A stretch of DNA of 64,000 nt, taken from the NCBI GenBank assembly GCA_014218215.1, contig CP043652.1, forward strand, positions 992,001-1,056,000, in the 5' to 3' direction. This DNA is from Geodermatophilaceae bacterium NBWT11 (GTDB lineage Bacteria > Actinomycetota > Actinomycetes > Mycobacteriales > Geodermatophilaceae). Of this stretch, positions 1-64,000 are shown piece by piece. Position numbers and translations under genes: made by a program. The first letter of the stretch is position 1. Each line of letters starts with the position of its first letter. A model generated the notes under the pieces. That model saw only the letters and a program-made list of their open reading frames with translations. It did not search any database and was not told the DNA's origin.

Positions 1-333
1 GATCTCCACCGTGCTCCCGTCGGTGGCGACCGGGGCGTAGTCGCTGCTGATCACCGTGACGCTGCCGGTGTCCGACCACGTGTCGGCCGCCTCGGTGGTC
101 AGGTACTGGCGGGCCACCGGGTGGTTGCGGGTGGTGCTGGCCATCGCCTCGACGAAGCCGCGGACGACCTCCTCGGGGCTGGCGCCGGCCTCGGGGGGCA
201 GCGCCTCGATCCCGACGTCGGACGGCGGGTCGGCGACCTGGGTGATCTGCACGGTCGGGGAGCTGGTCGGCACCGTGGTGCAGCCGGTCAGCAGTGCGAG
301 CAGCACGGCGACGCAGCCGGCCCGGGCCCTCAC
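1..333 (-). CDS. lpqB: Lipoprotein LpqB, N-terminal part (runs off the left edge)
   Basis: Only the first 111 codons are in the window. The GTG start overlaps the mtrB stop by 4 bases (GTGA), giving the classic mtrA-mtrB-lpqB operon order. The product begins with a short signal peptide ending in a lipobox (LLTGC, Cys18), so it should be a lipid-anchored exported protein. After it comes the start of the LpqB N-terminal domain. In the family, LpqB modulates the MtrB sensor at the membrane and carries GerMN and beta-propeller-like domains further on, which lie outside this window. The identification rests on the lipobox plus the position directly behind mtrB. Confidence 0.85.
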   Translation of the reverse strand, partial: MRARAGCVAVLLALLTGCTTVPTSSPTVQITQVADPPSDVGIEALPPEAGASPEEVVRGFVEAMASTTRNHPVARQYLTTEAADTWSDTGSVTVISSDYAPVATDGSTVEI

Positions 334-1919
334 CGGGCCACCCCCGGACGACGGACGACGGCCGGGCGCAGCGGGAGGGGCGAACCGGTGAGCTCTGTGT
401 CCGGGGACAGCGGGAGGGTCAACCGGAACTGGGCACCCTGGTCGGGCTGGCCCCAGACCTGCAGCCAGCCACCGTGCAGCCGGGCGTCCTCCAGGCTGAT
501 CGACAGACCCAGGCCCGAGCCGCCGACGGTGCGCACCCGGGCCGGGTCGGCCCGCCAGAACCGGTCGAACACGTGCTGGGCGTCCTCGGAGGACAGCCCC
601 ACGCCGTGGTCGCGCACGGTGATGGCCGCGGCTGTGCGGTTCGCGGCCAGCGTGAGCTCCACCGGCCGTCCGGCCCCGTGCTCGATGGCGTTGCCGACCA
701 GGTTGCGCAGCACCCGCTGCACCCGGCGGGCGTCGACGTCGGCGATCACGGCGCGGTCGGGGGTGCGGACGTCGAGCCGGCAGCCGTGCCGCTCCGCGAG
801 GGTCTCCATCCCGGAGACGACCCGGTGCAGCAGCGGGGCGAGGTCGGTGGGTTCGGGCTCGAGCACCGCGACCCCGGCGTCGTAGCGGCCCATCTCCAGC
901 AGGTCCGACAGCAGGAGCTCGAACCGGTTGACCTCGGCGTAGAGCAGCTCGGCGGAGCGGGCGACGGCCGGGTCGAAGTCGGTGCGCGACTCGTAGAGCA
1001 CCTCGGCGGCCATCTGCACGGTGGTCAGCGGGGTGCGCAGCTCGTGCGAGACGTCGGAGGTGAACCGCTGCTGCAGCTGGGACAGGCCCTCGAGCTGGGT
1101 GATCTGCTTCTGCAGGCTGTCGGCCATGGCGTTGAAGCTGCTGGCCAACCGGGCCAGGTCGTCCTCCCCGCTGACCGCCAGCCGTTCCTCCAGCTGCCCC
1201 TCGGCGAGCTTCTGCGCCCCCCGCGCGGCACGGCGCACCGGGTCGACCACCAGGCGGGTGACCAGCACCCCGATGCCGACGACGAAGAGGGTCAGCGCGA
1301 TCCCGCTGATCACCACCGTGCTGCGGATGAGGGACAGGGACTCCTGCTCCTGGTCCAGCGGGAAGGCGTAGTAGAGGTCGACCTGCTCCCCGCCCTGGCC
1401 GTCGATGGGCACCGGGGCGCCGACCAGCAGCGTCGGTGCCGGTTGCTGACCGGCGTCGGGCATCTCGGCGTACTGGTAGTTCTGCGACCCGGCGTCCACG
1501 GCGCTGACCAGGGCCGGGGGCAGCGCGGGGTAGAGGAACTGCCGGCTGGCCGCGGGGCGGGCGGTGTCGCCGGTCCGGTAGACCATGACGACGTCGAAGT
1601 TGCCGGCCTCGCCGTTGCGGCTCTGCAGCTCCCGCACGGTGCGGTCCAGGGTGGACCGGACACTCGCACCGTCGCCGGTGACGATCCCGGAGACCTGCGA
1701 CTGGGCGTAGGACACCCCGGCCTGCATCTGGTCGATGGCGGCGTTCCGCTTGACCTGCAGCAGCTGGTCGCTGATCTGCCGGAACAGCACGAAGCTCACG
1801 ATGACGACGACGATGCCGGCGACCAGCATGGTGATCGCCCCGATCCGGAACTGCAGCTGCGACCGCCAGGCGCGCCACAGGGCCCGGGCCCACCGCTGGG
1901 CCGTGGCCCTCGGGTTCAC
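330..1919 (-). CDS. mtrB: Sensor histidine kinase MtrB
   Basis: 529-residue membrane sensor kinase with a GTG start. TM1 is at about residues 26-46 and TM2 at about 200-224, enclosing an extracytoplasmic sensing segment. A HAMP linker follows, then the HisKA motif SDVSHELRTPL with phospho-acceptor His292, then a HATPase_c domain with the N box (LVGNAIEHG), DHGVGL and GSGLGLSI. It phosphorylates MtrA, whose gene ends 7 bases upstream. In actinobacteria this pair controls wall hydrolase and division genes, which is relevant because this window encodes several wall hydrolases. The stop overlaps the lpqB start. Length and domain order are normal for MtrB. Confidence 0.95.
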   Translation of the reverse strand: MNPRATAQRWARALWRAWRSQLQFRIGAITMLVAGIVVVIVSFVLFRQISDQLLQVKRNAAIDQMQAGVSYAQSQVSGIVTGDGASVRSTLDRTVRELQSRNGEAGNFDVVMVYRTGDTARPAASRQFLYPALPPALVSAVDAGSQNYQYAEMPDAGQQPAPTLLVGAPVPIDGQGGEQVDLYYAFPLDQEQESLSLIRSTVVISGIALTLFVVGIGVLVTRLVVDPVRRAARGAQKLAEGQLEERLAVSGEDDLARLASSFNAMADSLQKQITQLEGLSQLQQRFTSDVSHELRTPLTTVQMAAEVLYESRTDFDPAVARSAELLYAEVNRFELLLSDLLEMGRYDAGVAVLEPEPTDLAPLLHRVVSGMETLAERHGCRLDVRTPDRAVIADVDARRVQRVLRNLVGNAIEHGAGRPVELTLAANRTAAAITVRDHGVGLSSEDAQHVFDRFWRADPARVRTVGGSGLGLSISLEDARLHGGWLQVWGQPDQGAQFRLTLPLSPDTELTGSPLPLRPAVVRRPGVAR

Positions 1920-1926
1920 CGGCAGG

Positions 1927-2643
1927 TCACGGCGGACCGGCCTTGTAGCCGACGCCGCGCACGGTGAGCACCACCTCGGGCCGCTCGGGGTCGCGCTCGA
2001 CCTTGGCGCGCAACCGCTGGACGTGCACGTTCACCAGGCGGGTGTCGGCGGCGTGCCGGTAGCCCCACACCTGCTCGAGCAGCAGCTCACGGGTGAAGAC
2101 CTGGCGGGGCTTGCGGGCCAGCGCCACGAGCAGGTCGAACTCCAGCGGGGTGAGTGCGATGGCCTCCCCACCGCGGGTGACCTGGTGGGCCGGGACGTCG
2201 ATCGCGACGTCGCCGATGACCAGGTTCTCGGCCTGCCCGGTCTCCCCGCGGCGCAGCTGGGAGCGCACCCGGGCGACGAGCTCGACGGGCTTGAACGGCT
2301 TGGTGACGTAGTCGTCGGCACCGGCCTCGAGGCCCTGGACGACGTCGATGGTGTCGCCCTTGGCGGTCAGCATGATGATCGGGACGCTGGACTGGGTGCG
2401 GATGTCGGCGCAGATCTGCAGCCCGTTGCGCCCGGGGAGCATGAGGTCCAGCAGCACCAGGTCGGGCCGGACCTGCTGGAACGTGGCGACCGCCCGCGCG
2501 CCGTCGGCGACGAACGCCGGTTCGTAGCCCTCCCGGCGCAGCACGATGCCGAGCATCTCGGCCAGCGCGGCGTCGTCGTCGACGACCAGCACTCGCCCAC
2601 GGGAGGGACCGGGGGGTGACGCAGCGGGTGACACGCCCCCCAT
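1927..2643 (-). CDS. mtrA: DNA-binding response regulator MtrA
   Basis: OmpR/PhoB-type regulator of 238 residues from the ATG at 2643. The receiver domain has the acidic cluster VVDDD and the phospho-acceptor Asp66 in LLDLMLPG. The conserved Thr and Lys (MLTAKG, KPFKP) follow, then a C-terminal winged-helix domain (RLRAKVE, VRGVGYKAG). An in-frame GTG at 2673 would lengthen it by 10 residues. I rejected it because it lies inside a 14-bp perfect hairpin and MtrA proteins normally start just before the receiver domain. It is the first gene of mtrA-mtrB-lpqB and is separated from ahcY by that hairpin. Confidence 0.94.
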   Translation of the reverse strand: MGGVSPAASPPGPSRGRVLVVDDDAALAEMLGIVLRREGYEPAFVADGARAVATFQQVRPDLVLLDLMLPGRNGLQICADIRTQSSVPIIMLTAKGDTIDVVQGLEAGADDYVTKPFKPVELVARVRSQLRRGETGQAENLVIGDVAIDVPAHQVTRGGEAIALTPLEFDLLVALARKPRQVFTRELLLEQVWGYRHAADTRLVNVHVQRLRAKVERDPERPEVVLTVRGVGYKAGPP

Positions 2644-2669
2644 TGTGCGTGAGCACCCCCGGACGCACC

Positions 2670-2700
2670 GCACCCTCCCGGATGAGATCCGGGAGGGTGC
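2670..2700 (-). terminator. Perfect hairpin between ahcY and mtrA
   Basis: Arms 2670-2683 and 2687-2700 form a 14-bp perfect stem with a 3-base loop and no T-run. It lies 99 bases past the ahcY stop and 26 bases before the mtrA start. It is probably the ahcY terminator (U-tract-free hairpins are common in actinobacteria). With so little room for a promoter between it and mtrA, it may instead sit in the mtrA leader. Confidence 0.6.
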
Positions 2701-2799
2701 GGTCCGAACAGGAGCCGAAGCGGTCAGCGTGCCCCGCCTCGGCCTGCCTTCAGGGCCCCGCGGCGTGCGAAGCGCGTCGTGGGGGGAAGGCAGGTCCTT

Positions 2800-4287
<1,488 letters not shown>

Positions 4288-4415
4288 GTCGCTCCAGAGT
4301 GTCCCGGCCGCGCCAGAGGGGCTGCGGCTGCGTCGGTCCTGTTCGTGAGCGAGCATGCCGAGGCTTCGGCGGGGCTCGTGCCGTCGCCCAGGCTACCGGT
4401 TGTGCGGCGCTGCCG

Positions 4416-5597
4416 TCAGACCGCGCGCAGTCCCGTGGTGGCCCGGTAGAGCACGGCGGGCCCCTGGGCGCTGACCGGGATCCCGGCGGGGAGGAAGGCC
4501 GACTGGCCCTTCTGCAGCACGAGCTCCCCGTCGTCGGTGCCGAGCACCGCGGTCCCCTCGGTGCACAGCAGCACCTGGGGGCCCGGGGTCCGCAGGCTGC
4601 CCGCGTCGACACCGAGCTCGGCGCGGGTGAGGTCGAAGTCCTCGACCGGCACCGGGTAGCGCAGCCCACCGGGGCCGAGGACCGGGCGGATGACCGGCAC
4701 CCGGCCGTCGGTGAAGTCCAGCACCTCGATGAGCGCTGCCAGGTCCACGTGCTTGCCGGTCAGGCCACCGCGCAGGACGTTGTCCGAGCTCGCCATGACC
4801 TCGACGCCGGCCCCGGAGAGGTAGGCGTGCAGGTTGCCGGCGGGCAGGAAGACGGCCTCGCCGGGAGCCAGGGTCAGGTGGTTGCACAGCAGCGAGATCA
4901 CGACGCCGGGGTCGCCGGGGTAGGTCTTCGCCAGGTCGGCAGCCCAGCGGTAGGTGTTGATGAACTCGGGGTCGTGGGCGGCGACGAACCGCTCGGCCCG
5001 CTCCGCCACGGCGGTGACCAGGGACTGCCGGCGCTTGACCGAGAGGGCCAGCAGCTGCGGGATCGCGACCTGCAGGCCGCCGCGGGCCAGCGCCGCGATC
5101 GTCGGCTTGAGCTCGGGGAGCTGCAGCTTGGCCAGGCAGTGCAGGGACTCCTCGACCGGCCGGAACCCGCACAGCGCCTCGACCGGGGTGATGGCGAGGA
5201 GGATCTCCGGCTTGTGGAACGGGTCCTTGAACGTCCGCGTGGGGTCGTCCTGGGCGACGCCGGCGGCCTCCTCGGCGGCGAAGCCGACCTCGGCCTGCGC
5301 GGTGGTCGGGTGGGCCTGCAGCGAGAGCGCCGAGTCCGCGGCGAGCACCTTCATCAGGAAGGGCAGCCGGTCACCGAACCGGTGCCGCACCGCCGTGCTC
5401 AGCAACCGGTCGGGCTCCGCGGCGATCGCCGCGTCGAGGGTCCGGCCGTCGGCGAGCACGCTGGGGGCGTCCGGGTGAGCGCCCATCCACAGCTCGGCGT
5501 AGGGCTGGTCTGCCGGAGAGGCGTCCCCCAGCAGCTCGGGGATCACGGTGCGACTGCCCCACGGGTAGTGCCGGATGGTGTTCGTCAGCTGCCACAT
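4416..5597 (-). CDS. manA: Mannose-6-phosphate isomerase, class I
   Basis: 393-residue cupin-type zinc isomerase interconverting fructose-6-phosphate and mannose-6-phosphate, the entry to GDP-mannose. It has the family N-terminus (IRHYPWGSR), zinc-ligand motifs QAHP and HKPE, a second ligand His in LHAYLSG, and the C-terminal jelly roll. The ATG at 5597 starts MWQL, directly before the conserved region. The longer reading from 5669 adds 24 residues and is less likely. It works with the SIS isomerase, ManB and ManC encoded nearby to supply mannose nucleotides. Confidence 0.92.
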   Translation of the reverse strand: MWQLTNTIRHYPWGSRTVIPELLGDASPADQPYAELWMGAHPDAPSVLADGRTLDAAIAAEPDRLLSTAVRHRFGDRLPFLMKVLAADSALSLQAHPTTAQAEVGFAAEEAAGVAQDDPTRTFKDPFHKPEILLAITPVEALCGFRPVEESLHCLAKLQLPELKPTIAALARGGLQVAIPQLLALSVKRRQSLVTAVAERAERFVAAHDPEFINTYRWAADLAKTYPGDPGVVISLLCNHLTLAPGEAVFLPAGNLHAYLSGAGVEVMASSDNVLRGGLTGKHVDLAALIEVLDFTDGRVPVIRPVLGPGGLRYPVPVEDFDLTRAELGVDAGSLRTPGPQVLLCTEGTAVLGTDDGELVLQKGQSAFLPAGIPVSAQGPAVLYRATTGLRAV

Positions 5598-5692
5598 CGT
5601 CCGCGAGGCTACTGGTGCAGAGGTCACCCAGGGGTCCTCGGCGGTGGTGACCCCGGACTCCACCCGCACGGGAGCCGCCCCACCCGGACGGG

Positions 5693-6658
5693 TCAGACGC
5701 CGGAGCGCCGGATGTCGGGTTCCAGGTAGATGACGCGGGCGATCGGCACCGCGGCCCGGATGCGCGCCTCGGCCTCGTCGATGGCCCGGGCCACCGCGGC
5801 GGCCGTGTCGTCGTGCTCGACGGCGATCTTCGCGCCCACGAGCAGCTCCTCGGGGCCCAGGTGCTGGGTCTTCATGTGGATGACCGAGAGCACCCGCTCC
5901 CCGCCCTCGAGCGCGTCCCGGATCAGCCGCTCCATCTCCGGGGTCGCGGCCTCACCGACGAGCAGGCTCTTCGTCTCGACCGCCAGGATCGCGGCCACCG
6001 CGATCAGCAGCAGGCCGATGGCGACGGTCCCCAGCCCGTCGTAGAGCCCGTTGCCGGTCGCCACCGTCAGCCCGACCCCCAGCAGGGCGAAGACGAGGCC
6101 GGTCAGGGCGGCGGAGTCCTCGAGCAGGACCACCGGCAGCTCGGGGGCCCGGGCGTGCCGGATGAACCCCCACCAGCTCTCCCCCGGCTTGCGCACCGCG
6201 TTGCTCTCGCGCACCGCCGTGCGCAGGGAGAACGACTCCAGCACGATCGCCACGCCCAGGACGCCGAAGGCCCAGACCGGGCTCGTCAGCTCCTCGGGCT
6301 CGAGCAGCTTGTGCACGCCCTCGTAGACGGCGAAGACCCCGCCGACGCTGAAGAGCACGACGGCGACCAGGAAGCCGTAGACGTAGCGGTCCCGGCCGAA
6401 GCCGAACGGGTGCTGGGGCGTGGCCTGCCGCTTCGAGGTGCGGCCGCCGATGAGCAGCAGCACCTGGTTGCCGGAGTCGGCGACGGAGTGGATCGCCTCG
6501 GCCAGCATCGAGGAGGCCCCGGTGACCAGGAAGGCGACGAACTTCGCGATCGCGATGCCGATGTTGGCTGCCAACGCCGCGAGGATCGCCGTCGTCCCAC
6601 CACCGTGCGCCTCACCGCCGTCTGCGGGGGCCGGGGCGGTCGTGGGGGTCTCGCTCAC
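5693..6658 (-). CDS. Cation diffusion facilitator (CDF) family transporter
   Basis: 321-residue inner-membrane exporter of divalent metals (Zn, Co, Fe or Mn; substrate unknown). Transmembrane helices with the CDF signature are visible: ASSMLAEAIHS followed by VADSGNQ, giving the HxxxD metal site, and TG-LVFALLGVGL later. The cytoplasmic C-terminal domain begins after about residue 225 (TPEMERLIRDAL). The N-terminus has a His/Gly-containing stretch (GGEAHGGG) typical of these exporters. The GTG start overlaps the stop of the SIS-domain gene (GTGA), so the two are translationally coupled. Confidence 0.88.
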   Translation of the reverse strand: MSETPTTAPAPADGGEAHGGGTTAILAALAANIGIAIAKFVAFLVTGASSMLAEAIHSVADSGNQVLLLIGGRTSKRQATPQHPFGFGRDRYVYGFLVAVVLFSVGGVFAVYEGVHKLLEPEELTSPVWAFGVLGVAIVLESFSLRTAVRESNAVRKPGESWWGFIRHARAPELPVVLLEDSAALTGLVFALLGVGLTVATGNGLYDGLGTVAIGLLLIAVAAILAVETKSLLVGEAATPEMERLIRDALEGGERVLSVIHMKTQHLGPEELLVGAKIAVEHDDTAAAVARAIDEAEARIRAAVPIARVIYLEPDIRRSGV

Positions 6659-7797
6659 GGGCGTGCGCTCCGTTCGGCGTCCAGGGCCAGCGCGAGGTAG
6701 ACGGCGCTGAAGTCGGCGAGGGCGATCTGCCGGGCCACCCGGGCCAGGCGCGACTCCTCAGGGCCGTCACCGGCGGCGGCCAGCGCGCTGACGGGCACGT
6801 TGCGGTCGGCAGCGGTGCGCAACACCTGCGCCATGGCCTCCTCGGCGGAGTGGTCCTCGCCGGCGCTGCGGCCGTCACGGTCACCGCCCGCGGCGTCCCG
6901 GACGGTCAGCAGCCGCAGGCGGCGTCCCTCGTCGTCGGTGCGGTCGCGGAAGAAGTCGTCGCCCCCGGTGGGGGCGAGCGGCCCGCCGAGCACCGCGCAG
7001 GCAGCCACCCGCTGGTCGGGCAGCCGGAACGCCGGGGCCGGGAGTCCGGTCAGGGTGGCCAGCTGGTCGGCGACCCGGACGGCGGCGGCACCGGCGAGCG
7101 GGCCCTCCGCAGCGATCACCGGGAGCGCGTCGAGCAGCTCGAGCGCCAGGGTCTTGGCCGGGTTGAGGAAGGTCTCCCGCGCAGGTCCGCAGTCGCCGGC
7201 CACCTCGTCCAGGGCGAGGGCGACGGCATCGGGGTCGGCGGCCCCCGCGGGGAGCAGGCCGAGGTCGGTGACCAGCTGGAGCATCGGGGTGAGCAACGAC
7301 CACAGCGTGGCCTGACGGACCCGGGAGGCCGGCAGCGCGACGTGCGGCGCCCGGCCGGCGGCGCACGCGGCGTGCAGCGGGGCACCCTCGGCGCCGATGC
7401 CGACCAGTGCCACGCCCCGGCGGGTCGCCTCGTAGGCGGGGAGGACGGCGTACCGGCCCGCGCCGGTCCGGGTGGCCACCACCGCGATGTCGGAGGGGCC
7501 GAGCCAGACGGGGAGGTCGGGCCCCGGGACGACGTCCACGGTCACCGGGCTCGAGGCACCGAGCAGGGCCCGCAGCACCGCGGCGGCGACGGCTCCCTCG
7601 CGGCGGGCGACGACCACCAGTCCCCGGGGGCGGCCGGCGTCGGTGACGCGGGCCAGCCCGGCCTCCTCGGTCAGCCGGGCGGTCTCGCGGACCTGGGCGC
7701 CGGCGCCGGCGACGGCGGGGAGCAGGCCCTGCGGGTCACGGGCCCGCAGCAGGTCGGGGGCGTCGAAGAGCTCCTCGGCCAGCTCGGGAGCGGTCAT
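6655..7797 (-). CDS. SIS-domain protein, bifunctional glucose/mannose-6-phosphate isomerase-like
   Basis: 380-residue cytosolic protein related to the actinobacterial proteins always found beside manB. An N-terminal SIS sugar-isomerase fold binds phosphosugars (SDIAVVATRTG around residue 103). The C-terminal bact-PGI-type half ends with a helix seen in phosphoglucose isomerases. The family can interconvert glucose-6-phosphate, mannose-6-phosphate and fructose-6-phosphate, but actinobacterial members near manB are poorly tested. It starts 4 bases after the Trm112-like gene and overlaps the CDF gene. A shared role with ManA and ManB in mannose supply is inferred from position. Confidence 0.75.
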   Translation of the reverse strand: MTAPELAEELFDAPDLLRARDPQGLLPAVAGAGAQVRETARLTEEAGLARVTDAGRPRGLVVVARREGAVAAAVLRALLGASSPVTVDVVPGPDLPVWLGPSDIAVVATRTGAGRYAVLPAYEATRRGVALVGIGAEGAPLHAACAAGRAPHVALPASRVRQATLWSLLTPMLQLVTDLGLLPAGAADPDAVALALDEVAGDCGPARETFLNPAKTLALELLDALPVIAAEGPLAGAAAVRVADQLATLTGLPAPAFRLPDQRVAACAVLGGPLAPTGGDDFFRDRTDDEGRRLRLLTVRDAAGGDRDGRSAGEDHSAEEAMAQVLRTAADRNVPVSALAAAGDGPEESRLARVARQIALADFSAVYLALALDAERSARP

Positions 7798-7801
7798 GCC
7801 G

Positions 7802-7999
7802 TCACGACGTGCGGTGCCGTGCCTCGTCGAGCAGCAGCACCGGGATGCCGTCGCGGACGGGGAAGGCGCGGTCGCAGGTCGTGCACAACAGCTCGGCCGC
7901 CCCGACGTCGAGCGTCAGGGGGCTGTGGTGAGTGTCCGGGCAGGCCAGGATCGCCAGCAGCGCGGGGTCGATGCCGAGGGTGTCTGCGGTACCGGTCAT
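7802..7999 (-). CDS. Trm112 family small protein
   Basis: 65-residue protein with the Trm112 pattern: LAILACPDTHH near the N-terminus, LLCTTCDRAFPVRDGIPVLL near the middle, ending in LLDEAR. The first motif has one Cys and the second has CTTC, so a small zinc-ribbon-like fold is likely. Bacterial members are often encoded beside glycan or methyltransferase genes, and their partner here is unknown. The ATG overlaps the manB stop by 4 bases (ATGA). A longer in-frame reading from 8113 runs through the manB 3' end and is rejected. Confidence 0.82.
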   Translation of the reverse strand: MTGTADTLGIDPALLAILACPDTHHSPLTLDVGAAELLCTTCDRAFPVRDGIPVLLLDEARHRTS

Positions 8000-9384
8000 G
8001 CGCGCACCATCTCCAGGACGTGGTCGCGGACCTGGGTCATCCGCGCCTGGTCGGGGGCCTCGACGTTGAGTCGGAGCAGGGGTTCGGTGTTGCTGGCGCG
8101 CAGGTTGAACCACGCGCCGTCGGGCAGCTGCACGGTGAGGCCGTCGAGCTCGTCGAACCGGACGTCCTCGTCGGCACCGTAGGCCTCCCGCACCGCCGCC
8201 ACCCGCCCGGCCGCGTCGGCGACGGTGGAGTTGATCTCACCCGATGCCGCGTAGCGGCTGTACTCGGCGGTGAGCTCGGACAACGTGCGGGTCTGCTCGC
8301 CCAGCGCGGCCAGCACGTGCAGGGCGGCCAGCATGCCGGTGTCGGCCCGCCAGAAGTCGCGGAAGTAGTAGTGGGCGGAGTGCTCGCCGCCGAAGACGGC
8401 GTCGGTGCGGGCCATCTCGGCCTTGATGAAGCTGTGGCCGACCCGGGTGCGCACCGGCTCCCCACCGTGCTCCCGGACGATCTCGGGCACCGCGGCCGAG
8501 GTGATCAGGTTGTGGATGATCGTCGTCCCCACGCCGCGCGCGAGTTCCCGGACCGCGACCAGTGCCGTCACCGCGGACGGGCTGACCGGCTCGCCGCGCT
8601 CGTCGACCACGAACACCCGGTCGGCGTCACCGTCGAAGGCCAGCCCGATGTCGCCCCCGTGCTCGACCACGGCGGCCTGCAGGTCGACGAGGTTGGCCGG
8701 GTCGAGCGGGTTGGCCTCGTGGTTGGGGAAGGAGCCGTCCAGCTCGAAGTACATCGGCACGATCTCGAGCGGGAGCCCGGACAGCACCACCGGGACGGTG
8801 TGCCCGCCCATGCCGTTGCCGGCGTCCACGACGACCTTCAGCGGACGGATCCCGGACAGGTCGACCAGGCCGTTGAGGTAGGCGGAGTACTCGGCGAGCA
8901 CGTCGCGCGAGGTCACCGACCCGACACCCGTCGGCTCACGGTCGAAGGGGTCCCCGCCCGCGAGCAGGGCCTCGGACCAGGAACGGATCTCGGCGAGTCC
9001 GGAGTCCTGCCCGATGGGGGCGGCACCCGCCCGGCACATCTTGATGCCGTTGTACTGCGCCGGGTTGTGGCTGGCGGTGAACATCGCACCGGGCACGTCC
9101 AGGCTGCCGGCCGCGAAGTACAGCATGTCGGTGGACCCCAGCCCGGCCTCGATCACGTCGACGCCCCGGCTGAGCACGCCCTCGGCGAACGCCCGGGACA
9201 GCGGGATCGAGGTCTCGCGCATGTCGTGCGCGGTGACGACGGCACCGGCGCCGGTCTCGTGGTGCACGAACTCGGCGAACGCGGCACCGATCGCCCGGGC
9301 CACGCCCTCGTCCCACTGGTCGGGGACGACCCCACGCACGTCGTAGGCCTTGATCAACGACGACAGGTCGGGCACGCGGTCCAC
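7996..9384 (-). CDS. manB: Phosphomannomutase/phosphoglucomutase ManB
   Basis: 462-residue alpha-D-phosphohexomutase. It converts mannose-6-phosphate to mannose-1-phosphate (and likely the glucose pair) for sugar-nucleotide synthesis. The catalytic phosphoserine loop TASHNP, the metal loop FDGDADR and the sugar-binding loop GGEHSAHY are all present, as is the C-terminal phosphate-binding segment (RASNTEPLLRLNVE). GTG start. Its product feeds ManC (18.9-20.0 kb) for GDP-mannose, and the glucose-1-phosphate form feeds RmlA (29.4 kb) for dTDP-rhamnose. Confidence 0.94.
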   Translation of the reverse strand: MDRVPDLSSLIKAYDVRGVVPDQWDEGVARAIGAAFAEFVHHETGAGAVVTAHDMRETSIPLSRAFAEGVLSRGVDVIEAGLGSTDMLYFAAGSLDVPGAMFTASHNPAQYNGIKMCRAGAAPIGQDSGLAEIRSWSEALLAGGDPFDREPTGVGSVTSRDVLAEYSAYLNGLVDLSGIRPLKVVVDAGNGMGGHTVPVVLSGLPLEIVPMYFELDGSFPNHEANPLDPANLVDLQAAVVEHGGDIGLAFDGDADRVFVVDERGEPVSPSAVTALVAVRELARGVGTTIIHNLITSAAVPEIVREHGGEPVRTRVGHSFIKAEMARTDAVFGGEHSAHYYFRDFWRADTGMLAALHVLAALGEQTRTLSELTAEYSRYAASGEINSTVADAAGRVAAVREAYGADEDVRFDELDGLTVQLPDGAWFNLRASNTEPLLRLNVEAPDQARMTQVRDHVLEMVRA

Positions 9385-9463
9385 CTAGGTTCGGTCCTCA
9401 CCACTCCGACGGGGGTGGCGCTCAGACCCTAACGACGGGCTCCGACGGTGTCGCGGCCACGCG

Positions 9464-9829
9464 TCAGGGGAGGTTGGGCAGCACCCGCAGGTGACCACGC
9501 CGACGCGGGGTGGACTCGCCCTCGGGAGCGTCCACCTGCTCGAACTCCGGCTCCGGCCGGGCCGCCTCGCGGACGGCGTCGGCGAGGGCCAACAGGTCGT
9601 CCCCGGTCGGGCCGGCGTCGTCGGTGTCGACCTCGTGCCGGACCACCTCCCAGCCGCGGGGCACCGTCAGGCGCTCGGCGTGGAACTCGCACAGGTCGTA
9701 GCTGTGCGGCTCGGAGTAGGTCGCCAACGGGCCGACGACGGCCGTGGACTCCGCGTAGACGTAGGTCAGGGTGGATGCCGCCGGCTGGGCGCACCCGCTG
9801 CGCGAGCAGCGTCGCGACTGCCTCACCAC
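9464..9829 (-). CDS. DUF3499 family protein
   Basis: 121-residue protein of a family restricted to actinobacteria and conserved next to manB and whiB2. Cys residues RCSRSGC and YDLCEFHAERLTVPRG suggest a small metal-binding or zinc-ribbon fold in the N-terminal 65 residues. The C-terminal third is acidic and probably disordered. GTG start with a GAGG ribosome-binding site 6 bases upstream. It is divergent from the DUF1025 gene. Function is unknown. Confidence 0.85.
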   Translation of the reverse strand: MVRQSRRCSRSGCAQPAASTLTYVYAESTAVVGPLATYSEPHSYDLCEFHAERLTVPRGWEVVRHEVDTDDAGPTGDDLLALADAVREAARPEPEFEQVDAPEGESTPRRRGHLRVLPNLP

Positions 9830-9945
9830 CGGTTCCTCACGTCTCGCACACTAACCGCGCCCACCGACATCCGTCACGAGGCACACCGTGCCGTCCTCCC
9901 AGCGGTGGGCACGGGCGGCCGTGTCCGTCGTAGGCTCGCCGCGCC

Positions 9946-10404
9946 ATGGACCGTCCCCCCGCACGCGCCCGCCGCGACCGGCACGGCCGTGGCCTGCGCG
10001 GTCGCCTCGTCCCGCCCGGTGTGCCGCTGTCCCGCAGCCGCGCCGAGCAGTTCGACGACCTGGTCCTCGACGCCGTCGAGGCCCTGGAGCGACGCTGGGA
10101 GAAGGAGCTCGCCGGGGTCGAGTTCGCCGTCGAGGACGTGCCGTGGGTCGACCACAGCAGCCCCGACGAGGTGGTGCTGGACGCCGACGTGCTCGACGAC
10201 GGCAGCGTGCCGCTGGCCCGGGTCCTGCCCGGCCACCGCGAGGGCGGCACCGAGCACCCCCCGCGGATCATCGTCTACCGGCGCCCCCTGGAGATCCGGG
10301 CCCACGACCGGGACGACCTGGCCGACCTCGTGCGGGACGTCGTGGTCGACCAGGTGGCCGTCCTGCTGGGCCGCGACCCGGAGGAGATCGACCCCACCGG
10401 TTGA
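9946..10404 (+). CDS. DUF1025 / metallopeptidase-family protein lacking the HExxH motif
   Basis: 152-residue protein matching the short 'metallopeptidase family' found opposite DUF3499 in actinobacteria. The N-terminus is basic (RPPARARRDRHGRG), followed by the family core (FDDLVLDAVEALERRW, IVYRRPLEIRA). Where zinc members have an HExxH helix this protein reads VVVDQVAVLLG, so the metal ligands and the general-base Glu are absent. It is therefore unlikely to be an active zinc protease. A structural or regulatory role is possible, and I cannot assign a function. Confidence 0.8.
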   Translation: MDRPPARARRDRHGRGLRGRLVPPGVPLSRSRAEQFDDLVLDAVEALERRWEKELAGVEFAVEDVPWVDHSSPDEVVLDADVLDDGSVPLARVLPGHREGGTEHPPRIIVYRRPLEIRAHDRDDLADLVRDVVVDQVAVLLGRDPEEIDPTG

Positions 10405-10431
10405 CCCCCGGGCCGCCCGGCGGGCCGTGTC

Positions 10432-11628
10432 ATGCTGCCTGCCGTGGACCGGGTCGACGAGGGAACGGGCGCGACCGGGCACCGGGGGCGGTGGACCGGG
10501 CTCGTCGTGGGCGGGGCGGTCCTCGCCGTGCTGGCCGTGGCCGGCGCCTTCACCGCGTCCCCGGCTGCCGGCGCCTGGGTGCTCGCCGCCCTGGCAGCGG
10601 CCCTCCTCCTCGGCGGCGGCGCTGCTGCCTGGGCGGGACGTGGACCGGCCGCGGAGCCCGCGCCGGCGGTCACCGCACCGACCAGCCCGCCGGCCGCGTC
10701 GGCCGCGCCGGTGCGGGAGGTCGACGACCTGCAGGCGTTCTTCGAGGCCCCACCGGGCACGACCGACGCCGTCGGACCGACCGACGGACCCGGGGAGGCC
10801 GTCGCCCCGGCGACGACCCCCGCCCCGGCGACGACCTCGGCCCCGGCCTCGGACCACCGTCCCTCGCAGGCCGTGCCGGCGGCTGCTGACGAGGCCCACC
10901 GGACGACCGTGCGCCGCATCGCCGTGGGTGCGACAGCGGCACTCCTGGTCGTGGTGGTCGGGGCCGCCGTCGCCGCCGCGCTCACCCGGGACGAGACCCC
11001 GCGGGGTGGGGACGGCGCCGGGCGGGTCGACCGGGACGGCTCGGCGAGCCCCACCGACACGCCCACGACGACGGCCCCGTCGACCCCGACCTCGGCCCCG
11101 GCCCCGTTCACCGCCGCCGCGGCCGGGGACCTGGCCGGCGTCGTGGTGTCCCCCGGCCGCGACGGACTGGAGGCCGACCTGGTCTTCGAGGGCATCGTCC
11201 TGGAGCCGCGCGCGGTGGGTTCCACCGTGACCCGACCGGGCCTGGCCCTGAGCACCGACGGCCGGTCGGGTGTCGCCCACCTCGAGCTGCCCACCTGGAA
11301 CTGCCTCTCGGCGACGGCCCCGGCCGACCCGGCTGCGGCCGGGTGCACGCCCGGACCGACCGAGTACGCGGACCTGGGCACCCCGACCCTGCGGGTCGAC
11401 GTGGCCGGCGGGGACTTCGAGCTGACCGGGGACTTCCCCACGTACACCCGCCCGAACGGCTCACCGCCGGCGTACACGGGCCGCACCTACGCCGTCACGG
11501 TCACCGGCGGACCCGCGGGCGAGGCTCGCGGCGAGGAGGCACGGGCGACCGGCGAGCTGGGCCTCGGCGGAGCCACCACCGGGACCCGGACCGACACCGA
11601 CGTCAACCTCGTCCGCGTCCCCGGCTGA
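10432..11628 (+). CDS. Unrecognised membrane protein with three predicted TM segments
   Basis: 398 residues. Hydrophobic segments lie at about 22-41, 48-67 and 163-184. Between TM2 and TM3 is a Pro/Ala/Thr-rich linker (about 70-160). After TM3 another Thr/Pro/Ser linker leads to a globular C-terminal domain (about 225-398), probably outside the cell, with two Cys about 14 residues apart that could form a disulfide. I recognise no named domain. The start may be the ATG at 10432 or a GTG four codons later. Its 3' end overlaps the convergent neighbour by 26 bases. Confidence 0.7.
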   Translation: MLPAVDRVDEGTGATGHRGRWTGLVVGGAVLAVLAVAGAFTASPAAGAWVLAALAAALLLGGGAAAWAGRGPAAEPAPAVTAPTSPPAASAAPVREVDDLQAFFEAPPGTTDAVGPTDGPGEAVAPATTPAPATTSAPASDHRPSQAVPAAADEAHRTTVRRIAVGATAALLVVVVGAAVAAALTRDETPRGGDGAGRVDRDGSASPTDTPTTTAPSTPTSAPAPFTAAAAGDLAGVVVSPGRDGLEADLVFEGIVLEPRAVGSTVTRPGLALSTDGRSGVAHLELPTWNCLSATAPADPAAAGCTPGPTEYADLGTPTLRVDVAGGDFELTGDFPTYTRPNGSPPAYTGRTYAVTVTGGPAGEARGEEARATGELGLGGATTGTRTDTDVNLVRVPG

Positions 11629-12412
11629 CCGACCAGGACGCCGCGGTCAACGACACCGACGGCTGGCCGGGGCCGCTGTCCAGCCCTCCGGTCTCGGTCC
11701 ACCCCCACCAGGGGCGACGTGGTCCGTCACCGACCAGGGTGAGCAGCCCGGCCACGACGCGGCCGCCACGGACGACGACGGCGTGTTCCAGACCGCCCAG
11801 TCCCGCGTGCACCCGCGCCGCGGCACGGACCGGCCCGAGCCCCGCCCCCGGTGGACGCCGGTCCAGGAACGCCGGGAGCCACCGCTCGAGGTCGACCGGG
11901 TCCTGGGAGCGGTGCACGGCGCCCAGGTCGTCCAGCCGGTCCACCAGCGTGCGGGCGCGCTCGGTCCGGAAGTGGGCGCCGGTGCCGAGCCGGCGGGCCA
12001 GGGCGGACAGCGCCGGGTCGCCGAGCGGCAGGCCGGTCAGCCGCAGGGACCACCGGCCCGGCAGCGACTCGAGCAGCCCGACGACCCCGTCGACCAGCTC
12101 CTCGGCGGCTCCGTGGTCGACGACCGGGAGCCGGCGGGGCGGCGCCCCCGCCGGGTCGGGCAGGTCGCCGTCCCCGAGCAGGCGGACGGTCGTGACGGGC
12201 CCGCGCCGCCGGGACGACAGCAGGGCCGCCCCGCGGGGACGGCCCTGCTGGTGGGACTCGACGAGGACGCCGTGCAGACGGGCCGACGACGCCTGGGCGG
12301 CGGTGGTCAGCCACGGACCACGAGCGGTGACGGGTCCTCGGACCGTGAGCGGTGCGGTGGCGCGGATCTCACGCACCAGGCCGGCACGGCCGGCGGTGAC
12401 CCGGGTCGTCAT
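11603..12412 (-). CDS. Unrecognised 269-residue protein (possible GNAT/BioF2-like acyltransferase)
   Basis: I do not firmly recognise this protein. Codon third positions are strongly GC, which supports real coding on this strand. The layout (short beta-rich N-terminal half, RWSLRLTGLPLGD, then RWLPAFLDRR and a C-terminal strand AVVVRGGRVVAGLLTLVGDG) faintly resembles the acetyltransferase_6/BioF2 fold. That is only an impression. The tail is basic and Ser/Gly-rich. ATG start with a weak ribosome-binding site. It overlaps the convergent membrane-protein gene by 26 bases and lies downstream of whiB on the same strand. Confidence 0.6.
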   Translation of the reverse strand: MTTRVTAGRAGLVREIRATAPLTVRGPVTARGPWLTTAAQASSARLHGVLVESHQQGRPRGAALLSSRRRGPVTTVRLLGDGDLPDPAGAPPRRLPVVDHGAAEELVDGVVGLLESLPGRWSLRLTGLPLGDPALSALARRLGTGAHFRTERARTLVDRLDDLGAVHRSQDPVDLERWLPAFLDRRPPGAGLGPVRAAARVHAGLGGLEHAVVVRGGRVVAGLLTLVGDGPRRPWWGWTETGGLDSGPGQPSVSLTAASWSVSRGRGRG

Positions 12413-12463
12413 CGACCCAGTCGATCACAGGACCGGGTGGAACGGCCCGCCCCCGGGCTCCCG

Positions 12464-12482
12464 GCCCGAGCAGAGCTCGGGC
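12464..12482 (-). terminator. Possible whiB terminator hairpin
   Basis: An 8-bp perfect stem (12464-12471 with 12475-12482) and a 3-base loop lie 22 bases past the whiB stop, in a G/C-only context without a T-run. This is weak support. Confidence 0.4.
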
Positions 12483-12503
12483 GGGGGGAGGGCAGGTCCT
12501 CGA

Positions 12504-12839
12504 TCAGACGGCGCGACGACGCAGCCGACGACGCTCACGCTCGGACAGCCCGCCCCAGATCCCGAAGCGCTCGTCCTTGCCCAGCGCGTACTCCAGGCAC
12601 TCCATCTTGACCTCGCACCCGGTGCAGATCTTCTTGGCCTCCCGGGTGGAGCCGCCCTTCTCCGGAAAGAAGGCCTCCGGGTCGGTCTCGGCGCACAGGG
12701 CGCGCTCCTGCCAGCTCTTGTCGTCCTCGAGACCGGCGTTCCAGTCGGCGCCCCCCAGCGCCGAGACACTCGGCCCGTAGGCGGAGTTGCCCGCCGGAGC
12801 CTGCTGCTTGTAATCGCTCAACCACGACACCTCTGCCAT
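12504..12839 (-). CDS. whiB2: WhiB-family iron-sulfur transcription factor (WhiB2/WhmD-like)
   Basis: 111 residues with the four cluster-binding Cys of the WhiB family: one in ALCAETD, then CTGCEVKMEC. The G[VI]WGG turn (GIWGGLSERERR) and a basic C-terminal helix RRLRRRAV that contacts DNA follow. Position between DUF3499/DUF1025 and the F420 genes matches the WhiB2/WhmD locus, a regulator needed for septation in mycobacteria. The ATG at 12839 has an AGAGGGG ribosome-binding site. A longer in-frame reading to 13451 runs through the promoter and is rejected. Confidence 0.92.
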   Translation of the reverse strand: MAEVSWLSDYKQQAPAGNSAYGPSVSALGGADWNAGLEDDKSWQERALCAETDPEAFFPEKGGSTREAKKICTGCEVKMECLEYALGKDERFGIWGGLSERERRRLRRRAV

Positions 12840-13143
12840 GACGATGCGTCCCCTCTCGCCTTCGTCACGGTGCGTGACCTCCGGGCTGTTCCCGGGGGTC
12901 GTGCACCTGGTGACACCCGGGGAATTACACGCGTGTCGTTGTGCTCGGGTCAAGTCGGCCAGGTGTAACACCGAGTACCACGAGTCACAGCTGTCACGGC
13001 GGGTCTCGACAGGGTCACAGAACCCCCCGACACGCCGCGCCGATGCACGACATCTGCCCACGGACCCCCCTCGTTTCATGCAGATCAATCCGAGGGACTC
13101 CCGCCGTCCCGAACGGGACTTGCCATCGGGCACCATGGTGTGC
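12840..13143. other. Divergent intergenic region between whiB and cofD
   Basis: 304 bases without a gene. The half nearer whiB holds a good promoter-like pair on the minus strand (12924-12953). Two small palindromes flank it: GGTGTAACACC at 12962-12972, upstream of the -35 box, and GGTGACACC at 12909-12917, near the expected start of transcription. I see no convincing promoter for cofD in the other half, nor any small ORF with a ribosome-binding site. Confidence 0.6.
12924..12953 (-). promoter_or_regulatory. Predicted whiB promoter
   Basis: On the minus strand, TTGACC (12953-12948) and TGTAAT (12929-12924) are separated by 18 bases and lie about 85 bases before the whiB ATG. Both hexamers match housekeeping-sigma consensus at five and four positions, unusually well for DNA this GC-rich. 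Confidence 0.6.
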
Positions 13144-14094
13144 ATGGAGATCGTGGTCGTCGCCGGCGGAGTCGGCGGTGCCCGCTTCCTGGCCGGGCTC
13201 GTCACAGCAGCCCCAGGGGCCACGATCACGGCCGTGGTGAACACCGGGGACGACGTCACCCTGCACGGGCTGCGGATCTGCCCGGACCTGGACACCGTGA
13301 TGTACACGCTGGGTGACGGCATCGACCCCGAGCGCGGCTGGGGACGGCGTGGTGAGACCTGGACCGTCAAGGACGAGCTGGCCGCGTACGGCGCCGAACC
13401 GACCTGGTTCGGCCTGGGCGACCGGGACCTGGCGACCCATCTGATCCGCACCCGGATGCTCGATGCGGGCTACCCGCTCTCCCAGGTGACCACCGCACTG
13501 GCCGAGCGCTGGCGGCCCGGGGTCACCCTGCTGCCGATGAGCGACGAACGGGTGGAGACGCACGTCGTGGTGGCCGACCCGGAGACCGGCCGGCAGCAGG
13601 CGATCCACTTCCAGGAGTGGTGGATCAAGCACCGGGCGTCCCTGGACCCCACGGCCTTCGTCCAGGTCGGTGTCGAGGACGCCCGGCCGGCACCCGGCGT
13701 GGTCGAGGCGTTCGCCACCGCCGACGCGGTGCTCCTGGCGCCCTCGAACCCCGTCGTGTCGGTCGGCACGGTCCTCGGGGTGCCGGGGATGCGGGAGGCC
13801 CTGCTCGCCACCCCCGGGCGGGTCGTCGGGCTGTCCCCGATCGTGGGCGGCTCGGTCGTCCGCGGGATGGCCGACCGGTGCCTGCCCGCCCTGGGCATCG
13901 AGGTGAGCGCCGAGGGCGTGGGCCGGCACTACGGGGCACGCTCGGACGGCGGGCTGCTCGACGCGTGGCTGGTGCACGAGAGCGACAGCTCCGACGTGCC
14001 CGGGGTCGACGTCCGCGCCGTGCCGTTGCTGATGACCGATCCCGACGCGACGCAGGCGATAGCCCGGGCCGCGCTGGACGCCGCGGGTGTCTGA
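13144..14094 (+). CDS. cofD: LPPG:FO 2-phospho-L-lactate transferase (F420 biosynthesis)
   Basis: Transfers the phospholactyl-type group onto FO to give F420-0 (or dehydro-F420-0, as shown for mycobacterial FbiA). The 316-residue product starts with the nucleotide-binding motif [13 protein letters not shown]. It continues with family motifs [30 protein letters not shown] and [12 protein letters not shown]. The ATG at 13144 matches where homologues begin. An ATG three codons earlier (13135) is also possible. Its end overlaps the cofE GTG start by 8 bases, so cofD-cofE form one operon, as fbiA-fbiB do. Confidence 0.93.
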
Positions 14095-15139
14095 GCCGGT
14101 CGGGCTGCGGGTCCTGCCGGTCGCCGGGCTGCCCGAGTTCTCCCCGGGGGACGACCTCGCCGGTGCGATCGCCGCCGCGGCGCCGTGGCTGGCCGACGGG
14201 GACGTCGTCGTGGTCACCTCGAAGGTCGTCTCGAAGACCGAGGGCGCCCTGGTGCACATCGGTGCCGACGAGGACCGTGAGGTCGCGCGGCAGCGTGCGA
14301 TCGACGACGAGACCGTGCGGGTGGTGGCCCGCCGCGGCCCGCTGAAGATCGTGGAGACCCGACAGGGCTGGGTGGTCGCCGCAGCCGGCATCGACGCCTC
14401 CAACGTGGCCGCCGGCCGGCTCGTCCTGCTCCCCCGCGACGCCGACGCCTCGGCCCGGTCACTGCGCTCCTCGCTCCACGACCTGCTGGGCGTCACCGTG
14501 GCCGTCGTCGTCAGCGACACCTTCGGCCGCACCTGGCGCGAGGGCCTGACCGACGTGGCCGTCGGGTCGGCCGGCATCCCGGCCCTCCTGGACCACCGGG
14601 GGGACGTCGACGCACACGGCAACCGGCTGGAGACCACCCAGGTGGCCCTCGTCGACGAGCTCGCCGGTGCCGCCGACCTGGTCAAGGGCAAGCTCGCCGG
14701 CGTGCCGGTGGCGGTGGTCCGCGGGGTGCCCTTCGCCGCACCGCCGGAGGACGTCGGCACCCGGCCGCTCGTCCGCCTCGGGCCCGGCGACCTCTTCGCG
14801 TACGGCACCCGGGACCTGGTCGGCGCCCGCCGCCCGGTCGCGGACCCGGCCCCCCGCCCGGGCGGGGTCGAGGCCGTCGCAGCGGCGTTCCGGGTCGCCA
14901 CGGCAGCGCTGCCCGAGTTCCCCGTGGTCTTCTCCTACGGCGGTGCGGACGACGGCGTCGTCGACGTGCACCTGACCGACGCGGTGTCCACCACGACGGC
15001 GGTCAACCTGGGCGCGCTGGTCGGGGCGGCCCTGGTGCAGCTGCACGCCGAGGGGTGGGCCACTCGCTGGGAGCCGGTGGGGACGCCCGGCGGGTCGTCG
15101 CTGGTGGGTCGGGTGCGGCTGGGGTCGCTGCCGGACTGA
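14087..15139 (+). CDS. cofE: Coenzyme F420-0:L-glutamate ligase with a short C-terminal extension
   Basis: GTP-dependent ligase adding gamma-linked glutamates to F420-0. The CofE core covers about residues 1-245: [13 protein letters not shown], a conserved [11 protein letters not shown] segment and [11 protein letters not shown]. The protein is 350 residues, longer than archaeal CofE (about 250) but shorter than mycobacterial FbiB (about 450), which has a full nitroreductase-like C-terminal domain. Here the tail (about 250-350) keeps only a stretch such as [18 protein letters not shown] that resembles the nitroreductase dimer helix. No clear FMN-binding arginine motif is visible, so reductase activity is doubtful. 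GTG start. Confidence 0.88.
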
Positions 15140-15187
15140 ACCGGCCGGGACCGCGCAGCCCGCCCGGCCGGGGACGAGGACCCGCGG

Positions 15188-16336
15188 TCAGCGGGCGAGG
15201 CGCCCCGCGAGTCGTCGCACGGGCCCCAGGGCCCGTCGCTTGACGCGGATGAGCCGCATCTCCTTGTCGGTGACGACCTGCAGCGCCGCACCCTCCGGGA
15301 CCTCCGGCACGACGGGCTCGTCCTCGACCACTGGTTCGGGGAGTCGCTGCTCCTCCGGCGCCGTGAAGCCCTCTGCCAACCTGCGGGACCGGTCGACGTC
15401 CGACAACGTCCGCGGCAGCCGGCGCAGGGTGACGTAGTACTCGAGGTCGTCCACGGCGGTGGGGAGCACGTCTTCGACGACGAAGTCGAGCAGTCCCAGA
15501 GACGCCAACACCGACAACTGGTCCACCAGCTCCGTGGGGGTGAAGAGCCAGACGTGGCAGTCGATGTAGTCGCTCGTGCCGGCGTGTGCGGCCAGTTGCT
15601 CCTGCACGTAGGCCAGATCGTGGATCCGGCCCGCTGGGCCCGGGTCCACGCCGCGCCAGGCATCCCCGGGGGTGATGACCACGGCCTCGGCATGGTGGTC
15701 GTACACCGCGCGCACCGAGGGCCGGGTGTCCCCGTCCTCGTGGGCGGCGAGCATCTGGCCGACCGTCGTCCGCGGGCGTCGAGCGTCGAAGCAGTACCGC
15801 CGGTCCGGGACCGCGAGCGCGAGGAGCCCGTCGTCGACGAGCGAGCCAGCCAGGTCGGCCAACCACCCGACCAGGTCGGGCACGTGCTCGACGACGTGCG
15901 AGGCGACCGCCCAGTCGAACGGGCCGACCCCCTCCGCCGCTTCCGTGATCGAACGGACCCGTCCGTCCTGGGTCAGCGGCATGTCGACCTGCACGATGTC
16001 CTCGACCGGCACCCCGGGGTGACCGGAGTAGTGCTGACGCAGCGACTCCGTCGTGTCGATGTCCACGTACCAGACATCGGCTTCGTCCTTCGTCACCATG
16101 GGCGCGTACAGCGGCCCGACCTCCAGGCCCCGACCGCGGGTCGTGTCCAGGCAACGGAGGGTCTTCGCGACCCGCTCGGGCCGGACGCGTGAGATGAGGT
16201 CGGGGACCGAGGCGTCAGCACTCCGTCCCTCGAGGGGCCCGACGGTCTCGAGGACCGTCTCGTCTACCTCGCGCTCCCCCACTGTGGGCGAGTTCGTCGT
16301 TCTCACGTCATCGGTGTCGATGTCGGCGATCGTCAT
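15188..16336 (-). CDS. SAM-dependent methyltransferase
   Basis: 382-residue class I methyltransferase. Motif I-like GLEVGPLYAPM is at about residue 70. VWYVDID acts as the acidic loop, a DWAVASHVVEHVPDL segment is typical of Methyltransf_11/23, and LALAVPDRRYCFD follows. The C-terminal third is charged and ends in a basic stretch (RVKRRALGPVRRLAGRLAR). Such proteins are frequent in glycan clusters and methylate sugars or lipid carriers, but the substrate is unknown. The ATG at 16336 has a GGGAG site upstream. The longer reading from 16465 is less likely. It is divergent from rmlC. Confidence 0.78.
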   Translation of the reverse strand: MTIADIDTDDVRTTNSPTVGEREVDETVLETVGPLEGRSADASVPDLISRVRPERVAKTLRCLDTTRGRGLEVGPLYAPMVTKDEADVWYVDIDTTESLRQHYSGHPGVPVEDIVQVDMPLTQDGRVRSITEAAEGVGPFDWAVASHVVEHVPDLVGWLADLAGSLVDDGLLALAVPDRRYCFDARRPRTTVGQMLAAHEDGDTRPSVRAVYDHHAEAVVITPGDAWRGVDPGPAGRIHDLAYVQEQLAAHAGTSDYIDCHVWLFTPTELVDQLSVLASLGLLDFVVEDVLPTAVDDLEYYVTLRRLPRTLSDVDRSRRLAEGFTAPEEQRLPEPVVEDEPVVPEVPEGAALQVVTDKEMRLIRVKRRALGPVRRLAGRLAR

Positions 16337-16557
16337 CCCGGGGGCTCCCGTCTCGGACGCTGCACTACTCAGCGTGATCGGTGGGTGACCTGCGTCTGTG
16401 TGGAACCTATCAGTCCGGATGGTCGCGACCGGGTGCTCCGACGCCCCCGACGATCGGAGGAGCACCGCCTGTCACTCGGGTCCCACGCCCACCGGGAGCA
16501 CTCGCCCACCGGGCCGCCAGCGCCGATCCCCGCGAGCTCTGCGGCTACCGTCACGCC

Positions 16558-17169
16558 GTGCAGATCCGTGAGCTCGACGTCCCCGACAGCTACGTGCTGG
16601 ACCTGACCCCGCACGGCGACAGCCGGGGTCGGTTCACCGAGTGGTACCGAGCCGACGTGCTCGCCGAGGCCACCGGTTTCGGGCTGACCCTCGCCCAGGC
16701 CAACCACTCCGTGTCCGCCCGTGGCGTCCTGCGCGGCGTGCACTTCGCGCTGGTCCCGCCCGGTCAGGCGAAGTACGTCTACTGCCCCAGCGGGAAGATC
16801 CTCGACGTCATCGTGGACATCCGGGTGGACTCCCCCACCTTCGGCACCGTGGACGCCGTCGAGCTCGACAGCGAGAACCCGAAGGCCGTCTACCTCTCCG
16901 AGGGCCTGGGGCACGCGTTCGTGTCGCTGGCGGACAACACCTCGGTGACCTACCTGGTCTCCAGCGGCTACTCCCCCGGCCGGGAGTTCGGCATCAACCC
17001 CATGGACCCCGACCTGGCCCTGCCCTGGCCCACCGACGTCGAGTTCGAGCTGTCGGCCAAGGACACCGCCGCACCCACGTTGGCCGAGGCCCGCGAGCAG
17101 GGTCTGCTGCCCACGATGGAGCAGTGCACCGCGCGCTACGAGGAACTGCGCGCTCAGAACCGCCGGTAG
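16558..17169 (+). CDS. rmlC: dTDP-4-dehydrorhamnose 3,5-epimerase
   Basis: 203-residue cupin epimerase acting third in dTDP-L-rhamnose synthesis. The start is the GTG at 16558, giving VQIRELDVPDSY. It has RGRFTEWYR, then VLRGVHFALVPPGQAKYVYC, whose His is the expected general base, and DIRVDSPTFG. SEGLGHAFVSLAD and LVSSGYSPGREFGINP complete the active site. It lies some 13 kb from rmlA and 26 kb from rmlB-rmlD, so the pathway is split across the window. Its end overlaps the convergent DNA glycosylase gene by 16 bases. Confidence 0.9.
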   Translation: MQIRELDVPDSYVLDLTPHGDSRGRFTEWYRADVLAEATGFGLTLAQANHSVSARGVLRGVHFALVPPGQAKYVYCPSGKILDVIVDIRVDSPTFGTVDAVELDSENPKAVYLSEGLGHAFVSLADNTSVTYLVSSGYSPGREFGINPMDPDLALPWPTDVEFELSAKDTAAPTLAEAREQGLLPTMEQCTARYEELRAQNRR

Positions 17170-18080
17170 TCCGTCGGGGCCATCCGCGGGCCGCGCTTGG
17201 GGGGCATCGTCCCGCCGATCCCGAGCAGCCTCACGACCCGCTGGCGATGGCCCCGCCAGGGCTCCAGCAGCTCGAGCATGCCGGCGTCGTCGGTCTTCCG
17301 GCCCGCCAGCGACCACCCCACCAGGTTCTTCAGGTGGTAGTCGCCGGTGCTGACCTGGTCGGGGCAGCCGATGGCCCGCTGGGCCACCTCGGCCGCCGTC
17401 CACACGCCGATGCCGGGGACCGACCGCAGCCGGCGCCGCAGGTCCTCGCAGTCGGTGTGGTCGTCGCACTCCAACCGGGACGCGACGCCCGCCACCGCGA
17501 GGAGGGCACGACGCCGGGCGCCGTCCAGACCGCAGCGGTGCCACTCCCAGTCGGTGACCGCCCGCACCCGCTCGGCCGGGGGCACGACCCGCATCCCCGC
17601 CGGGGCCGGCCCGGGGGCCGGCTCCCCCGCGAGCTGCAGGAGCTGCTTCCAGGTGCGGTGCGCCTCGATGCCGGTGACCTTCTGCTCCAGCACCCCGGGC
17701 AGCAACGCGTCCCAGACCCGCCCCGTGCTGCCGATCCGGAGCCACGGTGAGCTCCGGTGCAACCGGTCGACCAGCGGGTGCAGGTGAGCGGCGAACCCCT
17801 CGGGCCGGTCGTCGGCCCCCAGCCAGCGGGGGACGACGTCGACCGCCCACTCCGCACCCGGGCCCCACGCCTGGGCGCTGACCAGACCGGCGTGCACCGT
17901 GATGCGCACGGTGGCCGGTCCCACCGGGGTCGACGTCGTCCGCCAGGCGGCCCCGTCGGCCGTGTACTGCAGCGTGGGGTCGCCGTGACCGCGCCGGTGC
18001 GGGGACAGCGCCCGACGGACGTCCAGGGGCCAGTCCGGCCGCCAGGTCGCCTCGCGCGGTGTCTGGACCGTCGTGGTCAG
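17154..18080 (-). CDS. DNA-3-methyladenine glycosylase II-like (AlkA, HhH-GPD), probable CTG start
   Basis: Base-excision repair glycosylase. The HhH-GPD core reads LRSVPGIGVWTAAEV, followed by STGDYHLKN, whose Asp matches the catalytic Asp of AlkA. The first standard start in frame is GTG 17924, but coding-like sequence continues upstream for 52 codons (WRPDWPLDVRRALSPHRRG, GDPTLQY), matching the N-terminal region of actinobacterial homologues. No ATG, GTG or TTG exists between 17924 and the in-frame stop that ends the SDR gene. A CTG at 18080 lies 6 bases after GAGGGAG. I therefore annotate CTG 18080 (308 residues). It follows the SDR gene by 15 bases. Confidence 0.75.
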   Translation of the reverse strand: MTTTVQTPREATWRPDWPLDVRRALSPHRRGHGDPTLQYTADGAAWRTTSTPVGPATVRITVHAGLVSAQAWGPGAEWAVDVVPRWLGADDRPEGFAAHLHPLVDRLHRSSPWLRIGSTGRVWDALLPGVLEQKVTGIEAHRTWKQLLQLAGEPAPGPAPAGMRVVPPAERVRAVTDWEWHRCGLDGARRRALLAVAGVASRLECDDHTDCEDLRRRLRSVPGIGVWTAAEVAQRAIGCPDQVSTGDYHLKNLVGWSLAGRKTDDAGMLELLEPWRGHRQRVVRLLGIGGTMPPKRGPRMAPTDYRRF

Positions 18081-18095
18081 GTCAGCTCCCTCGGG

Positions 18096-18866
18096 TCAGC
18101 GCGGCGCCATCCGCAGGGCGCCGTCCATCCGGATGACCTCGCCGTTGAGGTAGCCGTGCCGCACGACGTCCAGCGCCAGCTCGGCGTAGTCCGACGGACG
18201 GGCCAGCCGCTTGGGGAAGGGTATGCCCGCGGACAGGCTGGCCCGCGCCTCCTCCGACAGCCCGGCGACCATCGGGGTGTCCACCAGCCCGGGGGCGATG
18301 GTGCACACCCGGATGCCGACGCCGGACAGGTCGCGCGCAGCCGGCAGGGTCATGCCGACGACGCCGCCCTTGGACGCGGCGTAGGCGATCTGGCCGATCT
18401 GGCCGTCGTAGGCCGCGATCGAGGCGGTGTTGACGATCACGCCGCGCTCGCCGTCCTCGTCGGGCTCGGTGGTCGCCATCGCCGCCGCGGCCAGCCGGAG
18501 CACGTTGAACGTGCCGACCAGGTTGACCATCACGGTCTTGCTGAACACGTCCAACGGGTGCGCGGTGCCGTCGCGGCCGACGGTGCGCTGCGCCCAGGCG
18601 ATGCCGGCGCAGTTCACCGCGATCCGCAGCGGACGGTCCTTGCCGGTGGCGTCGGCGATCGCAGCCTGGACCGACGCCTCGTCGGTCACGTCGGTGCGGA
18701 CGAACGTGGTGTGCCCGCCGAGCTCCGCGGCCAGGGCCTGCCCGCGGTCCTCCTGCAGGTCCAGGATCGTCACGGCCACGCCCTCGGCCGTCAGGGCCCG
18801 GGTGGTGGCCTCCCCGAGGCCGGAGGCCCCGCCGGTCACGACTGCTGCGACGTCGAGGTTCTTCAT
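18096..18866 (-). CDS. Short-chain dehydrogenase/reductase (3-hydroxyacyl-CoA dehydrogenase type II-like)
   Basis: 256-residue NAD(P)-dependent oxidoreductase. The cofactor motif TGGASGLG is at the N-terminus, NCAG in the middle and catalytic Ser in [12 protein letters not shown] supplies Tyr and Lys, and APGLVDTPM is typical of the human HSD10/FabG-like 3-hydroxyacyl-CoA dehydrogenases. A role in beta-oxidation of fatty or branched acyl-CoA is likely but unproven. It sits 26 bases after manC and 15 bases before the DNA glycosylase on the same strand. Confidence 0.87.
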
Positions 18867-18892
18867 GACCGGCAGGTTAGCGAGCGTTCACG

Positions 18893-19984
18893 TCAGCTGT
18901 AGCGACCGGGGAAGCGCTCCTCGGCCCTGGCGAGCAGCTGCTTGACCCGTTCGGCGTCCCCGACCGGGCAGACCATGGTGACGTCCGCGGTGTGCACGAC
19001 GACGCTGTCCCGGACCCCCACGAGGGCGACGAGGTGGTCCGGGTCGTCGGACAGGACGACGTTCCCGCTGCTGTCCAGGGCCACCACGAGACCGCGGGTC
19101 GCGTTGCCGGCGTCGTCGGTGTCCAGGGTGCCGGCCAACGCCGGCCAGGAGCCGACGTCGAGCCAGTCGACGTCCAGGTCGACGACCAGCACCCGGCCGG
19201 GCTCGGCCGCCGCCGGCTCCAGGACCGCGTAGTCCACGCTGATCTTCGGCAGGGTCGGGAAGACCTCGGCCACCGTGGTCGCACGATCGGTGGACGCCAC
19301 GATCCGCCGCAGCCCCTCGGCGGACTCGGGCAGGTGCTCGGCGAGGGCGTCCAGCACCGTCTGGGCGCGCCAGACGAACATGCCGGAGTTCCACACGTAC
19401 TCCCCCGACGCGAGGTACTGCTCGGCCGTCTCCCGGTCGGGCTTCTCCCGGAAGGACGCGGCTTCGGCGGCACCCGCGACCTCGGTCGACGCACCCTTCT
19501 GCACGTAGCCGAAGCCGGTGGCCGGGGACGTCGGTGTGATGCCCAGCGTGACCAGCGCCCGGGGCCGGACCGCGAGGCAGTCGTAGGCCGTGCGGAGGGC
19601 GTCGGCGAACCGCTCGACCGGTCGGATGACGTGGTCGGCGGAGACCACCGCCAGCTCGGCGTCGGGATCGACGTCGGCGACCAGGGCCGCAGCGAGCCCG
19701 ACCGCGTTGGCGGTGTCCCGGGCCACCGGCTCCAGGATCAGCCGGTCCGCGCCGAGCTCGGGCAGCGCCGCCCGGACCATGTCGCCGTAGCGGGCGGCGG
19801 TGCACACCCAGATCTGCTCGGTGGGCAACACGGCCTGCAGCCGGGTGAATGCCTCGGCGAGCAGGCTGTGCGCGCCGCCGTCGTCCTGGGCGACGACGTC
19901 CAGGAGCTGCTTGGGGCGGGCGGCCCGGGACAACGGCCAGAGCCGGGTGCCCGAGCCTCCGGCCATGATCACTGCATGGCGCAC
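18893..19984 (-). CDS. manC: Mannose-1-phosphate guanylyltransferase
   Basis: 363-residue nucleotidyltransferase making GDP-mannose from GTP and mannose-1-phosphate. The N-terminal signature [20 protein letters not shown] is followed by the FGYVQKG and FREKPDR motifs and VDYAVLE, then a short left-handed beta-helix-like C-terminus. There is no fused isomerase domain, in line with the separate manA gene. GTG start with a GAGGAGG ribosome-binding site 8 bases upstream. It lies 49 bases after the serine hydrolase gene on the same strand. Confidence 0.93.
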   Translation of the reverse strand: MRHAVIMAGGSGTRLWPLSRAARPKQLLDVVAQDDGGAHSLLAEAFTRLQAVLPTEQIWVCTAARYGDMVRAALPELGADRLILEPVARDTANAVGLAAALVADVDPDAELAVVSADHVIRPVERFADALRTAYDCLAVRPRALVTLGITPTSPATGFGYVQKGASTEVAGAAEAASFREKPDRETAEQYLASGEYVWNSGMFVWRAQTVLDALAEHLPESAEGLRRIVASTDRATTVAEVFPTLPKISVDYAVLEPAAAEPGRVLVVDLDVDWLDVGSWPALAGTLDTDDAGNATRGLVVALDSSGNVVLSDDPDHLVALVGVRDSVVVHTADVTMVCPVGDAERVKQLLARAEERFPGRYS

Positions 19985-20033
19985 TCGGTCGCCTCCTCGT
20001 TCGGGGTCGGCGACCAGACCGCCGCCAGGGACC

Positions 20034-21839
20034 TCAGACCACCACAGCCTGACACCCGAGCTGCAGGTAGGTGCTCTGCGCGGTGATCGGTATGCCGTAA
20101 GCGCAGACGGTGTGCAGCCCCGGAGACACGGCGAACTCGGCGGCGAAGCCGTGCGTCTGACCGGTGTCGGAGAAGTGCGACGACAGGTCCGGCCTGGCCA
20201 GACCAGCCTGCACCGAACCCACCGCCACGTCGTCGGCGTACAGGTCCACCCGGGTCACCCCCGCCGCAGCTGCCGAGTCGACGGACCAACCCGTGACGGA
20301 GACGCGTCCACCCCGGGCACTCACGGTGTCCAGACTGCCGACGACGTTCTGGGGCAGGACCACGGCCACGCAGCCCAGGACGCTGTTGTCACCGCGGCTC
20401 CCGGCCACGTTGATGCCGAAGGCACAGACGGACGCCGCCCCCCCACCTCCGCTGAGAGCCGTCCCCGAGAAGCCGTGCCCCGCACCCAACCGGGGGAAGA
20501 CCCTGGCGACGTCGGCCCGCGCACCCCCGGCGCTGAGCGCCGTGCCCGTCCCGGCGACGTAGACGTGCGCCTCCGTCGGAGTCGTGGGGCGGTCGGGATC
20601 GGCGGTCCAGCCCGCGACCGCCACCGTCCGCATCCCCGTGACCGTGGCCGAGTCGAGGTGACCGATCGGGTCGATCGCTGCCGTCACCGTCGCGCAGACC
20701 ACGGTGTTCGCCGTCCCCGCACCCACGTTGATCCAGTAGGAACAGACCTGGTGCGTACCGCTGGCCACGGGGACGTCGATCGACCAACCGTGTCCCGAGC
20801 CGACCCCGGGGTACGCCGCCCCCACGTCCGGACGCGGGTCCCCGGCGTACCGGGAGGAGGCCCCCACGCCGTCGACGTAGGTGTCCACCCGGACGGGATC
20901 CTGGGGCACGTCCGGGTCGAACACCCACCCCCGCAGGCGGAACACCCCCGAGGACACCTCGGAGACCTCGTCCAGACTGCCCACCGGGTTCCGGCTGGAC
21001 GCCGGTGGGGGGACACGACCTCCGGGGAAGAGCCGCTCGACCACTCCGGTGAGGGTCTGACCGGCAGTCGCGTAGGACGTGCCGGAGCCCACCTGCGACA
21101 GGACCACGACGACGAACCGGTTGTCCGCGCCGAGGACCCCGGACGTGTGCAGCCGCCGCTGGCCCTCTTGGCAGCACATCCAGCCCTGCTTGACGCCGCG
21201 GCTCTCGGCGGGCATGGCCTGCGGGATGCCGAAGAACTGGTCGAAGCCGTCCGTGCCGTTGCGCGTCGCGCTGCGCATCAGGCCCACCAGGTGGTCCCTG
21301 TCCTCCGGGACCAGTCCCCCGGCCAGCATGCCGCGGTAGAAGGCCATGATGTCGTGCGCGGTGATCTGGTACATGCCCCAGTAGCTCGGGGTCGGCGGTG
21401 GCCCGATCTCGGACAGGCCGTACTTGCGCGCCACCTCGGCCACCATGCCCTGCCCGCCGAACCGGCTGTACAGGCTGGACATCGCAGCGTCGTCGGAGCT
21501 GCGGATCATGACGTCCATCAGGGCCCGGTCCTGCGCCGACAGTGCGATCTGGCCCGTCCTGGCGCGGCTGAGGAGACTCTCGGCGACGAAGAGCTTGACG
21601 ATGGACGCCGATCGCATACGGGTGTGGGACCAGACGTTCTCGCTGACGAAGCCCGTCTCCCGGTCGAGCACCGAGATGCCGACCTGGCCCCGCCCCGCCG
21701 CGAAGTCCGACGCCACCGTCATCTGCGTGGAGAGGTCGTAGGCGGGTGCGGCCCGGGCCACGGGAGCCGCGACGACGGCCAGGCTGGAGAACAGGAGTCC
21801 GGCCACGGTCGCCGCGACGGCGACCATCCTCAGCCGCAC
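20034..21839 (-). CDS. Secreted serine hydrolase (class A beta-lactamase fold) with three C-terminal wall modules
   Basis: 601 residues from GTG 21839, chosen because a GGAGG site stands 5 bases before it. A signal peptide (about 1-31, ending VARAAP) is followed by a penicillin-binding/beta-lactamase-like domain (about 35-272). That domain has SIVK (Ser79-Lys82), an SDN-like SDD (115-117) and KQG (216-218) in place of KTG. It is more likely a D,D-peptidase or related wall enzyme than a drug-resistance enzyme, but this is untested. Residues about 284-601 hold three copies of the module shared with three other proteins in this window. It overlaps the upstream lipoprotein gene by 10 bases and precedes manC. 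Confidence 0.82.
   Translation of the reverse strand: MRLRMVAVAATVAGLLFSSLAVVAAPVARAAPAYDLSTQMTVASDFAAGRGQVGISVLDRETGFVSENVWSHTRMRSASIVKLFVAESLLSRARTGQIALSAQDRALMDVMIRSSDDAAMSSLYSRFGGQGMVAEVARKYGLSEIGPPPTPSYWGMYQITAHDIMAFYRGMLAGGLVPEDRDHLVGLMRSATRNGTDGFDQFFGIPQAMPAESRGVKQGWMCCQEGQRRLHTSGVLGADNRFVVVVLSQVGSGTSYATAGQTLTGVVERLFPGGRVPPPASSRNPVGSLDEVSEVSSGVFRLRGWVFDPDVPQDPVRVDTYVDGVGASSRYAGDPRPDVGAAYPGVGSGHGWSIDVPVASGTHQVCSYWINVGAGTANTVVCATVTAAIDPIGHLDSATVTGMRTVAVAGWTADPDRPTTPTEAHVYVAGTGTALSAGGARADVARVFPRLGAGHGFSGTALSGGGGAASVCAFGINVAGSRGDNSVLGCVAVVLPQNVVGSLDTVSARGGRVSVTGWSVDSAAAAGVTRVDLYADDVAVGSVQAGLARPDLSSHFSDTGQTHGFAAEFAVSPGLHTVCAYGIPITAQSTYLQLGCQAVVV
20037..20990 (-). repeat. Three ~105-residue modules in the serine hydrolase
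   Basis: Diverged copies of the shared module, recognisable by GxxDxV...GW.xDPD...VDxYVDG, RPDV, GHG[FW] and two Cys (VCxY and a final C). Copies 1 and 2 are typical. In copy 3 the DPD and HVY motifs have drifted (VDSAAA, VDLYADD). Confidence 0.8.
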
Positions 21840-22378
21840 GTCGCCTCCAGGTCGAGCGAGCCCGTCGACTCCGACGTGCGTGCGTGGAACAGCGATGCAG
21901 CGAGCACGATGCTCTCCCCGTCTCGTTGGGTGCGGACGTCGACCACGTCGTTCTCCAGGACCACCCCGGGAGCGGTGACCGTCAGCCGGGCCCCGGTCTC
22001 GTCGGCCGCCAGGAGCACTGCCGATCCGTCGTCGAGGGTCATGGCGAGGGCGCCGGCGCCATCCGCTCCGCACGTGCCGACCACGTCCTCGTCGAACGAG
22101 GCGGTGCCCGTCAGCGCCAGGACCAGACGACCGGTCAACACGCCGGTGGGGAGTGTCGCGATCGTCTCAGCCAGCCCCACGGACGAGGGGTCCTCCGGGG
22201 GCGGCGCGAGCACGTCGTCCCCCGGCAGGTCGGCAGTCTCCCGAGCCGGTGCCGACACCGCCCCTGGAGTCTCGGCAGGGGTCGACGAGCACCCTGGGAC
22301 GAGCACGGTCGACGCCGCCCCCAGGCCGAAGAGGACCCAGGAACGGCGTCTGCGGATGGTCACGACCGGTAGCGTCAC
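21830..22378 (-). CDS. Putative lipoprotein upstream of the serine hydrolase
   Basis: 182 residues. An RRRR-containing n-region, a hydrophobic core and a lipobox LVPGC (Cys30) indicate export and lipid anchoring. A Pro-rich spacer follows, then a beta-rich domain (about 65-182) with two Cys that I do not recognise. The GTG at 22378 has no clear ribosome-binding site, and a GTG five codons later is an alternative. Its stop lies inside the start of the serine hydrolase gene, so translation is coupled. A similar lipoprotein-hydrolase pair occurs at 38-39 kb. Confidence 0.7.
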   Translation of the reverse strand: MTLPVVTIRRRRSWVLFGLGAASTVLVPGCSSTPAETPGAVSAPARETADLPGDDVLAPPPEDPSSVGLAETIATLPTGVLTGRLVLALTGTASFDEDVVGTCGADGAGALAMTLDDGSAVLLAADETGARLTVTAPGVVLENDVVDVRTQRDGESIVLAASLFHARTSESTGSLDLEATCG

Positions 22379-22572
22379 AGCAACAGTGCGCTACGGCAAC
22401 CACCTCCCCACTGCCGTGTCGTCCCGGCTCGACGTGGCGGGAGCCCAGTGGCCGGCCGTCCTGCGGACAGGCAGGAGCAGCCACGTCGTCCGGGACGAAC
22501 GCCCCGGGAGCGGCGGGCTGAGCAGTTACAGTGGCTCCCCGTGATGGACAACCGCACGACGCCTGACGCCCG

Positions 22573-23379
22573 GTGAGCGCGCTCACCGATCTCCGCTCGT
22601 CCCGCGACCTGTTGGTCAACCTCACGATGCGCGAGGTGAAGGGCAAGTACAAGCGGACCGTTCTGGGACAGGCCTGGTCCCTGCTCAACCCGGTGGCTGT
22701 CATGGCGACCTACGCCGTGGTGTTCGCCTTCGTCCTGCGGGCTCGGCCCGAGGCCGGAGACCCGTCGGGTCTGGACGTGTTCGCCCTGTGGCTGGCGGCC
22801 GCTCTGCTCCCCTGGATGTTCTTCAACAACGTCGTCGTGTCGGGCATGAACGCGGTGGTGGGGAACGCGAACCTCATCCAGAAGGTCTACTTCCCGCGCG
22901 AGACCCTGGTCCTCTCGAACTCGTTCTCCTGGCTCTTCACGTTCTGCATCGAGATGATCGTGCTCATCGTCGCGACGCTGCTCTTCGGTGGTCAGCCGCT
23001 GCTGCTGGTCCCCGTGACGGCCTTCTTGATGATCCTCCTCGTCGCCTTCGGCACCGGCATCGCGTTCCTGCTGGCCGTCGCGAACGTGTACTTCCGGGAC
23101 ACCCAGCACTTCGTGACGATCTTCATGCAGCTCTGGTTCTACGCCACGCCGATCGTCTACCCGGTGTCGCTCGTCGTCGACGCGAATCCCGCGATCGCGA
23201 CGGTGTACCGGCTCAACCCCATGGAGCGGTTCAGTGAGGCCTTCCGCAACACCGTCTACGACGGGCGTCTGCCCACCCTCAACACGACCATCTACCTGGT
23301 CGTCGTCTCCCTCGTGGTCCTGATGATCGGCTACAGCGTCTTCCGGCGCCGCCAGGGACGACTGGCGGAGGAGCTGTGA
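22573..23379 (+). CDS. wzm: Polysaccharide ABC exporter permease (Wzm-like)
   Basis: 268-residue ABC-2 type membrane protein. The start LLVNLTMREVKGKYKRTVLGQAW is the usual amphipathic entry helix of Wzm/TagG exporters. About six transmembrane segments follow, with WLAAALLPWMFFNN, YFPRE and FYATPIVYP as family landmarks. Together with Wzt it should export a lipid-linked polysaccharide across the membrane. The GTG start is not preceded by a strong ribosome-binding site. The end overlaps the wzt GTG (GTGA). It is divergent from the lipoprotein gene across 194 bases. Confidence 0.92.
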   Translation: MSALTDLRSSRDLLVNLTMREVKGKYKRTVLGQAWSLLNPVAVMATYAVVFAFVLRARPEAGDPSGLDVFALWLAAALLPWMFFNNVVVSGMNAVVGNANLIQKVYFPRETLVLSNSFSWLFTFCIEMIVLIVATLLFGGQPLLLVPVTAFLMILLVAFGTGIAFLLAVANVYFRDTQHFVTIFMQLWFYATPIVYPVSLVVDANPAIATVYRLNPMERFSEAFRNTVYDGRLPTLNTTIYLVVVSLVVLMIGYSVFRRRQGRLAEEL

Positions 23380-24605
23380 GCACCGCGATCGTCGTCGACG
23401 ACGTCTCCAAGAGGTTCCGCCTGTACAAGGAGCGGAACCAGTCGCTCAAGGCCGCCCTCATGCGGGGCAAGCGGGCCACCTACGACGAGTTCTGGGCGCT
23501 GCGCAACGTCTCCTTCGAGATCCCGACCGGATCGACCTTCGGTCTCATCGGGGAGAACGGGTCGGGCAAGTCGACCCTGCTCAAGTGCATCGCCCGGATC
23601 CTCGAGCCCGACACCGGCGGGGTGAAGGTCAACGGCACGATGGCCGCGTTGCTCGAACTCGGTTCCGGGTTCCACCCTGAGATGTCGGGGCGGGAGAACG
23701 TGTACCTCAACGGCTCGATCCTCGGCATGAAGAAGGCCGAGATCGACCGGAAGTTCGACACGATCGTCGACTTCGCCGGCATCGACACGTTCATCGACCA
23801 GCCCGTCAAGAACTACTCCTCGGGCATGTACGTGCGCTTGGGCTTCTCCGTGGCCATCAACATCGATCCCGACGTGCTCCTGGTGGACGAGGTGCTCGCT
23901 GTCGGCGACGCCATGTTCCAGGAGAAGTGCATGGAGAAGTTCGCCGAGTTCCGGCGAGCCGGCAAGACCGTGGTCATCGTCAGCCACGCCATGGGCTCCA
24001 TGCGATCCCTCTGCGACAACGTGGCCTGGCTCAAGCACGGTGAGCTCGTCGAGGTGGGCGACTCCAACGACGTGGTGGACACCTACGTCGACGAAGGGCA
24101 CGTCGAACGGGTGGAGCTCTCCGACGGCAGTTCGAGGTGGGGCAGTGGCGAGGGCCAGCTGACGAAGATCGAGATGTTGGACGGTGAAGGCTCCGCGACC
24201 ACCCGGTTCTACCCCGGCGACCCCGTGACGTTCCGGCTCCACTTCGACACGACGAAGCCGATCGAACGGCCCGTCTTCGGTCTGGCGATGGAGACGATCG
24301 AGGGTCTCTACGTCTGGGCTCACCACAGTCGCGACGGGAACATGGTCCCCGACCGGATCGACGGACCGGGGTCCGTGGACCTGGTGGTCCCCGCACTCCC
24401 CCTCCAGGCCGGCGCCTACGACCTGAACGCGTCCATCGTGGACTACACGACGACGCACACCTTCGACTTCCGGCGGTCGTGCTACCGCTTCGACGTCCTC
24501 AACCGCACGCCACACGAGTCCGGCGGTGTCGCCGTCCTGGGCGGGCAGTGGGGAAACCTCACCACGTCTGACCCGACGCCCCGCGTCACCACGACAACCG
24601 AGTGA
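23376..24605 (+). CDS. wzt: Polysaccharide ABC exporter ATPase with C-terminal Wzt-type domain
   Basis: 409 residues. The nucleotide-binding domain (about 1-245) has Walker A GENGSGKST (59-67), signature YSSGMYVRL, Walker B DVLLVDE and the switch His in VSHAMGS. A beta-sandwich C-terminal domain (about 255-409, with GDPVTFRLHFDT) corresponds to the Wzt_C carbohydrate-binding domain. In E. coli O9a and similar systems this domain recognises the capped end of the polymer before export. A capping enzyme should therefore exist, and the methyltransferase at 34.9-35.8 kb is a candidate. It overlaps both neighbours by 4 bases. Confidence 0.92.
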   Translation: MSTAIVVDDVSKRFRLYKERNQSLKAALMRGKRATYDEFWALRNVSFEIPTGSTFGLIGENGSGKSTLLKCIARILEPDTGGVKVNGTMAALLELGSGFHPEMSGRENVYLNGSILGMKKAEIDRKFDTIVDFAGIDTFIDQPVKNYSSGMYVRLGFSVAINIDPDVLLVDEVLAVGDAMFQEKCMEKFAEFRRAGKTVVIVSHAMGSMRSLCDNVAWLKHGELVEVGDSNDVVDTYVDEGHVERVELSDGSSRWGSGEGQLTKIEMLDGEGSATTRFYPGDPVTFRLHFDTTKPIERPVFGLAMETIEGLYVWAHHSRDGNMVPDRIDGPGSVDLVVPALPLQAGAYDLNASIVDYTTTHTFDFRRSCYRFDVLNRTPHESGGVAVLGGQWGNLTTSDPTPRVTTTTE

Positions 24606-27145
24606 TCCAGGAAGAGAGCCCCACCGTGCCGGTGCCCCAGACGTTCCACCCGGGTGACCGGGAAGCCGGAGTCGTCTCCGTCGTCATCGTCAACTACCGA
24701 GGGGTCGAGGACACCCTCACGTGCATCCGCGGTCTGGCTGAGCTGGACTGGGCCGAGGACCGTCTGGAGATCGTCGTCGTCGACAACGCCTCCGGTGACG
24801 GCAGCGCCGAGACGATCCGGACCCAGGCGCCGCACGTGGTCCTGGTCGCCTCCGAGGAGAACACCGGTTTCGCCGGCGGTTGCAACCTCGGCGTGCGGCG
24901 TTCGCGGGGTGAGTACGTCGCGCTGATCAACAGCGACGCTCGTCCCGACCGCCGCTGGCTGGCCGAGGCGGTGGCCGTGCTGAAGAGCGAGACCTCGGTC
25001 GGGGCGGTCGCCTCCAAGGTCTTGGACTGGGCAGGCGAGAAGGTGGACTACGTCGGTGGGGGCGTCAACTTCCAGGGTCAGGGCTACAAGCTCGAGGCGG
25101 GCCGACCCGACAGCGACGAGTGGTCGACTCCCCGGGACGTCCTGTTCTTCACGGGTTCCGCCGCCGTGCTCCGGGTCTCCGCCTTCGCCGACGCCGGGGG
25201 GTTCGACGAGCAGTTCTTCATGTTCTACGAGGACGTGGACCTGGGTTGGCGTCTGAACCTGCTGGGCCACCGGGTGCGCTACGTACCGTCCTCCCTCGTC
25301 TTCCACCGCCACCACGCGTCCATCGAGAAGTTCGGCTCCTACCGCGAGCGGTACCTGCTCGAGCGGAACGCACTGCTGACGCTGTACAAGAACCTGGGCG
25401 AGGACGGTCTGCACGCGGCGCTGGCACCGGCGTTGATGCTCGCGGTCCACAACGCGATGCTGCTGGGCGGAGAAGACCCGACGGCGCTCGACCTGCAGCG
25501 GACGACGTCCGGTGACCGCGAGCCCGCCATGAGCGTCGACAAGCTCACCATGTCGGCCGTCCACGCCATCGACTACCTGGCCACGCACCTGACCTCGGTG
25601 GAGGCACAGCGTCGCGAGATCCAGGGCAGTCGGCTGCTCGCCGACGACGCCGTCCCCGGGCTCCTCGCCGGCATGCTCCAACCTGCCAGCCCGTTCGCGG
25701 AGTTCGGCCCGGTCTGGAGGTCCGCTGTCGACACGTTCGGCCTCGAGGGACACTTCTCGGTCCGGCGCAAGATCGCCGTCATCACCGCCGACACCCTCGC
25801 GCCCAGCATGGCGGGGCCCGCGATCCGCGCCTTCCACATCGCCGAGGAGCTGGCCGCCGAGCACGACGTCCGACTGGCCTCCACCACCGCGTGCTCGATC
25901 AGCCCCGCGACGGTCTCTGCGTCCTTCGTGAACGAGAGCAGGCTCCGCCTGCTGGTCGACTGGGCCGACATCATCGTCTTCCAGGGCTTCATCCTGCAGG
26001 CAGCTCCGTGGATCGCGGACACCGACAAGATCCTGGTGGTCGACATCTACGACCCGATCCACCTCGAGCAGCTCGAGCAGACGCGCGAGGACACCTACGA
26101 CCAGCGCGAGCTGTGGGTCACCGCCACCACGAACTCGCTGAACCGGGACCTGCGCCGGGGCGACTTCTTCATGTGCGCCAGTGAGGAGCAGCGCCACTTC
26201 TGGCTCGGCCAGCTCGCGGGCATGAACCGGCTGAACCCCCTGAACTACGACCGCGACTCCTCCCTGCACTCACTCCTGTCGGTCGTGCCCTTCGGCATGG
26301 CGGCCGAGGACCCGGTGCGCACCGCTCCCGCCATCCGCGGGAAGGTCCCGGGGATCGGTCCGGACGACAAGGTGATCCTGTGGGCCGGCGGCGTCTACAA
26401 CTGGTTCGACCCGGTGACCCTCGTGAAGGCGGTCCACCGCCTCTCCGAGACGCGACCCGACGTGAAGCTCTACTTCATGGGGATGAAGCACCCCAACCCG
26501 CACGTGCCCGAGATGAAGGTCGCCTGGGAGACGAGGCAGACCGCGGACGAGCTGGGGATGACCGGGCAGCACGTCTTCTTCAACGACACGTGGGTGGACT
26601 ACGACCAGCGGCAGAACTACCTCCTGGACGCCGATCTGGGCGTCTCCACCCACTTCCAGCACGTCGAGACGACGTTCTCCTTCCGCACCCGCATGCTGGA
26701 CTACCTGTGGGCAGGGCTCCCCATCGTGGCGACCGAGGGCGACTCCTTCGGCCGTCTGATCGAGTCCGAGGGGCTGGGGCTCACCGTCCCCGAGCGCGAC
26801 GTCACCGCCCTGGCCGATGCCCTCGAGCGGGTGCTCTACGACCAGGAGTTCCGGAGCACGTCCATCGAGAACGTCCAGCGGGTCCGCGAACAGTTCCGCT
26901 GGCGCAGTGCGCTGGCGCCGCTGGTCGCGTTCTGCCGTGACGCGCACCGCGCAGCGGACCTCCAGACCCAGGCCCACGACCGCGCCCGGCTGGGTGTCGT
27001 CGTGCCGGCCATCACCGGGAGCATCGTCCGTCGCAACATCGCCTACGCCCGCGCTCGCCGCGCAGAGGTCGGGGTCGGCGGGATGATCAAGCACGGGGCG
27101 GTCAAGGCCGGGCGGTTGGCTCGACGAGGCGTCCAGCGCGTCTGA
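24602..27145 (+). CDS. Bimodular glycosyltransferase (GT2 + GT4-like)
   Basis: 847 residues, GTG start overlapping wzt. The N-terminal GT2 module (about 22-300) has VVIVNYRG, VVVDNASGDGS, the metal-binding INSDA, FFTGSAAVL and YEDVDLGWRL, typical of rhamnosyltransferase-like enzymes. The C-terminal module (about 390-800) has a Rossmann-type GT-B layout with MAGPAIR, CASEEQRHFWLGQL, WAGGVYNWFDP, MGMKHPNPHVP and DYLWAGLPIV. This second module is clearly paralogous to the single-domain protein at 33.5-34.8 kb. It probably adds two sugars in sequence to the exported polymer. Donors are unknown. Confidence 0.9.
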   Translation: MIQEESPTVPVPQTFHPGDREAGVVSVVIVNYRGVEDTLTCIRGLAELDWAEDRLEIVVVDNASGDGSAETIRTQAPHVVLVASEENTGFAGGCNLGVRRSRGEYVALINSDARPDRRWLAEAVAVLKSETSVGAVASKVLDWAGEKVDYVGGGVNFQGQGYKLEAGRPDSDEWSTPRDVLFFTGSAAVLRVSAFADAGGFDEQFFMFYEDVDLGWRLNLLGHRVRYVPSSLVFHRHHASIEKFGSYRERYLLERNALLTLYKNLGEDGLHAALAPALMLAVHNAMLLGGEDPTALDLQRTTSGDREPAMSVDKLTMSAVHAIDYLATHLTSVEAQRREIQGSRLLADDAVPGLLAGMLQPASPFAEFGPVWRSAVDTFGLEGHFSVRRKIAVITADTLAPSMAGPAIRAFHIAEELAAEHDVRLASTTACSISPATVSASFVNESRLRLLVDWADIIVFQGFILQAAPWIADTDKILVVDIYDPIHLEQLEQTREDTYDQRELWVTATTNSLNRDLRRGDFFMCASEEQRHFWLGQLAGMNRLNPLNYDRDSSLHSLLSVVPFGMAAEDPVRTAPAIRGKVPGIGPDDKVILWAGGVYNWFDPVTLVKAVHRLSETRPDVKLYFMGMKHPNPHVPEMKVAWETRQTADELGMTGQHVFFNDTWVDYDQRQNYLLDADLGVSTHFQHVETTFSFRTRMLDYLWAGLPIVATEGDSFGRLIESEGLGLTVPERDVTALADALERVLYDQEFRSTSIENVQRVREQFRWRSALAPLVAFCRDAHRAADLQTQAHDRARLGVVVPAITGSIVRRNIAYARARRAEVGVGGMIKHGAVKAGRLARRGVQRV

Positions 27146-27155
27146 GCTGCAGGAT

Positions 27156-27183
27156 CGGGGCGCCACCGGGAGGTGGCGCCCCG
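27156..27183. terminator. Hairpin between convergent glycosyltransferase genes
   Basis: A 12-bp perfect GC stem (27156-27167 with 27172-27183) with a GGGA loop lies 10 bases after the bimodular gene stop and 6 bases from the end of the convergent gene. It probably ends both transcripts. Confidence 0.7.
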
Positions 27184-27189
27184 GGCGGC

Positions 27190-28080
27190 TCACGGGGAGC
27201 GGTCGTCGCGCCCTGCCGGGGCAGCCCCAGCGTCGATCCGTTCACTGAGTGAACTGGCCGCGAGCCTCGCAGCGAGTCCTGCCCTCAGTGCCAGGCGCAG
27301 AGGTGCGCGACTGGGCCCGGGGTGCCGGGCCGAGAGGAACCGCAGCGCGCTCACGTGGTGCGCCCGGCGCATCACACCCTGCACCCGCTTCGTGGAATGA
27401 CCACCCTCGTGCACGATCTCGGCCGACGGCGCGTAGACGTGCCGCCACCCCCCGGCCCCCAGCCGGTCCCCGAGGTCGACGTCCTCGAAGTACATGAAGT
27501 ACGCGGGGTCGAACCCACCGACCGAGTGGAACGCCTGAGCGTCCACCAGCAGGCACGCCCCCGACAACCACCCGGCGGGGCGTTCCCGGGGGGCTTCCCG
27601 CTCGCGGCGGTAGCGGGCCGTCCAGGGGTTCCGCGGCCAGGCGAAACCCAGGAGGGCATGACCGATGCCCGTGGACATGGAGGGGACGTCGCGGGCCGAG
27701 GGGTACACCTCGCCCTCCGGGGTCCGGATGAGCGGACCGACGGTGGCGGCGCGGGGCCAGCGGTCCGCCGCCGCCAGCATCTCGCCCACGGCGTCGCCCA
27801 GGAAACGCACGTCGGGGTTCGCGACCAGCACCCAGCCCGTCCGGACGTCCGCCATCGCCGCGTTGACCGCGGACCCGTACCCCACGTTGCCGCCGGTGTG
27901 GAGGACCCGCACCTCGGGACGCTCACGAGCCGCCCGCTCCGGGGCACCGTCCACGGAGCCGTTGTCTGCGAGGACGACCTCGACCCCGCGGGCTGACGTC
28001 CCTGCCAGGGAGTCCAGCAGTCCCTCGAGCACCTCTCCCGGGGAGAAGGTCACGACGACGACCCGCGCCAGGCGGCTCAT
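27190..28080 (-). CDS. Glycosyltransferase family 2 (WbbL-like rhamnosyltransferase)
   Basis: 296-residue GT-A enzyme. VVVTFSPGEVLEGLL, VVLADNGSVDGAP, ANPDV as the metal-binding acid motif, GWLSGACLLVDA and MYFEDVDLGDRL are all characteristic of WbbL-type rhamnosyltransferases. It probably acts on the inner face of the membrane on a lipid-linked acceptor. The ATG at 28080 overlaps the stop of the upstream GT4 gene (ATGA), so the two are coupled. Much of the C-terminal 60 residues is basic and may hold it at the membrane. In M. tuberculosis the comparable slot beside rmlD is wbbL1, but this may not be the orthologue. Confidence 0.88.
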   Translation of the reverse strand: MSRLARVVVVTFSPGEVLEGLLDSLAGTSARGVEVVLADNGSVDGAPERAARERPEVRVLHTGGNVGYGSAVNAAMADVRTGWVLVANPDVRFLGDAVGEMLAAADRWPRAATVGPLIRTPEGEVYPSARDVPSMSTGIGHALLGFAWPRNPWTARYRREREAPRERPAGWLSGACLLVDAQAFHSVGGFDPAYFMYFEDVDLGDRLGAGGWRHVYAPSAEIVHEGGHSTKRVQGVMRRAHHVSALRFLSARHPGPSRAPLRLALRAGLAARLAASSLSERIDAGAAPAGRDDRSP

Positions 28081-29243
28081 GCTCGGACCGCCGTCGCGTA
28101 CGTGGCCCGGTGGACCCGCGCACAGGCCGCCCAGGTGAAGGTCGCGGCCCGACGGGCTCCAGCCGAACGCAACTCCTCGGTGCGGCTCGGCGATCCGAGC
28201 AGGTCCGTGATGGCCGCGGCCAGGGACCCGACGTCGGGCTCCGCGTACTGGACCGCGTCTCCCCCCACCTCGGGAAGGGCGAGCCTGCGGGTGGTCAGCA
28301 CGGCGGCCCCTGCGCTCATGGCCTCGAGGACGGGGAGTCCGAACCCCTCGCCCACGCTCGGGTAGACCACGATCTCGGCCCCGTTCAGCAGCGGAGAGAG
28401 CCGGTCCAGGGGCAGGTAACCGGGTCGGAGCAGACGCAGGGAGGACGGGACCCGCGCGACTGCGCCCTCCAGACGGTCGTCCCACCCCCGGCCCCCGACC
28501 AGCACCAGGGACGGCGGGTCGGGGGTGTCCTGACAAGCCGAGACCCACGCGTCGATGAGGGCAGGCACGTTCTTGCGGGGTTCCAGCGTCCCGAGGAACG
28601 CCAGGTAGCGCCCCGGGATGGCGAGCTCGACGCGCAACGCGTCCACCCGGTCTGCCGTGACGGGGTGGAAGACCGAGCTGTCGACACCGAGGTGGGCGAC
28701 GTCGATGCGGGACCGGTCACCACCCGCCACACGGACCAGCTCGTCCCTGGTCGCCGCAGAGGGCGTGATGCACCTCGCGGCCCGTCTGAGCGAGACCCGT
28801 GACCAGGCGCGGAAGAACACCCGCTTGACGCGCAGGTGTGCCTCCGGGTGCGACCAGAAGGTCGCGTCGTGGAGTGTGACGACGACGGGGACCCTCGCCA
28901 GCAGGGGCATCGTGTAGTGCGGACAGTGCACGACGTCGGCTCCGACACTCCGGGCCATCCGGGGCAGAGCCACCTGTTCCCAGACCAGCCGAGCAGGTCG
29001 CCGACGTGCCCACGAGGGGGCCGCGAGTCGCCGGACCGTGGGGACGAGATCGGCGTAGTGCTGGGCGTCGTGGTCCTGGTGGACGACGACGACGTCCTGT
29101 CCCTCGGCGACGAGCGCCGGCAGGAGTTCGTCGACGTACCTCCCCACCCCACCCCTGTCACGCGGGACGGAGGTCGCGTCCACCAGCACCCGGGACGTCG
29201 GTGGAGGGGCGGTCTCTGCACGAGCGTCGGGTGCTGTGGTCAT
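28077..29243 (-). CDS. Glycosyltransferase family 4
   Basis: 388-residue GT-B enzyme. The N-terminal half has VLVDATSVPRDRGGVGRYVDEL with the glycine-rich acceptor loop, and VVTLHDATFWSHPE. The C-terminal donor half has FLGTLEPRKNVPALIDAW, EGFGLPVLEAMSAG and ALPEVGGDAV. This pattern is that of mannosyl- or rhamnosyl-type GT4 enzymes in O-antigen clusters. The ATG at 29243 is favoured, since the reading from 29366 adds 41 unlikely residues. It is divergent from rmlA across 109 bases. Confidence 0.88.
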   Translation of the reverse strand: MTTAPDARAETAPPPTSRVLVDATSVPRDRGGVGRYVDELLPALVAEGQDVVVVHQDHDAQHYADLVPTVRRLAAPSWARRRPARLVWEQVALPRMARSVGADVVHCPHYTMPLLARVPVVVTLHDATFWSHPEAHLRVKRVFFRAWSRVSLRRAARCITPSAATRDELVRVAGGDRSRIDVAHLGVDSSVFHPVTADRVDALRVELAIPGRYLAFLGTLEPRKNVPALIDAWVSACQDTPDPPSLVLVGGRGWDDRLEGAVARVPSSLRLLRPGYLPLDRLSPLLNGAEIVVYPSVGEGFGLPVLEAMSAGAAVLTTRRLALPEVGGDAVQYAEPDVGSLAAAITDLLGSPSRTEELRSAGARRAATFTWAACARVHRATYATAVRA

Positions 29244-29352
29244 CGGTGTCCGAGCATAGTTCTCAGCCCCTCCGGACCGGGCCACGCCGCTCGACCGGCA
29301 CCCGCCACGCACAGGGTCACACCCTGCCGGCGGTGGCCGATAGGGTCCTGGG

Positions 29353-30225
29353 ATGCGCGGCATCATCTTGGCAGGCGGCAGCGGGACCCGGCTCTACCCG
29401 ATCACCAAGGCGATCAGCAAGCAGCTGATGCCGATCTACGACAAGCCGATGGTGTACTACCCCCTCTCGCTGCTGATGAACGCCGGCATCCGCGAGGTCC
29501 TGGTGATCACCACGCCGGACGACCAACCGGGGTTCCAGCGGTTGCTGGGGGACGGTTCCGACATCGGGATCGAGATCACCTACGCCGTACAGCCCCGACC
29601 CGAGGGCCTGGCGCAGGCGTTCGTGATCGGCGCGGACTTCATCGGTGCAGAACCGGTCGCCCTGGTGTTGGGGGACAACATCTTCTACGGCACCGGGTTG
29701 GGCGAGAGCCTGAGGGCGAACACGAACCCTCACGGTGGGCACGTCTTCGCCTACCACGTGGCCAACCCCACGGACTACGGCGTGGTGGAGTTCGACGACG
29801 GCGGCAGGGTGATCTCGATCGAGGAGAAGCCGACGTCGCCCAAGAGCTCGTACGCCGTCCCCGGCCTGTACTTCTACGACAACCAGGTCGTCGACATCGC
29901 CTCGAAGGTCACCCCCAGCCCCCGGGGTGAACTGGAGATCACGGCGGTCAACGACGAGTACCTCCGTCGTGGGGAGCTCACCGTCACGGTCTTGGAGCGC
30001 GGCACGGCCTGGCTGGACACCGGCACCCACGCCTCGATGATGCAGGCGGCCGAGTTCGTCCGGGTGGTCGAGGAACGACAGGGTTGGAAGATCGGGTGCA
30101 TCGAGGAGGTCGCATGGCGTCGCGGCTTCATCGACGACCAGAAGCTGGCTCTGCTCGCCGGACCGCTGAAGAAGAGCGGGTACGGGGAGTACCTGCTGGG
30201 CTTGCTGGAGGAGACCGGCCGCTGA
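29353..30225 (+). CDS. rmlA: Glucose-1-phosphate thymidylyltransferase
   Basis: 290-residue enzyme making dTDP-glucose, the first step of dTDP-L-rhamnose synthesis. It shows the full family pattern: [70 protein letters not shown] and WLDTGTH. Length is normal. It stands alone on the plus strand between two minus-strand GT4 genes. Its end is 7 bases from a convergent gene, with no hairpin between them. Confidence 0.96.
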
Positions 30226-30232
30226 TCCGGGC

Positions 30233-31327
30233 TCAGACGAGGCTCTCGTAGAGGCTCGTCAGGTCGCCGGCGGCCTTCGCCCACGTGCTCCTGGCCGCCA
30301 CCACGAGGCCGGCCGAGACCATGCGGTCGCGCTCCGACGGGTCACGAACGACGTCGGCGAGGACCGCCGCCAGCGCGCGGTGGTCGCCGACACCCGCTGT
30401 CCTGGTCGCGGATCCGCCGGTCTCCACCAGTGCCGGGTCCGAGGACGTCACCACGGGGACGCCGGCTGCCATCCCCTCGAGAACGGGCAGCCCGAAGCCC
30501 TCGGCTCTGCTGGGGACGACGAGGACGGTGGCTCGGGACAGGACGACGGCCAGGTCGGCGTCTGAGACGCGACCCAACAGCCGCACCCGCCCCTCACTGA
30601 GCCCGTGGCTCTCTGCCAGCGCCATGACGTCCACCCCACCCCACCCGGACTGGCCGACCACGATCAGAGGCAGGCTGACGTCAGATGGCTCCGCGAGAGC
30701 CCGGATCAGCACGTCGAGGCCCTTCCGGGGCTCCAAGGTGGCCAGGCTGAGCAGGTACCCGTCCGGGGGCAGATCCAGTGCCACCGCGCGGTCATCTGCG
30801 TCCGGTGGCGGAGTGGTCAACCCTCCCCCGACCCCTTCGCCGATGACGTGCACGGCCCGCGGGGTGAGGTGGGCGACGAGCGCATCGGCCACGGCCCAGG
30901 TCGGGACCACGACCGCGTCAGCGGTGTGGGCCACGCGTTCGGCCATGGCACGGTGCCAGGAGACCCCCCGCGGCGTGAGCGTCTCGGGATGGGTCCAGGG
31001 GACCGTGTCGTGGAGGGTCACGACGAGGGGGCGGTCCCGCCTGGGCGGGGCGAGCAGGGTGGGGGCGTGCACCAGGTCCGCCCCCCGGGGGACGGGGCCG
31101 AGGCCCCTCTCCCAGGCGGCGATGAGGCCCCGCCGCGGAAGCGGCAGCCGTCTCGGCCCGCGCACCCCGCGGATCTCCGCGCGCTCGGGGGACCGGTGCC
31201 ACGCCGTCCAGGTCTCGACGTCGAGCCCCGGACGCTCGGACAGTGCGCGGACGACCTCAGCGGCGTACCGGCCGGTCCCCCCGGGGACCGGGGCCAGACA
31301 CTGCTCCACGACAGCTGCGACACGCAT
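30233..31327 (-). CDS. Glycosyltransferase family 4
   Basis: 364-residue GT-B protein. It begins MRVAAVVEQCLAPVPGGTGRYAAEVV, with the glycine-rich loop. VVTLHDTVPWTHPE, LSLATLEPRKGLDVLIRAL, VVGQSGWGG and EGFGLPVLEGMAAGVPVV follow. It is related to the GT4 enzymes at 28.1-29.2 and 32.4-33.4 kb, so the locus has a set of diverged paralogues. Donor and linkage are unknown. It is divergent from the next GT2 gene across only 27 bases. Confidence 0.88.
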   Translation of the reverse strand: MRVAAVVEQCLAPVPGGTGRYAAEVVRALSERPGLDVETWTAWHRSPERAEIRGVRGPRRLPLPRRGLIAAWERGLGPVPRGADLVHAPTLLAPPRRDRPLVVTLHDTVPWTHPETLTPRGVSWHRAMAERVAHTADAVVVPTWAVADALVAHLTPRAVHVIGEGVGGGLTTPPPDADDRAVALDLPPDGYLLSLATLEPRKGLDVLIRALAEPSDVSLPLIVVGQSGWGGVDVMALAESHGLSEGRVRLLGRVSDADLAVVLSRATVLVVPSRAEGFGLPVLEGMAAGVPVVTSSDPALVETGGSATRTAGVGDHRALAAVLADVVRDPSERDRMVSAGLVVAARSTWAKAAGDLTSLYESLV

Positions 31328-31354
31328 CGGCTGAGCCTAGGTAGGGTCTCCGCG

Positions 31355-32365
31355 GTGGACCACCGGCACCCTTCGGACGACCCGCCGCACCCGGTGGTGA
31401 CCCGGGACGTCGTCGTCGTCGTCGTCACCTGGCGAGGGGTGGAGTTCCTCGGCGACTGCCTGAGGAGCCTCGGGGCGCAGACCCTGGAGCACCGCGTGCT
31501 CGTCGTCGACAACGCCTCGGACGACGGGACCGCCGACCTCCTGCGTCGGGAGTGGCCGGCGACCGAGGTCCTGCGCACCGACCGCAACCTCGGGTTCGCC
31601 GGGGGGGTCGCAGCCGCTCTCGCGGTCGTCACGGAGCCGTTCGTCGCGCTCCTGAACGACGACGCCGTCGCCGATCCCACGTGGTTGGAAGAACTCACCC
31701 GGGCGTTGTCCCGCAGCCCTGAGGTCGCCGCCGCGACCGGCCTCGTCCTCCTGGGGGACGGCGCCACGGTGAACAACGCGGGGAACGTCCTGGTGGAAGA
31801 CCTCTACGGCGGCGACCGGGGATACGGGGCCGACCCCGCCCGGTTCTCGAGTCCGGACGGGGTCTTCGGCTTCTGCGGGGGTTCGGCCCTCCTCCGGAGA
31901 TCCGCTGTCCTCGAGGTGGGCGGCATGGCAGGCGAGCTCTTCCTCTACTACGAGGACACCGATCTCTCGTGGCGCCTGAGGCTGGCCGGGCACCAGATCT
32001 CCTTCGCACCGCGGGCTCGGACGCGGCACCGTCACTCAGCGAGCAGCGACCAGACCTCGCGGTCCTTCGCCCGGTACAACGAGCGGAACCGGTTGCTCGT
32101 GCTCGTGCGGTGCGCGCCCGCGTCCGACGCCACGTGGCAGCTGGTCAAGTTCGTGCTGGTGACCGCATCGATCTCCGCACGTCACCTCCGGCGCCGGCGC
32201 TCGGGGACGCCGTGGCAGCAGCACCCCGGCCTTCGGCTCGCGGTGCTGGGTGAGTTCGCACTGCACCTGCCCCGGGCCCTGCGCCGCCGGCGGCAGATCG
32301 GTCGCACGAGCGTCGTGTCCCGGGACCAGGTCCTGGCTGACTGGGGTCCGGGGAGGACGACGTGA
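31355..32365 (+). CDS. Glycosyltransferase family 2
   Basis: 336-residue GT-A enzyme. It has VVVVVVTWRGVEFLGDCL, VLVVDNASDDGTADLL, LNDDA as the metal motif, GFCGGSALLRRSAV and YYEDTDLSWRL, followed by a basic C-terminal region (RHLRRRRSG, RALRRRRQIG) that may attach to the membrane. The GTG at 31355 is chosen, but GTG codons at 31394 and 31397, just before the conserved part, are possible. Its stop overlaps the next GT4 gene start (GTGA). A rhamnosyltransferase-like role in chain building is inferred. Confidence 0.86.
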   Translation: MDHRHPSDDPPHPVVTRDVVVVVVTWRGVEFLGDCLRSLGAQTLEHRVLVVDNASDDGTADLLRREWPATEVLRTDRNLGFAGGVAAALAVVTEPFVALLNDDAVADPTWLEELTRALSRSPEVAAATGLVLLGDGATVNNAGNVLVEDLYGGDRGYGADPARFSSPDGVFGFCGGSALLRRSAVLEVGGMAGELFLYYEDTDLSWRLRLAGHQISFAPRARTRHRHSASSDQTSRSFARYNERNRLLVLVRCAPASDATWQLVKFVLVTASISARHLRRRRSGTPWQQHPGLRLAVLGEFALHLPRALRRRRQIGRTSVVSRDQVLADWGPGRTT

Positions 32366-33444
32366 GGGTCGCACTCGACGCCACCCCACTGCTGGGCCCG
32401 CGGACGGGCGTGGGCCAGTACGTCGACAACCTGGTCCGCTCCCTGGCGGGCCGGGGTGACGGCCCCGAGATCGTCCTGACCCCCTTCACCCTGCGCGGGG
32501 GAGAGATGCCGTCGGACGTACCGGCCGGCGTGCGGTGGAGACACCTCCCGGTACCGGCTCGGCTGCTGCAGCGTGCGTGGAGCCGGTCTCCTCACCCGTC
32601 GGTCGAGTGGTTCTCCGGTCCCGTCGACGTCTTCCACGCCACGAACTTCGTGTCCCCGCCGACGCGTCGTGCGCGGAGCGTGGTCACGATCCACGACCTG
32701 GGTTTCGAGACCTCGCCGGAGTCGGTGACCGCAGAGGTCGCGAGGTACCGGGAGCTCGTGCCCCGTGGACTGCAGCGGGCATCGGTGGTGCTCACCCCGT
32801 CCGAAGGCGTGGCGCAGGAGGTCCACGACGTCTACGGCGTGGCCACGGACCGCCTCGTCGTCAGCCCCCTGGGCGTGAGTCCGTCGTGGTCGCAGGCCGT
32901 CCCCCTCACCCGCGAGCAGCTGACGGAGCTGGGACTCCCGGACCGGTACCTGCTCTTCGTCGGCGCACGTCAGCCTCGCAAGGACCTCCCCACGCTGCTC
33001 GCGGCACATGCCGCGGCCCGGGCGACCCACCCTGACGTGCCGGACCTCCTCCTGGTGGGGCCCACGGGCTGGGGCACCCCCGTCGAGCCCGGCCCGGGGG
33101 TCGTCATCCGGGACCACCTGCCACGTGACCTCCTGCAGCGACTGGTGTCCACAGCGGACGCCGTGGTGATGGCCTCGCGGTACGAGGGGTTCGGACTCCC
33201 GGTCCTCGAGGCGATGGCCAGCGGGACGACTGTCCTGGCCAGTGACATCAGCGCGCACCGTGAGGTGGGGGGTGCGGTCCCTCGCTTCTTCCCCGTCGGG
33301 GATGCCGAGGCCCTGGCCCACCTCATCGTGACCGCTGTCCCGGACCAGGAGCGGGTGGCCCTCGGGCGTGCCCGCGCCGCGACCTTCACCTGGGAGGCCT
33401 GCGCCGAGGCCACTCTCACGGCGTACCGGCGCGCGTTGAGCTGA
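32362..33444 (+). CDS. Glycosyltransferase family 4
   Basis: 360-residue GT-B enzyme. VALDATPLLGPRTGVGQYVDNL, VVTIHDLGFETSPE, LFVGARQPRKDLPTLLAA, EGFGLPVLEAMASGTTVL and EVGGAVPRFFPVGD are the family landmarks. GTG start overlapping the GT2 gene by 4 bases, so the pair is co-translated and may act one after the other on the same acceptor. It converges on the GT gene at 33452 with 7 bases between stops and no clear hairpin. Confidence 0.88.
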   Translation: MRVALDATPLLGPRTGVGQYVDNLVRSLAGRGDGPEIVLTPFTLRGGEMPSDVPAGVRWRHLPVPARLLQRAWSRSPHPSVEWFSGPVDVFHATNFVSPPTRRARSVVTIHDLGFETSPESVTAEVARYRELVPRGLQRASVVLTPSEGVAQEVHDVYGVATDRLVVSPLGVSPSWSQAVPLTREQLTELGLPDRYLLFVGARQPRKDLPTLLAAHAAARATHPDVPDLLLVGPTGWGTPVEPGPGVVIRDHLPRDLLQRLVSTADAVVMASRYEGFGLPVLEAMASGTTVLASDISAHREVGGAVPRFFPVGDAEALAHLIVTAVPDQERVALGRARAATFTWEACAEATLTAYRRALS

Positions 33445-33451
33445 CCCGGGG

Positions 33452-34849
33452 TCAGGACCCGGTCAGACGCCGGACTCGCCCGAGAACACGACGAACCACC
33501 TCGCGCACCCCGCCCTGGCGGACGTAGAGGACCAGGGTGCGGACGTCACCCCCGACACTCCAGCGCCTGGCCGGTGCCTGCATGCCCGGCGGACGCACCG
33601 CTGCGATGCCGGCCAGACGGTCGGCTGCCGGGCGGGGGTCACGGCAGTAGGCCAGCAGCGGCGCCAGCACGGTCGGCCAGGTGTACTCGTCCCGGACGCC
33701 CTGCACGGCTGCCCTGGCGTCGGCCGCCGCGGCGGGGTCCAGGAGCAGTCGCCGCAGCGCGTCCCGCAAGGCCGGGGCATCGCCTTCGGGGACGCTGGCG
33801 CCCAGACCCCGTGCGTCCACCAGGTCGGCGAAGTGGTCTCCCGTCGTGGTGACCACGGGCAGTCCCGCCCACAGGTAGTCCAGGATGCGGGTGCGGAAGG
33901 AGAACGCCGTCTCGACGTGGTCGAAGTGGGTGCTGACTCCGATGTCAGCGTCCAGGAGGTGGTTCTGCCGCTGGGAGTACTCGACCCAGCCGGAGTTGAA
34001 GAAGACGTGTTCACCCGTGAGGCCCAGGCGGTCGCTCAACGCCCTCGTCGCCGTGGCTGCCCGCATGCGCGGCACGTCCGGGTTCGGGTGCTTGAGCCCC
34101 ATGAAGTAGAGCCTGACGTCGTGCACGTCCGCGCGCAGCAGGTCCACGGCCCGCACGACGGTCTCGGGGTCGAACCAGTTGTAGACCCCGCCCGCCCAGA
34201 TGACGACCCGGTCGTGTGCGCCGATGCCCGGGACCACCCCCCTGATCCCAGGGCCGTCACGACGCGGGGGGTCGGCCGACAGCCCGAACGGGACGACGTC
34301 GATCAGACGCCGCAGTGTGCGGTCCTCGTCGTAGGTGCGGGGGTTCAACCTCCCGGCGGCCGCCAGCTGCCCCAGCCAGAAGTCACGCTGCTTCTCGCTG
34401 GCGCAGATGAAGAAGTCGCCCCGGACCATCTGGTCGTTGAGGGTGTTGACCGCTCCGGCGACGATGCGTGCGTACTCGTCAGGCTCCTCGTCCTTGGCCT
34501 GCTCGAGCTGCTCCAGGTGGAGCGGGTCGTAGACGTCGCACACCAGCAGCACGTCGGACTCGGTGATCCAGGGAGCAGCGGTGAGCAGGTAGCCCTGCAC
34601 GATGGCGACGTCAGCCCATGCCACGTGCTCACGCAGTCCGTCGAACGTGACCGCGGCCGTCTCGAAGCCCTCGCCCGGGCGGTCGCAGGCGCTCGTGCTG
34701 ACCAACCTGACGTCGTGCTCCCGGCCCAGTTCACCGGCCATGTGCCAGGACCGGATGGCCGGACCCGCCATCCGGTCGGAGATGGTGTCCCCGCACACGA
34801 CCAGGACCCTGCGCTGCCTGACGGCCTCCGTCGTGCCGGCCTGCGTCAC
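33452..34849 (-). CDS. Glycosyltransferase, paralogue of the C-terminal half of the bimodular enzyme
   Basis: 465 residues from GTG 34849. A TTG at 34861 overlapping the methyltransferase stop is the alternative. The whole protein lines up with the C-terminal module of the 847-residue enzyme at 24.6-27.1 kb: RMAGPAIRSWHMA, VYDPLHLEQLEQ, CASEKQRDFWLGQLA, WAGGVYNWFDPETV, MGLKHPNPDVP, STHFDHVETAFSFRTRILDYLWAGLP. The 70-residue tail is basic. It is coupled to the upstream methyltransferase gene. The sugar transferred is not deducible from sequence. Confidence 0.87.
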   Translation of the reverse strand: MTQAGTTEAVRQRRVLVVCGDTISDRMAGPAIRSWHMAGELGREHDVRLVSTSACDRPGEGFETAAVTFDGLREHVAWADVAIVQGYLLTAAPWITESDVLLVCDVYDPLHLEQLEQAKDEEPDEYARIVAGAVNTLNDQMVRGDFFICASEKQRDFWLGQLAAAGRLNPRTYDEDRTLRRLIDVVPFGLSADPPRRDGPGIRGVVPGIGAHDRVVIWAGGVYNWFDPETVVRAVDLLRADVHDVRLYFMGLKHPNPDVPRMRAATATRALSDRLGLTGEHVFFNSGWVEYSQRQNHLLDADIGVSTHFDHVETAFSFRTRILDYLWAGLPVVTTTGDHFADLVDARGLGASVPEGDAPALRDALRRLLLDPAAAADARAAVQGVRDEYTWPTVLAPLLAYCRDPRPAADRLAGIAAVRPPGMQAPARRWSVGGDVRTLVLYVRQGGVREVVRRVLGRVRRLTGS

Positions 34850-34857
34850 CGGCGCTG

Positions 34858-35835
34858 TCAACCCCGCAGCCGGCCGTAGACACGCCGCGGGAGGGCGACT
34901 GCGCGGAACGTCTTCGTCGCCTCCGTCCTGGCCACCAGCTGCTCGGCGCTCTCCCGCCCGTCGAGCGCCGTCTGCAGGGCCTGCTCGGCAGCCGCCAGCT
35001 CCCGGACGACCTTGTCCCGGTCGACGGTCATGGCGTTCAGGGCCACGTCGGTGTGCTCGGCACGGGCCTGGCACTGCGAGTGGGCGGCTCGCAGCTCGGC
35101 GAGCTCCCTGTTCGCGTCCAACAACCGCCAGGCCACCTGCGACTCCGCCCGGACGACGTCGTCGGGCGCAGCCCTGAGGACGAACTGGTAGACCCCCGAT
35201 TCCGGGTCCTGACGGACTGCCTCGACGAGCTCGGCGGGGTAGTCAGCCGGGTCGAGCTGCAGCTCCGTGCCGAAGAGCGGCGCGTACGTCGCCCGGACGT
35301 CGACCGGGACCATGCCCGCCTCGCGGAGGAAGGCGTCGAGGTTGGACCGGGTGAAGAAACGGACGTGGGTCTCGTCCAGGAGTCCGGTGGACCGGTAGTC
35401 GAACTTCCCACGCAGCAGTGCGAGCCGGACGTCACCGTGGGCGATGTTCGGGACGGAGATGACGACACTGCCCCCGGGGACGAGGAGCCTCCTTGCCCCG
35501 CGGAGGACCGGGAGGGGGTCCCTGAGGTGCTCCAGGACGTCACCGAAGACGACGACGTCGAACGAGGCGTCCTCGAAGTCGTCGTAGATCCCCGGTGCCT
35601 CGAGGTCGCCGACGACCACGTGGTCCAGGAAGGGCCTCGCCTTGTCGGCCGAGGCCTGGTCGTACTCGATCCCCGACACGGCGTTGCCGTGCTCACGCAG
35701 CGCCTTCGCCAGGTACCCCGTCGAACAGCCGACGTCGAGGACCCGCTTGTTGGCGCCCACCAGCGCCATCATCAGGCCGTGACTGGTCTGGTCCTCTCCG
35801 GCGGACAGTTCGATGTCGTACTTGGAGACGGACAC
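34858..35835 (-). CDS. SAM-dependent methyltransferase with C-terminal coiled coil (possible chain-capping enzyme)
   Basis: 325 residues. The class I methyltransferase domain (about 1-215) has motif I LDVGCSTGYLAKAL, GIEYD as the acidic loop, DVVVFGDVLEHLRDPL and PGGSVVISVPNIAH. From about residue 230 to 305 the sequence is Ala/Glu/Arg/Leu-rich with heptad-like spacing, suggesting a coiled coil, and it ends with a basic patch. This layout recalls WbdD-type capping enzymes, whose coiled coil sets chain length in Wzm/Wzt systems. That parallel is inference. GTG start with GAGGAG upstream. The start lies 50 bases after the transglycosylase-like gene. Confidence 0.82.
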   Translation of the reverse strand: MSVSKYDIELSAGEDQTSHGLMMALVGANKRVLDVGCSTGYLAKALREHGNAVSGIEYDQASADKARPFLDHVVVGDLEAPGIYDDFEDASFDVVVFGDVLEHLRDPLPVLRGARRLLVPGGSVVISVPNIAHGDVRLALLRGKFDYRSTGLLDETHVRFFTRSNLDAFLREAGMVPVDVRATYAPLFGTELQLDPADYPAELVEAVRQDPESGVYQFVLRAAPDDVVRAESQVAWRLLDANRELAELRAAHSQCQARAEHTDVALNAMTVDRDKVVRELAAAEQALQTALDGRESAEQLVARTEATKTFRAVALPRRVYGRLRG

Positions 35836-35885
35836 GATCAGCTCCTCGGGACAGGCAGGATCGTCAGGTTAACCCGCGCTGCCCC

Positions 35886-38360
35886 TCACCCCCGCACCGC
35901 CGTGCAACCCACCGGGGGATTGGTCGTGCCGGCGCCCAGGTTGAGCGCGAAGACGCAGACCTGACGTGCGTTCGCCGGGGCGGTGAAGACGCCGGAGAAC
36001 CCGTGCAGCGGCCCTGCGCCGGGGCGGGCCCCGGCGATGTCGGGCCGGGATCCACCGGCCACCAGAGCGCCGGTGTACTGGCCGTCCACGTACACGTGCA
36101 CGGTCACCGGGGTGGTGGGCAGGTCGGGGTCGAGTGCCCAGCCGGAGACGGTGAGGGCGCCACCGGTGACCTGTGCCGAGTCGAGGACCCCCTCGGGGTT
36201 GCGAGTAGCAGGGTCGACGACCACCACGCTCCGGCAACCCAGCGTGGGGTTCGTCGTCCCGGCACCGGTGTTGATCGCGTAGACGCAGACCGTGTGCCTG
36301 CCCGGGGCGAGCTGGGTGGACCAGGTGTAGCCGTGCCGGGGCCCGATGCCGGACACGGCCTGCGCGACGTCCGGTCGATCCCCGTCGGCGACCACGGACG
36401 CAGCGAACGCGCCGTCGACGTAGACGTGCACCGACGTGGGGGCGTCAGGAGCATCCGGGTCGACGACCCACCCGGAGAGGCCCAACGAGCCGGTCATCCC
36501 GACCACGGTGTCCAGGGCTCCGAACGGGTTCGCCTGCGCGGCGGTGGTGGTCCGGACGGACCGACACCCGAGGGTGGGGTTGGTGGTCCCGTATCCGCTG
36601 TTCAGCGCGTACACGCACACGGTGTGATCGCCCGCGCCGACGATGCCGCTCCAGTCGAAACCGTGGGCCGCTCCGGCGCCCGGTCGCGCAGCGGCGACGT
36701 CCGGGCGGGTGAGCCGGGCCGAGACCGACGCCACCTGGGTGCCGTCGACGTAGACGTGGACCGTCGCGGGAGCCGTGGGACTGTCCGGGTCGAGAGCCCA
36801 GCCCGTCACCCGGACCGTTCCACCGGCCCCGGTGGCGGTGTCCAGGGAGCCCACGGGGTCGAAGTCCCGCGGATCAGGGACGGTGACCTGCCGACAACCC
36901 AGGAGGGGGCTGGCCGAACCCCGACCGACGTTCAACGCGTAGACGCACACCGCGTGGTCCCCGGCCCTCGACGAGGTGGTCCACGAGAAGCCCGTGCCCG
37001 GTCCGGCCCCGTAGGCAGCCGCCACGTCCGGACGACCGACGCCCGTCGCGACGGACCGGGCGAACACACCGTCCACGTAGACGTGCACCGTCGTCGGGGC
37101 GACCAGGGCGTCGGGGTCGAACGCCCAGCCCCGGACGGTCACCTGACCTGGCACCGCGGAGACCTCGTCCACCTGGCCGACGGGCGCATGCGAGTCGACG
37201 TTCACGACGGTGCGGCAGCCGAGTTGCGGGTTGCTGACGCCCCCGATGTTGATCGCGTAGACACAGACCTCGTGGGAACCCAGGGACGCGTTCACGGACA
37301 GCTCGAACCCGTGCCGGGCGTCGACACCGTGGGCAGCCCCGACGTCCGGGCGGTTCCCGTCTGCCACGACTGCTGTGCGGTAGCTGCCGTCGACGTAGAC
37401 GTGGACCGTCACCGGCTGCGACGTGTCCGTGCGATCGAAGACCCAGCCCCTGACGGCGTAGGAACCGTCGGCCGAGGAGACCGTGTCGAGGTTGCCCTCC
37501 GGCACCACGTCGGCAGCGCCCACCTGGGTCGAGCCGAACCAGTCCGTGAAGTAGAGCCAGAAGTTCCGGTTGCCGTACGCCGAGCAGCTGTTGCCGCTGC
37601 CGTAGCCGGCGGCCAACGCGGCCGCGTTCGGCTGGTAGGGCGTGTAGTTGTACAGACCGGCGGTCGCCTGGTTCTGGAGGACCACGGGCCCGGCGCCACA
37701 GGACGCCGTCGGGGAGAACCGCACCTGGTTCACGATGCCGACACGGTGCGTGTACCGGCTGGGGTTCGCCGCGTACACCTGGAACTGGCGCGCAGCGTTG
37801 TAGACCTGGTTGAAGAACCCGTAGTACTGGCTGTCACACGCTGCGGTGTCCGGGCACCCGAACCCCATGGCGCCCCGGTAGCGGCTCGCTGAACCGGTCC
37901 CCGTGACGAGCCCCTGCTCCTTCTGCAGCATGACCAACAGGGCTCGCGGGTTGATGCCGCAGGCGAGCCCGACCTTCGCGATGATCGCGGCCGCGGACTC
38001 CCCCGCTGCTCCCGCGTAGGTGGCGCACCGCGCATCGGCGGGGCGGGTCGTCGTGTCCTGCCGGAAGTCCTTGAGACACGGTGAACCGTCCGACGCCGTC
38101 CTGCACGACGCGCCCTTGGCGGTCAGGAAGGACTGCACGGACGCCGCGTCCATCGCGTCACCGTCGAAGAAGACCGCGTCGCTGATGATGTTGCCCGGGT
38201 CGAACTGGCTCGGGTCCGCGACCGTCTCCAGGACGGTCGGCCCCGGACCGACAGAGGGGGTGGTCGGGGCGCCCGACGTCAGCGCGACGAAGGCGGCCAG
38301 GACGGCGACCACCACGGCGACCGACCGGACTCGGCTGACGAGGGGTTCTGGGCTCCTCAT
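35886..38360 (-). CDS. Secreted transglycosylase-like protein ('hemagglutinin' type) with five C-terminal wall modules
   Basis: 824 residues. Signal peptide at about 1-31. Residues about 52-280 form a domain seen in many exported actinobacterial proteins, often labelled hemagglutinin. It has FDPGNIISDAVFF, a helix LLVMLQKEQGLV whose Glu148 sits like the catalytic Glu of lysozyme-type transglycosylases, GFGCPDTAACD, YGFFNQVYNAARQ and YGNRNFWLYFTDWFG. Enzyme activity is inferred, not established. Residues about 287-824 are five copies of the shared module. The ATG at 38360 overlaps the stop of the upstream lipoprotein gene (ATGA). Confidence 0.82.
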   Translation of the reverse strand: MRSPEPLVSRVRSVAVVVAVLAAFVALTSGAPTTPSVGPGPTVLETVADPSQFDPGNIISDAVFFDGDAMDAASVQSFLTAKGASCRTASDGSPCLKDFRQDTTTRPADARCATYAGAAGESAAAIIAKVGLACGINPRALLVMLQKEQGLVTGTGSASRYRGAMGFGCPDTAACDSQYYGFFNQVYNAARQFQVYAANPSRYTHRVGIVNQVRFSPTASCGAGPVVLQNQATAGLYNYTPYQPNAAALAAGYGSGNSCSAYGNRNFWLYFTDWFGSTQVGAADVVPEGNLDTVSSADGSYAVRGWVFDRTDTSQPVTVHVYVDGSYRTAVVADGNRPDVGAAHGVDARHGFELSVNASLGSHEVCVYAINIGGVSNPQLGCRTVVNVDSHAPVGQVDEVSAVPGQVTVRGWAFDPDALVAPTTVHVYVDGVFARSVATGVGRPDVAAAYGAGPGTGFSWTTSSRAGDHAVCVYALNVGRGSASPLLGCRQVTVPDPRDFDPVGSLDTATGAGGTVRVTGWALDPDSPTAPATVHVYVDGTQVASVSARLTRPDVAAARPGAGAAHGFDWSGIVGAGDHTVCVYALNSGYGTTNPTLGCRSVRTTTAAQANPFGALDTVVGMTGSLGLSGWVVDPDAPDAPTSVHVYVDGAFAASVVADGDRPDVAQAVSGIGPRHGYTWSTQLAPGRHTVCVYAINTGAGTTNPTLGCRSVVVVDPATRNPEGVLDSAQVTGGALTVSGWALDPDLPTTPVTVHVYVDGQYTGALVAGGSRPDIAGARPGAGPLHGFSGVFTAPANARQVCVFALNLGAGTTNPPVGCTAVRG
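35889..37502 (-). repeat. Five ~107-residue modules in the transglycosylase-like protein
   Basis: Copies begin at PEGNLD, PVGQVD, PVGSLD, PFGALD and PEGVLD. Each has GW..DPD (FDRTD in copy 1), VHVYVDG, RPD[VI], a [GH]xG[FY] turn and two Cys (VCVYA[IL]N, then [LV]GC). They have diverged from one another, unlike those in the protease at the right edge. Confidence 0.85.
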
Positions 38361-38938
38361 CGCGCCGGCACCTCGACCGTCGCGGGAGCGGACGTCGCCG
38401 TCCCGGCGGCAGACGCGTACGACAAGGTCGCCTGCCACGCACCGGCCGTCAGTTCGTCGGCCTGTACGGAGAGGGTGCCGCAGGACGTGCCGGAGGCATC
38501 TGCCAGACCGGTCGACGTGGCCTCCACGACCACACCCGACCGGTTCAAGGAGAGCGTGCAGGTGCCGCCGGTCTCGACGACCCCGGTGACCACGCCGGAG
38601 GCATCCACACCACCCGGCTCGGCGAACCAACTGACGTAGGTCAACGCGACCTGGAGGTCGCTCCCGCCGGTCACCGGGGCAGGGTCCACGGCCGTGACCG
38701 GCGGGGTCGAGGGGCCGGCGGACGAGGGAGGAGCAGCTCCTGACGGCTCACCCGGTGTCGACGCCCCGCCAGGGGAAGGTGTCCCCGACGACGGGGCTGC
38801 GGACGAACTGGGCTGGTCCGGGGTGGCGCTGCCGGCGCCCACTCGTGTGTCGGGCGCACTGCACGAGGCAGCCGCGGCCACGACGGCGAGAGCCGAGGCC
38901 GCCACGGCGGCCTGCCGGACGATCGTGCGACTGGACAT
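38357..38938 (-). CDS. Putative lipoprotein between the amidase and transglycosylase genes
   Basis: 193 residues from ATG 38938, which has an AGAGAGG site 9 bases upstream. A GTG at 38971 overlapping the amidase stop would add 11 residues. An export signal ends at AAAASC, which fits a lipobox. It is followed by a Ser/Pro/Gly-rich linker (about 30-85) and a C-terminal beta-rich domain (about 95-193) with a Cys pair, of no family I recognise. The stop overlaps the transglycosylase start. It probably sits on the outer face of the membrane and may assist its operon partners. Confidence 0.72.
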   Translation of the reverse strand: MSSRTIVRQAAVAASALAVVAAAASCSAPDTRVGAGSATPDQPSSSAAPSSGTPSPGGASTPGEPSGAAPPSSAGPSTPPVTAVDPAPVTGGSDLQVALTYVSWFAEPGGVDASGVVTGVVETGGTCTLSLNRSGVVVEATSTGLADASGTSCGTLSVQADELTAGAWQATLSYASAAGTATSAPATVEVPAR

Positions 38939-38967
38939 GTCCCGTGCCTCTCTGGGTCTCGAGCCGG

Positions 38968-41964
38968 TCACGCGACGGGACGGCAGCCGAGCGGGACGTT
39001 GCTGGTCCCGTCGCCGACGGCGATCGCGTAGGCACAGACCTGGACCGGACCGCCCCCCTGAGGTGCGGGGAGGGTCGTGGCGAAGCCGTGCTGGGGCCCG
39101 GCGCCGGGGTAGACGTTCTGGGCGTCAGGACGCGAGGAGTTCGCAGTCAGCGCGGTGCCGGTCGAACCGACGTAGACGTGGACCTGCAACGTGCGGGTGA
39201 CGTCGTCCGGGTCCACGGCCCATCCGCGGACGGTGATGCGCCCGTCGACGGAGGACGCCTGGTCGAGAGACCCATAGGCCGCCCACGCCGATGCCGCGAC
39301 CGTGACGGTGGTGCAGCCGATCGGCGGGTGGGTGGTGCCCTGACCGACGTTGATCGCGTAACCACAGATCTGGTGAGTGCCCGGCGACACGGAGAGCCGC
39401 GTGAGGAGGCCGTGCTCGGAGCCGACCCCGAAGGCCGCACCCACGTCGTCGCGGGTCGCATCGGCGACGACCGCGGTGCGGAAGACGCCGTCCACGTAGA
39501 GGTGCACCTGGACCGGGCCCGACGAGTCGGGGTCCAGTGCCCAGCCGCGGACGGTCGCGGTGATCCCCGAGACCGTGGCGCTGTCGATGCGGCCGGAGGG
39601 GTTCCAGGACTCTGCGGCCACGCTCACCTGGGCACATCCCTGGACGGGGTTGTCGGTACCGGCCCCCTGGTTGATGGCGAACACGCAGACCTGGTGCGCA
39701 CCGCTGCGCAGGGTGATGGTGTCCCGGTACCCGCGTGCGGCGTCGACGGCGAAGCCCGGGAAGGCCGAGACGACGTCCGGGCGCGCACCGTCAGCCGTGA
39801 GCACGCGCTCCAGACGACCGTCGACGTACACGTGGACCGATCCGGCACGGTCGGCTGCATCCGGGTCCAGGACCCATCCCGCCACGGTGACGACCCGCCC
39901 CGACACGGTGACGCCGTCCAGTGAACCCACCGGCGCCGCCGGCGCCGCGGCCACGACCACGGGGCGGCAACCGAGCAGGGGGTTGACCGAGCCGGTGCCG
40001 GTGTTGAGCGCGTAGACGCAGACCGTGTGGGACCCCGGCGCGGCAGCGACGTCGAGGGCGAAACCGTGCGCAGGACCCGCGCCGGGGTAGGCACCGTCGA
40101 TGTCCGGTCGGCGGACGTCAGCGGTCGCAGCCCGGACGAACTGTCCGTCGACGTAGACGTGCACGGGTGTGGGCTGGGTGGGTGAGCTGCCGTCCAGCGC
40201 CCAGCCGGCCAGGCCGATCCTGTTGCCGAGGCCGGACGCACCGTCGAACGAACCGACGGGATCAGGCTGGAAGCCCGCGACCGACACCGTCCGGCATCCG
40301 AGGAGCACGTTGGTGTTCCCCGCCCCGGTGTTGAGGGCGTACAGACACACCTGGTGGCTCCCCGGCGTGGCAGGCAACGAGGTGTCGAACCCGTGCGCCC
40401 GACCAGCTGTGGGGAACGCCGCGGCGATGTCCGGTCGAGACGTGTCGGCGTTGACCGCGGTGCGGAACGTGCCGTCGACGTAGACGTGCACCGGCGTCGG
40501 CTGGGCCGGGGTGTCGAGATCGAGGGCCCAACCGGTGACGCGGAGTCGTTCGAACCCGCCCGTGGCGGCGTCGAACGCCCCCTGGGGGGTGGACCGCTCG
40601 GCGTACACCGCAGCGGCCAGGGTGCGGATGTCGTTCAACCTCGCGTACCCGTACTGACCGGGACACGTGGTCGCCCCCACGTCACGGTGACCGAAGACCG
40701 TGGGGAGCGAGACGGTCGTCCCCGCCGCGTACTTCGAGGTGCCGCCGCCGCTGGAGGTGAGCGAGGTCCAGCCCCGAGGGTCCACCCCGTACAGGGAGAG
40801 CTTCCAACCGATCACCGCGGCGACGGTGTCCACCATCGGCTGCGTGGTGGGGACCTCCGCGTAGTTGCCGAGCATGGAGACGCCGAACGTGTAGGTGTTG
40901 AAGCCACCGGCGTGCGCTCCGATCACCGGGCTGGAGATGCCCCGGTCCCCGCTGTAACGCCCCTCCCAGGCACGTCCGAACTTGTCGACGATGACGTTGT
41001 AGCCGATGTCCCCCCAGCCGCGGCTGATGGTGTGGAAGGCGTAGATGGACCGCAGGATCGCCGGGACCGCAGCGGCGGTGTAGCCGTTGCTGTCGGCCGT
41101 GTGGTGCACGGTGGCGGCCTTGATCGTCGGGGAGTAGTCCGGGTCCCAGGTCCGGATCGACTCGTCCGCCCCCCACTGGGCACGGGAGTAGATGGCCGGC
41201 ATCGTGAGGGCGGCGTGGGCCTGGTCCTGGACCGCGGGCGCGCCCAGGGACGTGTCCGCATCGCTGGTGCCCGGGTCGATGAGCTGGGTCTGCACGTCGG
41301 CGGGAGTCGACCCGTCGAGGGCCTGCACGACCACCTGGACGCCGTTCGCCGGGCCCGTGTAGTAGGGCGCGGTGCCGTCACGCAGGGCGGACTGGTCCAC
41401 CGAGTCCGCCGGGGTCTGCTCGACGTCGTCCTGCTCGAGGGTCGTCCACTCGCCCCAGCCGTCGTCACCCGACTGCACCCGGAGCTGGACCCGCACACCC
41501 GTCACGGCAGGGTCATGGGCCCACGTGACACCCACGGCTGCGAAGCCCGCGGTGTCGGTCTGCGACACGGTCAGCGCCGGCACACCCTCGACCTCGTCAC
41601 CGGTGACGGCCACGTCCTCGTCGGTCACCGTCCCGTCGGCGACGGGGTCGGCTCCGTCGTCGCTCGCGGGGGCCTCGTTCGTGCTCGTGGAGCCGGCCTG
41701 GCCCGTGGCGTCGGGGGAAGGGTCGTCTGGCGACAGGACGATCGAACCGACCTCCACCGGCGAGTCCGACCCGACAGCGACCACCTCGGCATCGGTGGCC
41801 ACCACGGCCTCTGCCGCAGGCGCCCCCACCGACCCGAGCTCGACCTGCGCGATCGACGGTGGCACGGGTTCGGCCTCGGGCGCCGGTGCGGCGTAGACGG
41901 GCAGCACGAGAAGGGTCCCCGTCATGACGAGGAAGGCGGCAGAGCCCCCGATGAAGCGGCGCAC
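38968..41964 (-). CDS. Secreted N-acetylmuramoyl-L-alanine amidase (Amidase_2/PGRP) with five C-terminal wall modules
   Basis: 998 residues. Signal peptide at about 1-26 and an acidic, probably flexible region to about 120. Residues about 135-230 form a beta-rich domain common before actinobacterial amidases. The PGRP/Amidase_2 domain (about 255-455) has RAQWGADES, VHHTADSN with zinc ligand His287 or 288, GWGDIGYNVIVDKFG and GHRDVGATTCPG with ligands His426 and Cys434. It should cut between MurNAc and the stem peptide. Residues about 460-998 are five copies of the shared module. It heads an operon with the lipoprotein, transglycosylase-like, methyltransferase and GT genes. Confidence 0.92.
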   Translation of the reverse strand: MRRFIGGSAAFLVMTGTLLVLPVYAAPAPEAEPVPPSIAQVELGSVGAPAAEAVVATDAEVVAVGSDSPVEVGSIVLSPDDPSPDATGQAGSTSTNEAPASDDGADPVADGTVTDEDVAVTGDEVEGVPALTVSQTDTAGFAAVGVTWAHDPAVTGVRVQLRVQSGDDGWGEWTTLEQDDVEQTPADSVDQSALRDGTAPYYTGPANGVQVVVQALDGSTPADVQTQLIDPGTSDADTSLGAPAVQDQAHAALTMPAIYSRAQWGADESIRTWDPDYSPTIKAATVHHTADSNGYTAAAVPAILRSIYAFHTISRGWGDIGYNVIVDKFGRAWEGRYSGDRGISSPVIGAHAGGFNTYTFGVSMLGNYAEVPTTQPMVDTVAAVIGWKLSLYGVDPRGWTSLTSSGGGTSKYAAGTTVSLPTVFGHRDVGATTCPGQYGYARLNDIRTLAAAVYAERSTPQGAFDAATGGFERLRVTGWALDLDTPAQPTPVHVYVDGTFRTAVNADTSRPDIAAAFPTAGRAHGFDTSLPATPGSHQVCLYALNTGAGNTNVLLGCRTVSVAGFQPDPVGSFDGASGLGNRIGLAGWALDGSSPTQPTPVHVYVDGQFVRAATADVRRPDIDGAYPGAGPAHGFALDVAAAPGSHTVCVYALNTGTGSVNPLLGCRPVVVAAAPAAPVGSLDGVTVSGRVVTVAGWVLDPDAADRAGSVHVYVDGRLERVLTADGARPDVVSAFPGFAVDAARGYRDTITLRSGAHQVCVFAINQGAGTDNPVQGCAQVSVAAESWNPSGRIDSATVSGITATVRGWALDPDSSGPVQVHLYVDGVFRTAVVADATRDDVGAAFGVGSEHGLLTRLSVSPGTHQICGYAINVGQGTTHPPIGCTTVTVAASAWAAYGSLDQASSVDGRITVRGWAVDPDDVTRTLQVHVYVGSTGTALTANSSRPDAQNVYPGAGPQHGFATTLPAPQGGGPVQVCAYAIAVGDGTSNVPLGCRPVA
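38971..40587 (-). repeat. Five ~107-residue modules in the amidase
   Basis: Copies begin at PQGAFD, PVGSFD, PVGSLD, PSGRID and AYGSLD. Copies 1 and 2 carry LDLD or LDGS in place of DPD. Copies 3-5 keep DPD. Copy 4 reads TRDDV instead of RPDV. Each has two Cys at the usual positions. Confidence 0.85.
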
Positions 41965-42077
41965 GAGTGGTTCCTCCGATGAGCGACGAGCAACGACCGG
42001 GGGCGTTGCCCCCGACCGGTTCCGTCAGGGGCATCGTCACGTCGGCGTCCCACCTTGAGGAAGTCCCCCAGAAAGTG

Positions 42078-42123
42078 TCGGACCCCGCGCACAGGTGTCG
42101 TACAGCCTGCGAGCGGGGTCCGA
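42078..42123 (-). terminator. Long hairpin downstream of rmlD
   Basis: An 11-bp perfect stem (42078-42088 with 42113-42123) encloses 24 bases that contain a short inner CAGG/CCTG pairing. It lies 16 bases past the rmlD stop on the minus strand and is a likely rmlB-rmlD terminator. Confidence 0.55.
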
Positions 42124-42139
42124 CCGGGGGACGGCGGCG

Positions 42140-43015
42140 TCAGGGCCGGAAGCCCTCCTGCATGGCCGTGGCCAGCGCCGTCCGCCAGTCCTGGCGCACG
42201 GGCAGCCCGGCCTGCTCCCACCCCGACCCGTCCAGGACGGAGTACGCCGGCCTGGGGGGCCGGACGGACGAAGTCCGCCGACGTCGTCGGCAGGACCCGG
42301 GCCGGGTCGGCGCCGAGCTCCTCGAAGACCGCCTGCGCCAGACCGCGCCAGCTCACCTGCCCGGTGTTCGTGTAGTGCAGGACGGGCGGGGCCGTCTCCA
42401 CCAGTCCCAACGCCACCAGACCGTCGGCGAGGTCTGCCGACCACGTCGGGGAGCCGATCTGGTCGTCCACGACCGAGATCGTCTCGTTCTGGCCTTCAAG
42501 TCGAGCCATGGTCCGCACGAAGTTGCCACCGTGCCGGCCGTACACCCACGCGGTGCGCACCACCGATGCGTCACCCCCGACCTCGGCCACGGCCCGCTCC
42601 CCCGCGGCCTTCGTGCGCCCGTACGCCGAGCGGGGCGCCACCGGGGAGTCCACCGGGTAGGGCTGCGTCGCGTCCCCGCCGAAGACGTAGTCCGTCGACA
42701 CGTGCACCAGGCGACCCCGGCCCGCCAGTTCCTCGGCCAGCCAGCCGGGGCCCGGCCGTTGACGACCAGCGCGGTGTCCTCGTCGGTCTCTGCGGCGTCG
42801 ACCGCGGTGTAGGCCGCGGCGTTCACCACCACGGCCCGGTCGGCACCGGCGTCGTCCAGCCAGCTGCGCACGACACCCCGGACGGACCGCTCGTCGGTCA
42901 GGTCCATCTCGGCCCGACCGACGGCGGTGACGGACTCACCCCGCCCCTCCAGGGCGGCGAGGAGGTCGTGACCGAGCTGCCCCCGGGCCCCGGTCACCAG
43001 CCAGGCGGTGCTCAC
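42140..43015 (-). pseudogene. rmlD: dTDP-4-dehydrorhamnose reductase, interrupted by two compensating frameshifts
   Basis: Last step of dTDP-L-rhamnose synthesis. The GTG at 43015 overlaps the rmlB stop. The first segment (WLVTGARGQLGHDLL, NAAAYTAVDAAETDED) is in one frame. The middle (VHVSTDYVFGGD, SAYGRTKAAGE with the catalytic Tyr/Lys, SPTWSADLADGL) is in another. The end (PAYSVLDGSGWEQ to EGFRP) is back in the first. The first shift is explained by one missing C in the run 42751-42753 and the second by one extra G in the run of six at 42254-42259. With both repaired the protein is 291 residues, the normal RmlD length. Homopolymer sequencing error is as likely as true inactivation. Confidence 0.85.
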
Positions 43016-44007
43016 TGGCGGGCCGTGGCCGCCGCGGCCTTCAGCGGCTCCCACCAGGCCCGGTTGTCCCGGTACCACTGCACCGTCAGCGCCAGACCGT
43101 CCTCGAAGGACATCCGCGGGGCGTAGCCCAGGGCGCCGGTCTTCGAGTAGTCGACCGAGTAGCGGAGGTCGTGCCCGCCGCCGCGGGGGTCGACGATCTC
43201 CTGGACGGAGGACCAGTCGCGGCCGGTCGCCTCCAGCAGCTTCTCGGTGAGCTCGCGGTTCGACAGCTCCCGCCCGCCGCCGATGTTGTAGTACTCGCCC
43301 GGCGCCCCCTTCTCGACGACGAGCTGGATGCCCCGGCAGTGGTCGTCGACGAAGAGCCAGTCGCGGACGTTCGCACCCTCGCCGTAGAGCGGCACCGTGT
43401 GACCGTCGAGCAGGTTGGTCACGAAGAGCGGGATCACCTTCTCCGGGAAGTGGTACGGCCCGTAGTTGTTGCTGCACCGGGTGATCGAGATGTTCAGCCC
43501 GTAGGTCTTGGCGTAGGCCCGGGCGATCAGGTCGCTGCCGGCCTTGGCCGCCGAGTAGGGCGAGTTGGGCTCGAGGATGTGGTCCTCGACCCAGGAGCCC
43601 TCGTCGATGGAGCCGTAGACCTCGTCGGTGGACACGTGCACGACCCGGCCGATGCCGTGCCGGAGCGAGGCCTCGAACACCTGCTGCGCGCCCAGCACGT
43701 TGGTCAGGACGAACTCCGCCGCACCGGTGATCGAGCGGTCCACGTGGGACTCGGCAGCGAAGTTCACCAGGACGTCGTGCCCGGGGAGAGCGGCGTCGAG
43801 GTCGGCCGGGACGCAGATGTCGCCCTGCACGAAGCGGTAGCGCGGGTTGTCGGCGACCGGGGCGAGGTTCGCGAGGTTGCCGGCGTAGGTGAGCTTGTCG
43901 AAGACCGTCACCTCGGCGTCCTCGTAGCCCGGGTAACCGCCGGAGAGCATGGTCCGGACGTAGTGGGAGCCGATGAAACCGGCTCCGCCGGTGACCAGGA
44001 TGCGCAT
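43012..44007 (-). CDS. rmlB: dTDP-glucose 4,6-dehydratase
   Basis: 331-residue extended SDR making dTDP-4-keto-6-deoxyglucose, the second step to dTDP-L-rhamnose. It has ILVTGGAGFIGSHYVR for NAD binding, NFAAESHVDRSI, HVSTDEVYGSI, YSAAKAGSD with the catalytic Tyr/Lys, TRCSNNYGPYHFPEK and VRDWLFVDDHC. The ATG at 44007 directly precedes the conserved start, and an upstream reading to 44298 is rejected. The stop overlaps the rmlD GTG. It is divergent from the LCP gene across 176 bases. Confidence 0.96.
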   Translation of the reverse strand: MRILVTGGAGFIGSHYVRTMLSGGYPGYEDAEVTVFDKLTYAGNLANLAPVADNPRYRFVQGDICVPADLDAALPGHDVLVNFAAESHVDRSITGAAEFVLTNVLGAQQVFEASLRHGIGRVVHVSTDEVYGSIDEGSWVEDHILEPNSPYSAAKAGSDLIARAYAKTYGLNISITRCSNNYGPYHFPEKVIPLFVTNLLDGHTVPLYGEGANVRDWLFVDDHCRGIQLVVEKGAPGEYYNIGGGRELSNRELTEKLLEATGRDWSSVQEIVDPRGGGHDLRYSVDYSKTGALGYAPRMSFEDGLALTVQWYRDNRAWWEPLKAAAATARQ

Positions 44008-44183
44008 CGAGTGGGAGTCCTTCGCGTTGGTGGTCAGCACACAGACGGGACGTGAGTGTTCCAGAGCGGGCGTCGCAGACCGGTTCTGACAGGTCGTCGT
44101 CGTATCGTCACGTCGATCCCGCCGCTGGACGACGACCCCTGGTGCGTGTGCCGAGGCGCCCCGCCCGACGTGAGGACGACACC

Positions 44184-45734
44184 GTGAGCACCTCCGAGGA
44201 CCGCCCCGGCGGCAACCGCCCCCTCCCTCCCCGGTTGGACCCCCGGGCCGGTCGAGCCCCGCGGCACTCCGCACCCGGTCTCGCCTCGGCAGGGGCACCT
44301 CGCAGCAGCGGCCTGCGCCGCGCTGCCATCGGCGCCCGGGTGGTCGCCGGCCTGCTCTCCGTGGTGCTGCTGGCCACCGGCGGGTGGGGCTGGTACCTGG
44401 GCCGGGTCGTCGAGGCCAGCGTCAACCGGACCGACGCGATCCCGACCAGCGGCAACGACGGCGTCGCCGCCGTCGAGGACGCCAACTCCGCGATGAACCT
44501 GCTGCTGGTCGGCAACGACAGCCGGGCCAGCGCCACGGAGGAGGAGCTCGCCGAGCTCAACACCGAGGCCAACGACGGCATCAACACCGACACCATGATC
44601 TTGGTGCACGTCCCGGCCAACGGTGCCGCCGCGTCGTTCGTGTCCTTCCCCCGCGACTCCTACGTCGAGATCCCCGGCCACGGGTACGACAAGCTGAACG
44701 CCGCGTACGCCTACGGGATGCTGGACGCCCCCGACGGCGCGACGGACGCCGAGAAGCAGGCGATGGGGGCCCAGCTGCTCATCCAGACCCTGAGCCAGTT
44801 GACCGGGCTGTCCATCGACCACTACGCCGAGGTCGACCTGCTCGGCTTCTTCAACCTGTCCAGCGTCATCGGTGGCGTCGAGGTCAACCTCTGCAACGCC
44901 GTCCAGGACTCGTTCTCCGGCGTCGACCTGCCCGCGGGCGTCCAGACGATCAGCGGGGAACAGGCGCTGTCCTTCGTCCGCCAGCGGCACGGCCTCCCCC
45001 GCGGCGACTTCGACCGGATCATCCGCCAGCAGACCTTCATCGCCGGGATGATCCGCAAGATGCTGTCGGAGAACGTCCTGTACGACCTGGGCAAGCAGCG
45101 CCAGCTGGTCGAGGCGGCGGCGAACTCCCTGACCGTGGACCAGACCCTCGACCTGCTCGACCTCGCCGGGCAGATGCAGTCGGTGACCGCCGGGGCGATC
45201 GACTTCCAGACCGTGCCCTACATCGGCGACGACACCGACGACGCCGGGCGCTACATCCTGCGGCTGCAGGACGAGGACGCCCTGCACGCCTTCTTCGCCA
45301 GCCTCTCGGCCGAGCCCGAGACCCCCGCGTCGGCCAGTCCGACCGAGGCCCCGGCGACGGTCGACCCGTCCGAGGTCTCCGTCTCGGTCTTCAACGGGTC
45401 CGGCATCGCCGGAGAAGCGGCCACCGCCGCCTCGCAGCTGGAGGCGGCCGGCTTCACGGTCGCGGCCACGGGCAACGCGGACTCCACCGAGTACACCGCC
45501 ACGGAGATCCGCTACGCCGCCGGTGACGAGGCCCTGGCCGCCACGCTCGCCGCCTCGATCCCCGGCGCCACCACCGCGCAGGTCGACGACGTCGAGTCCG
45601 GGGTCGTCCAGCTCGTGCTGGGGTCGGACTTCAACGGGGTGGGCACTGCGCTGGCCACGCCGGAGACCACGGCTGCCGCCCCGGTCGAGGGCGAGGACCC
45701 CCGCACCGCCGCCGACGTCACCTGCATCAACTGA
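44184..45734 (+). CDS. LytR-CpsA-Psr (LCP) family glycopolymer ligase
   Basis: 516 residues. A Pro/Arg-rich cytoplasmic tail is followed by one transmembrane helix (about 51-70) and an extracellular LCP domain (about 100-330). The LCP domain has LLLVGNDSR, TDTMILVHV, FPRDSYVEIPGHG, KLNAAYAYG and FVRQRHGLPRGDFDRIIRQQ, the last holding the Arg residues that bind polyprenyl phosphate. A LytR_C domain follows (from about 400, VSVSVFNGSG). LCP enzymes move polyprenyl-linked polymers onto peptidoglycan, so this is the likely attachment step for the locus. GTG 44184 has GAGG 9 bases upstream. The stop overlaps the next ATG by one base. Confidence 0.93.
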   Translation: MSTSEDRPGGNRPLPPRLDPRAGRAPRHSAPGLASAGAPRSSGLRRAAIGARVVAGLLSVVLLATGGWGWYLGRVVEASVNRTDAIPTSGNDGVAAVEDANSAMNLLLVGNDSRASATEEELAELNTEANDGINTDTMILVHVPANGAAASFVSFPRDSYVEIPGHGYDKLNAAYAYGMLDAPDGATDAEKQAMGAQLLIQTLSQLTGLSIDHYAEVDLLGFFNLSSVIGGVEVNLCNAVQDSFSGVDLPAGVQTISGEQALSFVRQRHGLPRGDFDRIIRQQTFIAGMIRKMLSENVLYDLGKQRQLVEAAANSLTVDQTLDLLDLAGQMQSVTAGAIDFQTVPYIGDDTDDAGRYILRLQDEDALHAFFASLSAEPETPASASPTEAPATVDPSEVSVSVFNGSGIAGEAATAASQLEAAGFTVAATGNADSTEYTATEIRYAAGDEALAATLAASIPGATTAQVDDVESGVVQLVLGSDFNGVGTALATPETTAAAPVEGEDPRTAADVTCIN

Positions 45735-46528
45735 TGCCCACCCCCGCCGACCTGCTGGCCGCCGTCCTCCGTCGGGACGGCGCAGCCCCGCTGGTCACCC
45801 ACTACGACGACGCGACCGGCGAACGGGTGGAGCTCTCGGGCACCACCCTCGCCAACTGGGTCTCCAAGACGGCGAACCTGCTGCAGGACGAGTTCGACGT
45901 CGGCCCGGGCAGCACGGTGGCCCTGGCCCTCCCGGTGCACTGGCAGACCGCGGCCGCCCTGCTGGCGGTCTGGTCCTGTGGCGCGGCTGTCGTCGACACC
46001 GCCGCCGAGGACGAGGACCGGCTGAGCGACGTCGACGTGGTGCTGGCCGAGCAGTCCAGGCTCGCGGCGATCGAGGAGCAGGGGGTCGACGAGCTCCTCG
46101 GACTCTCCCTGCACCCGCTCGGGATGGGGATGACCGGCTACGTCGGGGACGCCCGGGACTTCGCCCTCGAGGTGCGGGTGCACGGCGACCACTTCGCGCC
46201 GTACCAGCCCCCCACCCCGGACTCCCCCGGGCTGCTGCTCGCCGGGCTCCAGCTCACCCTCGGCGGCCTCGTCGACACCGCGACCGAGCTGGCCGGACGG
46301 CTGGGCATGGTGGCCGGGGACCGGGTGCTGGTCGACGAGCAGGCCGCCACCGAGGCCGGCCCGGTCGCCTGGTTGCTGGCCCCGCTGGCCGCCGGCGCCT
46401 CGATCGTGCTGAGCCGGCACCCGCTCCCCGGCGGTCTGCAGCACCGGGCCGAGACCGAAGGGGTCACCGCTACCCTCGGGCTCAGGCTCGACGGGATCCG
46501 CGAGCTGGGCCGCCCCGCTCAGAGCTGA
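45734..46528 (+). CDS. TIGR03089 family protein (partial AMP-binding-like)
   Basis: 264-residue protein of an actinobacterial family that resembles the N-terminal part of acyl-adenylating enzymes but is much shorter. TTLANWVSKTANLLQDEF and LPVHWQTAAALLAVWSCGA correspond to the AMP-ligase N-terminus. The ATP-binding P-loop and the C-terminal lid are absent. Its conserved position directly after the LCP gene suggests a link to wall assembly, but no function is established. Confidence 0.85.
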   Translation: MPTPADLLAAVLRRDGAAPLVTHYDDATGERVELSGTTLANWVSKTANLLQDEFDVGPGSTVALALPVHWQTAAALLAVWSCGAAVVDTAAEDEDRLSDVDVVLAEQSRLAAIEEQGVDELLGLSLHPLGMGMTGYVGDARDFALEVRVHGDHFAPYQPPTPDSPGLLLAGLQLTLGGLVDTATELAGRLGMVAGDRVLVDEQAATEAGPVAWLLAPLAAGASIVLSRHPLPGGLQHRAETEGVTATLGLRLDGIRELGRPAQS

Positions 46529-46563
46529 GCCCGCCCAGCGACTCGACGGACGGTGGTCGCTGC

Positions 46564-47346
46564 ATGGACAAGGTCGTTGCCAGCACAGCCGAGGCGGTGG
46601 CCGACATCGGCTCCGGCTCCTCGTTGGCCGTGGGTGGTTTCGGGCTCTGCGGGGTGCCGATCAAGCTGATCGACGCGCTGCTGGAGCAGGGCGCGGACGG
46701 TCTGACCACGATCAGCAACAACTGCGGCGTGGATGACGCGGCGCTCGGGGTGCTGCTCTACGCCGGCCGGATCGCCAAGACCATCTCCTCGTTCGTCGGG
46801 GGCAACAAGGAACTGGCCCGGCTCTACCTGTCCGGTCAGCTCGACGTCGAGCTCACCCCCCAGGGGACGCTCGCCGAGCGACTGCGGGCCGGTGGCTGCG
46901 GCATCCCCGCCTTCTTCACCCCCACCGGGGTCGGCACGATGGTCGCCGACGGCGGCATCCCCGTGCGCTACGACGCCGACGGCAACGTCACGCTGGTCAG
47001 CGAGCCCAAGGAGACCCGCGACTTCGGCGGCCAGGACTACGTCCTGGAGACCGCTCTGACCGCCGACTTCGCCCTGGTCCGCGCCGCGGTCGGTGACCGG
47101 CACGGCAACCTGGTGTTCCACGAGTCCGCGCGCAACTTCAACCCGCTGTGCGGCATGGCCGGCACCGTGACCATCGCCGAGGTCGAACGACTGGTCGAGC
47201 CCGGGGAGATCCTCCCGGAGTCCATCCACCTGCCCGGGGTCTTCGTGCAGCGCGTCGTCGAGGTCGGCACCGAGGGCAAGGACATCGAGAAGCGCACCAC
47301 CCGCCCCCGCCCCGCCGCACCCACCGCCCAGACAGAGGAGGCCTGA
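46564..47346 (+). CDS. scoA: 3-oxoacid CoA-transferase subunit A
   Basis: 260-residue alpha subunit of a succinyl-CoA:3-ketoacid CoA-transferase. GSSLAVGGFGLCGVP, ISNNCGVDD, GTLAERLRAGGCGIPAFFTPTG and ARNFNPLCG are typical. It pairs with subunit B, which starts 3 bases after its stop, to move CoA between succinate and acetoacetate or similar acids. The ATG at 46564 begins the conserved part. The reading frame stays open upstream, but that stretch belongs to the previous genes. Confidence 0.93.
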   Translation: MDKVVASTAEAVADIGSGSSLAVGGFGLCGVPIKLIDALLEQGADGLTTISNNCGVDDAALGVLLYAGRIAKTISSFVGGNKELARLYLSGQLDVELTPQGTLAERLRAGGCGIPAFFTPTGVGTMVADGGIPVRYDADGNVTLVSEPKETRDFGGQDYVLETALTADFALVRAAVGDRHGNLVFHESARNFNPLCGMAGTVTIAEVERLVEPGEILPESIHLPGVFVQRVVEVGTEGKDIEKRTTRPRPAAPTAQTEEA

Positions 47347-47349
47347 CCG

Positions 47350-48018
47350 ATGGCTCTGACCCGTGACCAGCTCGCCGCCCGCGTCGCCCTGGACCTGCAG
47401 GACGGCCAGTACGTGAACCTGGGCATCGGCATGCCGACCCTGGTGCCCAACTTCATCCCCGACGGCGTGCACGTGGTTCTGCAGTCGGAGAACGGCGTCC
47501 TGGGCGTGGGCCCCTACCCCTTCGAGGGCGAGGAGGACCCGGACCTGATCAACGCCGGCAAGGAGACGATCACTCTGCAGCCCGGCGCGAGCTTCTTCGA
47601 CTCGGCGCTGTCGTTCGGGATGATCCGCGGCAAGCACATCGACGTCGCCGTCCTGGGCGCCATGCAGGTCGACCCGCGCGGGGACCTCGCCAACTGGCTG
47701 ATCCCCGGGAAGATGGTCAACGGCATGGGCGGGGCCATGGACCTCGTCCACGGTGCCCGTGAGGTCATCATCATGATGGAGCACGTCGCCCGCGACGGGT
47801 CTCCGAAGCTGGTCGAGGAGTGCTCCCTGCCGATGACCGGCAAGGCCTGCGTCGACCGGATCATCACCGACCTCGCCGTCGTCGACGTCACCAAGACCGG
47901 CTTCGTGCTGCGCGAAACCGCGCCCGGGGTGACCGTCGACGACGTCGTCGCGGCCACCGGCGCTCGGCTGACCGTGGCCGACGACGTCCGCGAGATGGTC
48001 ATCCCGGTCTCCGCCTGA
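47350..48018 (+). CDS. scoB: 3-oxoacid CoA-transferase subunit B
   Basis: 222-residue beta subunit. It has [13 protein letters not shown], the catalytic Glu in [28 protein letters not shown] and GAMDLVHGA. It forms the active heterodimer or heterotetramer with ScoA. ATG preceded by GGAGG 9 bases upstream. It ends at a strong hairpin shared with the convergent acyl-CoA dehydrogenase gene. The neighbouring dehydrogenase suggests use in fatty or keto acid breakdown. Confidence 0.94.
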
Positions 48019-48023
48019 CCCGT

Positions 48024-48053
48024 CCCCCGGGCCGCCCGCCGGCGGCCCGGGGG
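48024..48053. terminator. Bidirectional hairpin between scoB and acyl-CoA dehydrogenase
   Basis: A 13-bp perfect all-GC stem (48024-48036 with 48041-48053) and a 4-base loop fill the 38-base gap between two convergent genes. Confidence 0.8.
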
Positions 48054-48056
48054 AGG

Positions 48057-49214
48057 TCAGCGCAGGATGTTGCGCGCGATGACCATCCGCTGGATCTGGT
48101 TGGTGCCCTCGTAGATCTGGGTGATCTTGGCGTCGCGCATCATGCGCTCGACCGGGAAGTCCTGCGTGTAGCCGGCCCCGCCGAACAGCTGGACGGCGTC
48201 GGTGGTCACCTGCATGGCGACGTCGGAGGCGAAGGCCTTGGACGACGCCGACACCATGGTGAGGTCCGGTCCGCCGGTCTCCCCGCGGGCAGCGGCGACG
48301 TAGACCAAGTGCCGGGCGGCCTCGATCTTCATGGCCATGTCGGCGAGCATGAACTGCACGCCCTGGAAGTCCGAGGTGCTCTTCCCGAACTGCTTGCGGT
48401 CCTTCGTGTAGGCGATCGCCGCGTCCAGCGCCCCCTGCGCGACGCCGACGGCCTGCGCGCCGATGGTCGGGCGCGTGAAGTCGAGGGTCTTCAGCGCGGT
48501 CTTGAAGCCGGTGCCGGGCTCACCGATGATCCGGTCGGCCGGGATCGTGCAGTCGGTGAAGATCAACTCGCAGGTGGGTGAGCCCTTGATCCCCATCTTC
48601 CGTTCCTTGGCGCCCACCGCGAAGCCCGGGTCGTCCTTGTGCACGACGAACGCGGAGATGCCGTTGGCGCCCTTCTCCGGGTCGGTCACCGCCATCACGG
48701 TGAACCACTCGCTCACGCTGGCGTTGGTGATCCACGCCTTGCCGCCGTTGAGCACCCAGGAGTCGCCCTCCAGGCGGGCGCGGGTCTTCATCGCCGCGGC
48801 GTCCGAGCCGGCCTCCCGCTCGGACAGCCCGTAGCTGATCATCGCCGCCCCGGAGGCGATGGAGGGCAGCACCTTCTGCTTGAGCTCCTCCGACGCCGAC
48901 AGGATCACCGGCACCGACCCCAGCTTGTTCACCGCGGGGATCAGCGAGGCGCTGACGTCGACCCGGGCGACCTCCTCGATGACGATGCAGGTGGCGATCG
49001 CGTCGGCGCCCTCGCCGCCGTACTGCTCCTCGATGTGCGTGGCGTGGAAACCCGCGGCCGTGAGGGCCTTCTGCGCCTCGACCGGGTACCGGGAGTCGGC
49101 GTCGACCTCGGCCGCCCAGGGTGCGATCTCGCGCTCGGAGATCTCCCGGACCGCGGCCCGGATCGCGTCGTGCTCTTCGGTCAGTGCGTACAGCCCGCCG
49201 GCGTTGCTACCCAC
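48057..49214 (-). CDS. Acyl-CoA dehydrogenase
   Basis: 385-residue FAD flavoenzyme that forms the alpha-beta double bond in acyl-CoA. Landmarks are YGLSEREAGSDAAAM and KAWITNA for FAD binding, GIKGSPTCEL, the FTRPTIGAQAVG helix, GGAGYTQDFPVERMMRDAK, and IYEGTNQIQR with the catalytic Glu of the short- and medium-chain class. GTG start. It matches the position of M. tuberculosis fadE25 upstream of purE-purK. Chain-length preference cannot be read from sequence. Confidence 0.94.
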   Translation of the reverse strand: MGSNAGGLYALTEEHDAIRAAVREISEREIAPWAAEVDADSRYPVEAQKALTAAGFHATHIEEQYGGEGADAIATCIVIEEVARVDVSASLIPAVNKLGSVPVILSASEELKQKVLPSIASGAAMISYGLSEREAGSDAAAMKTRARLEGDSWVLNGGKAWITNASVSEWFTVMAVTDPEKGANGISAFVVHKDDPGFAVGAKERKMGIKGSPTCELIFTDCTIPADRIIGEPGTGFKTALKTLDFTRPTIGAQAVGVAQGALDAAIAYTKDRKQFGKSTSDFQGVQFMLADMAMKIEAARHLVYVAAARGETGGPDLTMVSASSKAFASDVAMQVTTDAVQLFGGAGYTQDFPVERMMRDAKITQIYEGTNQIQRMVIARNILR

Positions 49215-49234
49215 GCCCCCAGGTTAGCCGCGGT

Positions 49235-49744
49235 TCACACGCGGCGAGAGGCCAACCGCTGCTGCAGCGTCTCGTCACGCGCCACGACCGAGTCGGCCAG
49301 CTCGGCCTGGAACCGCTCGACCCGCACACGCAGCTCGGCATCACCCGAGGCCAGGACGCGTACGGCGAGGAGCCCCGCGTTGCGGCCGCCCCCGATGCTG
49401 ACGGTGGCGACCGGGACCCCGGCGGGCATCTGCACGATCGACAGCAGGCTGTCCAGCCCGTCGAGCAGGTCCAGCGGCCGCGGGACGCCGATGACCGGCA
49501 GCGGGGTCGCCGCGGCGATCATCCCGGGCAGGTGCGCCGCTCCCCCGGCCCCGGCGACCACGACCCGGATGCCCCGGCCGGCGGCGGCCCCGGCCCACTC
49601 GAGCATCCGGTGCGGGGTCCGGTGTGCGGAGAGCACGTGCGCCTCCCAGGGCACGTCGAACTCGTCGAGTGCCTGCGCGGCCGGCTCCATGGTGGGCCAG
49701 TCGGAGTCGCTGCCCATCACGATGCCGACGATCGGGTGGCTCAT
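49235..49744 (-). CDS. purE: N5-carboxyaminoimidazole ribonucleotide mutase
   Basis: 169-residue class I PurE, converting N5-CAIR to CAIR in purine synthesis. [34 protein letters not shown] and [18 protein letters not shown] are the family motifs. In class I enzymes the last of these usually reads IGVP with a downstream GLDSL, as here. It works directly after PurK, whose gene ends 20 bases upstream. Confidence 0.95.
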
Positions 49745-49764
49745 GCTCGGGCTCCTGGGGTCGG

Positions 49765-50970
49765 TCAGTCGTGGTCGGGGAAGGCGAACGCCGGGTCGAC
49801 GACGCCGTCGGCCAGGTAGCGGGCGGCCGAGACGGCGCGGGCCCGGACCTCCTCGAGGTCCTCCCCCAACGCCGTCACGTGCCCGAGCTTGCGACCGCGG
49901 CGTTGGCCCTTGCCGTACCAGTGCAGCTTGACGTCGGGCCAGTGCGCCATGAAGTGGTGGATCCGCTCGTCCAGTGCGGGCCCGGTCCAGTCCTCGTCCG
50001 CGGCGTCCCCGCCGAGCACGTTGGCCATGACGACGACGGGCGCGGTCATCGCCGTCGACCCCAACGGGTAGTCCAGGACGGCGCGCAGGTGCTGCTCGAA
50101 CTGGCTGGTCCGGGCGCCCTCGATGCTCCAGTGCCCGGAGTTGTGCGGTCGCATGGCCAGCTCGTTGACCAGCACGCCGTGCGGGGTCTGGAACAGCTCG
50201 ACGGCGAGCATGCCGACGACCCCGAGCCGGTCCGCGATACGGACCGCCATCTCCTGGGCGGCGGTGGCCAGCTCGTCGTCCAGGCCGGGGGCGGGCACGA
50301 GGGCCTCGTTGCAGACGCCGTCCCGCTGCACGGTCTCGACGACCGGGTAGACCGCCACCTGACCGAACGGCGAACGAGCCACCTGGGCAGCCAGCTCGCG
50401 GACCATGTCGACCCGCTCCTCGGCCAGCAGGGTGCCGTGCCGCTCCAGGAGGGTCGCCGCCTCGCCGCGGTCACCGACGACGAAGACGCCCTTGCCGTCG
50501 TAGCCACCGCGCGGGGTCTTGAGCACGACCGGCCACCCGTGGTCCCCCGCGAAGGCAACGACGTCGTCGGCGGTGTCGACCTGGGCCCACGCCGGCTGGG
50601 GCTCCCCGGCCTCGGCGAGCGCCCGGCGCAGGACCAGCTTGTCCTGGGCGTGCACCAGCGCATCCGGGCCGGGGGCGACCCGGTGGCCGCCGACCTGGAG
50701 GGCGTGCAGCAGGTCGGTGGGGACGTGCTCGTGGTCGAAGGTGACCACGGTGGCGCCCTCGGCGAAGGACTCCAGGTCGGCCAGCGACCGGTGGTCGCCG
50801 ATGCGGACGTCCCCGGCCACGAGCGCCGCCGACTCGGCCGGGTCGGTCGCCAGCACCCGCAGCGTCTGGCCCAGCGCGATGGCCGCCTGGTGGGTCATCC
50901 GGGAGAGCTGCCCACCACCCACCATCGCGACGACGGGAGTGCCGGTCTCGGGGTGCAGGGGATCGGCCAT
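49765..50970 (-). CDS. purK: N5-carboxyaminoimidazole ribonucleotide synthase
   Basis: 401-residue ATP-grasp enzyme carboxylating AIR to N5-[72 protein letters not shown] and GHVTALG are diagnostic. ATG start. It is divergent from the GtrA-family gene over 66 bases and forms an operon with purE. Confidence 0.95.
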
Positions 50971-51036
50971 GGTGGGGTCAGGTTATCGACCGTCGGACGA
51001 GCGTCGACCGGGTCGGTCTCCGTACAGTTCACGGTC

Positions 51037-51516
51037 GTGCCGCTGCTCGAGTCCCTGCGCCGTCGGACGGGCGTCAGCTGGCGCCTCCTGATCAAGGAGC
51101 TCGGCGCCTTCGGGATCGTCGGCGGGGTCTGCTTCGTCATCGACATCGGGCTGTTCCAGCTCTTCTACGCCCACCTGGGCTGGGGAGCGGTGACGGCCAA
51201 GCTGGTCTCCACGCTGATCTCGATGACGGTGGCCTACTTCGCCCACCGCTACTGGTCCTTCTCCCACCGGGCGCGCACCGGGGTGCGGCGGGAGTACCTG
51301 CTGTTCGCCGTCATCAACGGACTCACCCTGATGCTGGGCCTGGCGATCGTCGCCTTCGTCCGCTACCCGCTGGGGCAGGACGGCGCGCTCGTGCTCCAGA
51401 TCGCGAACATCGGCTCGATCGCCCTGGGCACCGTGATCCGCTACCTCTGCTACCGCCGGTGGGTCTTCCCGGCCGCCGAGCCCACGACACCGGACCGCAA
51501 CACCGAGACCGTGTGA
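51037..51516 (+). CDS. GtrA family membrane protein
   Basis: 159-residue protein with four predicted transmembrane helices. It shows the GtrA pattern: GAFGIVGGVCFVIDIGLFQLF, MTVAYFAHRYWSFSHR, and a final ALGTVIRYLCYRRWVFP. GtrA-type proteins help move lipid-linked sugars across the membrane for surface glycan decoration. The GTG at 51037 fits the family start. Its place between purK and maoC mirrors Rv3277 in M. tuberculosis. It could serve the polysaccharide locus, but that is inference. Confidence 0.88.
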   Translation: MPLLESLRRRTGVSWRLLIKELGAFGIVGGVCFVIDIGLFQLFYAHLGWGAVTAKLVSTLISMTVAYFAHRYWSFSHRARTGVRREYLLFAVINGLTLMLGLAIVAFVRYPLGQDGALVLQIANIGSIALGTVIRYLCYRRWVFPAAEPTTPDRNTETV

Positions 51517-51520
51517 CACC

Positions 51521-51991
51521 GTGGCCGGCGTGAGCCAGCCGACCGTCTTCTTCGAGGACCTCACCGTGGGCCGGGTGTTCGACCTGGGCGCCATCACCGT
51601 GGACCGCGCCGAGATGATCGACTTCGCCCGCCGGTACGACCCGCAGTGGTACCACGTGGACCCGGAACGGGCGGCCGCCTCGTCGTGGGGCGACGTCATC
51701 GCCAGCGGCTTCTTCACCGCCAGCCTGTGCATGAAGCTCTACGCGGAGAACCTGCTGGACCACGCCGCCGCGGACACGTCCCCGGGGATGGACGAGCTGC
51801 GCTGGCTGGCCGCGGTCTACGGCGGCGACACCCTGAGCCTCGAACTCACCGTCGAAGACGCCCGGCCCTCGTCCCGCTCTCCGGAGCTGGGCACGGTGAG
51901 CCTGCGCTGGGTGCTCAGCCGGGACGACGTGCCTGTCCTGCGGATGCGCGGCCGGGGCTGGTTCCGCCGCCGCGAGCAGCTCCCGGACTGA
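51521..51991 (+). CDS. MaoC family dehydratase
   Basis: 156-residue hotdog-fold protein of the MaoC (R-specific enoyl-CoA hydratase) group. VDRAEMIDFARRYDPQWYHVDPERA holds the hydratase catalytic Asp and His. It is followed by GDVIASGFFTASL, a usual substrate-loop pattern. GTG 51521 or GTG 51530 can start it, and neither has a strong ribosome-binding site. It follows the GtrA gene by 4 bases and converges on sbcC with 3 bases between stops. The acyl-CoA substrate is unknown. Confidence 0.85.
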   Translation: MAGVSQPTVFFEDLTVGRVFDLGAITVDRAEMIDFARRYDPQWYHVDPERAAASSWGDVIASGFFTASLCMKLYAENLLDHAAADTSPGMDELRWLAAVYGGDTLSLELTVEDARPSSRSPELGTVSLRWVLSRDDVPVLRMRGRGWFRRREQLPD

Positions 51992-51994
51992 GGC

Positions 51995-54952
51995 TCATCC
52001 CGCCAGTCGTGACCCGTCCCGGCCGGCGAGGACCTCGATCCGACTGGGGATGCGGGTGCGCAGCTCCTCCACGTGGCTGACCACCCCGACGACCCGGCCA
52101 CCTCGACGCAGGTCGTCGAGCACCGTCATCACCGCGTCGAGGGCCCGGGGGTCGAGGCTGCCGAACCCCTCGTCGACGAAGAGCGTGTCGATCTGCACCC
52201 CGCCGCTCTCGGCGGTCACCACGTCCGCCAGGCCCAGGGCCAGGGCCAGGGAGGCCATGAAGCTCTCCCCGCCGGACAGCGTCTTGGTGGGCCGACGGAC
52301 CCCGGTGTACTCGTCGAGCACGTCGAGGCCCAGCCCACCCCGAGCTCCGTGGCGGCCGACGGCGTCGCTGTGCAGGAACGTGTAGCGGCCACCGGACATC
52401 TCCTGCAGCCGACTGCTGGCCACCTCGGCCACCTGCTCCAGCCGCGCCGCCAGCACGAAGGACTGCAGGCGCATCTTCCGGGTGTTGGCGCCGCGGCCGG
52501 TCACCAGGTCGGCGAGAGAACCCACGTGGTCGGCGTGGGCGCGACGCTCGTCCAACCGGATCCGCGCGGTCGTCAGTGCCCCGACCAGCGACTCGAGGTC
52601 CACGAGACGGCGGGACGTGGCGACCGCCACGGCGACGGCGGCTTCCCGATTGGCGGTGGCGGAGCGGAGGGCCTCGCCGGTCGCTGCCTCGTCGGGAGCA
52701 GCGCCCAGGTCCACGAGGTCGGGCGCCGCGAGGGCCGACCGGGCAGCCTCCAGCGCCCGGTCGTGGTCGCGCAGCAGACCGTCCAGACGTCTCAGCTCCC
52801 CACGCTCCAGCAGTGCGGCGGCGGCCTCGGCCACGTCGGCGAAGCCGGCCTCCGCGGCACGGGACGAGGCACGTCCCTCGGCGGCAGCGAGGCCGCCGCG
52901 GGCCCGCAGGTGCATCGCCACCGCGTCGACCACCGCGTCGCAGCGGTCGGCCTGCCGTTCCAGCCGCCGCACCCGGCTGGCCAGGTCGTGGTCGTCGCCG
53001 GTCGCCCGGGTGAGCACCTCGGTCAGCTCGGCGTGGGCTGCCCGGGTCGCGTCCCGCTCAGCAGTCCGGGACGCCAGAGCTGCCCGGTCCAGCACCACCT
53101 GGCGGTCCTCGTCCTCGGCCCGCTCACGGAACGCCTCGAGCCCGCGCTGTGCCCGCCCGAGACCGGCTGCCGCCGCATCCGCCTCGGCCAGGGCCACGCG
53201 GGCCTCCTCCCGGGCCGCGGCTGCCGTGTCGGTTCCCACGCCGTCGGAGATCGCGACCGCCGCGGCCACCTCCGTGGTCCACCGGCCCTGGGTCTCCAGC
53301 GCCCCGTGCAGGTCGTGCTCGGAGCGCTCCACCGCGGCGCGGGCGTCGTCCTCCTCGGCCGCGGTGACCACGGTGCCGACGTGCTCGGCGGGTCGGGGGT
53401 GCTCGAGGGACCCGCAGACCGGGCAGTCGTCCCCAGCCGCGAGAGTGGAGGCGAGCTCGGCGGCCATGCCCTCGAGGCGGGCCGCGCGCAGGTCCGCGGC
53501 CCGCTCCCGGGCGCCGACGAGGCCCTCCCGCGCGGCGAGCACGGCGGCCTCCGCGGACGCGAGCTCTCGACCGGCCCGGTCGGCCGCGACGCTCGCGGCG
53601 GCCACGTCGGTGAGCCGGGCCAGGGCGGCCGCCAGCCCCGGCCGCCGGGACTGCGCATCGGTCGCCCGGGCGAGTGCGGCCTCGGCCGCAGCCTGCTCCG
53701 CCGGCCGAGCCGCGCAGCGTTCCTCGGCCTCGAGGACCCGGGAGGCGAGCACGTCCGCCTCGCGGTCCAACGCGTCGGCGGAGCGGCGCAGACCAGCAGC
53801 GCGGGCGACCTCCGGCTCGAGGGCGCGGGCTGCAGCTGCCTCGTCCCGCAGCGCACGAGCCGTCAGGGTGTCGGCAGGGGCGCCGTCCGCCACGGCGGTC
53901 CACGCGGCCTGGGCGACGTCGAGGTCGGCCGCAGCACGCTCAGCGGCCCGACCGGCGTGCTCGACGTCCTCCAGGACGTCCCGGAGGGGCTCGGCCCGAC
54001 GGGCGGCCTCCACAGTCTCCCGGGCCGACTCGAGATCGGCGGCCCCGGCCGTCAACCCGTCCAGTTCCCGGCGGGCCCGGTCACGGCGGGTGTGCCGCTC
54101 GGCCAGCGACCGGGCCGCCGCGGCCTCCGTCTCACGCAGGTCCAGCTGTGCGCGGGCGGCATCGGCTGCGGCAGCCGACTCGACCGAGTCCTCCCGCGCG
54201 TCGGCGAGCACCTCGGCGACCCAGCGGTCGACCCCGGCCCCGGCGGCTCCCACCAGGTCGGGGGCCAGGTCCTCGGGCACGTCGACATCGGCGACCTGGG
54301 CGACCCGGGCCAGCACGGTGCCCACGGCCGTACGAGCGGCTCGGGTGAGCTCGTCGGCCTGACGCCGTTCCTCGGCCAACCAGTCCTCTGCCCGGGCGAA
54401 CCGACCGACGTCGAAGAGCGTGCGCAGCAGGCGGCCCCGGTCGTCGGGCTCGGCCCGCAGGAAGCGGGCGAAGTCGCCCTGGGGCAGGAGGACGACCTGG
54501 CAGAACTGCTCGGCCGACAGCCCGAGGCGGGTGCGCAGGTGCTCCGATCCCTCGTCGATCCTGGTGCTGACCGGCTCCCACCCGCCGTCGGTGAGCCGCT
54601 GGACCGTCAGGGTCGCCTGCTCGATGGTCGACCCCGTGCCCCGCTTCTTCGGCCGTTGCTGCTCGGGCCGGCGGGTGATGCGCAGCCGCTCCCCACCGAG
54701 CGTGACCTCGCACCTGACCTCGGTGCGCACGTCGACCCCAGCGTGGTCGCTCCGCAACCGCTTCTCGTGACCACGGACCCCCGGCACGGTGCCGTAGAGC
54801 GCGAAGACGATCGCGTCGAGCAGCGAGGTCTTGCCCGCGCCGGTCGGACCCCACAACAGGAAGAGACCGTCGGCGCCCTTCTCGTCGAGGTCGACCGACA
54901 CCTCGCCGGCGAAGGGACCGAAGGCCCGTACCGACAGCTGGTGGACCCTCAT
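51995..54952 (-). CDS. sbcC: Exonuclease SbcCD subunit C (SMC-like ATPase)
   Basis: 985-residue Rad50-type ATPase. Walker A GPTGAGKT (35-42) and a Q-loop region (VVLLPQGDFARFL) are N-terminal. Two long Ala/Glu/Arg-rich coiled coils flank the zinc-hook CPVCG near the middle. At the C-terminus are the ABC signature LSGGES, Walker B LFVDEGFGSLD and the VVSHVEELR switch. With SbcD it cleaves DNA hairpins and blocked ends. The ATG overlaps the sbcD stop (ATGA). Confidence 0.95.
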   Translation of the reverse strand: MRVHQLSVRAFGPFAGEVSVDLDEKGADGLFLLWGPTGAGKTSLLDAIVFALYGTVPGVRGHEKRLRSDHAGVDVRTEVRCEVTLGGERLRITRRPEQQRPKKRGTGSTIEQATLTVQRLTDGGWEPVSTRIDEGSEHLRTRLGLSAEQFCQVVLLPQGDFARFLRAEPDDRGRLLRTLFDVGRFARAEDWLAEERRQADELTRAARTAVGTVLARVAQVADVDVPEDLAPDLVGAAGAGVDRWVAEVLADAREDSVESAAAADAARAQLDLRETEAAAARSLAERHTRRDRARRELDGLTAGAADLESARETVEAARRAEPLRDVLEDVEHAGRAAERAAADLDVAQAAWTAVADGAPADTLTARALRDEAAAARALEPEVARAAGLRRSADALDREADVLASRVLEAEERCAARPAEQAAAEAALARATDAQSRRPGLAAALARLTDVAAASVAADRAGRELASAEAAVLAAREGLVGARERAADLRAARLEGMAAELASTLAAGDDCPVCGSLEHPRPAEHVGTVVTAAEEDDARAAVERSEHDLHGALETQGRWTTEVAAAVAISDGVGTDTAAAAREEARVALAEADAAAAGLGRAQRGLEAFRERAEDEDRQVVLDRAALASRTAERDATRAAHAELTEVLTRATGDDHDLASRVRRLERQADRCDAVVDAVAMHLRARGGLAAAEGRASSRAAEAGFADVAEAAAALLERGELRRLDGLLRDHDRALEAARSALAAPDLVDLGAAPDEAATGEALRSATANREAAVAVAVATSRRLVDLESLVGALTTARIRLDERRAHADHVGSLADLVTGRGANTRKMRLQSFVLAARLEQVAEVASSRLQEMSGGRYTFLHSDAVGRHGARGGLGLDVLDEYTGVRRPTKTLSGGESFMASLALALGLADVVTAESGGVQIDTLFVDEGFGSLDPRALDAVMTVLDDLRRGGRVVGVVSHVEELRTRIPSRIEVLAGRDGSRLAG

Positions 54953-56097
54953 CGCGCGACCTCCTCCCGATCGGCCACCGCGAGCGCCCGGCCGAGCAGC
55001 TCACGCTCGGCTGCCGAGGCCCCGACGCCCCGGACGTGGGTGACGAACTCCCCGGCGACCGCCAGGTCGTCCCGGCCACGCAGCCGGTCGGTGTAGCTGC
55101 GCCCGTCGTCCCTGGTGCCGGCCCCGGACCACTCCAGGTGGACGCAGTGCGGGAACCGGGTCTGCAGCTGACGCATCGGGTCGGCGGGTCGGACCGCGTC
55201 GGTGAGCCGGGCGGAGACGAAGTGGTCGGTGACCACCTCGTGGGCCGGGTCGGCGAGGAGGTCGGCCAGGTCGCCGTCCAACACGGTCAGCTCCCGAGGG
55301 GTGGGCAGCACGACGGCCCGCACCTCGGCCAGACCGGTTGCGTCCAGGTCGACCAGCCAGACCTGCTTGCGCTGGCCGGCCTCGCCGAAGGAGTAGGCCA
55401 TCGGCGAACCGCTGTAGCGCAGCCGCGGGCTGAGGGTCTGTGGCCGGTGCAGGTGACCCAGTGCCACGTAGTCGACGCCCTCGAACACGGCGGGGCTCAC
55501 GAGGTCGACCCCGCCGACCGCGATGTCCCGCTCGCTCTCGCTGGGGAGGCCGCCACCCACGAACGCGTGGGCCAGCACGACCGAACGGGCACCGGGGCGG
55601 AAGTACAGGTCTGCCCGCACCTTGTCCATCGCGGCCGACAGCACGGCCTGGTGCGAGCGGGCGACGTCGGCACCGAGCTCGTGCCGGGCGACCTCGGGCT
55701 CCAGGAAGGGCAACCCGTAGACGGCGACCTCACCGTGCTCGTCGGCCAGCAGGACCGGTTCGTCGAGCGAGCCGGTGGACGCGCGCACGTGGACCCCCGA
55801 GGCGGTCAGCAGCCCGGAGGCGAAACCCAGCCGACGGGCGGAGTCGTGGTTGCCGGGGGTCAGCACCACCTTCGCGCCCGCGGCCTGCAGTCGGGACAGC
55901 ACCCGGTCGAGGACGCCCGTGGCGTCCGCGGAGGGGACGGCCCGGTCGTACACGTCGCCGGCGACGAGCACCACGTCGACGGACTCCTCGCGCACCACCC
56001 GTGCCAGCCCGGACAGCACGGCCTCCTGCTCGGCCAGGAGCTCGGTGCCGTGCAGGGACCGGCCCACGTGCCAGTCCGACGTGTGCATCAACCGCAT
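54949..56097 (-). CDS. sbcD: Exonuclease SbcCD subunit D
   Basis: 382-residue Mre11-type nuclease. The five phosphoesterase motifs are all there: HTSDWHVG, AGDVYDRAVPS, TPGNHDSARRL, LAHAFVGG and ALGHLHRPQ. The C-terminal capping domain follows. ATG 56097 begins at the conserved MRLMHTSDWH. A reading from 56127 would add 10 residues. It is coupled to sbcC. Confidence 0.95.
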   Translation of the reverse strand: MRLMHTSDWHVGRSLHGTELLAEQEAVLSGLARVVREESVDVVLVAGDVYDRAVPSADATGVLDRVLSRLQAAGAKVVLTPGNHDSARRLGFASGLLTASGVHVRASTGSLDEPVLLADEHGEVAVYGLPFLEPEVARHELGADVARSHQAVLSAAMDKVRADLYFRPGARSVVLAHAFVGGGLPSESERDIAVGGVDLVSPAVFEGVDYVALGHLHRPQTLSPRLRYSGSPMAYSFGEAGQRKQVWLVDLDATGLAEVRAVVLPTPRELTVLDGDLADLLADPAHEVVTDHFVSARLTDAVRPADPMRQLQTRFPHCVHLEWSGAGTRDDGRSYTDRLRGRDDLAVAGEFVTHVRGVGASAAERELLGRALAVADREEVAR

Positions 56098-56183
56098 GGT
56101 CGCGACGCTAGGTGGACCCTCCGACAAAACCGCTCCGGGCTCGCCGTGACGGACCGGTCCGGGGCCCCTGGGGCAGACGGGGT

Positions 56184-56750
56184 TCAGCGCTGGGGCGGGA
56201 CCGGCCCGGTGTCACCGCGGTAGTACTGGCCGATGTAGCCCGCGCTCTCCTGCGCCCGACGGTCGGCGTCCTCCTCGACCACGTGGTTCAGGAGCTGTTG
56301 CACGCCCTCGGAGTCCGGGATGGCGGAGAACACCGTGGACCCGCCGTCCCCGGCCGTCTCGATGGTCAGCGTCCCGGAGTTGATGATCCGGTCCCACAGG
56401 GTCTGGCTGTAGGTCACGTCGGTGATCCGGGACAGGCCGATGTCCCGGCCGGTGCGGGAGAGGATCCCCACCCGGTGCAGCAGCCGGTGCGTGGTGATCA
56501 CGTAGTGCGTCGTCCGCCACCTCAGCAGCGGCACCACCACGAAGACGACGGCCAGCAGCAGCGCGACCACCACGATCACCAGGCGGTAGACCCCCTGGTT
56601 GGACCCCGACGGGATCAGGGCCGCACCGAAGGACCCCAGGCCGACGAGGGCCAGGAAGAAGACCACCGGCCAGAAGACGGTCAGCCAGTGCGGGTGCAGG
56701 TGCCGCACGACCTCTTCGTCGTCGCCGAGCAGCTTGTCGGGGTAGGCCAC
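56184..56750 (-). CDS. PH-domain membrane protein
   Basis: 188 residues. After a short cytoplasmic start (GDDEEVVRHLHPHW) come two transmembrane helices (about 24-45 and 56-76). A bacterial PH (bPH_2) domain follows with THYVITTHRLLHRVGILSRTGRDIGLSRITDVTYSQTLWDRI. The C-terminus is hydrophilic. The gene order birA then PH protein matches Rv3279c-Rv3278c of M. tuberculosis. Function unknown. Confidence 0.88.
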   Translation of the reverse strand: MAYPDKLLGDDEEVVRHLHPHWLTVFWPVVFFLALVGLGSFGAALIPSGSNQGVYRLVIVVVALLLAVVFVVVPLLRWRTTHYVITTHRLLHRVGILSRTGRDIGLSRITDVTYSQTLWDRIINSGTLTIETAGDGGSTVFSAIPDSEGVQQLLNHVVEEDADRRAQESAGYIGQYYRGDTGPVPPQR

Positions 56751-56784
56751 GCCGCCAGGATGACCGACCCCGACCCCGCCGTCA

Positions 56785-57615
56785 TCACCCGGCGGCGCGG
56801 GGCCGCACGTGTCGCACGTCGCCGCTGGCCAGCTCCAGCCGCCCCTGGTCGGTCCGGACGACGAGCCGGCCGTCCCAGTCCACGGCCTCGGCGACGCCGT
56901 CCACCGTCCGACCGTCGGGCAGGGTGACGGTCACCTCCAGACCGACCGTGGAACACCAGGCCAGGTAGTCCCGGGCCAGGCCGGAGGACACCGGGTCACC
57001 GGCGTGCTCCACCCAGGTGCGGTACCGGCGTTCGAACGCACGCAGGTAGCCCAGCAGCACGGGTGCCCGGTCGACCGGGCGACCGGCGAGGAGCTGCAAC
57101 GACGTCCCGGTGTCGGGCAGCTCGTCCTCACGGGTGGAGACGTTGAGCCCGACGCCGACGACGACGGCCGTCCCGGACGCCTCGGCGAGGATGCCGGCGA
57201 GCTTGCGGCCGTCGGGTGCGAGCAGGTCGTTCGGCCACTTCAAGGAGGTGCGCCCGACCTCGGTCAGCGACTCGGCCAGGGCCACCCCGGTCAACAGGGA
57301 CAGCCAGCCGCGACGGGCGGCGGGGACGTCGGGACGCAGCAGCACCGACACCGTCACCCCCGCCCGGGGCGGCGACGTCCAGACCCGGTCCAGTCGGCCC
57401 CTCCCGGCGGCCTGGTGCTCGGCGACCAGCACGACGCCCTCGGCCTCGTCGGCCGCGGCCCGGGCGGTGAGCTCGGCATTCGTCGAGCCCACCTGCGACA
57501 CCACCTCGACCGTGCGCCACATCGAGCCGTCGCGCGCCAGCACCGCGGAGAGCGCGGTCGCGTCGAGGGCGGGACGGTCCAGGTCGGACCAGCGTCCTGC
57601 GGGTGTGTCGGCCAC
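56785..57615 (-). CDS. birA: Biotin--[acetyl-CoA-carboxylase] ligase
   Basis: 276-residue biotin protein ligase. [26 protein letters not shown] for biotinyl-AMP formation, [20 protein letters not shown] and [10 protein letters not shown] are the catalytic motifs, followed by the small C-terminal SH3-like domain. No N-terminal helix-turn-helix is present, so it is a ligase without repressor function. GTG start. It is divergent from accD and would biotinylate the AccA subunit encoded 2.5 kb away. Confidence 0.95.
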
Positions 57616-57635
57616 GTCACCTACGCTACGGCGCT

Positions 57636-59264
57636 GTGACCACGGCTGAACTCGGCAATGCCGGCGAGGACGTCCCGGCGGACATCGACATGCACACGAC
57701 CGCGGGCCGGCTGGCGGACTTCGAACGACGCCTGGACGAGGCCGCGCACGCGGGCTCGGACCGTGCGGTGGAGAAGCAGCACGCCGCCGGGAAGATGACC
57801 GCCCGCGAACGCATCGAGGCGCTGCTGGACCCGGGGTCGTTCACCGAGCTCGACGAGTTCGCGCGGCACCGGTCCACGAACTTCGGGATGGACGCCAAGC
57901 GCCCGTTCGGCGACGGCGTGGTCACCGGGTACGGCACCGTCGACGGCCGTCCGGTCTGCGTCTTCTCCCAGGACGTCACGGTGTTCGGCGGCAGCCTCGG
58001 TGAGGTCTACGGCGAGAAGATCGTCAAGGTGCTCGACCTCGCCATCCGCAACGGCTGCCCGATCATCGGGATCAACGAGGGCGGTGGCGCCCGGATCCAG
58101 GAGGGCGTGGTCTCCCTGGGTCTGTACGGCGAGATCTTCCGGCGCAACGTGCACGCCTCGGGCGTGATCCCGCAGATCTCGCTGGTCATGGGTGCCGCGG
58201 CCGGGGGGCACGTCTACTCCCCCGCCCTCACCGACTTCATCGTCATGGTCGACGAGACCAGCCAGATGTTCATCACCGGCCCCGACGTCGTGAAGACCGT
58301 GACCGGCGAGGACGTGACGCTGGAGGAGCTCGGCGGCGCCCGCACGCACAACACCAAGTCCGGCGTCGCGCACTACCTGGCCAGCGACGAGGAAGACGCC
58401 CTCGACTACGTCAAGGCGCTGCTGTCCTACCTGCCCAGCAACAACCTGGACCCGCTGCCGACCCTCGAGGTCGCCCCGGTCGAGGTCTCCCTGCCGGAGT
58501 CGGTCAGCGACCTGGACGCCGAGCTGGACACCTTCATCCCGGACTCCGCGAACAGCCCCTACGACATGCACACCGTCATCGAGCACGTGCTCGACGACGG
58601 CGAGTTCCTCGAGGTGCAGCCGCTGTTCGCCCCCAACATCCTGATCGGCTTCGGTCGGGTCGAGGGCCGGCCGGTGGGCATCGTGGCCAACCAGCCCACC
58701 CAGTTCGCCGGCACCCTGGACATCGACGCCAGTGAGAAGGCCGCCCGCTTCGTCCGCACCTGCGACGCCTTCAACATCCCGGTGCTGACCCTGGTGGACG
58801 TGCCCGGCTTCCTGCCCGGCACCTCCCAGGAGTGGGACGGCATCATCCGCCGCGGCGCCAAGCTCATCTACGCCTACGCCGAGGCCACCGTCCCGCTGGT
58901 CACCGTCATCACCCGCAAGGCCTACGGCGGCGCCTACGACGTCATGGGCTCCAAGCACCTGGGCGCCGACGTCAACCTGGCCTGGCCGACCGCGCAGATC
59001 GCCGTCGTCGGGGCCCAGGGCGCGGTCGGGATCCTCTACCGCAAGGAGCTCGCGGCCTCCGACGACCCGGACGCCCGCCGCGCCGAGCTGATCACCGAGT
59101 ACGAGGACACCCTCGCCAACCCCTACATCGCCGCCGACCGCGGGTTCATCGACGCGGTCATCCCGCCCTCGCACACCCGGGTCCACGTCACCCGGGCGCT
59201 GCGTCTGCTGGCGAACAAGCGCCAGACGCTGCCGCCGAAGAAGCACGGGAACATCCCGCTGTGA
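57636..59264 (+). CDS. accD: Acyl-CoA carboxylase carboxyltransferase (beta) subunit
   Basis: 542 residues from GTG 57636. N- and C-terminal crotonase-fold carboxyltransferase halves are visible: [13 protein letters not shown] and [17 protein letters not shown] in the first, [28 protein letters not shown] and [18 protein letters not shown] in the second. It is close to AccD5/PccB-type subunits that carboxylate propionyl- or acetyl-CoA. It works with AccE (overlapping by 4 bases) and AccA downstream. Together these give malonyl- or methylmalonyl-CoA for lipid synthesis. Confidence 0.94.
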
Positions 59265-59476
59265 CCGAGCCGGCCCGTCCGCTGCTGCGCGTCGTCCGGG
59301 GCGAGCCCTCCGCCGAGGAGCTCGCCGCCCTGACCGTGGTGGTCGCGGTGCTGTCCCAGCGCCGCAGCCGTCGCCGGCCGACGCCGTTGGGGGCGTGGGC
59401 GTCCCGCGGGGACGTCGTACGGACACCCCTGCAGCCGGGTCCCGGTGGCTGGCGCGCCGCGGGGCGGTTCGCGTGA
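59261..59476 (+). CDS. accE: Acyl-CoA carboxylase epsilon subunit
   Basis: 71-residue protein, GTG start overlapping accD (GTGA) and stop overlapping maf (GTGA). [23 protein letters not shown] is the epsilon-subunit core, and the tail ([15 protein letters not shown]) is typical. It promotes assembly of the actinobacterial AccA-AccD complex. Confidence 0.9.
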
Positions 59477-60075
59477 GCCGCCGGCTGGTCCTGGCCTCGG
59501 CGTCCCCTGCCCGACTGCAGCTGTTGCGGCAGGCCGGCCTGTCGCCCGAGGTCGTGGTCAGCGGCTACGACGAGTCGGCCGTCCGCTCGCCCCGGGTGGG
59601 CGAGCTGGTCGCCCTGCTGGCGACGGCGAAGGCGCAGACCGTCGCGACGGACCTCGCCGACGCCCTGGTCATCGGCGCCGACTCGTTGCTCGAGTTCCGG
59701 GGGGAACCCCTGGGCAAGCCGGTCGACGCGGCGGACGTCCGCGCGCGGTGGCGGCGGATGGCCGGACGCAGCGGCACGCTGCACACCGGGCAGGCGCTGC
59801 TCGACGTGCAGCGCGGCTCCATCGCCCGGCGCGACGTGGCCGTCGTGTCCACCACGGTGCACTTCGCCTCCCCCACCGAGGCGGAGATCGAGGCCTACGT
59901 GGGTTCCGGCGAGCCCCTCCAGGTGGCCGGTGCCTTCACCCTCGACGGGCTGGGCGCGCCCTTCGTCCGGCGCATCGAGGGTGACCCGTCGGCCGTCGTC
60001 GGCCTGTCCCTGCCCACGCTCCGGCTGCAGCTGGGCCGCCTGGGCGTCACCATCACCGACCTGTGGCAGGGCTGA
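59473..60075 (+). CDS. maf: Maf-family nucleoside triphosphate pyrophosphatase
   Basis: 200 residues. The N-terminal motif [16 protein letters not shown], the catalytic Asp in [36 protein letters not shown] and [16 protein letters not shown] are diagnostic. It hydrolyses non-canonical or modified nucleoside triphosphates. Start GTG 59473 overlaps accE. Its location inside the acc operon is conserved in actinobacteria. Confidence 0.93.
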
Positions 60076-60148
60076 GCAGCCTGACCGCGATCGTCGTCGT
60101 CGGGGCTGGCTACAGTCCGACGAGTTCTCATCGAGGAGGCTGTGCGCT

Positions 60149-61909
60149 GTGCAGAAGGTCCTGATCGCCAACCGGGGCGAGATCGCCGTCCGGGTCGCCC
60201 GCGCGTGCAAGGACGCCGGCCTGACCAGCGTCGCCGTCTACGCCGAGCCCGACCGGGACGCCCTGCACGTGCAGGTCGCCGACGAGGCGTTCGCGCTGGG
60301 CGGGAACACCCCGGGCGAGTCCTACCTGGTGATCGACAAGATCATCGAGGTCGCGAAGCAGTCCGGGGCCGACGCCGTGCACCCCGGCTACGGCTTCCTC
60401 TCCGAGAACGCCGACTTCGCCCAGGCCGTCCTCGACTCCGGGCTCACCTGGATCGGGCCCTCCCCCGCGGCGATCATCGCCCTCGGCGACAAGGTGCAGG
60501 CCCGGCACATCGCCACCTCCGTCGGCGCGCCCCTGGTGCCGGGCACGACCGACCCGGTCGACGGCGGCGAGGAGGTCGTGGCCTTCGCCGAGGAGCACGG
60601 CCTGCCGGTGGCGATCAAGGCCGCCTTCGGCGGTGGCGGCCGTGGGCTCAAGGTCGCCCGCACCATGGAGGAGATCCCCGAGCTCTTCGACTCCGCCGTC
60701 CGCGAGGCCGTGTCGGCCTTCGGCCGCGGTGAGTGCTTCGTGGAGAAGTTCCTGGACCACCCCCGCCACGTCGAGGCGCAGGTGCTGGCCGACACGCACG
60801 GCAACGTCGTCGTCGTCGGCACCCGGGACTGCTCGCTCCAGCGCCGCAACCAGAAGCTGGTCGAGGAGGCGCCCGCGCCCTTCCTGACCGACGAGCAGCG
60901 CGAGCGCATCCACTCCAGCGCCAAGGACATCGTCCGCGGGGCCGACTACGTGGGTGCCGGCACGGTCGAGTACCTGGTGGGTGTGGACGGCGACATCTCG
61001 TTCCTCGAGGTGAACACCCGCCTGCAGGTCGAGCACCCGGTCAGCGAGGAGACCAGCGGCATCGACCTGGTCCGCCAGCAGTTCCGGATCGCCGACGGCC
61101 TGCCGCTGGAGATCACCGAGGACCCGATCCCGCGTGGGCACAGCATCGAGTTCCGGATCAACGCCGAGGACGCCGGCCGGGGTTTCCTCCCCGCCCCCGG
61201 CCCGGTCACCGGGCTCACCGTTCCGCAGGGCCCCGGCGTGCGGTGGGACTCCGGCGTCGTGCTCGGCGGCGAGGTCGCCGGTGCGTTCGACTCCATGCTC
61301 GCCAAGCTCATCGTCACCGGCGCCACCCGGTCCGAGGCCCTCGATCGGGCCCGCCGGGCGCTGGACGAGCTCCAGGTCGACGGCATGGCCACGGTCATCC
61401 CGTTCCACCGGGCCGTCGTCCGGGACGAGGCCTTCACCTCCGAGCCCTTCAGCGTGCACACCCGCTGGATCGAGACCGAGTGGGACAACCAGGTCGAGCC
61501 GTTCGGTGCCGCCGCCGAGGGCGCCGAGCCCGAGGAGCGGCAGACCGTCGTCGTCGAGGTCGGCGGCCGGCGGCTCGAGGTCTCGCTGCCCGCCGGGCTG
61601 GCTGCCGGGGGTGGCGCACCTGCCGGCGCTGCTGCCAGGCCCCGCAAGCGCGGGGGCGGCGCGGGCGGCTCCGGTGCGTCCGGGGACAGCCTCACCTCGC
61701 CGATGCAGGGCACGATCGTGAAGGTCGCCGTCGAGGACGGTGCGACCGTCGCCGCCGGCGACCTCGTCGTCGTCCTCGAGGCGATGAAGATGGAGCAGCC
61801 GATCACCGCGCACAAGGCGGGCACGGTGTCGGGGCTGTCCGCGGAGGTGGGGGCGACCGTCACCAGCGGTGCCGTGCTCTGCACGATCACGGAACCGGCG
61901 AGCGAGTAG
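60149..61909 (+). CDS. accA: Acyl-CoA carboxylase biotin carboxylase / carrier (alpha) subunit
   Basis: 586 residues from GTG 60149, with a GAGGAGG site 9 bases upstream. The biotin carboxylase part (about 1-450) has [28 protein letters not shown], the ATP-grasp loop [24 protein letters not shown] and [13 protein letters not shown] Gly/Ala linker leads to the biotinyl domain near the C-terminus with EAMKM, whose Lys is modified by BirA. It matches AccA3 of mycobacteria. A strong hairpin follows the stop. Confidence 0.95.
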
Positions 61910-61920
61910 CTCTCGTCGAC

Positions 61921-61959
61921 GACAGCGGGCCCCGACCGGATCGGTCGGGGCCCGCTGTC
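61921..61959. terminator. Bidirectional hairpin between accA and the protease gene
   Basis: An 18-bp perfect stem (61921-61938 with 61942-61959) with a 3-base loop, 11 bases after the accA stop and 23 bases from the end of the convergent protease gene. It is the strongest hairpin in the window. Confidence 0.85.
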
Positions 61960-61982
61960 CTCAGGTGATGCCGTGGTCCGGG

Positions 61983-64000
61983 TCAGGCCGTGATCGACCG
62001 GCACCCCAGGCTGGTGTTCCGCGACGGGGTGTCCACGTCGATGGCATAGACACACACCGAGTGCGTACCCGGCGCCACCTGCGTGGAGAACGAGAACCCG
62101 TGCGCCGAACCCGACCCCGGGAAGACCGCACCCACATCCGGCCGCGACCCATCAGCCACCAACGCCGTCCCGCGACCATCCACGTACACGTGCACCTGAC
62201 CGGCCACCAACGGCTGATCCGGGTCCAACGCCCAACCCCGGACACTCACCGTCCCCGCCGACGCAGCCAACGAGTCCCAACTCGCCAACGGCAACGCCAT
62301 CTGCGTGGTGATCGACCGGCACCCCAGGCTGGTGTTCCGCGACGGGGTGTCCACGTCGATGGCATAGACACACACCGAGTGCGTACCCGGCGCCACCTGC
62401 GTGGAGAACGAGAACCCGTGCGCCGAACCCGACCCCGGGAAGACCGCACCCACATCCGGCCGCGACCCATCAGCCACCAACGCCGTCCCGCGACCATCCA
62501 CGTACACGTGCACCTGACCGGCCACCAACGGCTGATCCGGGTCCAACGCCCAACCCCGGACACTCACCGTCCCAGCCGACGCAGCCAACGAGTCCCAACT
62601 CGCCAACGGCAACGCCATCTGCGTGGTGATCGACCGGCACCCCAGGCTGGTGTTCCGCGACGGGGTGTCCACGTCGATGGCATAGACACACACCGAGTGC
62701 GTACCCGGCGCCACCTGCGTGGAGAACGAGAACCCGTGCGCCGAACCCGACCCCGGGAAGACCGCACCCACATCCGGCCGCGACCCATCAGCCACCAACG
62801 CCGTCCCGCGACCATCCACGTACACGTGCACCTGACCGGCCACCAACGGCTGATCCGGGTCCAACGCCCAACCCCGGACACTCACCGTCCCCGCCGACGC
62901 AGCCAACGAGTCCCAACTCGCCAACGGCAGTCGCTGGCCCACGATGGCGATGGGGGCTGTCCCGCCGGCGCGCGGGACGACCGTCACCATCGCCTCGGTG
63001 CCTGCGGCGTACTGGACGGCAAGCCGGAAGTCCCCACCGGCGAGGGAGATGGTGGAACCAGACGGGACCACCGTCATCCGATCGGCGTCCCACCCAGCAG
63101 CAGACGTCGGGGTGCCGTCCAACAGGAGGGACGTGTCGTCGCCCTCGGCGGCGCGGCGCACCGTCACTCCCTCTTGCAGTTGGAACACGTCGTCGGCGGT
63201 CCCGAGCCACGCGTCCTGACCCGTGGGGGCGCGGTACTCCACCCAGTAGGTCGCCCCGTTCGCCGCGCTCAGCTTGAGGGCTCTCGTACCCCCGGACGCT
63301 GACACCGGGGACAAGAACACGTTCTCGGCCGCGCCCGAGGGCGTCAGTTCGGCCACCTGACCAGGGTCGAGGACGCCCAGACGAGCCGCCTGAGCCGTGT
63401 TCAGCGAACCCAGACGAGCCCAGGACGCCCCCATGACGTCGTAGAAGTCCCGGTACGGGGACACCTGACACGTACCCGCCTCGGTCGTCGCGTTGCACTG
63501 GAGCTGGGACGAGTGACCCAGTCCGAAGTTGTGCCCCAGCTCGTGGGCGAGGACCGACGTCCCGGCCGCCCTGACGTACAACCTCCCTCCTGAGGTCGCT
63601 GAACCGCCCACCTCTGCCATGCCGAACGAGCAACCGGGGAGGTTCTGTGGCAGCGAACTCACGTAGACGAGAAGGTGCTTGGTGGGACCAGGGGTCCACC
63701 CCGCGGCCGCGGCAGCCGCGTTCCACAGACCGGTGGGGTCAGAGCACGACGCGCCTGTGCTGACCCAGCCGGACGGGCCCGATGTGGTACCCAACTGGAT
63801 GCGGCCCCCGCTCTGTCCGCGCCAGAAGTCCGCGACCGGTCCGTTCACCGCATTGGCGAGCGTGGCGACCGTCATCGAGTCGGCCTGGCCGCCAGCAGGC
63901 ACCACCCGCACGATCGTGACGCTGTTCGTGACTGCGGTTCCGGCCGCAGCGACAGGAGGATCGACCGGAGCCGCGGCAACGACCGAGGCGGCGAGCACCT
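61983..64000 (-). CDS. Secreted metzincin-type metalloprotease with three near-identical C-terminal wall modules (5' end beyond the window)
   Basis: The first 671 codons from an in-frame GTG at 63998 are visible. They open with AASVVAAAP, the end of a probable signal peptide, so the true start is likely outside the window. The catalytic domain (about 25-350) has HELGHNFGLGH (from residue 152), the HExxHxxGxxH zinc site of metzincins, and a Met-turn FYDVMGA. It looks like the M11/gametolysin-type group. Residues 357-671 are three copies of the shared module, identical in protein sequence where they overlap. Substrate unknown; wall or surface proteins are likely. Confidence 0.88.
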   Translation of the reverse strand, partial: VLAASVVAAAPVDPPVAAAGTAVTNSVTIVRVVPAGGQADSMTVATLANAVNGPVADFWRGQSGGRIQLGTTSGPSGWVSTGASCSDPTGLWNAAAAAAGWTPGPTKHLLVYVSSLPQNLPGCSFGMAEVGGSATSGGRLYVRAAGTSVLAHELGHNFGLGHSSQLQCNATTEAGTCQVSPYRDFYDVMGASWARLGSLNTAQAARLGVLDPGQVAELTPSGAAENVFLSPVSASGGTRALKLSAANGATYWVEYRAPTGQDAWLGTADDVFQLQEGVTVRRAAEGDDTSLLLDGTPTSAAGWDADRMTVVPSGSTISLAGGDFRLAVQYAAGTEAMVTVVPRAGGTAPIAIVGQRLPLASWDSLAASAGTVSVRGWALDPDQPLVAGQVHVYVDGRGTALVADGSRPDVGAVFPGSGSAHGFSFSTQVAPGTHSVCVYAIDVDTPSRNTSLGCRSITTQMALPLASWDSLAASAGTVSVRGWALDPDQPLVAGQVHVYVDGRGTALVADGSRPDVGAVFPGSGSAHGFSFSTQVAPGTHSVCVYAIDVDTPSRNTSLGCRSITTQMALPLASWDSLAASAGTVSVRGWALDPDQPLVAGQVHVYVDGRGTALVADGSRPDVGAVFPGSGSAHGFSFSTQVAPGTHSVCVYAIDVDTPSRNTSLGCRSITA
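61990..62929 (-). repeat. Tandem 318-bp repeat, three copies (last one slightly short)
   Basis: Copies start at 61990, 62308 and 62626. By eye the only difference is one base at 62574 (A in the middle copy, C in the others), which is silent (Ala). The period is 106 codons, matching one module. This points to very recent amplification or ongoing gene conversion. Short-read assemblies could miscount the copies. Confidence 0.95.

Follow-up and report, generated by a model that had tools for sequence, protein, structure and literature searches.

An unnamed two-cysteine module of secreted actinobacterial enzymes tends to come and go with one kind of wall-polymer gene cluster and is probably the enzymes' handle on that polymer

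What is the role of a repeated module that is shared by secreted enzymes with unrelated catalytic domains? The window considered here, the whole stretch of 64,000 nucleotides that was analyzed, comes from a soil actinobacterium and contains 16 copies of a two-cysteine module of about 101 residues, placed at the C-termini of four secreted enzymes (Table 1). As the module tends to come and go with one kind of wall-polymer gene cluster, it is probably the handle by which these enzymes are held on the polymer of that locus. The comparative data presented below support, without proving, the idea that the module binds the wall polymer made by its locus.

Table 1 Module-carrying proteins, module units and genes of the glycan locus in the window.
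Feature	Positions	Strand	Basis or remark
P0001, secreted serine hydrolase (Beta-lactamase2) with 3 C-terminal modules	20034..22073	-	
P0001 Beta-lactamase2 domain	21099..21524	-	residues 184-325
P0001 module unit 1	20685..20987	-	profile
P0001 module unit 2	20361..20669	-	profile
P0001 module unit 3	20043..20342	-	profile
P0002, wall hydrolase-like, with 5 C-terminal modules	35886..38630	-	
P0002 catalytic domain, predicted GH73/lysozyme-like fold, without Pfam family	37509..38219	-	
P0002 module unit 1	37206..37502	-	profile
P0002 module unit 2	36885..37184	-	profile
P0002 module unit 3, structure predicted	36555..36857	-	profile, AlphaFold
P0002 module unit 4	36225..36527	-	profile
P0002 module unit 5	35895..36197	-	profile
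P0003, N-acetylmuramoyl-L-alanine amidase (Amidase_2) with 5 C-terminal modules	38968..41964	-	
P0003 Amidase_2 domain	40654..41127	-	residues 280-437
P0003 module unit 1	40285..40587	-	profile
P0003 module unit 2	39958..40260	-	profile
P0003 module unit 3	39625..39933	-	profile
P0003 module unit 4	39304..39600	-	profile
P0003 module unit 5	38974..39276	-	profile
P0004, metzincin protease with 3 C-terminal modules; frame continues beyond window end	61983..64000	-	
P0004 module unit 1	62628..62927	-	profile
P0004 module unit 2	62310..62609	-	profile
P0004 module unit 3	61992..62291	-	profile
RmlC (dTDP_sugar_isom)	16381..17169	+	
Wzm-type exporter permease (ABC2_membrane), near relatives of which accompany the module within the family	22573..23379	+	
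Wzt-type ATPase with Wzt_C domain	23376..24605	+	
Dual glycosyltransferase (GT2 + group 1), best marker of module loci	24602..27145	+	
Nucleotidyltransferase, RmlA-like	29353..30225	+	named from Pfam class and length
Glycosyltransferase related to C-terminal half of 24602-27145	33452..35074	-	
LytR-CpsA-Psr family protein	44052..45734	+	

A profile iterated from one unit found three copies in P0001, five each in P0002 and P0003 and three in P0004, with domain E-values of 1.7e-33 to 2.7e-45, and thereby bore out the 16 copies in four secreted enzymes of the preliminary description. Among six-frame stop-to-stop stretches of at least 80 residues, no further unit was detected in the window, the next match being non-significant (E 70). 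The whole genome holds 21 copies, all inside 46 kb of the 4.6 Mb chromosome. The count of four carriers is thus correct for the window, but the frame of P0004 extends past its end and a fifth module protein, with five copies and a catalytic part 51% identical to that of P0004, is encoded just outside. Pairwise identity among the 16 units ranges from 31% to 100% (median 46%), and the three units of P0004 differ by at most one position per 300 nt. When two of these three were set aside and the other 14 units aligned, D6, G19, W20, D23, Y36, R51, D53, G66, C81 and C98 were invariant, including the two cysteines per copy noted earlier.

That the module corresponds to no named domain was also borne out: no model of Pfam or NCBIfam reaches its cut-off over the module in the four proteins, nor does any Pfam model in scans of 14 and then 100 units. 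The closest family is Big_7 (PF17957), to which, as to other bacterial Ig-like domains, the first half of the module is weakly similar. All Big_7 matches, found for 6 of 14 units at E up to 1 and for 26 of 100 at E up to 0.1, fall under the Pfam gathering cut-off of 24.1 bits; the best unit reached E 2.3e-4 (about 22 bits, a value inferred by us) and one other 19 bits. Features of the module that set it apart from Big_7 are its pair of conserved cysteines and the blocks RPD...HGF and C-A-N...GC. Sub-cut-off matches of the P0004 repeats to unrelated Pfam families (e.g., TPR_NPHP3, 25.6 bits against a cut-off of 100) and a PHROG match (7.5e-6) spanning 21 residues were taken as chance. Literature searches by terms other than module motifs, covering a minority of subscription journals, brought up no paper on the module.

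The AlphaFold model of the third P0002 unit is a confident Ig/Fn3-type sandwich (pLDDT 96.6), an Ig-like beta-sandwich of the class to which Big_7 belongs, and this predicted fold supports the earlier guess of a beta-sandwich. Foldseek returned no neighbours of the module at E 1e-3. The fold likeness is to common Ig/Fn3 sandwiches, which are often mere spacers. Turning to the catalytic domains, Pfam and NCBIfam assign Beta-lactamase2 to P0001 and Amidase_2 to P0003, in line with the serine hydrolase and the Amidase_2 proposed earlier, and a reprolysin/M6-like metzincin to P0004 near or below curated cut-offs. The catalytic part of P0002, earlier called transglycosylase-like, has no Pfam match; its predicted structure resembles peptidoglycan hydrolases of the GH73/lysozyme type by VIA-align, while Foldseek gave no significant match (best E 0.98). 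The VIA-align values of the module and P0002 catalytic-domain comparisons, 8.9 and 9.9, should be read as lying in the range that the tool calls common.

The module proteins are encoded in or beside a polymer locus that contains RmlC, nucleotidyltransferases, a Wzm-type permease, Wzt_C, several glycosyltransferases, a methyltransferase and a LytR-CpsA-Psr (LCP) protein. LCP enzymes usually attach wall polymers to peptidoglycan. The labels rmlA, rmlB and manC that we use for genes of such loci derive in part from Pfam class.

We compared 112 genomes of Geodermatophilaceae, 18 with the module and 94 without. Close relatives of the locus Wzm, which form the Wzm clades of the module, were present in 16 of the 18 module genomes and in 1 of the 94 others; a Fisher test was applied to this association, the values of which are overstated because the genomes are related. 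In 15 of these 16, the nearest module lies about 1.5-14 kb from the Wzm gene on the same contig. When loci were followed to 20 kb or the contig end, the dual glycosyltransferase was found in 16 of 17 module loci, as compared to 1 of 65 loci (and there weakly) with the LGFP, V or DUF4214 repeats described below, and the second glycosyltransferase (33452-35074 type) in 13 of the 17. The galactan polymerase GlfT2 presents the opposite tendency (1/18 module genomes vs 70/94 others). One genome (G097) has both the module and GlfT2, and another (G022), with an assembly 76% complete, has a close Wzm without the module. The rml genes were rejected as a marker, since RmlA-, RmlB- and RmlC-like genes are absent from many module loci. 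Of the co-occurrence with Wzm/Wzt-rml loci that the preliminary description proposed to examine, the link to particular Wzm clades and to a glycosyltransferase stands, and the rml part does not.

Exchange between orthologous enzymes points in the same direction. Which repeat ends a given orthologue of one wall amidase (the module, LGFP, DUF4214 or another) goes for the most part with the clade of the neighbouring Wzm. In 80 orthologous amidases (a set that leaves out weak matches in G102, G071 and G046 and a second copy in G012), the C-terminal type was the module in 12, LGFP in 46, V in 13, DUF4214 in 6 and other in 3. LGFP was called by our own profile from six loci, with which Pfam agreed in the one locus checked; DUF4214 was assigned by reading in 6 genomes, Pfam agreeing in 3 of 3 checked and one of the six (G070) being cut short; V is a loose regular-expression class, without a Pfam match in the 4 of 13 checked, and includes two members (G024 and G104) in which the stretch looks partly SpoIID-like. 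One genome with a V-type amidase (G117) has a single weak module match. Irrespective of repeat type, 59 of 81 sequence stretches contain both the amidase and a Wzm, separated by 1.9-17.5 kb. On P0002-like hydrolases too, LGFP repeats replace the module in relatives, although one module genome (G006) retains LGFP on this orthologue. The anchor on an orthologous enzyme thus changes with the type of polymer locus, with exceptions.

We consider it fairly likely that the module is a wall-anchoring, glycan-binding Ig/Fn3-like domain that is matched to the polymer of its locus and swapped when the locus is swapped; the analysis demonstrates sequence sharing, a predicted fold, partner enzymes, linkage, orthologue exchange and covariation, and we infer the polymer binding, the avidity and the identity of the polymer. 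According to this mechanism, the module would ride the C-terminal end of exported wall enzymes (the amidase, the GH73/lysozyme-like hydrolase, the serine hydrolase and the proteases), with tandem copies giving avidity and so holding the enzymes to a surface polymer. The polymer would be the product of the neighbouring Wzm/Wzt exporter and glycosyltransferases, presumably linked to peptidoglycan by the LCP protein, and a lineage that swaps its polymer locus would tend to swap the enzyme anchor too. In the suggested pairings, the dual-glycosyltransferase polymer takes the module, GlfT2 galactan loci mostly take LGFP, and a third exporter clade takes DUF4214. The shared docking module proposed earlier agrees with most comparative tests, including the exchange for LGFP and DUF4214, the rml marker being a part that failed.

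It is unlikely, although it should be considered, that the module genes simply travel with a mobile polysaccharide island and that module and polymer are not functionally coupled. The physical linkage to the locus, the patchy distribution (18 of 112 genomes) and exporter clades that mix genera, as transferred islands would, all fit such hitchhiking. However, in 61 genomes 5 changes suffice to account for the C-terminal type on the Wzm tree, as compared to 8 on the amidase's own catalytic-domain tree (about 24 when shuffled), with only 2 independent pairs on starred branches of the trees. Moreover, module genomes are poor in LGFP repeats, many of which lie at a distance from the locus (a median of at least 3 copies, vs at least 32 in LGFP-type genomes), and linkage to the locus leaves this scarcity unexplained. 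The window's own genome has no LGFP at E 1e-5. Some observations speak against the polymer-matched anchor. Low counts are common to other types and no special trait of module genomes, with medians, again of lower bounds, of 0 for DUF4214-type and 3 for V-type genomes; no genome is counted beyond about 53 copies. Genomes of the LGFP and V types are intermingled on the Wzm tree, and the DUF4214 clade has three LGFP genomes (G111, G018 and G021) beside it, at a place where the program warns of long branches meeting.

Somewhat less probable still is a role as an Ig-like spacer or in protein-protein interaction, in which the module would keep the catalytic domain off the surface and have no glycan ligand. 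The predicted Ig/Fn3-like fold, the weak Big_7 similarity in 26 of 100 units and the tandem C-terminal arrays would all suit a spacer, yet a pure spacer would not be expected to vary together with the exporter clade, the glycosyltransferases present and GlfT2, nor to substitute for LGFP, a repeat for which wall anchoring has been proposed (PMC3314691). Binding to peptidoglycan or another general wall part, with polymer and anchor both following wall architecture, is most improbable: many partners are peptidoglycan enzymes and anchor type also tracks genome-wide LGFP number, but the polymer locus is the sharpest correlate and anchors differ within Klenkia and Blastococcus, although meso-DAP peptidoglycan is given for Klenkia and several Blastococcus species alike (PMC5742155, PMC9686282). 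The same descriptions list ribose, mannose, glucose and galactose, and no rhamnose, as whole-cell sugars of the K. terrae type strain. The module-bearing K. terrae record is another strain, IHUMI-26.3; if the two are alike, these sugars speak mildly against a galactose-free, rhamnose-rich wall.

The anchoring of wall enzymes by the module may be extended to Actinomycetota at large, in that the secondary wall polymer would set the whole anchor vocabulary of a genome, catalytic domains being kept and C-terminal repeats exchanged. The module would then read the dual-glycosyltransferase product, LGFP the GlfT2 galactan and DUF4214 a third polymer, and anchor type would therefore predict wall chemistry from sequence. 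We offer this extension tentatively, as a possibility that falls somewhat short of probable.

SLH domains with pyruvylated wall polymer, choline-binding repeats and GW modules are known repeats by which enzymes are tethered to secondary wall polymers; their folds and ligands are different. The logic of repeated anchors is alike, but none of these, nor LysM, SH3 or CWB2, matched the module region in Pfam scans of the four proteins, 14 units or 100 units. LGFP (PF08310) likewise occurs in tandem at the C-terminus of the orthologous amidase and of the P0002-like hydrolase; unlike the module, it occurs mostly with GlfT2 loci, and its 53-position model matched neither the four proteins nor any scanned unit. 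The nearest functional precedent is EpaU of Enterococcus faecalis, in which a variable wall-binding domain was shown to bind the strain's own polymer (PMC13343894). There too, a peptidoglycan hydrolase is encoded inside a wall-polysaccharide locus; however, EpaU is one muramidase in one species with a different binding domain, while the present tandem module, which is unrelated, serves several classes of enzymes from organisms that are mostly Actinomycetota, with exchange of entire repeat families. The functional class is already known from EpaU, whereas the module and its covariation look new. The C-terminal domain of EfAmi1 (PDB 8c4d) is also found on an amidase and has no InterPro match, and the authors of its structure compare it to a carbohydrate-binding module (PMC10167349). 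It has an RPDV...GF stretch in common with our module and was rejected as a relative, as its match (E 0.011 with 14 units) was absent when 100 units were used.

Wall-binding domains are usually known singly, and the 112 related genomes offer a natural experiment in which several kinds of anchor on one orthologous amidase go with the exporter clade and the glycosyltransferases present. Should binding be confirmed, the module would be a new carbohydrate-binding family, the LGFP repeat would gain a testable ligand (galactan) and DUF4214 a first hint, and wall polymer type could be read from genome sequence. Modules could also act as probes for wall polymers of uncultured actinobacteria.

Outside the window, the module occurs mostly in Actinomycetota, on GH25, SpoIID, CHAP, M23, amidase and other secreted enzymes. 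Outside Geodermatophilaceae, 32 of 39 long module loci (L093 being counted inside the family) have at least two glycan-locus homologues, as compared to 0 of 20 comparison stretches, which were manually positioned outside the locus in five module genomes. At the phylum level, the link to the glycosyltransferase marker is looser (9/17 module genomes vs 4/35 others). Phage lysins with the module were not found among 50,697 phage records, and none of 82 matches to one pattern in IMG/VR was confirmed. Four plasmid records carry the module, among them one of Curtobacterium and one of Miltoncostaea.

The proposal that the two-cysteine module holds secreted enzymes to the polymer made by its own locus still stands after most of the sequence-level tests applied. 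Using the window Wzm (exporter permease) as query, 17 of 112 Geodermatophilaceae genomes matched at E 3.4e-48 or better, the next match following after a gap at 3.8e-37. The module itself is present in 18 of the 112 genomes and in 5 of 12 genera (E 1e-8). The co-occurrence with export loci put forward as a check in the preliminary description was borne out for Wzm, as 16 of the 17 close-Wzm genomes carry the module, the exception (G022) being 76% complete. Two module genomes are without a close Wzm (G117 and G120; completeness 70% and 80%). Fisher's test gives p 2.7e-16 for this association, a value that ignores the relatedness of the genomes. In 15 of the 16 genomes, Wzm lies ~1.5-14 kb from the nearest module, while in G116 the two are found on different contigs.

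The C-termini of orthologous amidases were compared across the family. The amidase domain of P0003 finds matches in 83 of 112 genomes (E 1e-30). We fetched 80 stretches, 79 centred on a strong amidase match and one (G064) on Wzm, giving 80 amidases with the window included; amidase and Wzm occur together in 59 of 81 stretches, spaced 1.9-17.5 kb. By C-terminal type, 12 amidases carry the module, 46 LGFP, 13 a loosely defined pattern (V), 6 DUF4214 and 3 other sequences. Pfam confirmed LGFP in the one examined (8 repeats) and DUF4214 in the three examined, and matched nothing in four V and two 'other' C-termini. LGFP, a repeat described earlier (PMC2447325), has been put forward as a wall anchor (PMC3314691); in one exporter clade, DUF4214 stands where other orthologues of the wall amidase have LGFP or this module, hinting at a wall-anchoring role for DUF4214. 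A further anchor type, with repeated GDWDGDG-like motifs, was found in genomes with GlfT2, mostly with few LGFP copies. P0002, the wall hydrolase-like protein, has 10 orthologues among 25 genomes, two with the module, six with LGFP-type repeats, one with neither and one cut off; G006, a module genome, has LGFP-type repeats on its orthologue.

Coordinates of features considered in the analysis
Feature	Location	Remark
P0002 catalytic domain	window 37509-38219	conserved family without Pfam model
Dual glycosyltransferase	window 24602-27145	relatives counted across loci
Near-identical metzincin tandem repeats	window 61990-62925 (P0004); L022:2612-5950 (neighbouring metzincin)	nucleotide comparison
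DUF4214 on orthologous wall amidase, replacing LGFP or module	L150:10439-11068; L208:9850-10479; L189:10021-10647	one exporter clade
~235-residue C-terminal array, GDWDGDG-like motifs, on amidase	L164:8832-9548; L194:5476-6168; L159:6555-7259	without Pfam match

Glycosyltransferase content covaries with C-terminal type. Of 17 module loci, 12 containing a module amidase and five from module genomes that lack one, 16 have a relative of the dual glycosyltransferase. The 65 loci of LGFP, V and DUF4214 type yield a single relative (56 bits), and two of the three 'other' loci have weak ones. Another glycosyltransferase (window 33452-35074), kin to the C-terminal half of the dual glycosyltransferase, is found in 13 of the 17 module loci and is absent from all other rows. 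Upstream of the glycan locus, window 12838-15139 contains F420 genes, namely CofD and F420 ligase. In mycobacteria, galactan is reported to be made by GlfT2 and exported by Wzm-Wzt (PMC10951656). GlfT2 is encoded in 1 of 18 module genomes, compared with 70 of the 94 others (p 4e-8). Broken down by amidase type, it is present in 0/12 module, 39/46 LGFP, 12/13 V, 0/6 DUF4214 and 2/3 other genomes; in the single LGFP locus scanned, it lies close to the exporter. Median LGFP copies per genome are 3, 32, 0 and 3 for module, LGFP, DUF4214 and V amidases, respectively, and hence low LGFP copy number is not peculiar to module genomes, while high copy number accompanies LGFP-type amidases, including at sites distant from the locus. 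If module genes merely travelled with a polysaccharide island, such abundance of LGFP, also off the locus, would not be predicted.

In the Wzm tree (68 rows, for which the program flags a meeting of long branches), module rows form three groups, each of mixed genera, DUF4214 rows form one starred clade, and LGFP and V rows are intermingled. In the 61 genomes of unambiguous type that have both genes, the C-terminal type requires 5 changes on the Wzm tree, 8 on the amidase catalytic tree and ~24 when shuffled; the respective Wzm and amidase values are 2 and 4 for module versus not, and 28 and 23 for genus. On the amidase tree, the module amidase of G125 is the starred sister of the DUF4214 amidase of G122. 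As starred branches support only two independent pairs, both in the expected direction, the evidence that type follows exporter is suggestive rather than proof.

In a scan of 84,980 species genomes with one pattern, 133 stretches were confirmed and the best 80 (76 loci) retained; record titles name Actinomycetota for most, with a few others (e.g. MAGs named Acidobacteria). Among 48 loci that are 15 kb or longer, 39 contain at least two homologues of window glycan genes. Beyond the family, 32 of 39 loci outside Geodermatophilaceae (L093 being counted inside) do so, with Wzm in 19 and a dual glycosyltransferase match of no less than 250 bits in 21; some of the loci share one genome, so the counts are not independent. 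Among 20 hand-placed 20-kb comparison stretches from five module genomes, two have a single weak match and none has two. In an even phylum sample, the module is present in 18 of 346 genomes, NBWT11 included. The rule joining module and polymer locus is looser across the phylum than in the family, as the glycosyltransferase marker is found in 9 of 17 module genomes versus 4 of 35 others (p 0.002). Large plasmids also encode module-bearing GH25 or CHAP proteins (Curtobacterium pS16, L265; a Miltoncostaea plasmid, L266), and the ~31 kb stretches surrounding these genes have no annotated glycan locus.

In E. faecalis, the EPA locus encodes the autolysin EpaU, and the variable domain of this protein is described as binding the strain's own polymer (PMC13343894); by analogy, the module may act in a similar way. 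The module is, however, a different domain, in another phylum and on many enzymes. Counting all loci collected and own-genome duplicates, 529 units lie on 139 ORFs, whose non-module parts form 37 clusters; within this collection, the P0002 family spans 33 loci and the P0003 family 19, each plus the window. Pfam analysis of 20 representatives added GH25, SpoIID, GH43, trypsin, PG_binding_1, metzincin, RCC1, subtilase, CAP, glucosaminidase, M23, polysaccharide deacetylase and CHAP partners; six of the 20 had no Pfam family and one more only weak NHL matches. The P0002 catalytic domain is predicted to adopt a GH73/lysozyme-like fold, and its residues E74 and E101 do not vary among 34 sequences.

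The earlier observation of a shared module was right. In the NBWT11 genome (4.59 Mb, one contig; window at C1:992001-1056000), a profile search found 21 copies at E 0.001, all within 1,012,043-1,058,191, the five beyond the window being in another metzincin, which in its catalytic part shares 51% identity with the window metzincin, P0004. Whereas all pairs of units have a median identity of 46%, three repeats in P0004 and four of the five in its neighbour differ by 0-1 per 300 nt, pointing to recent amplification or gene conversion.
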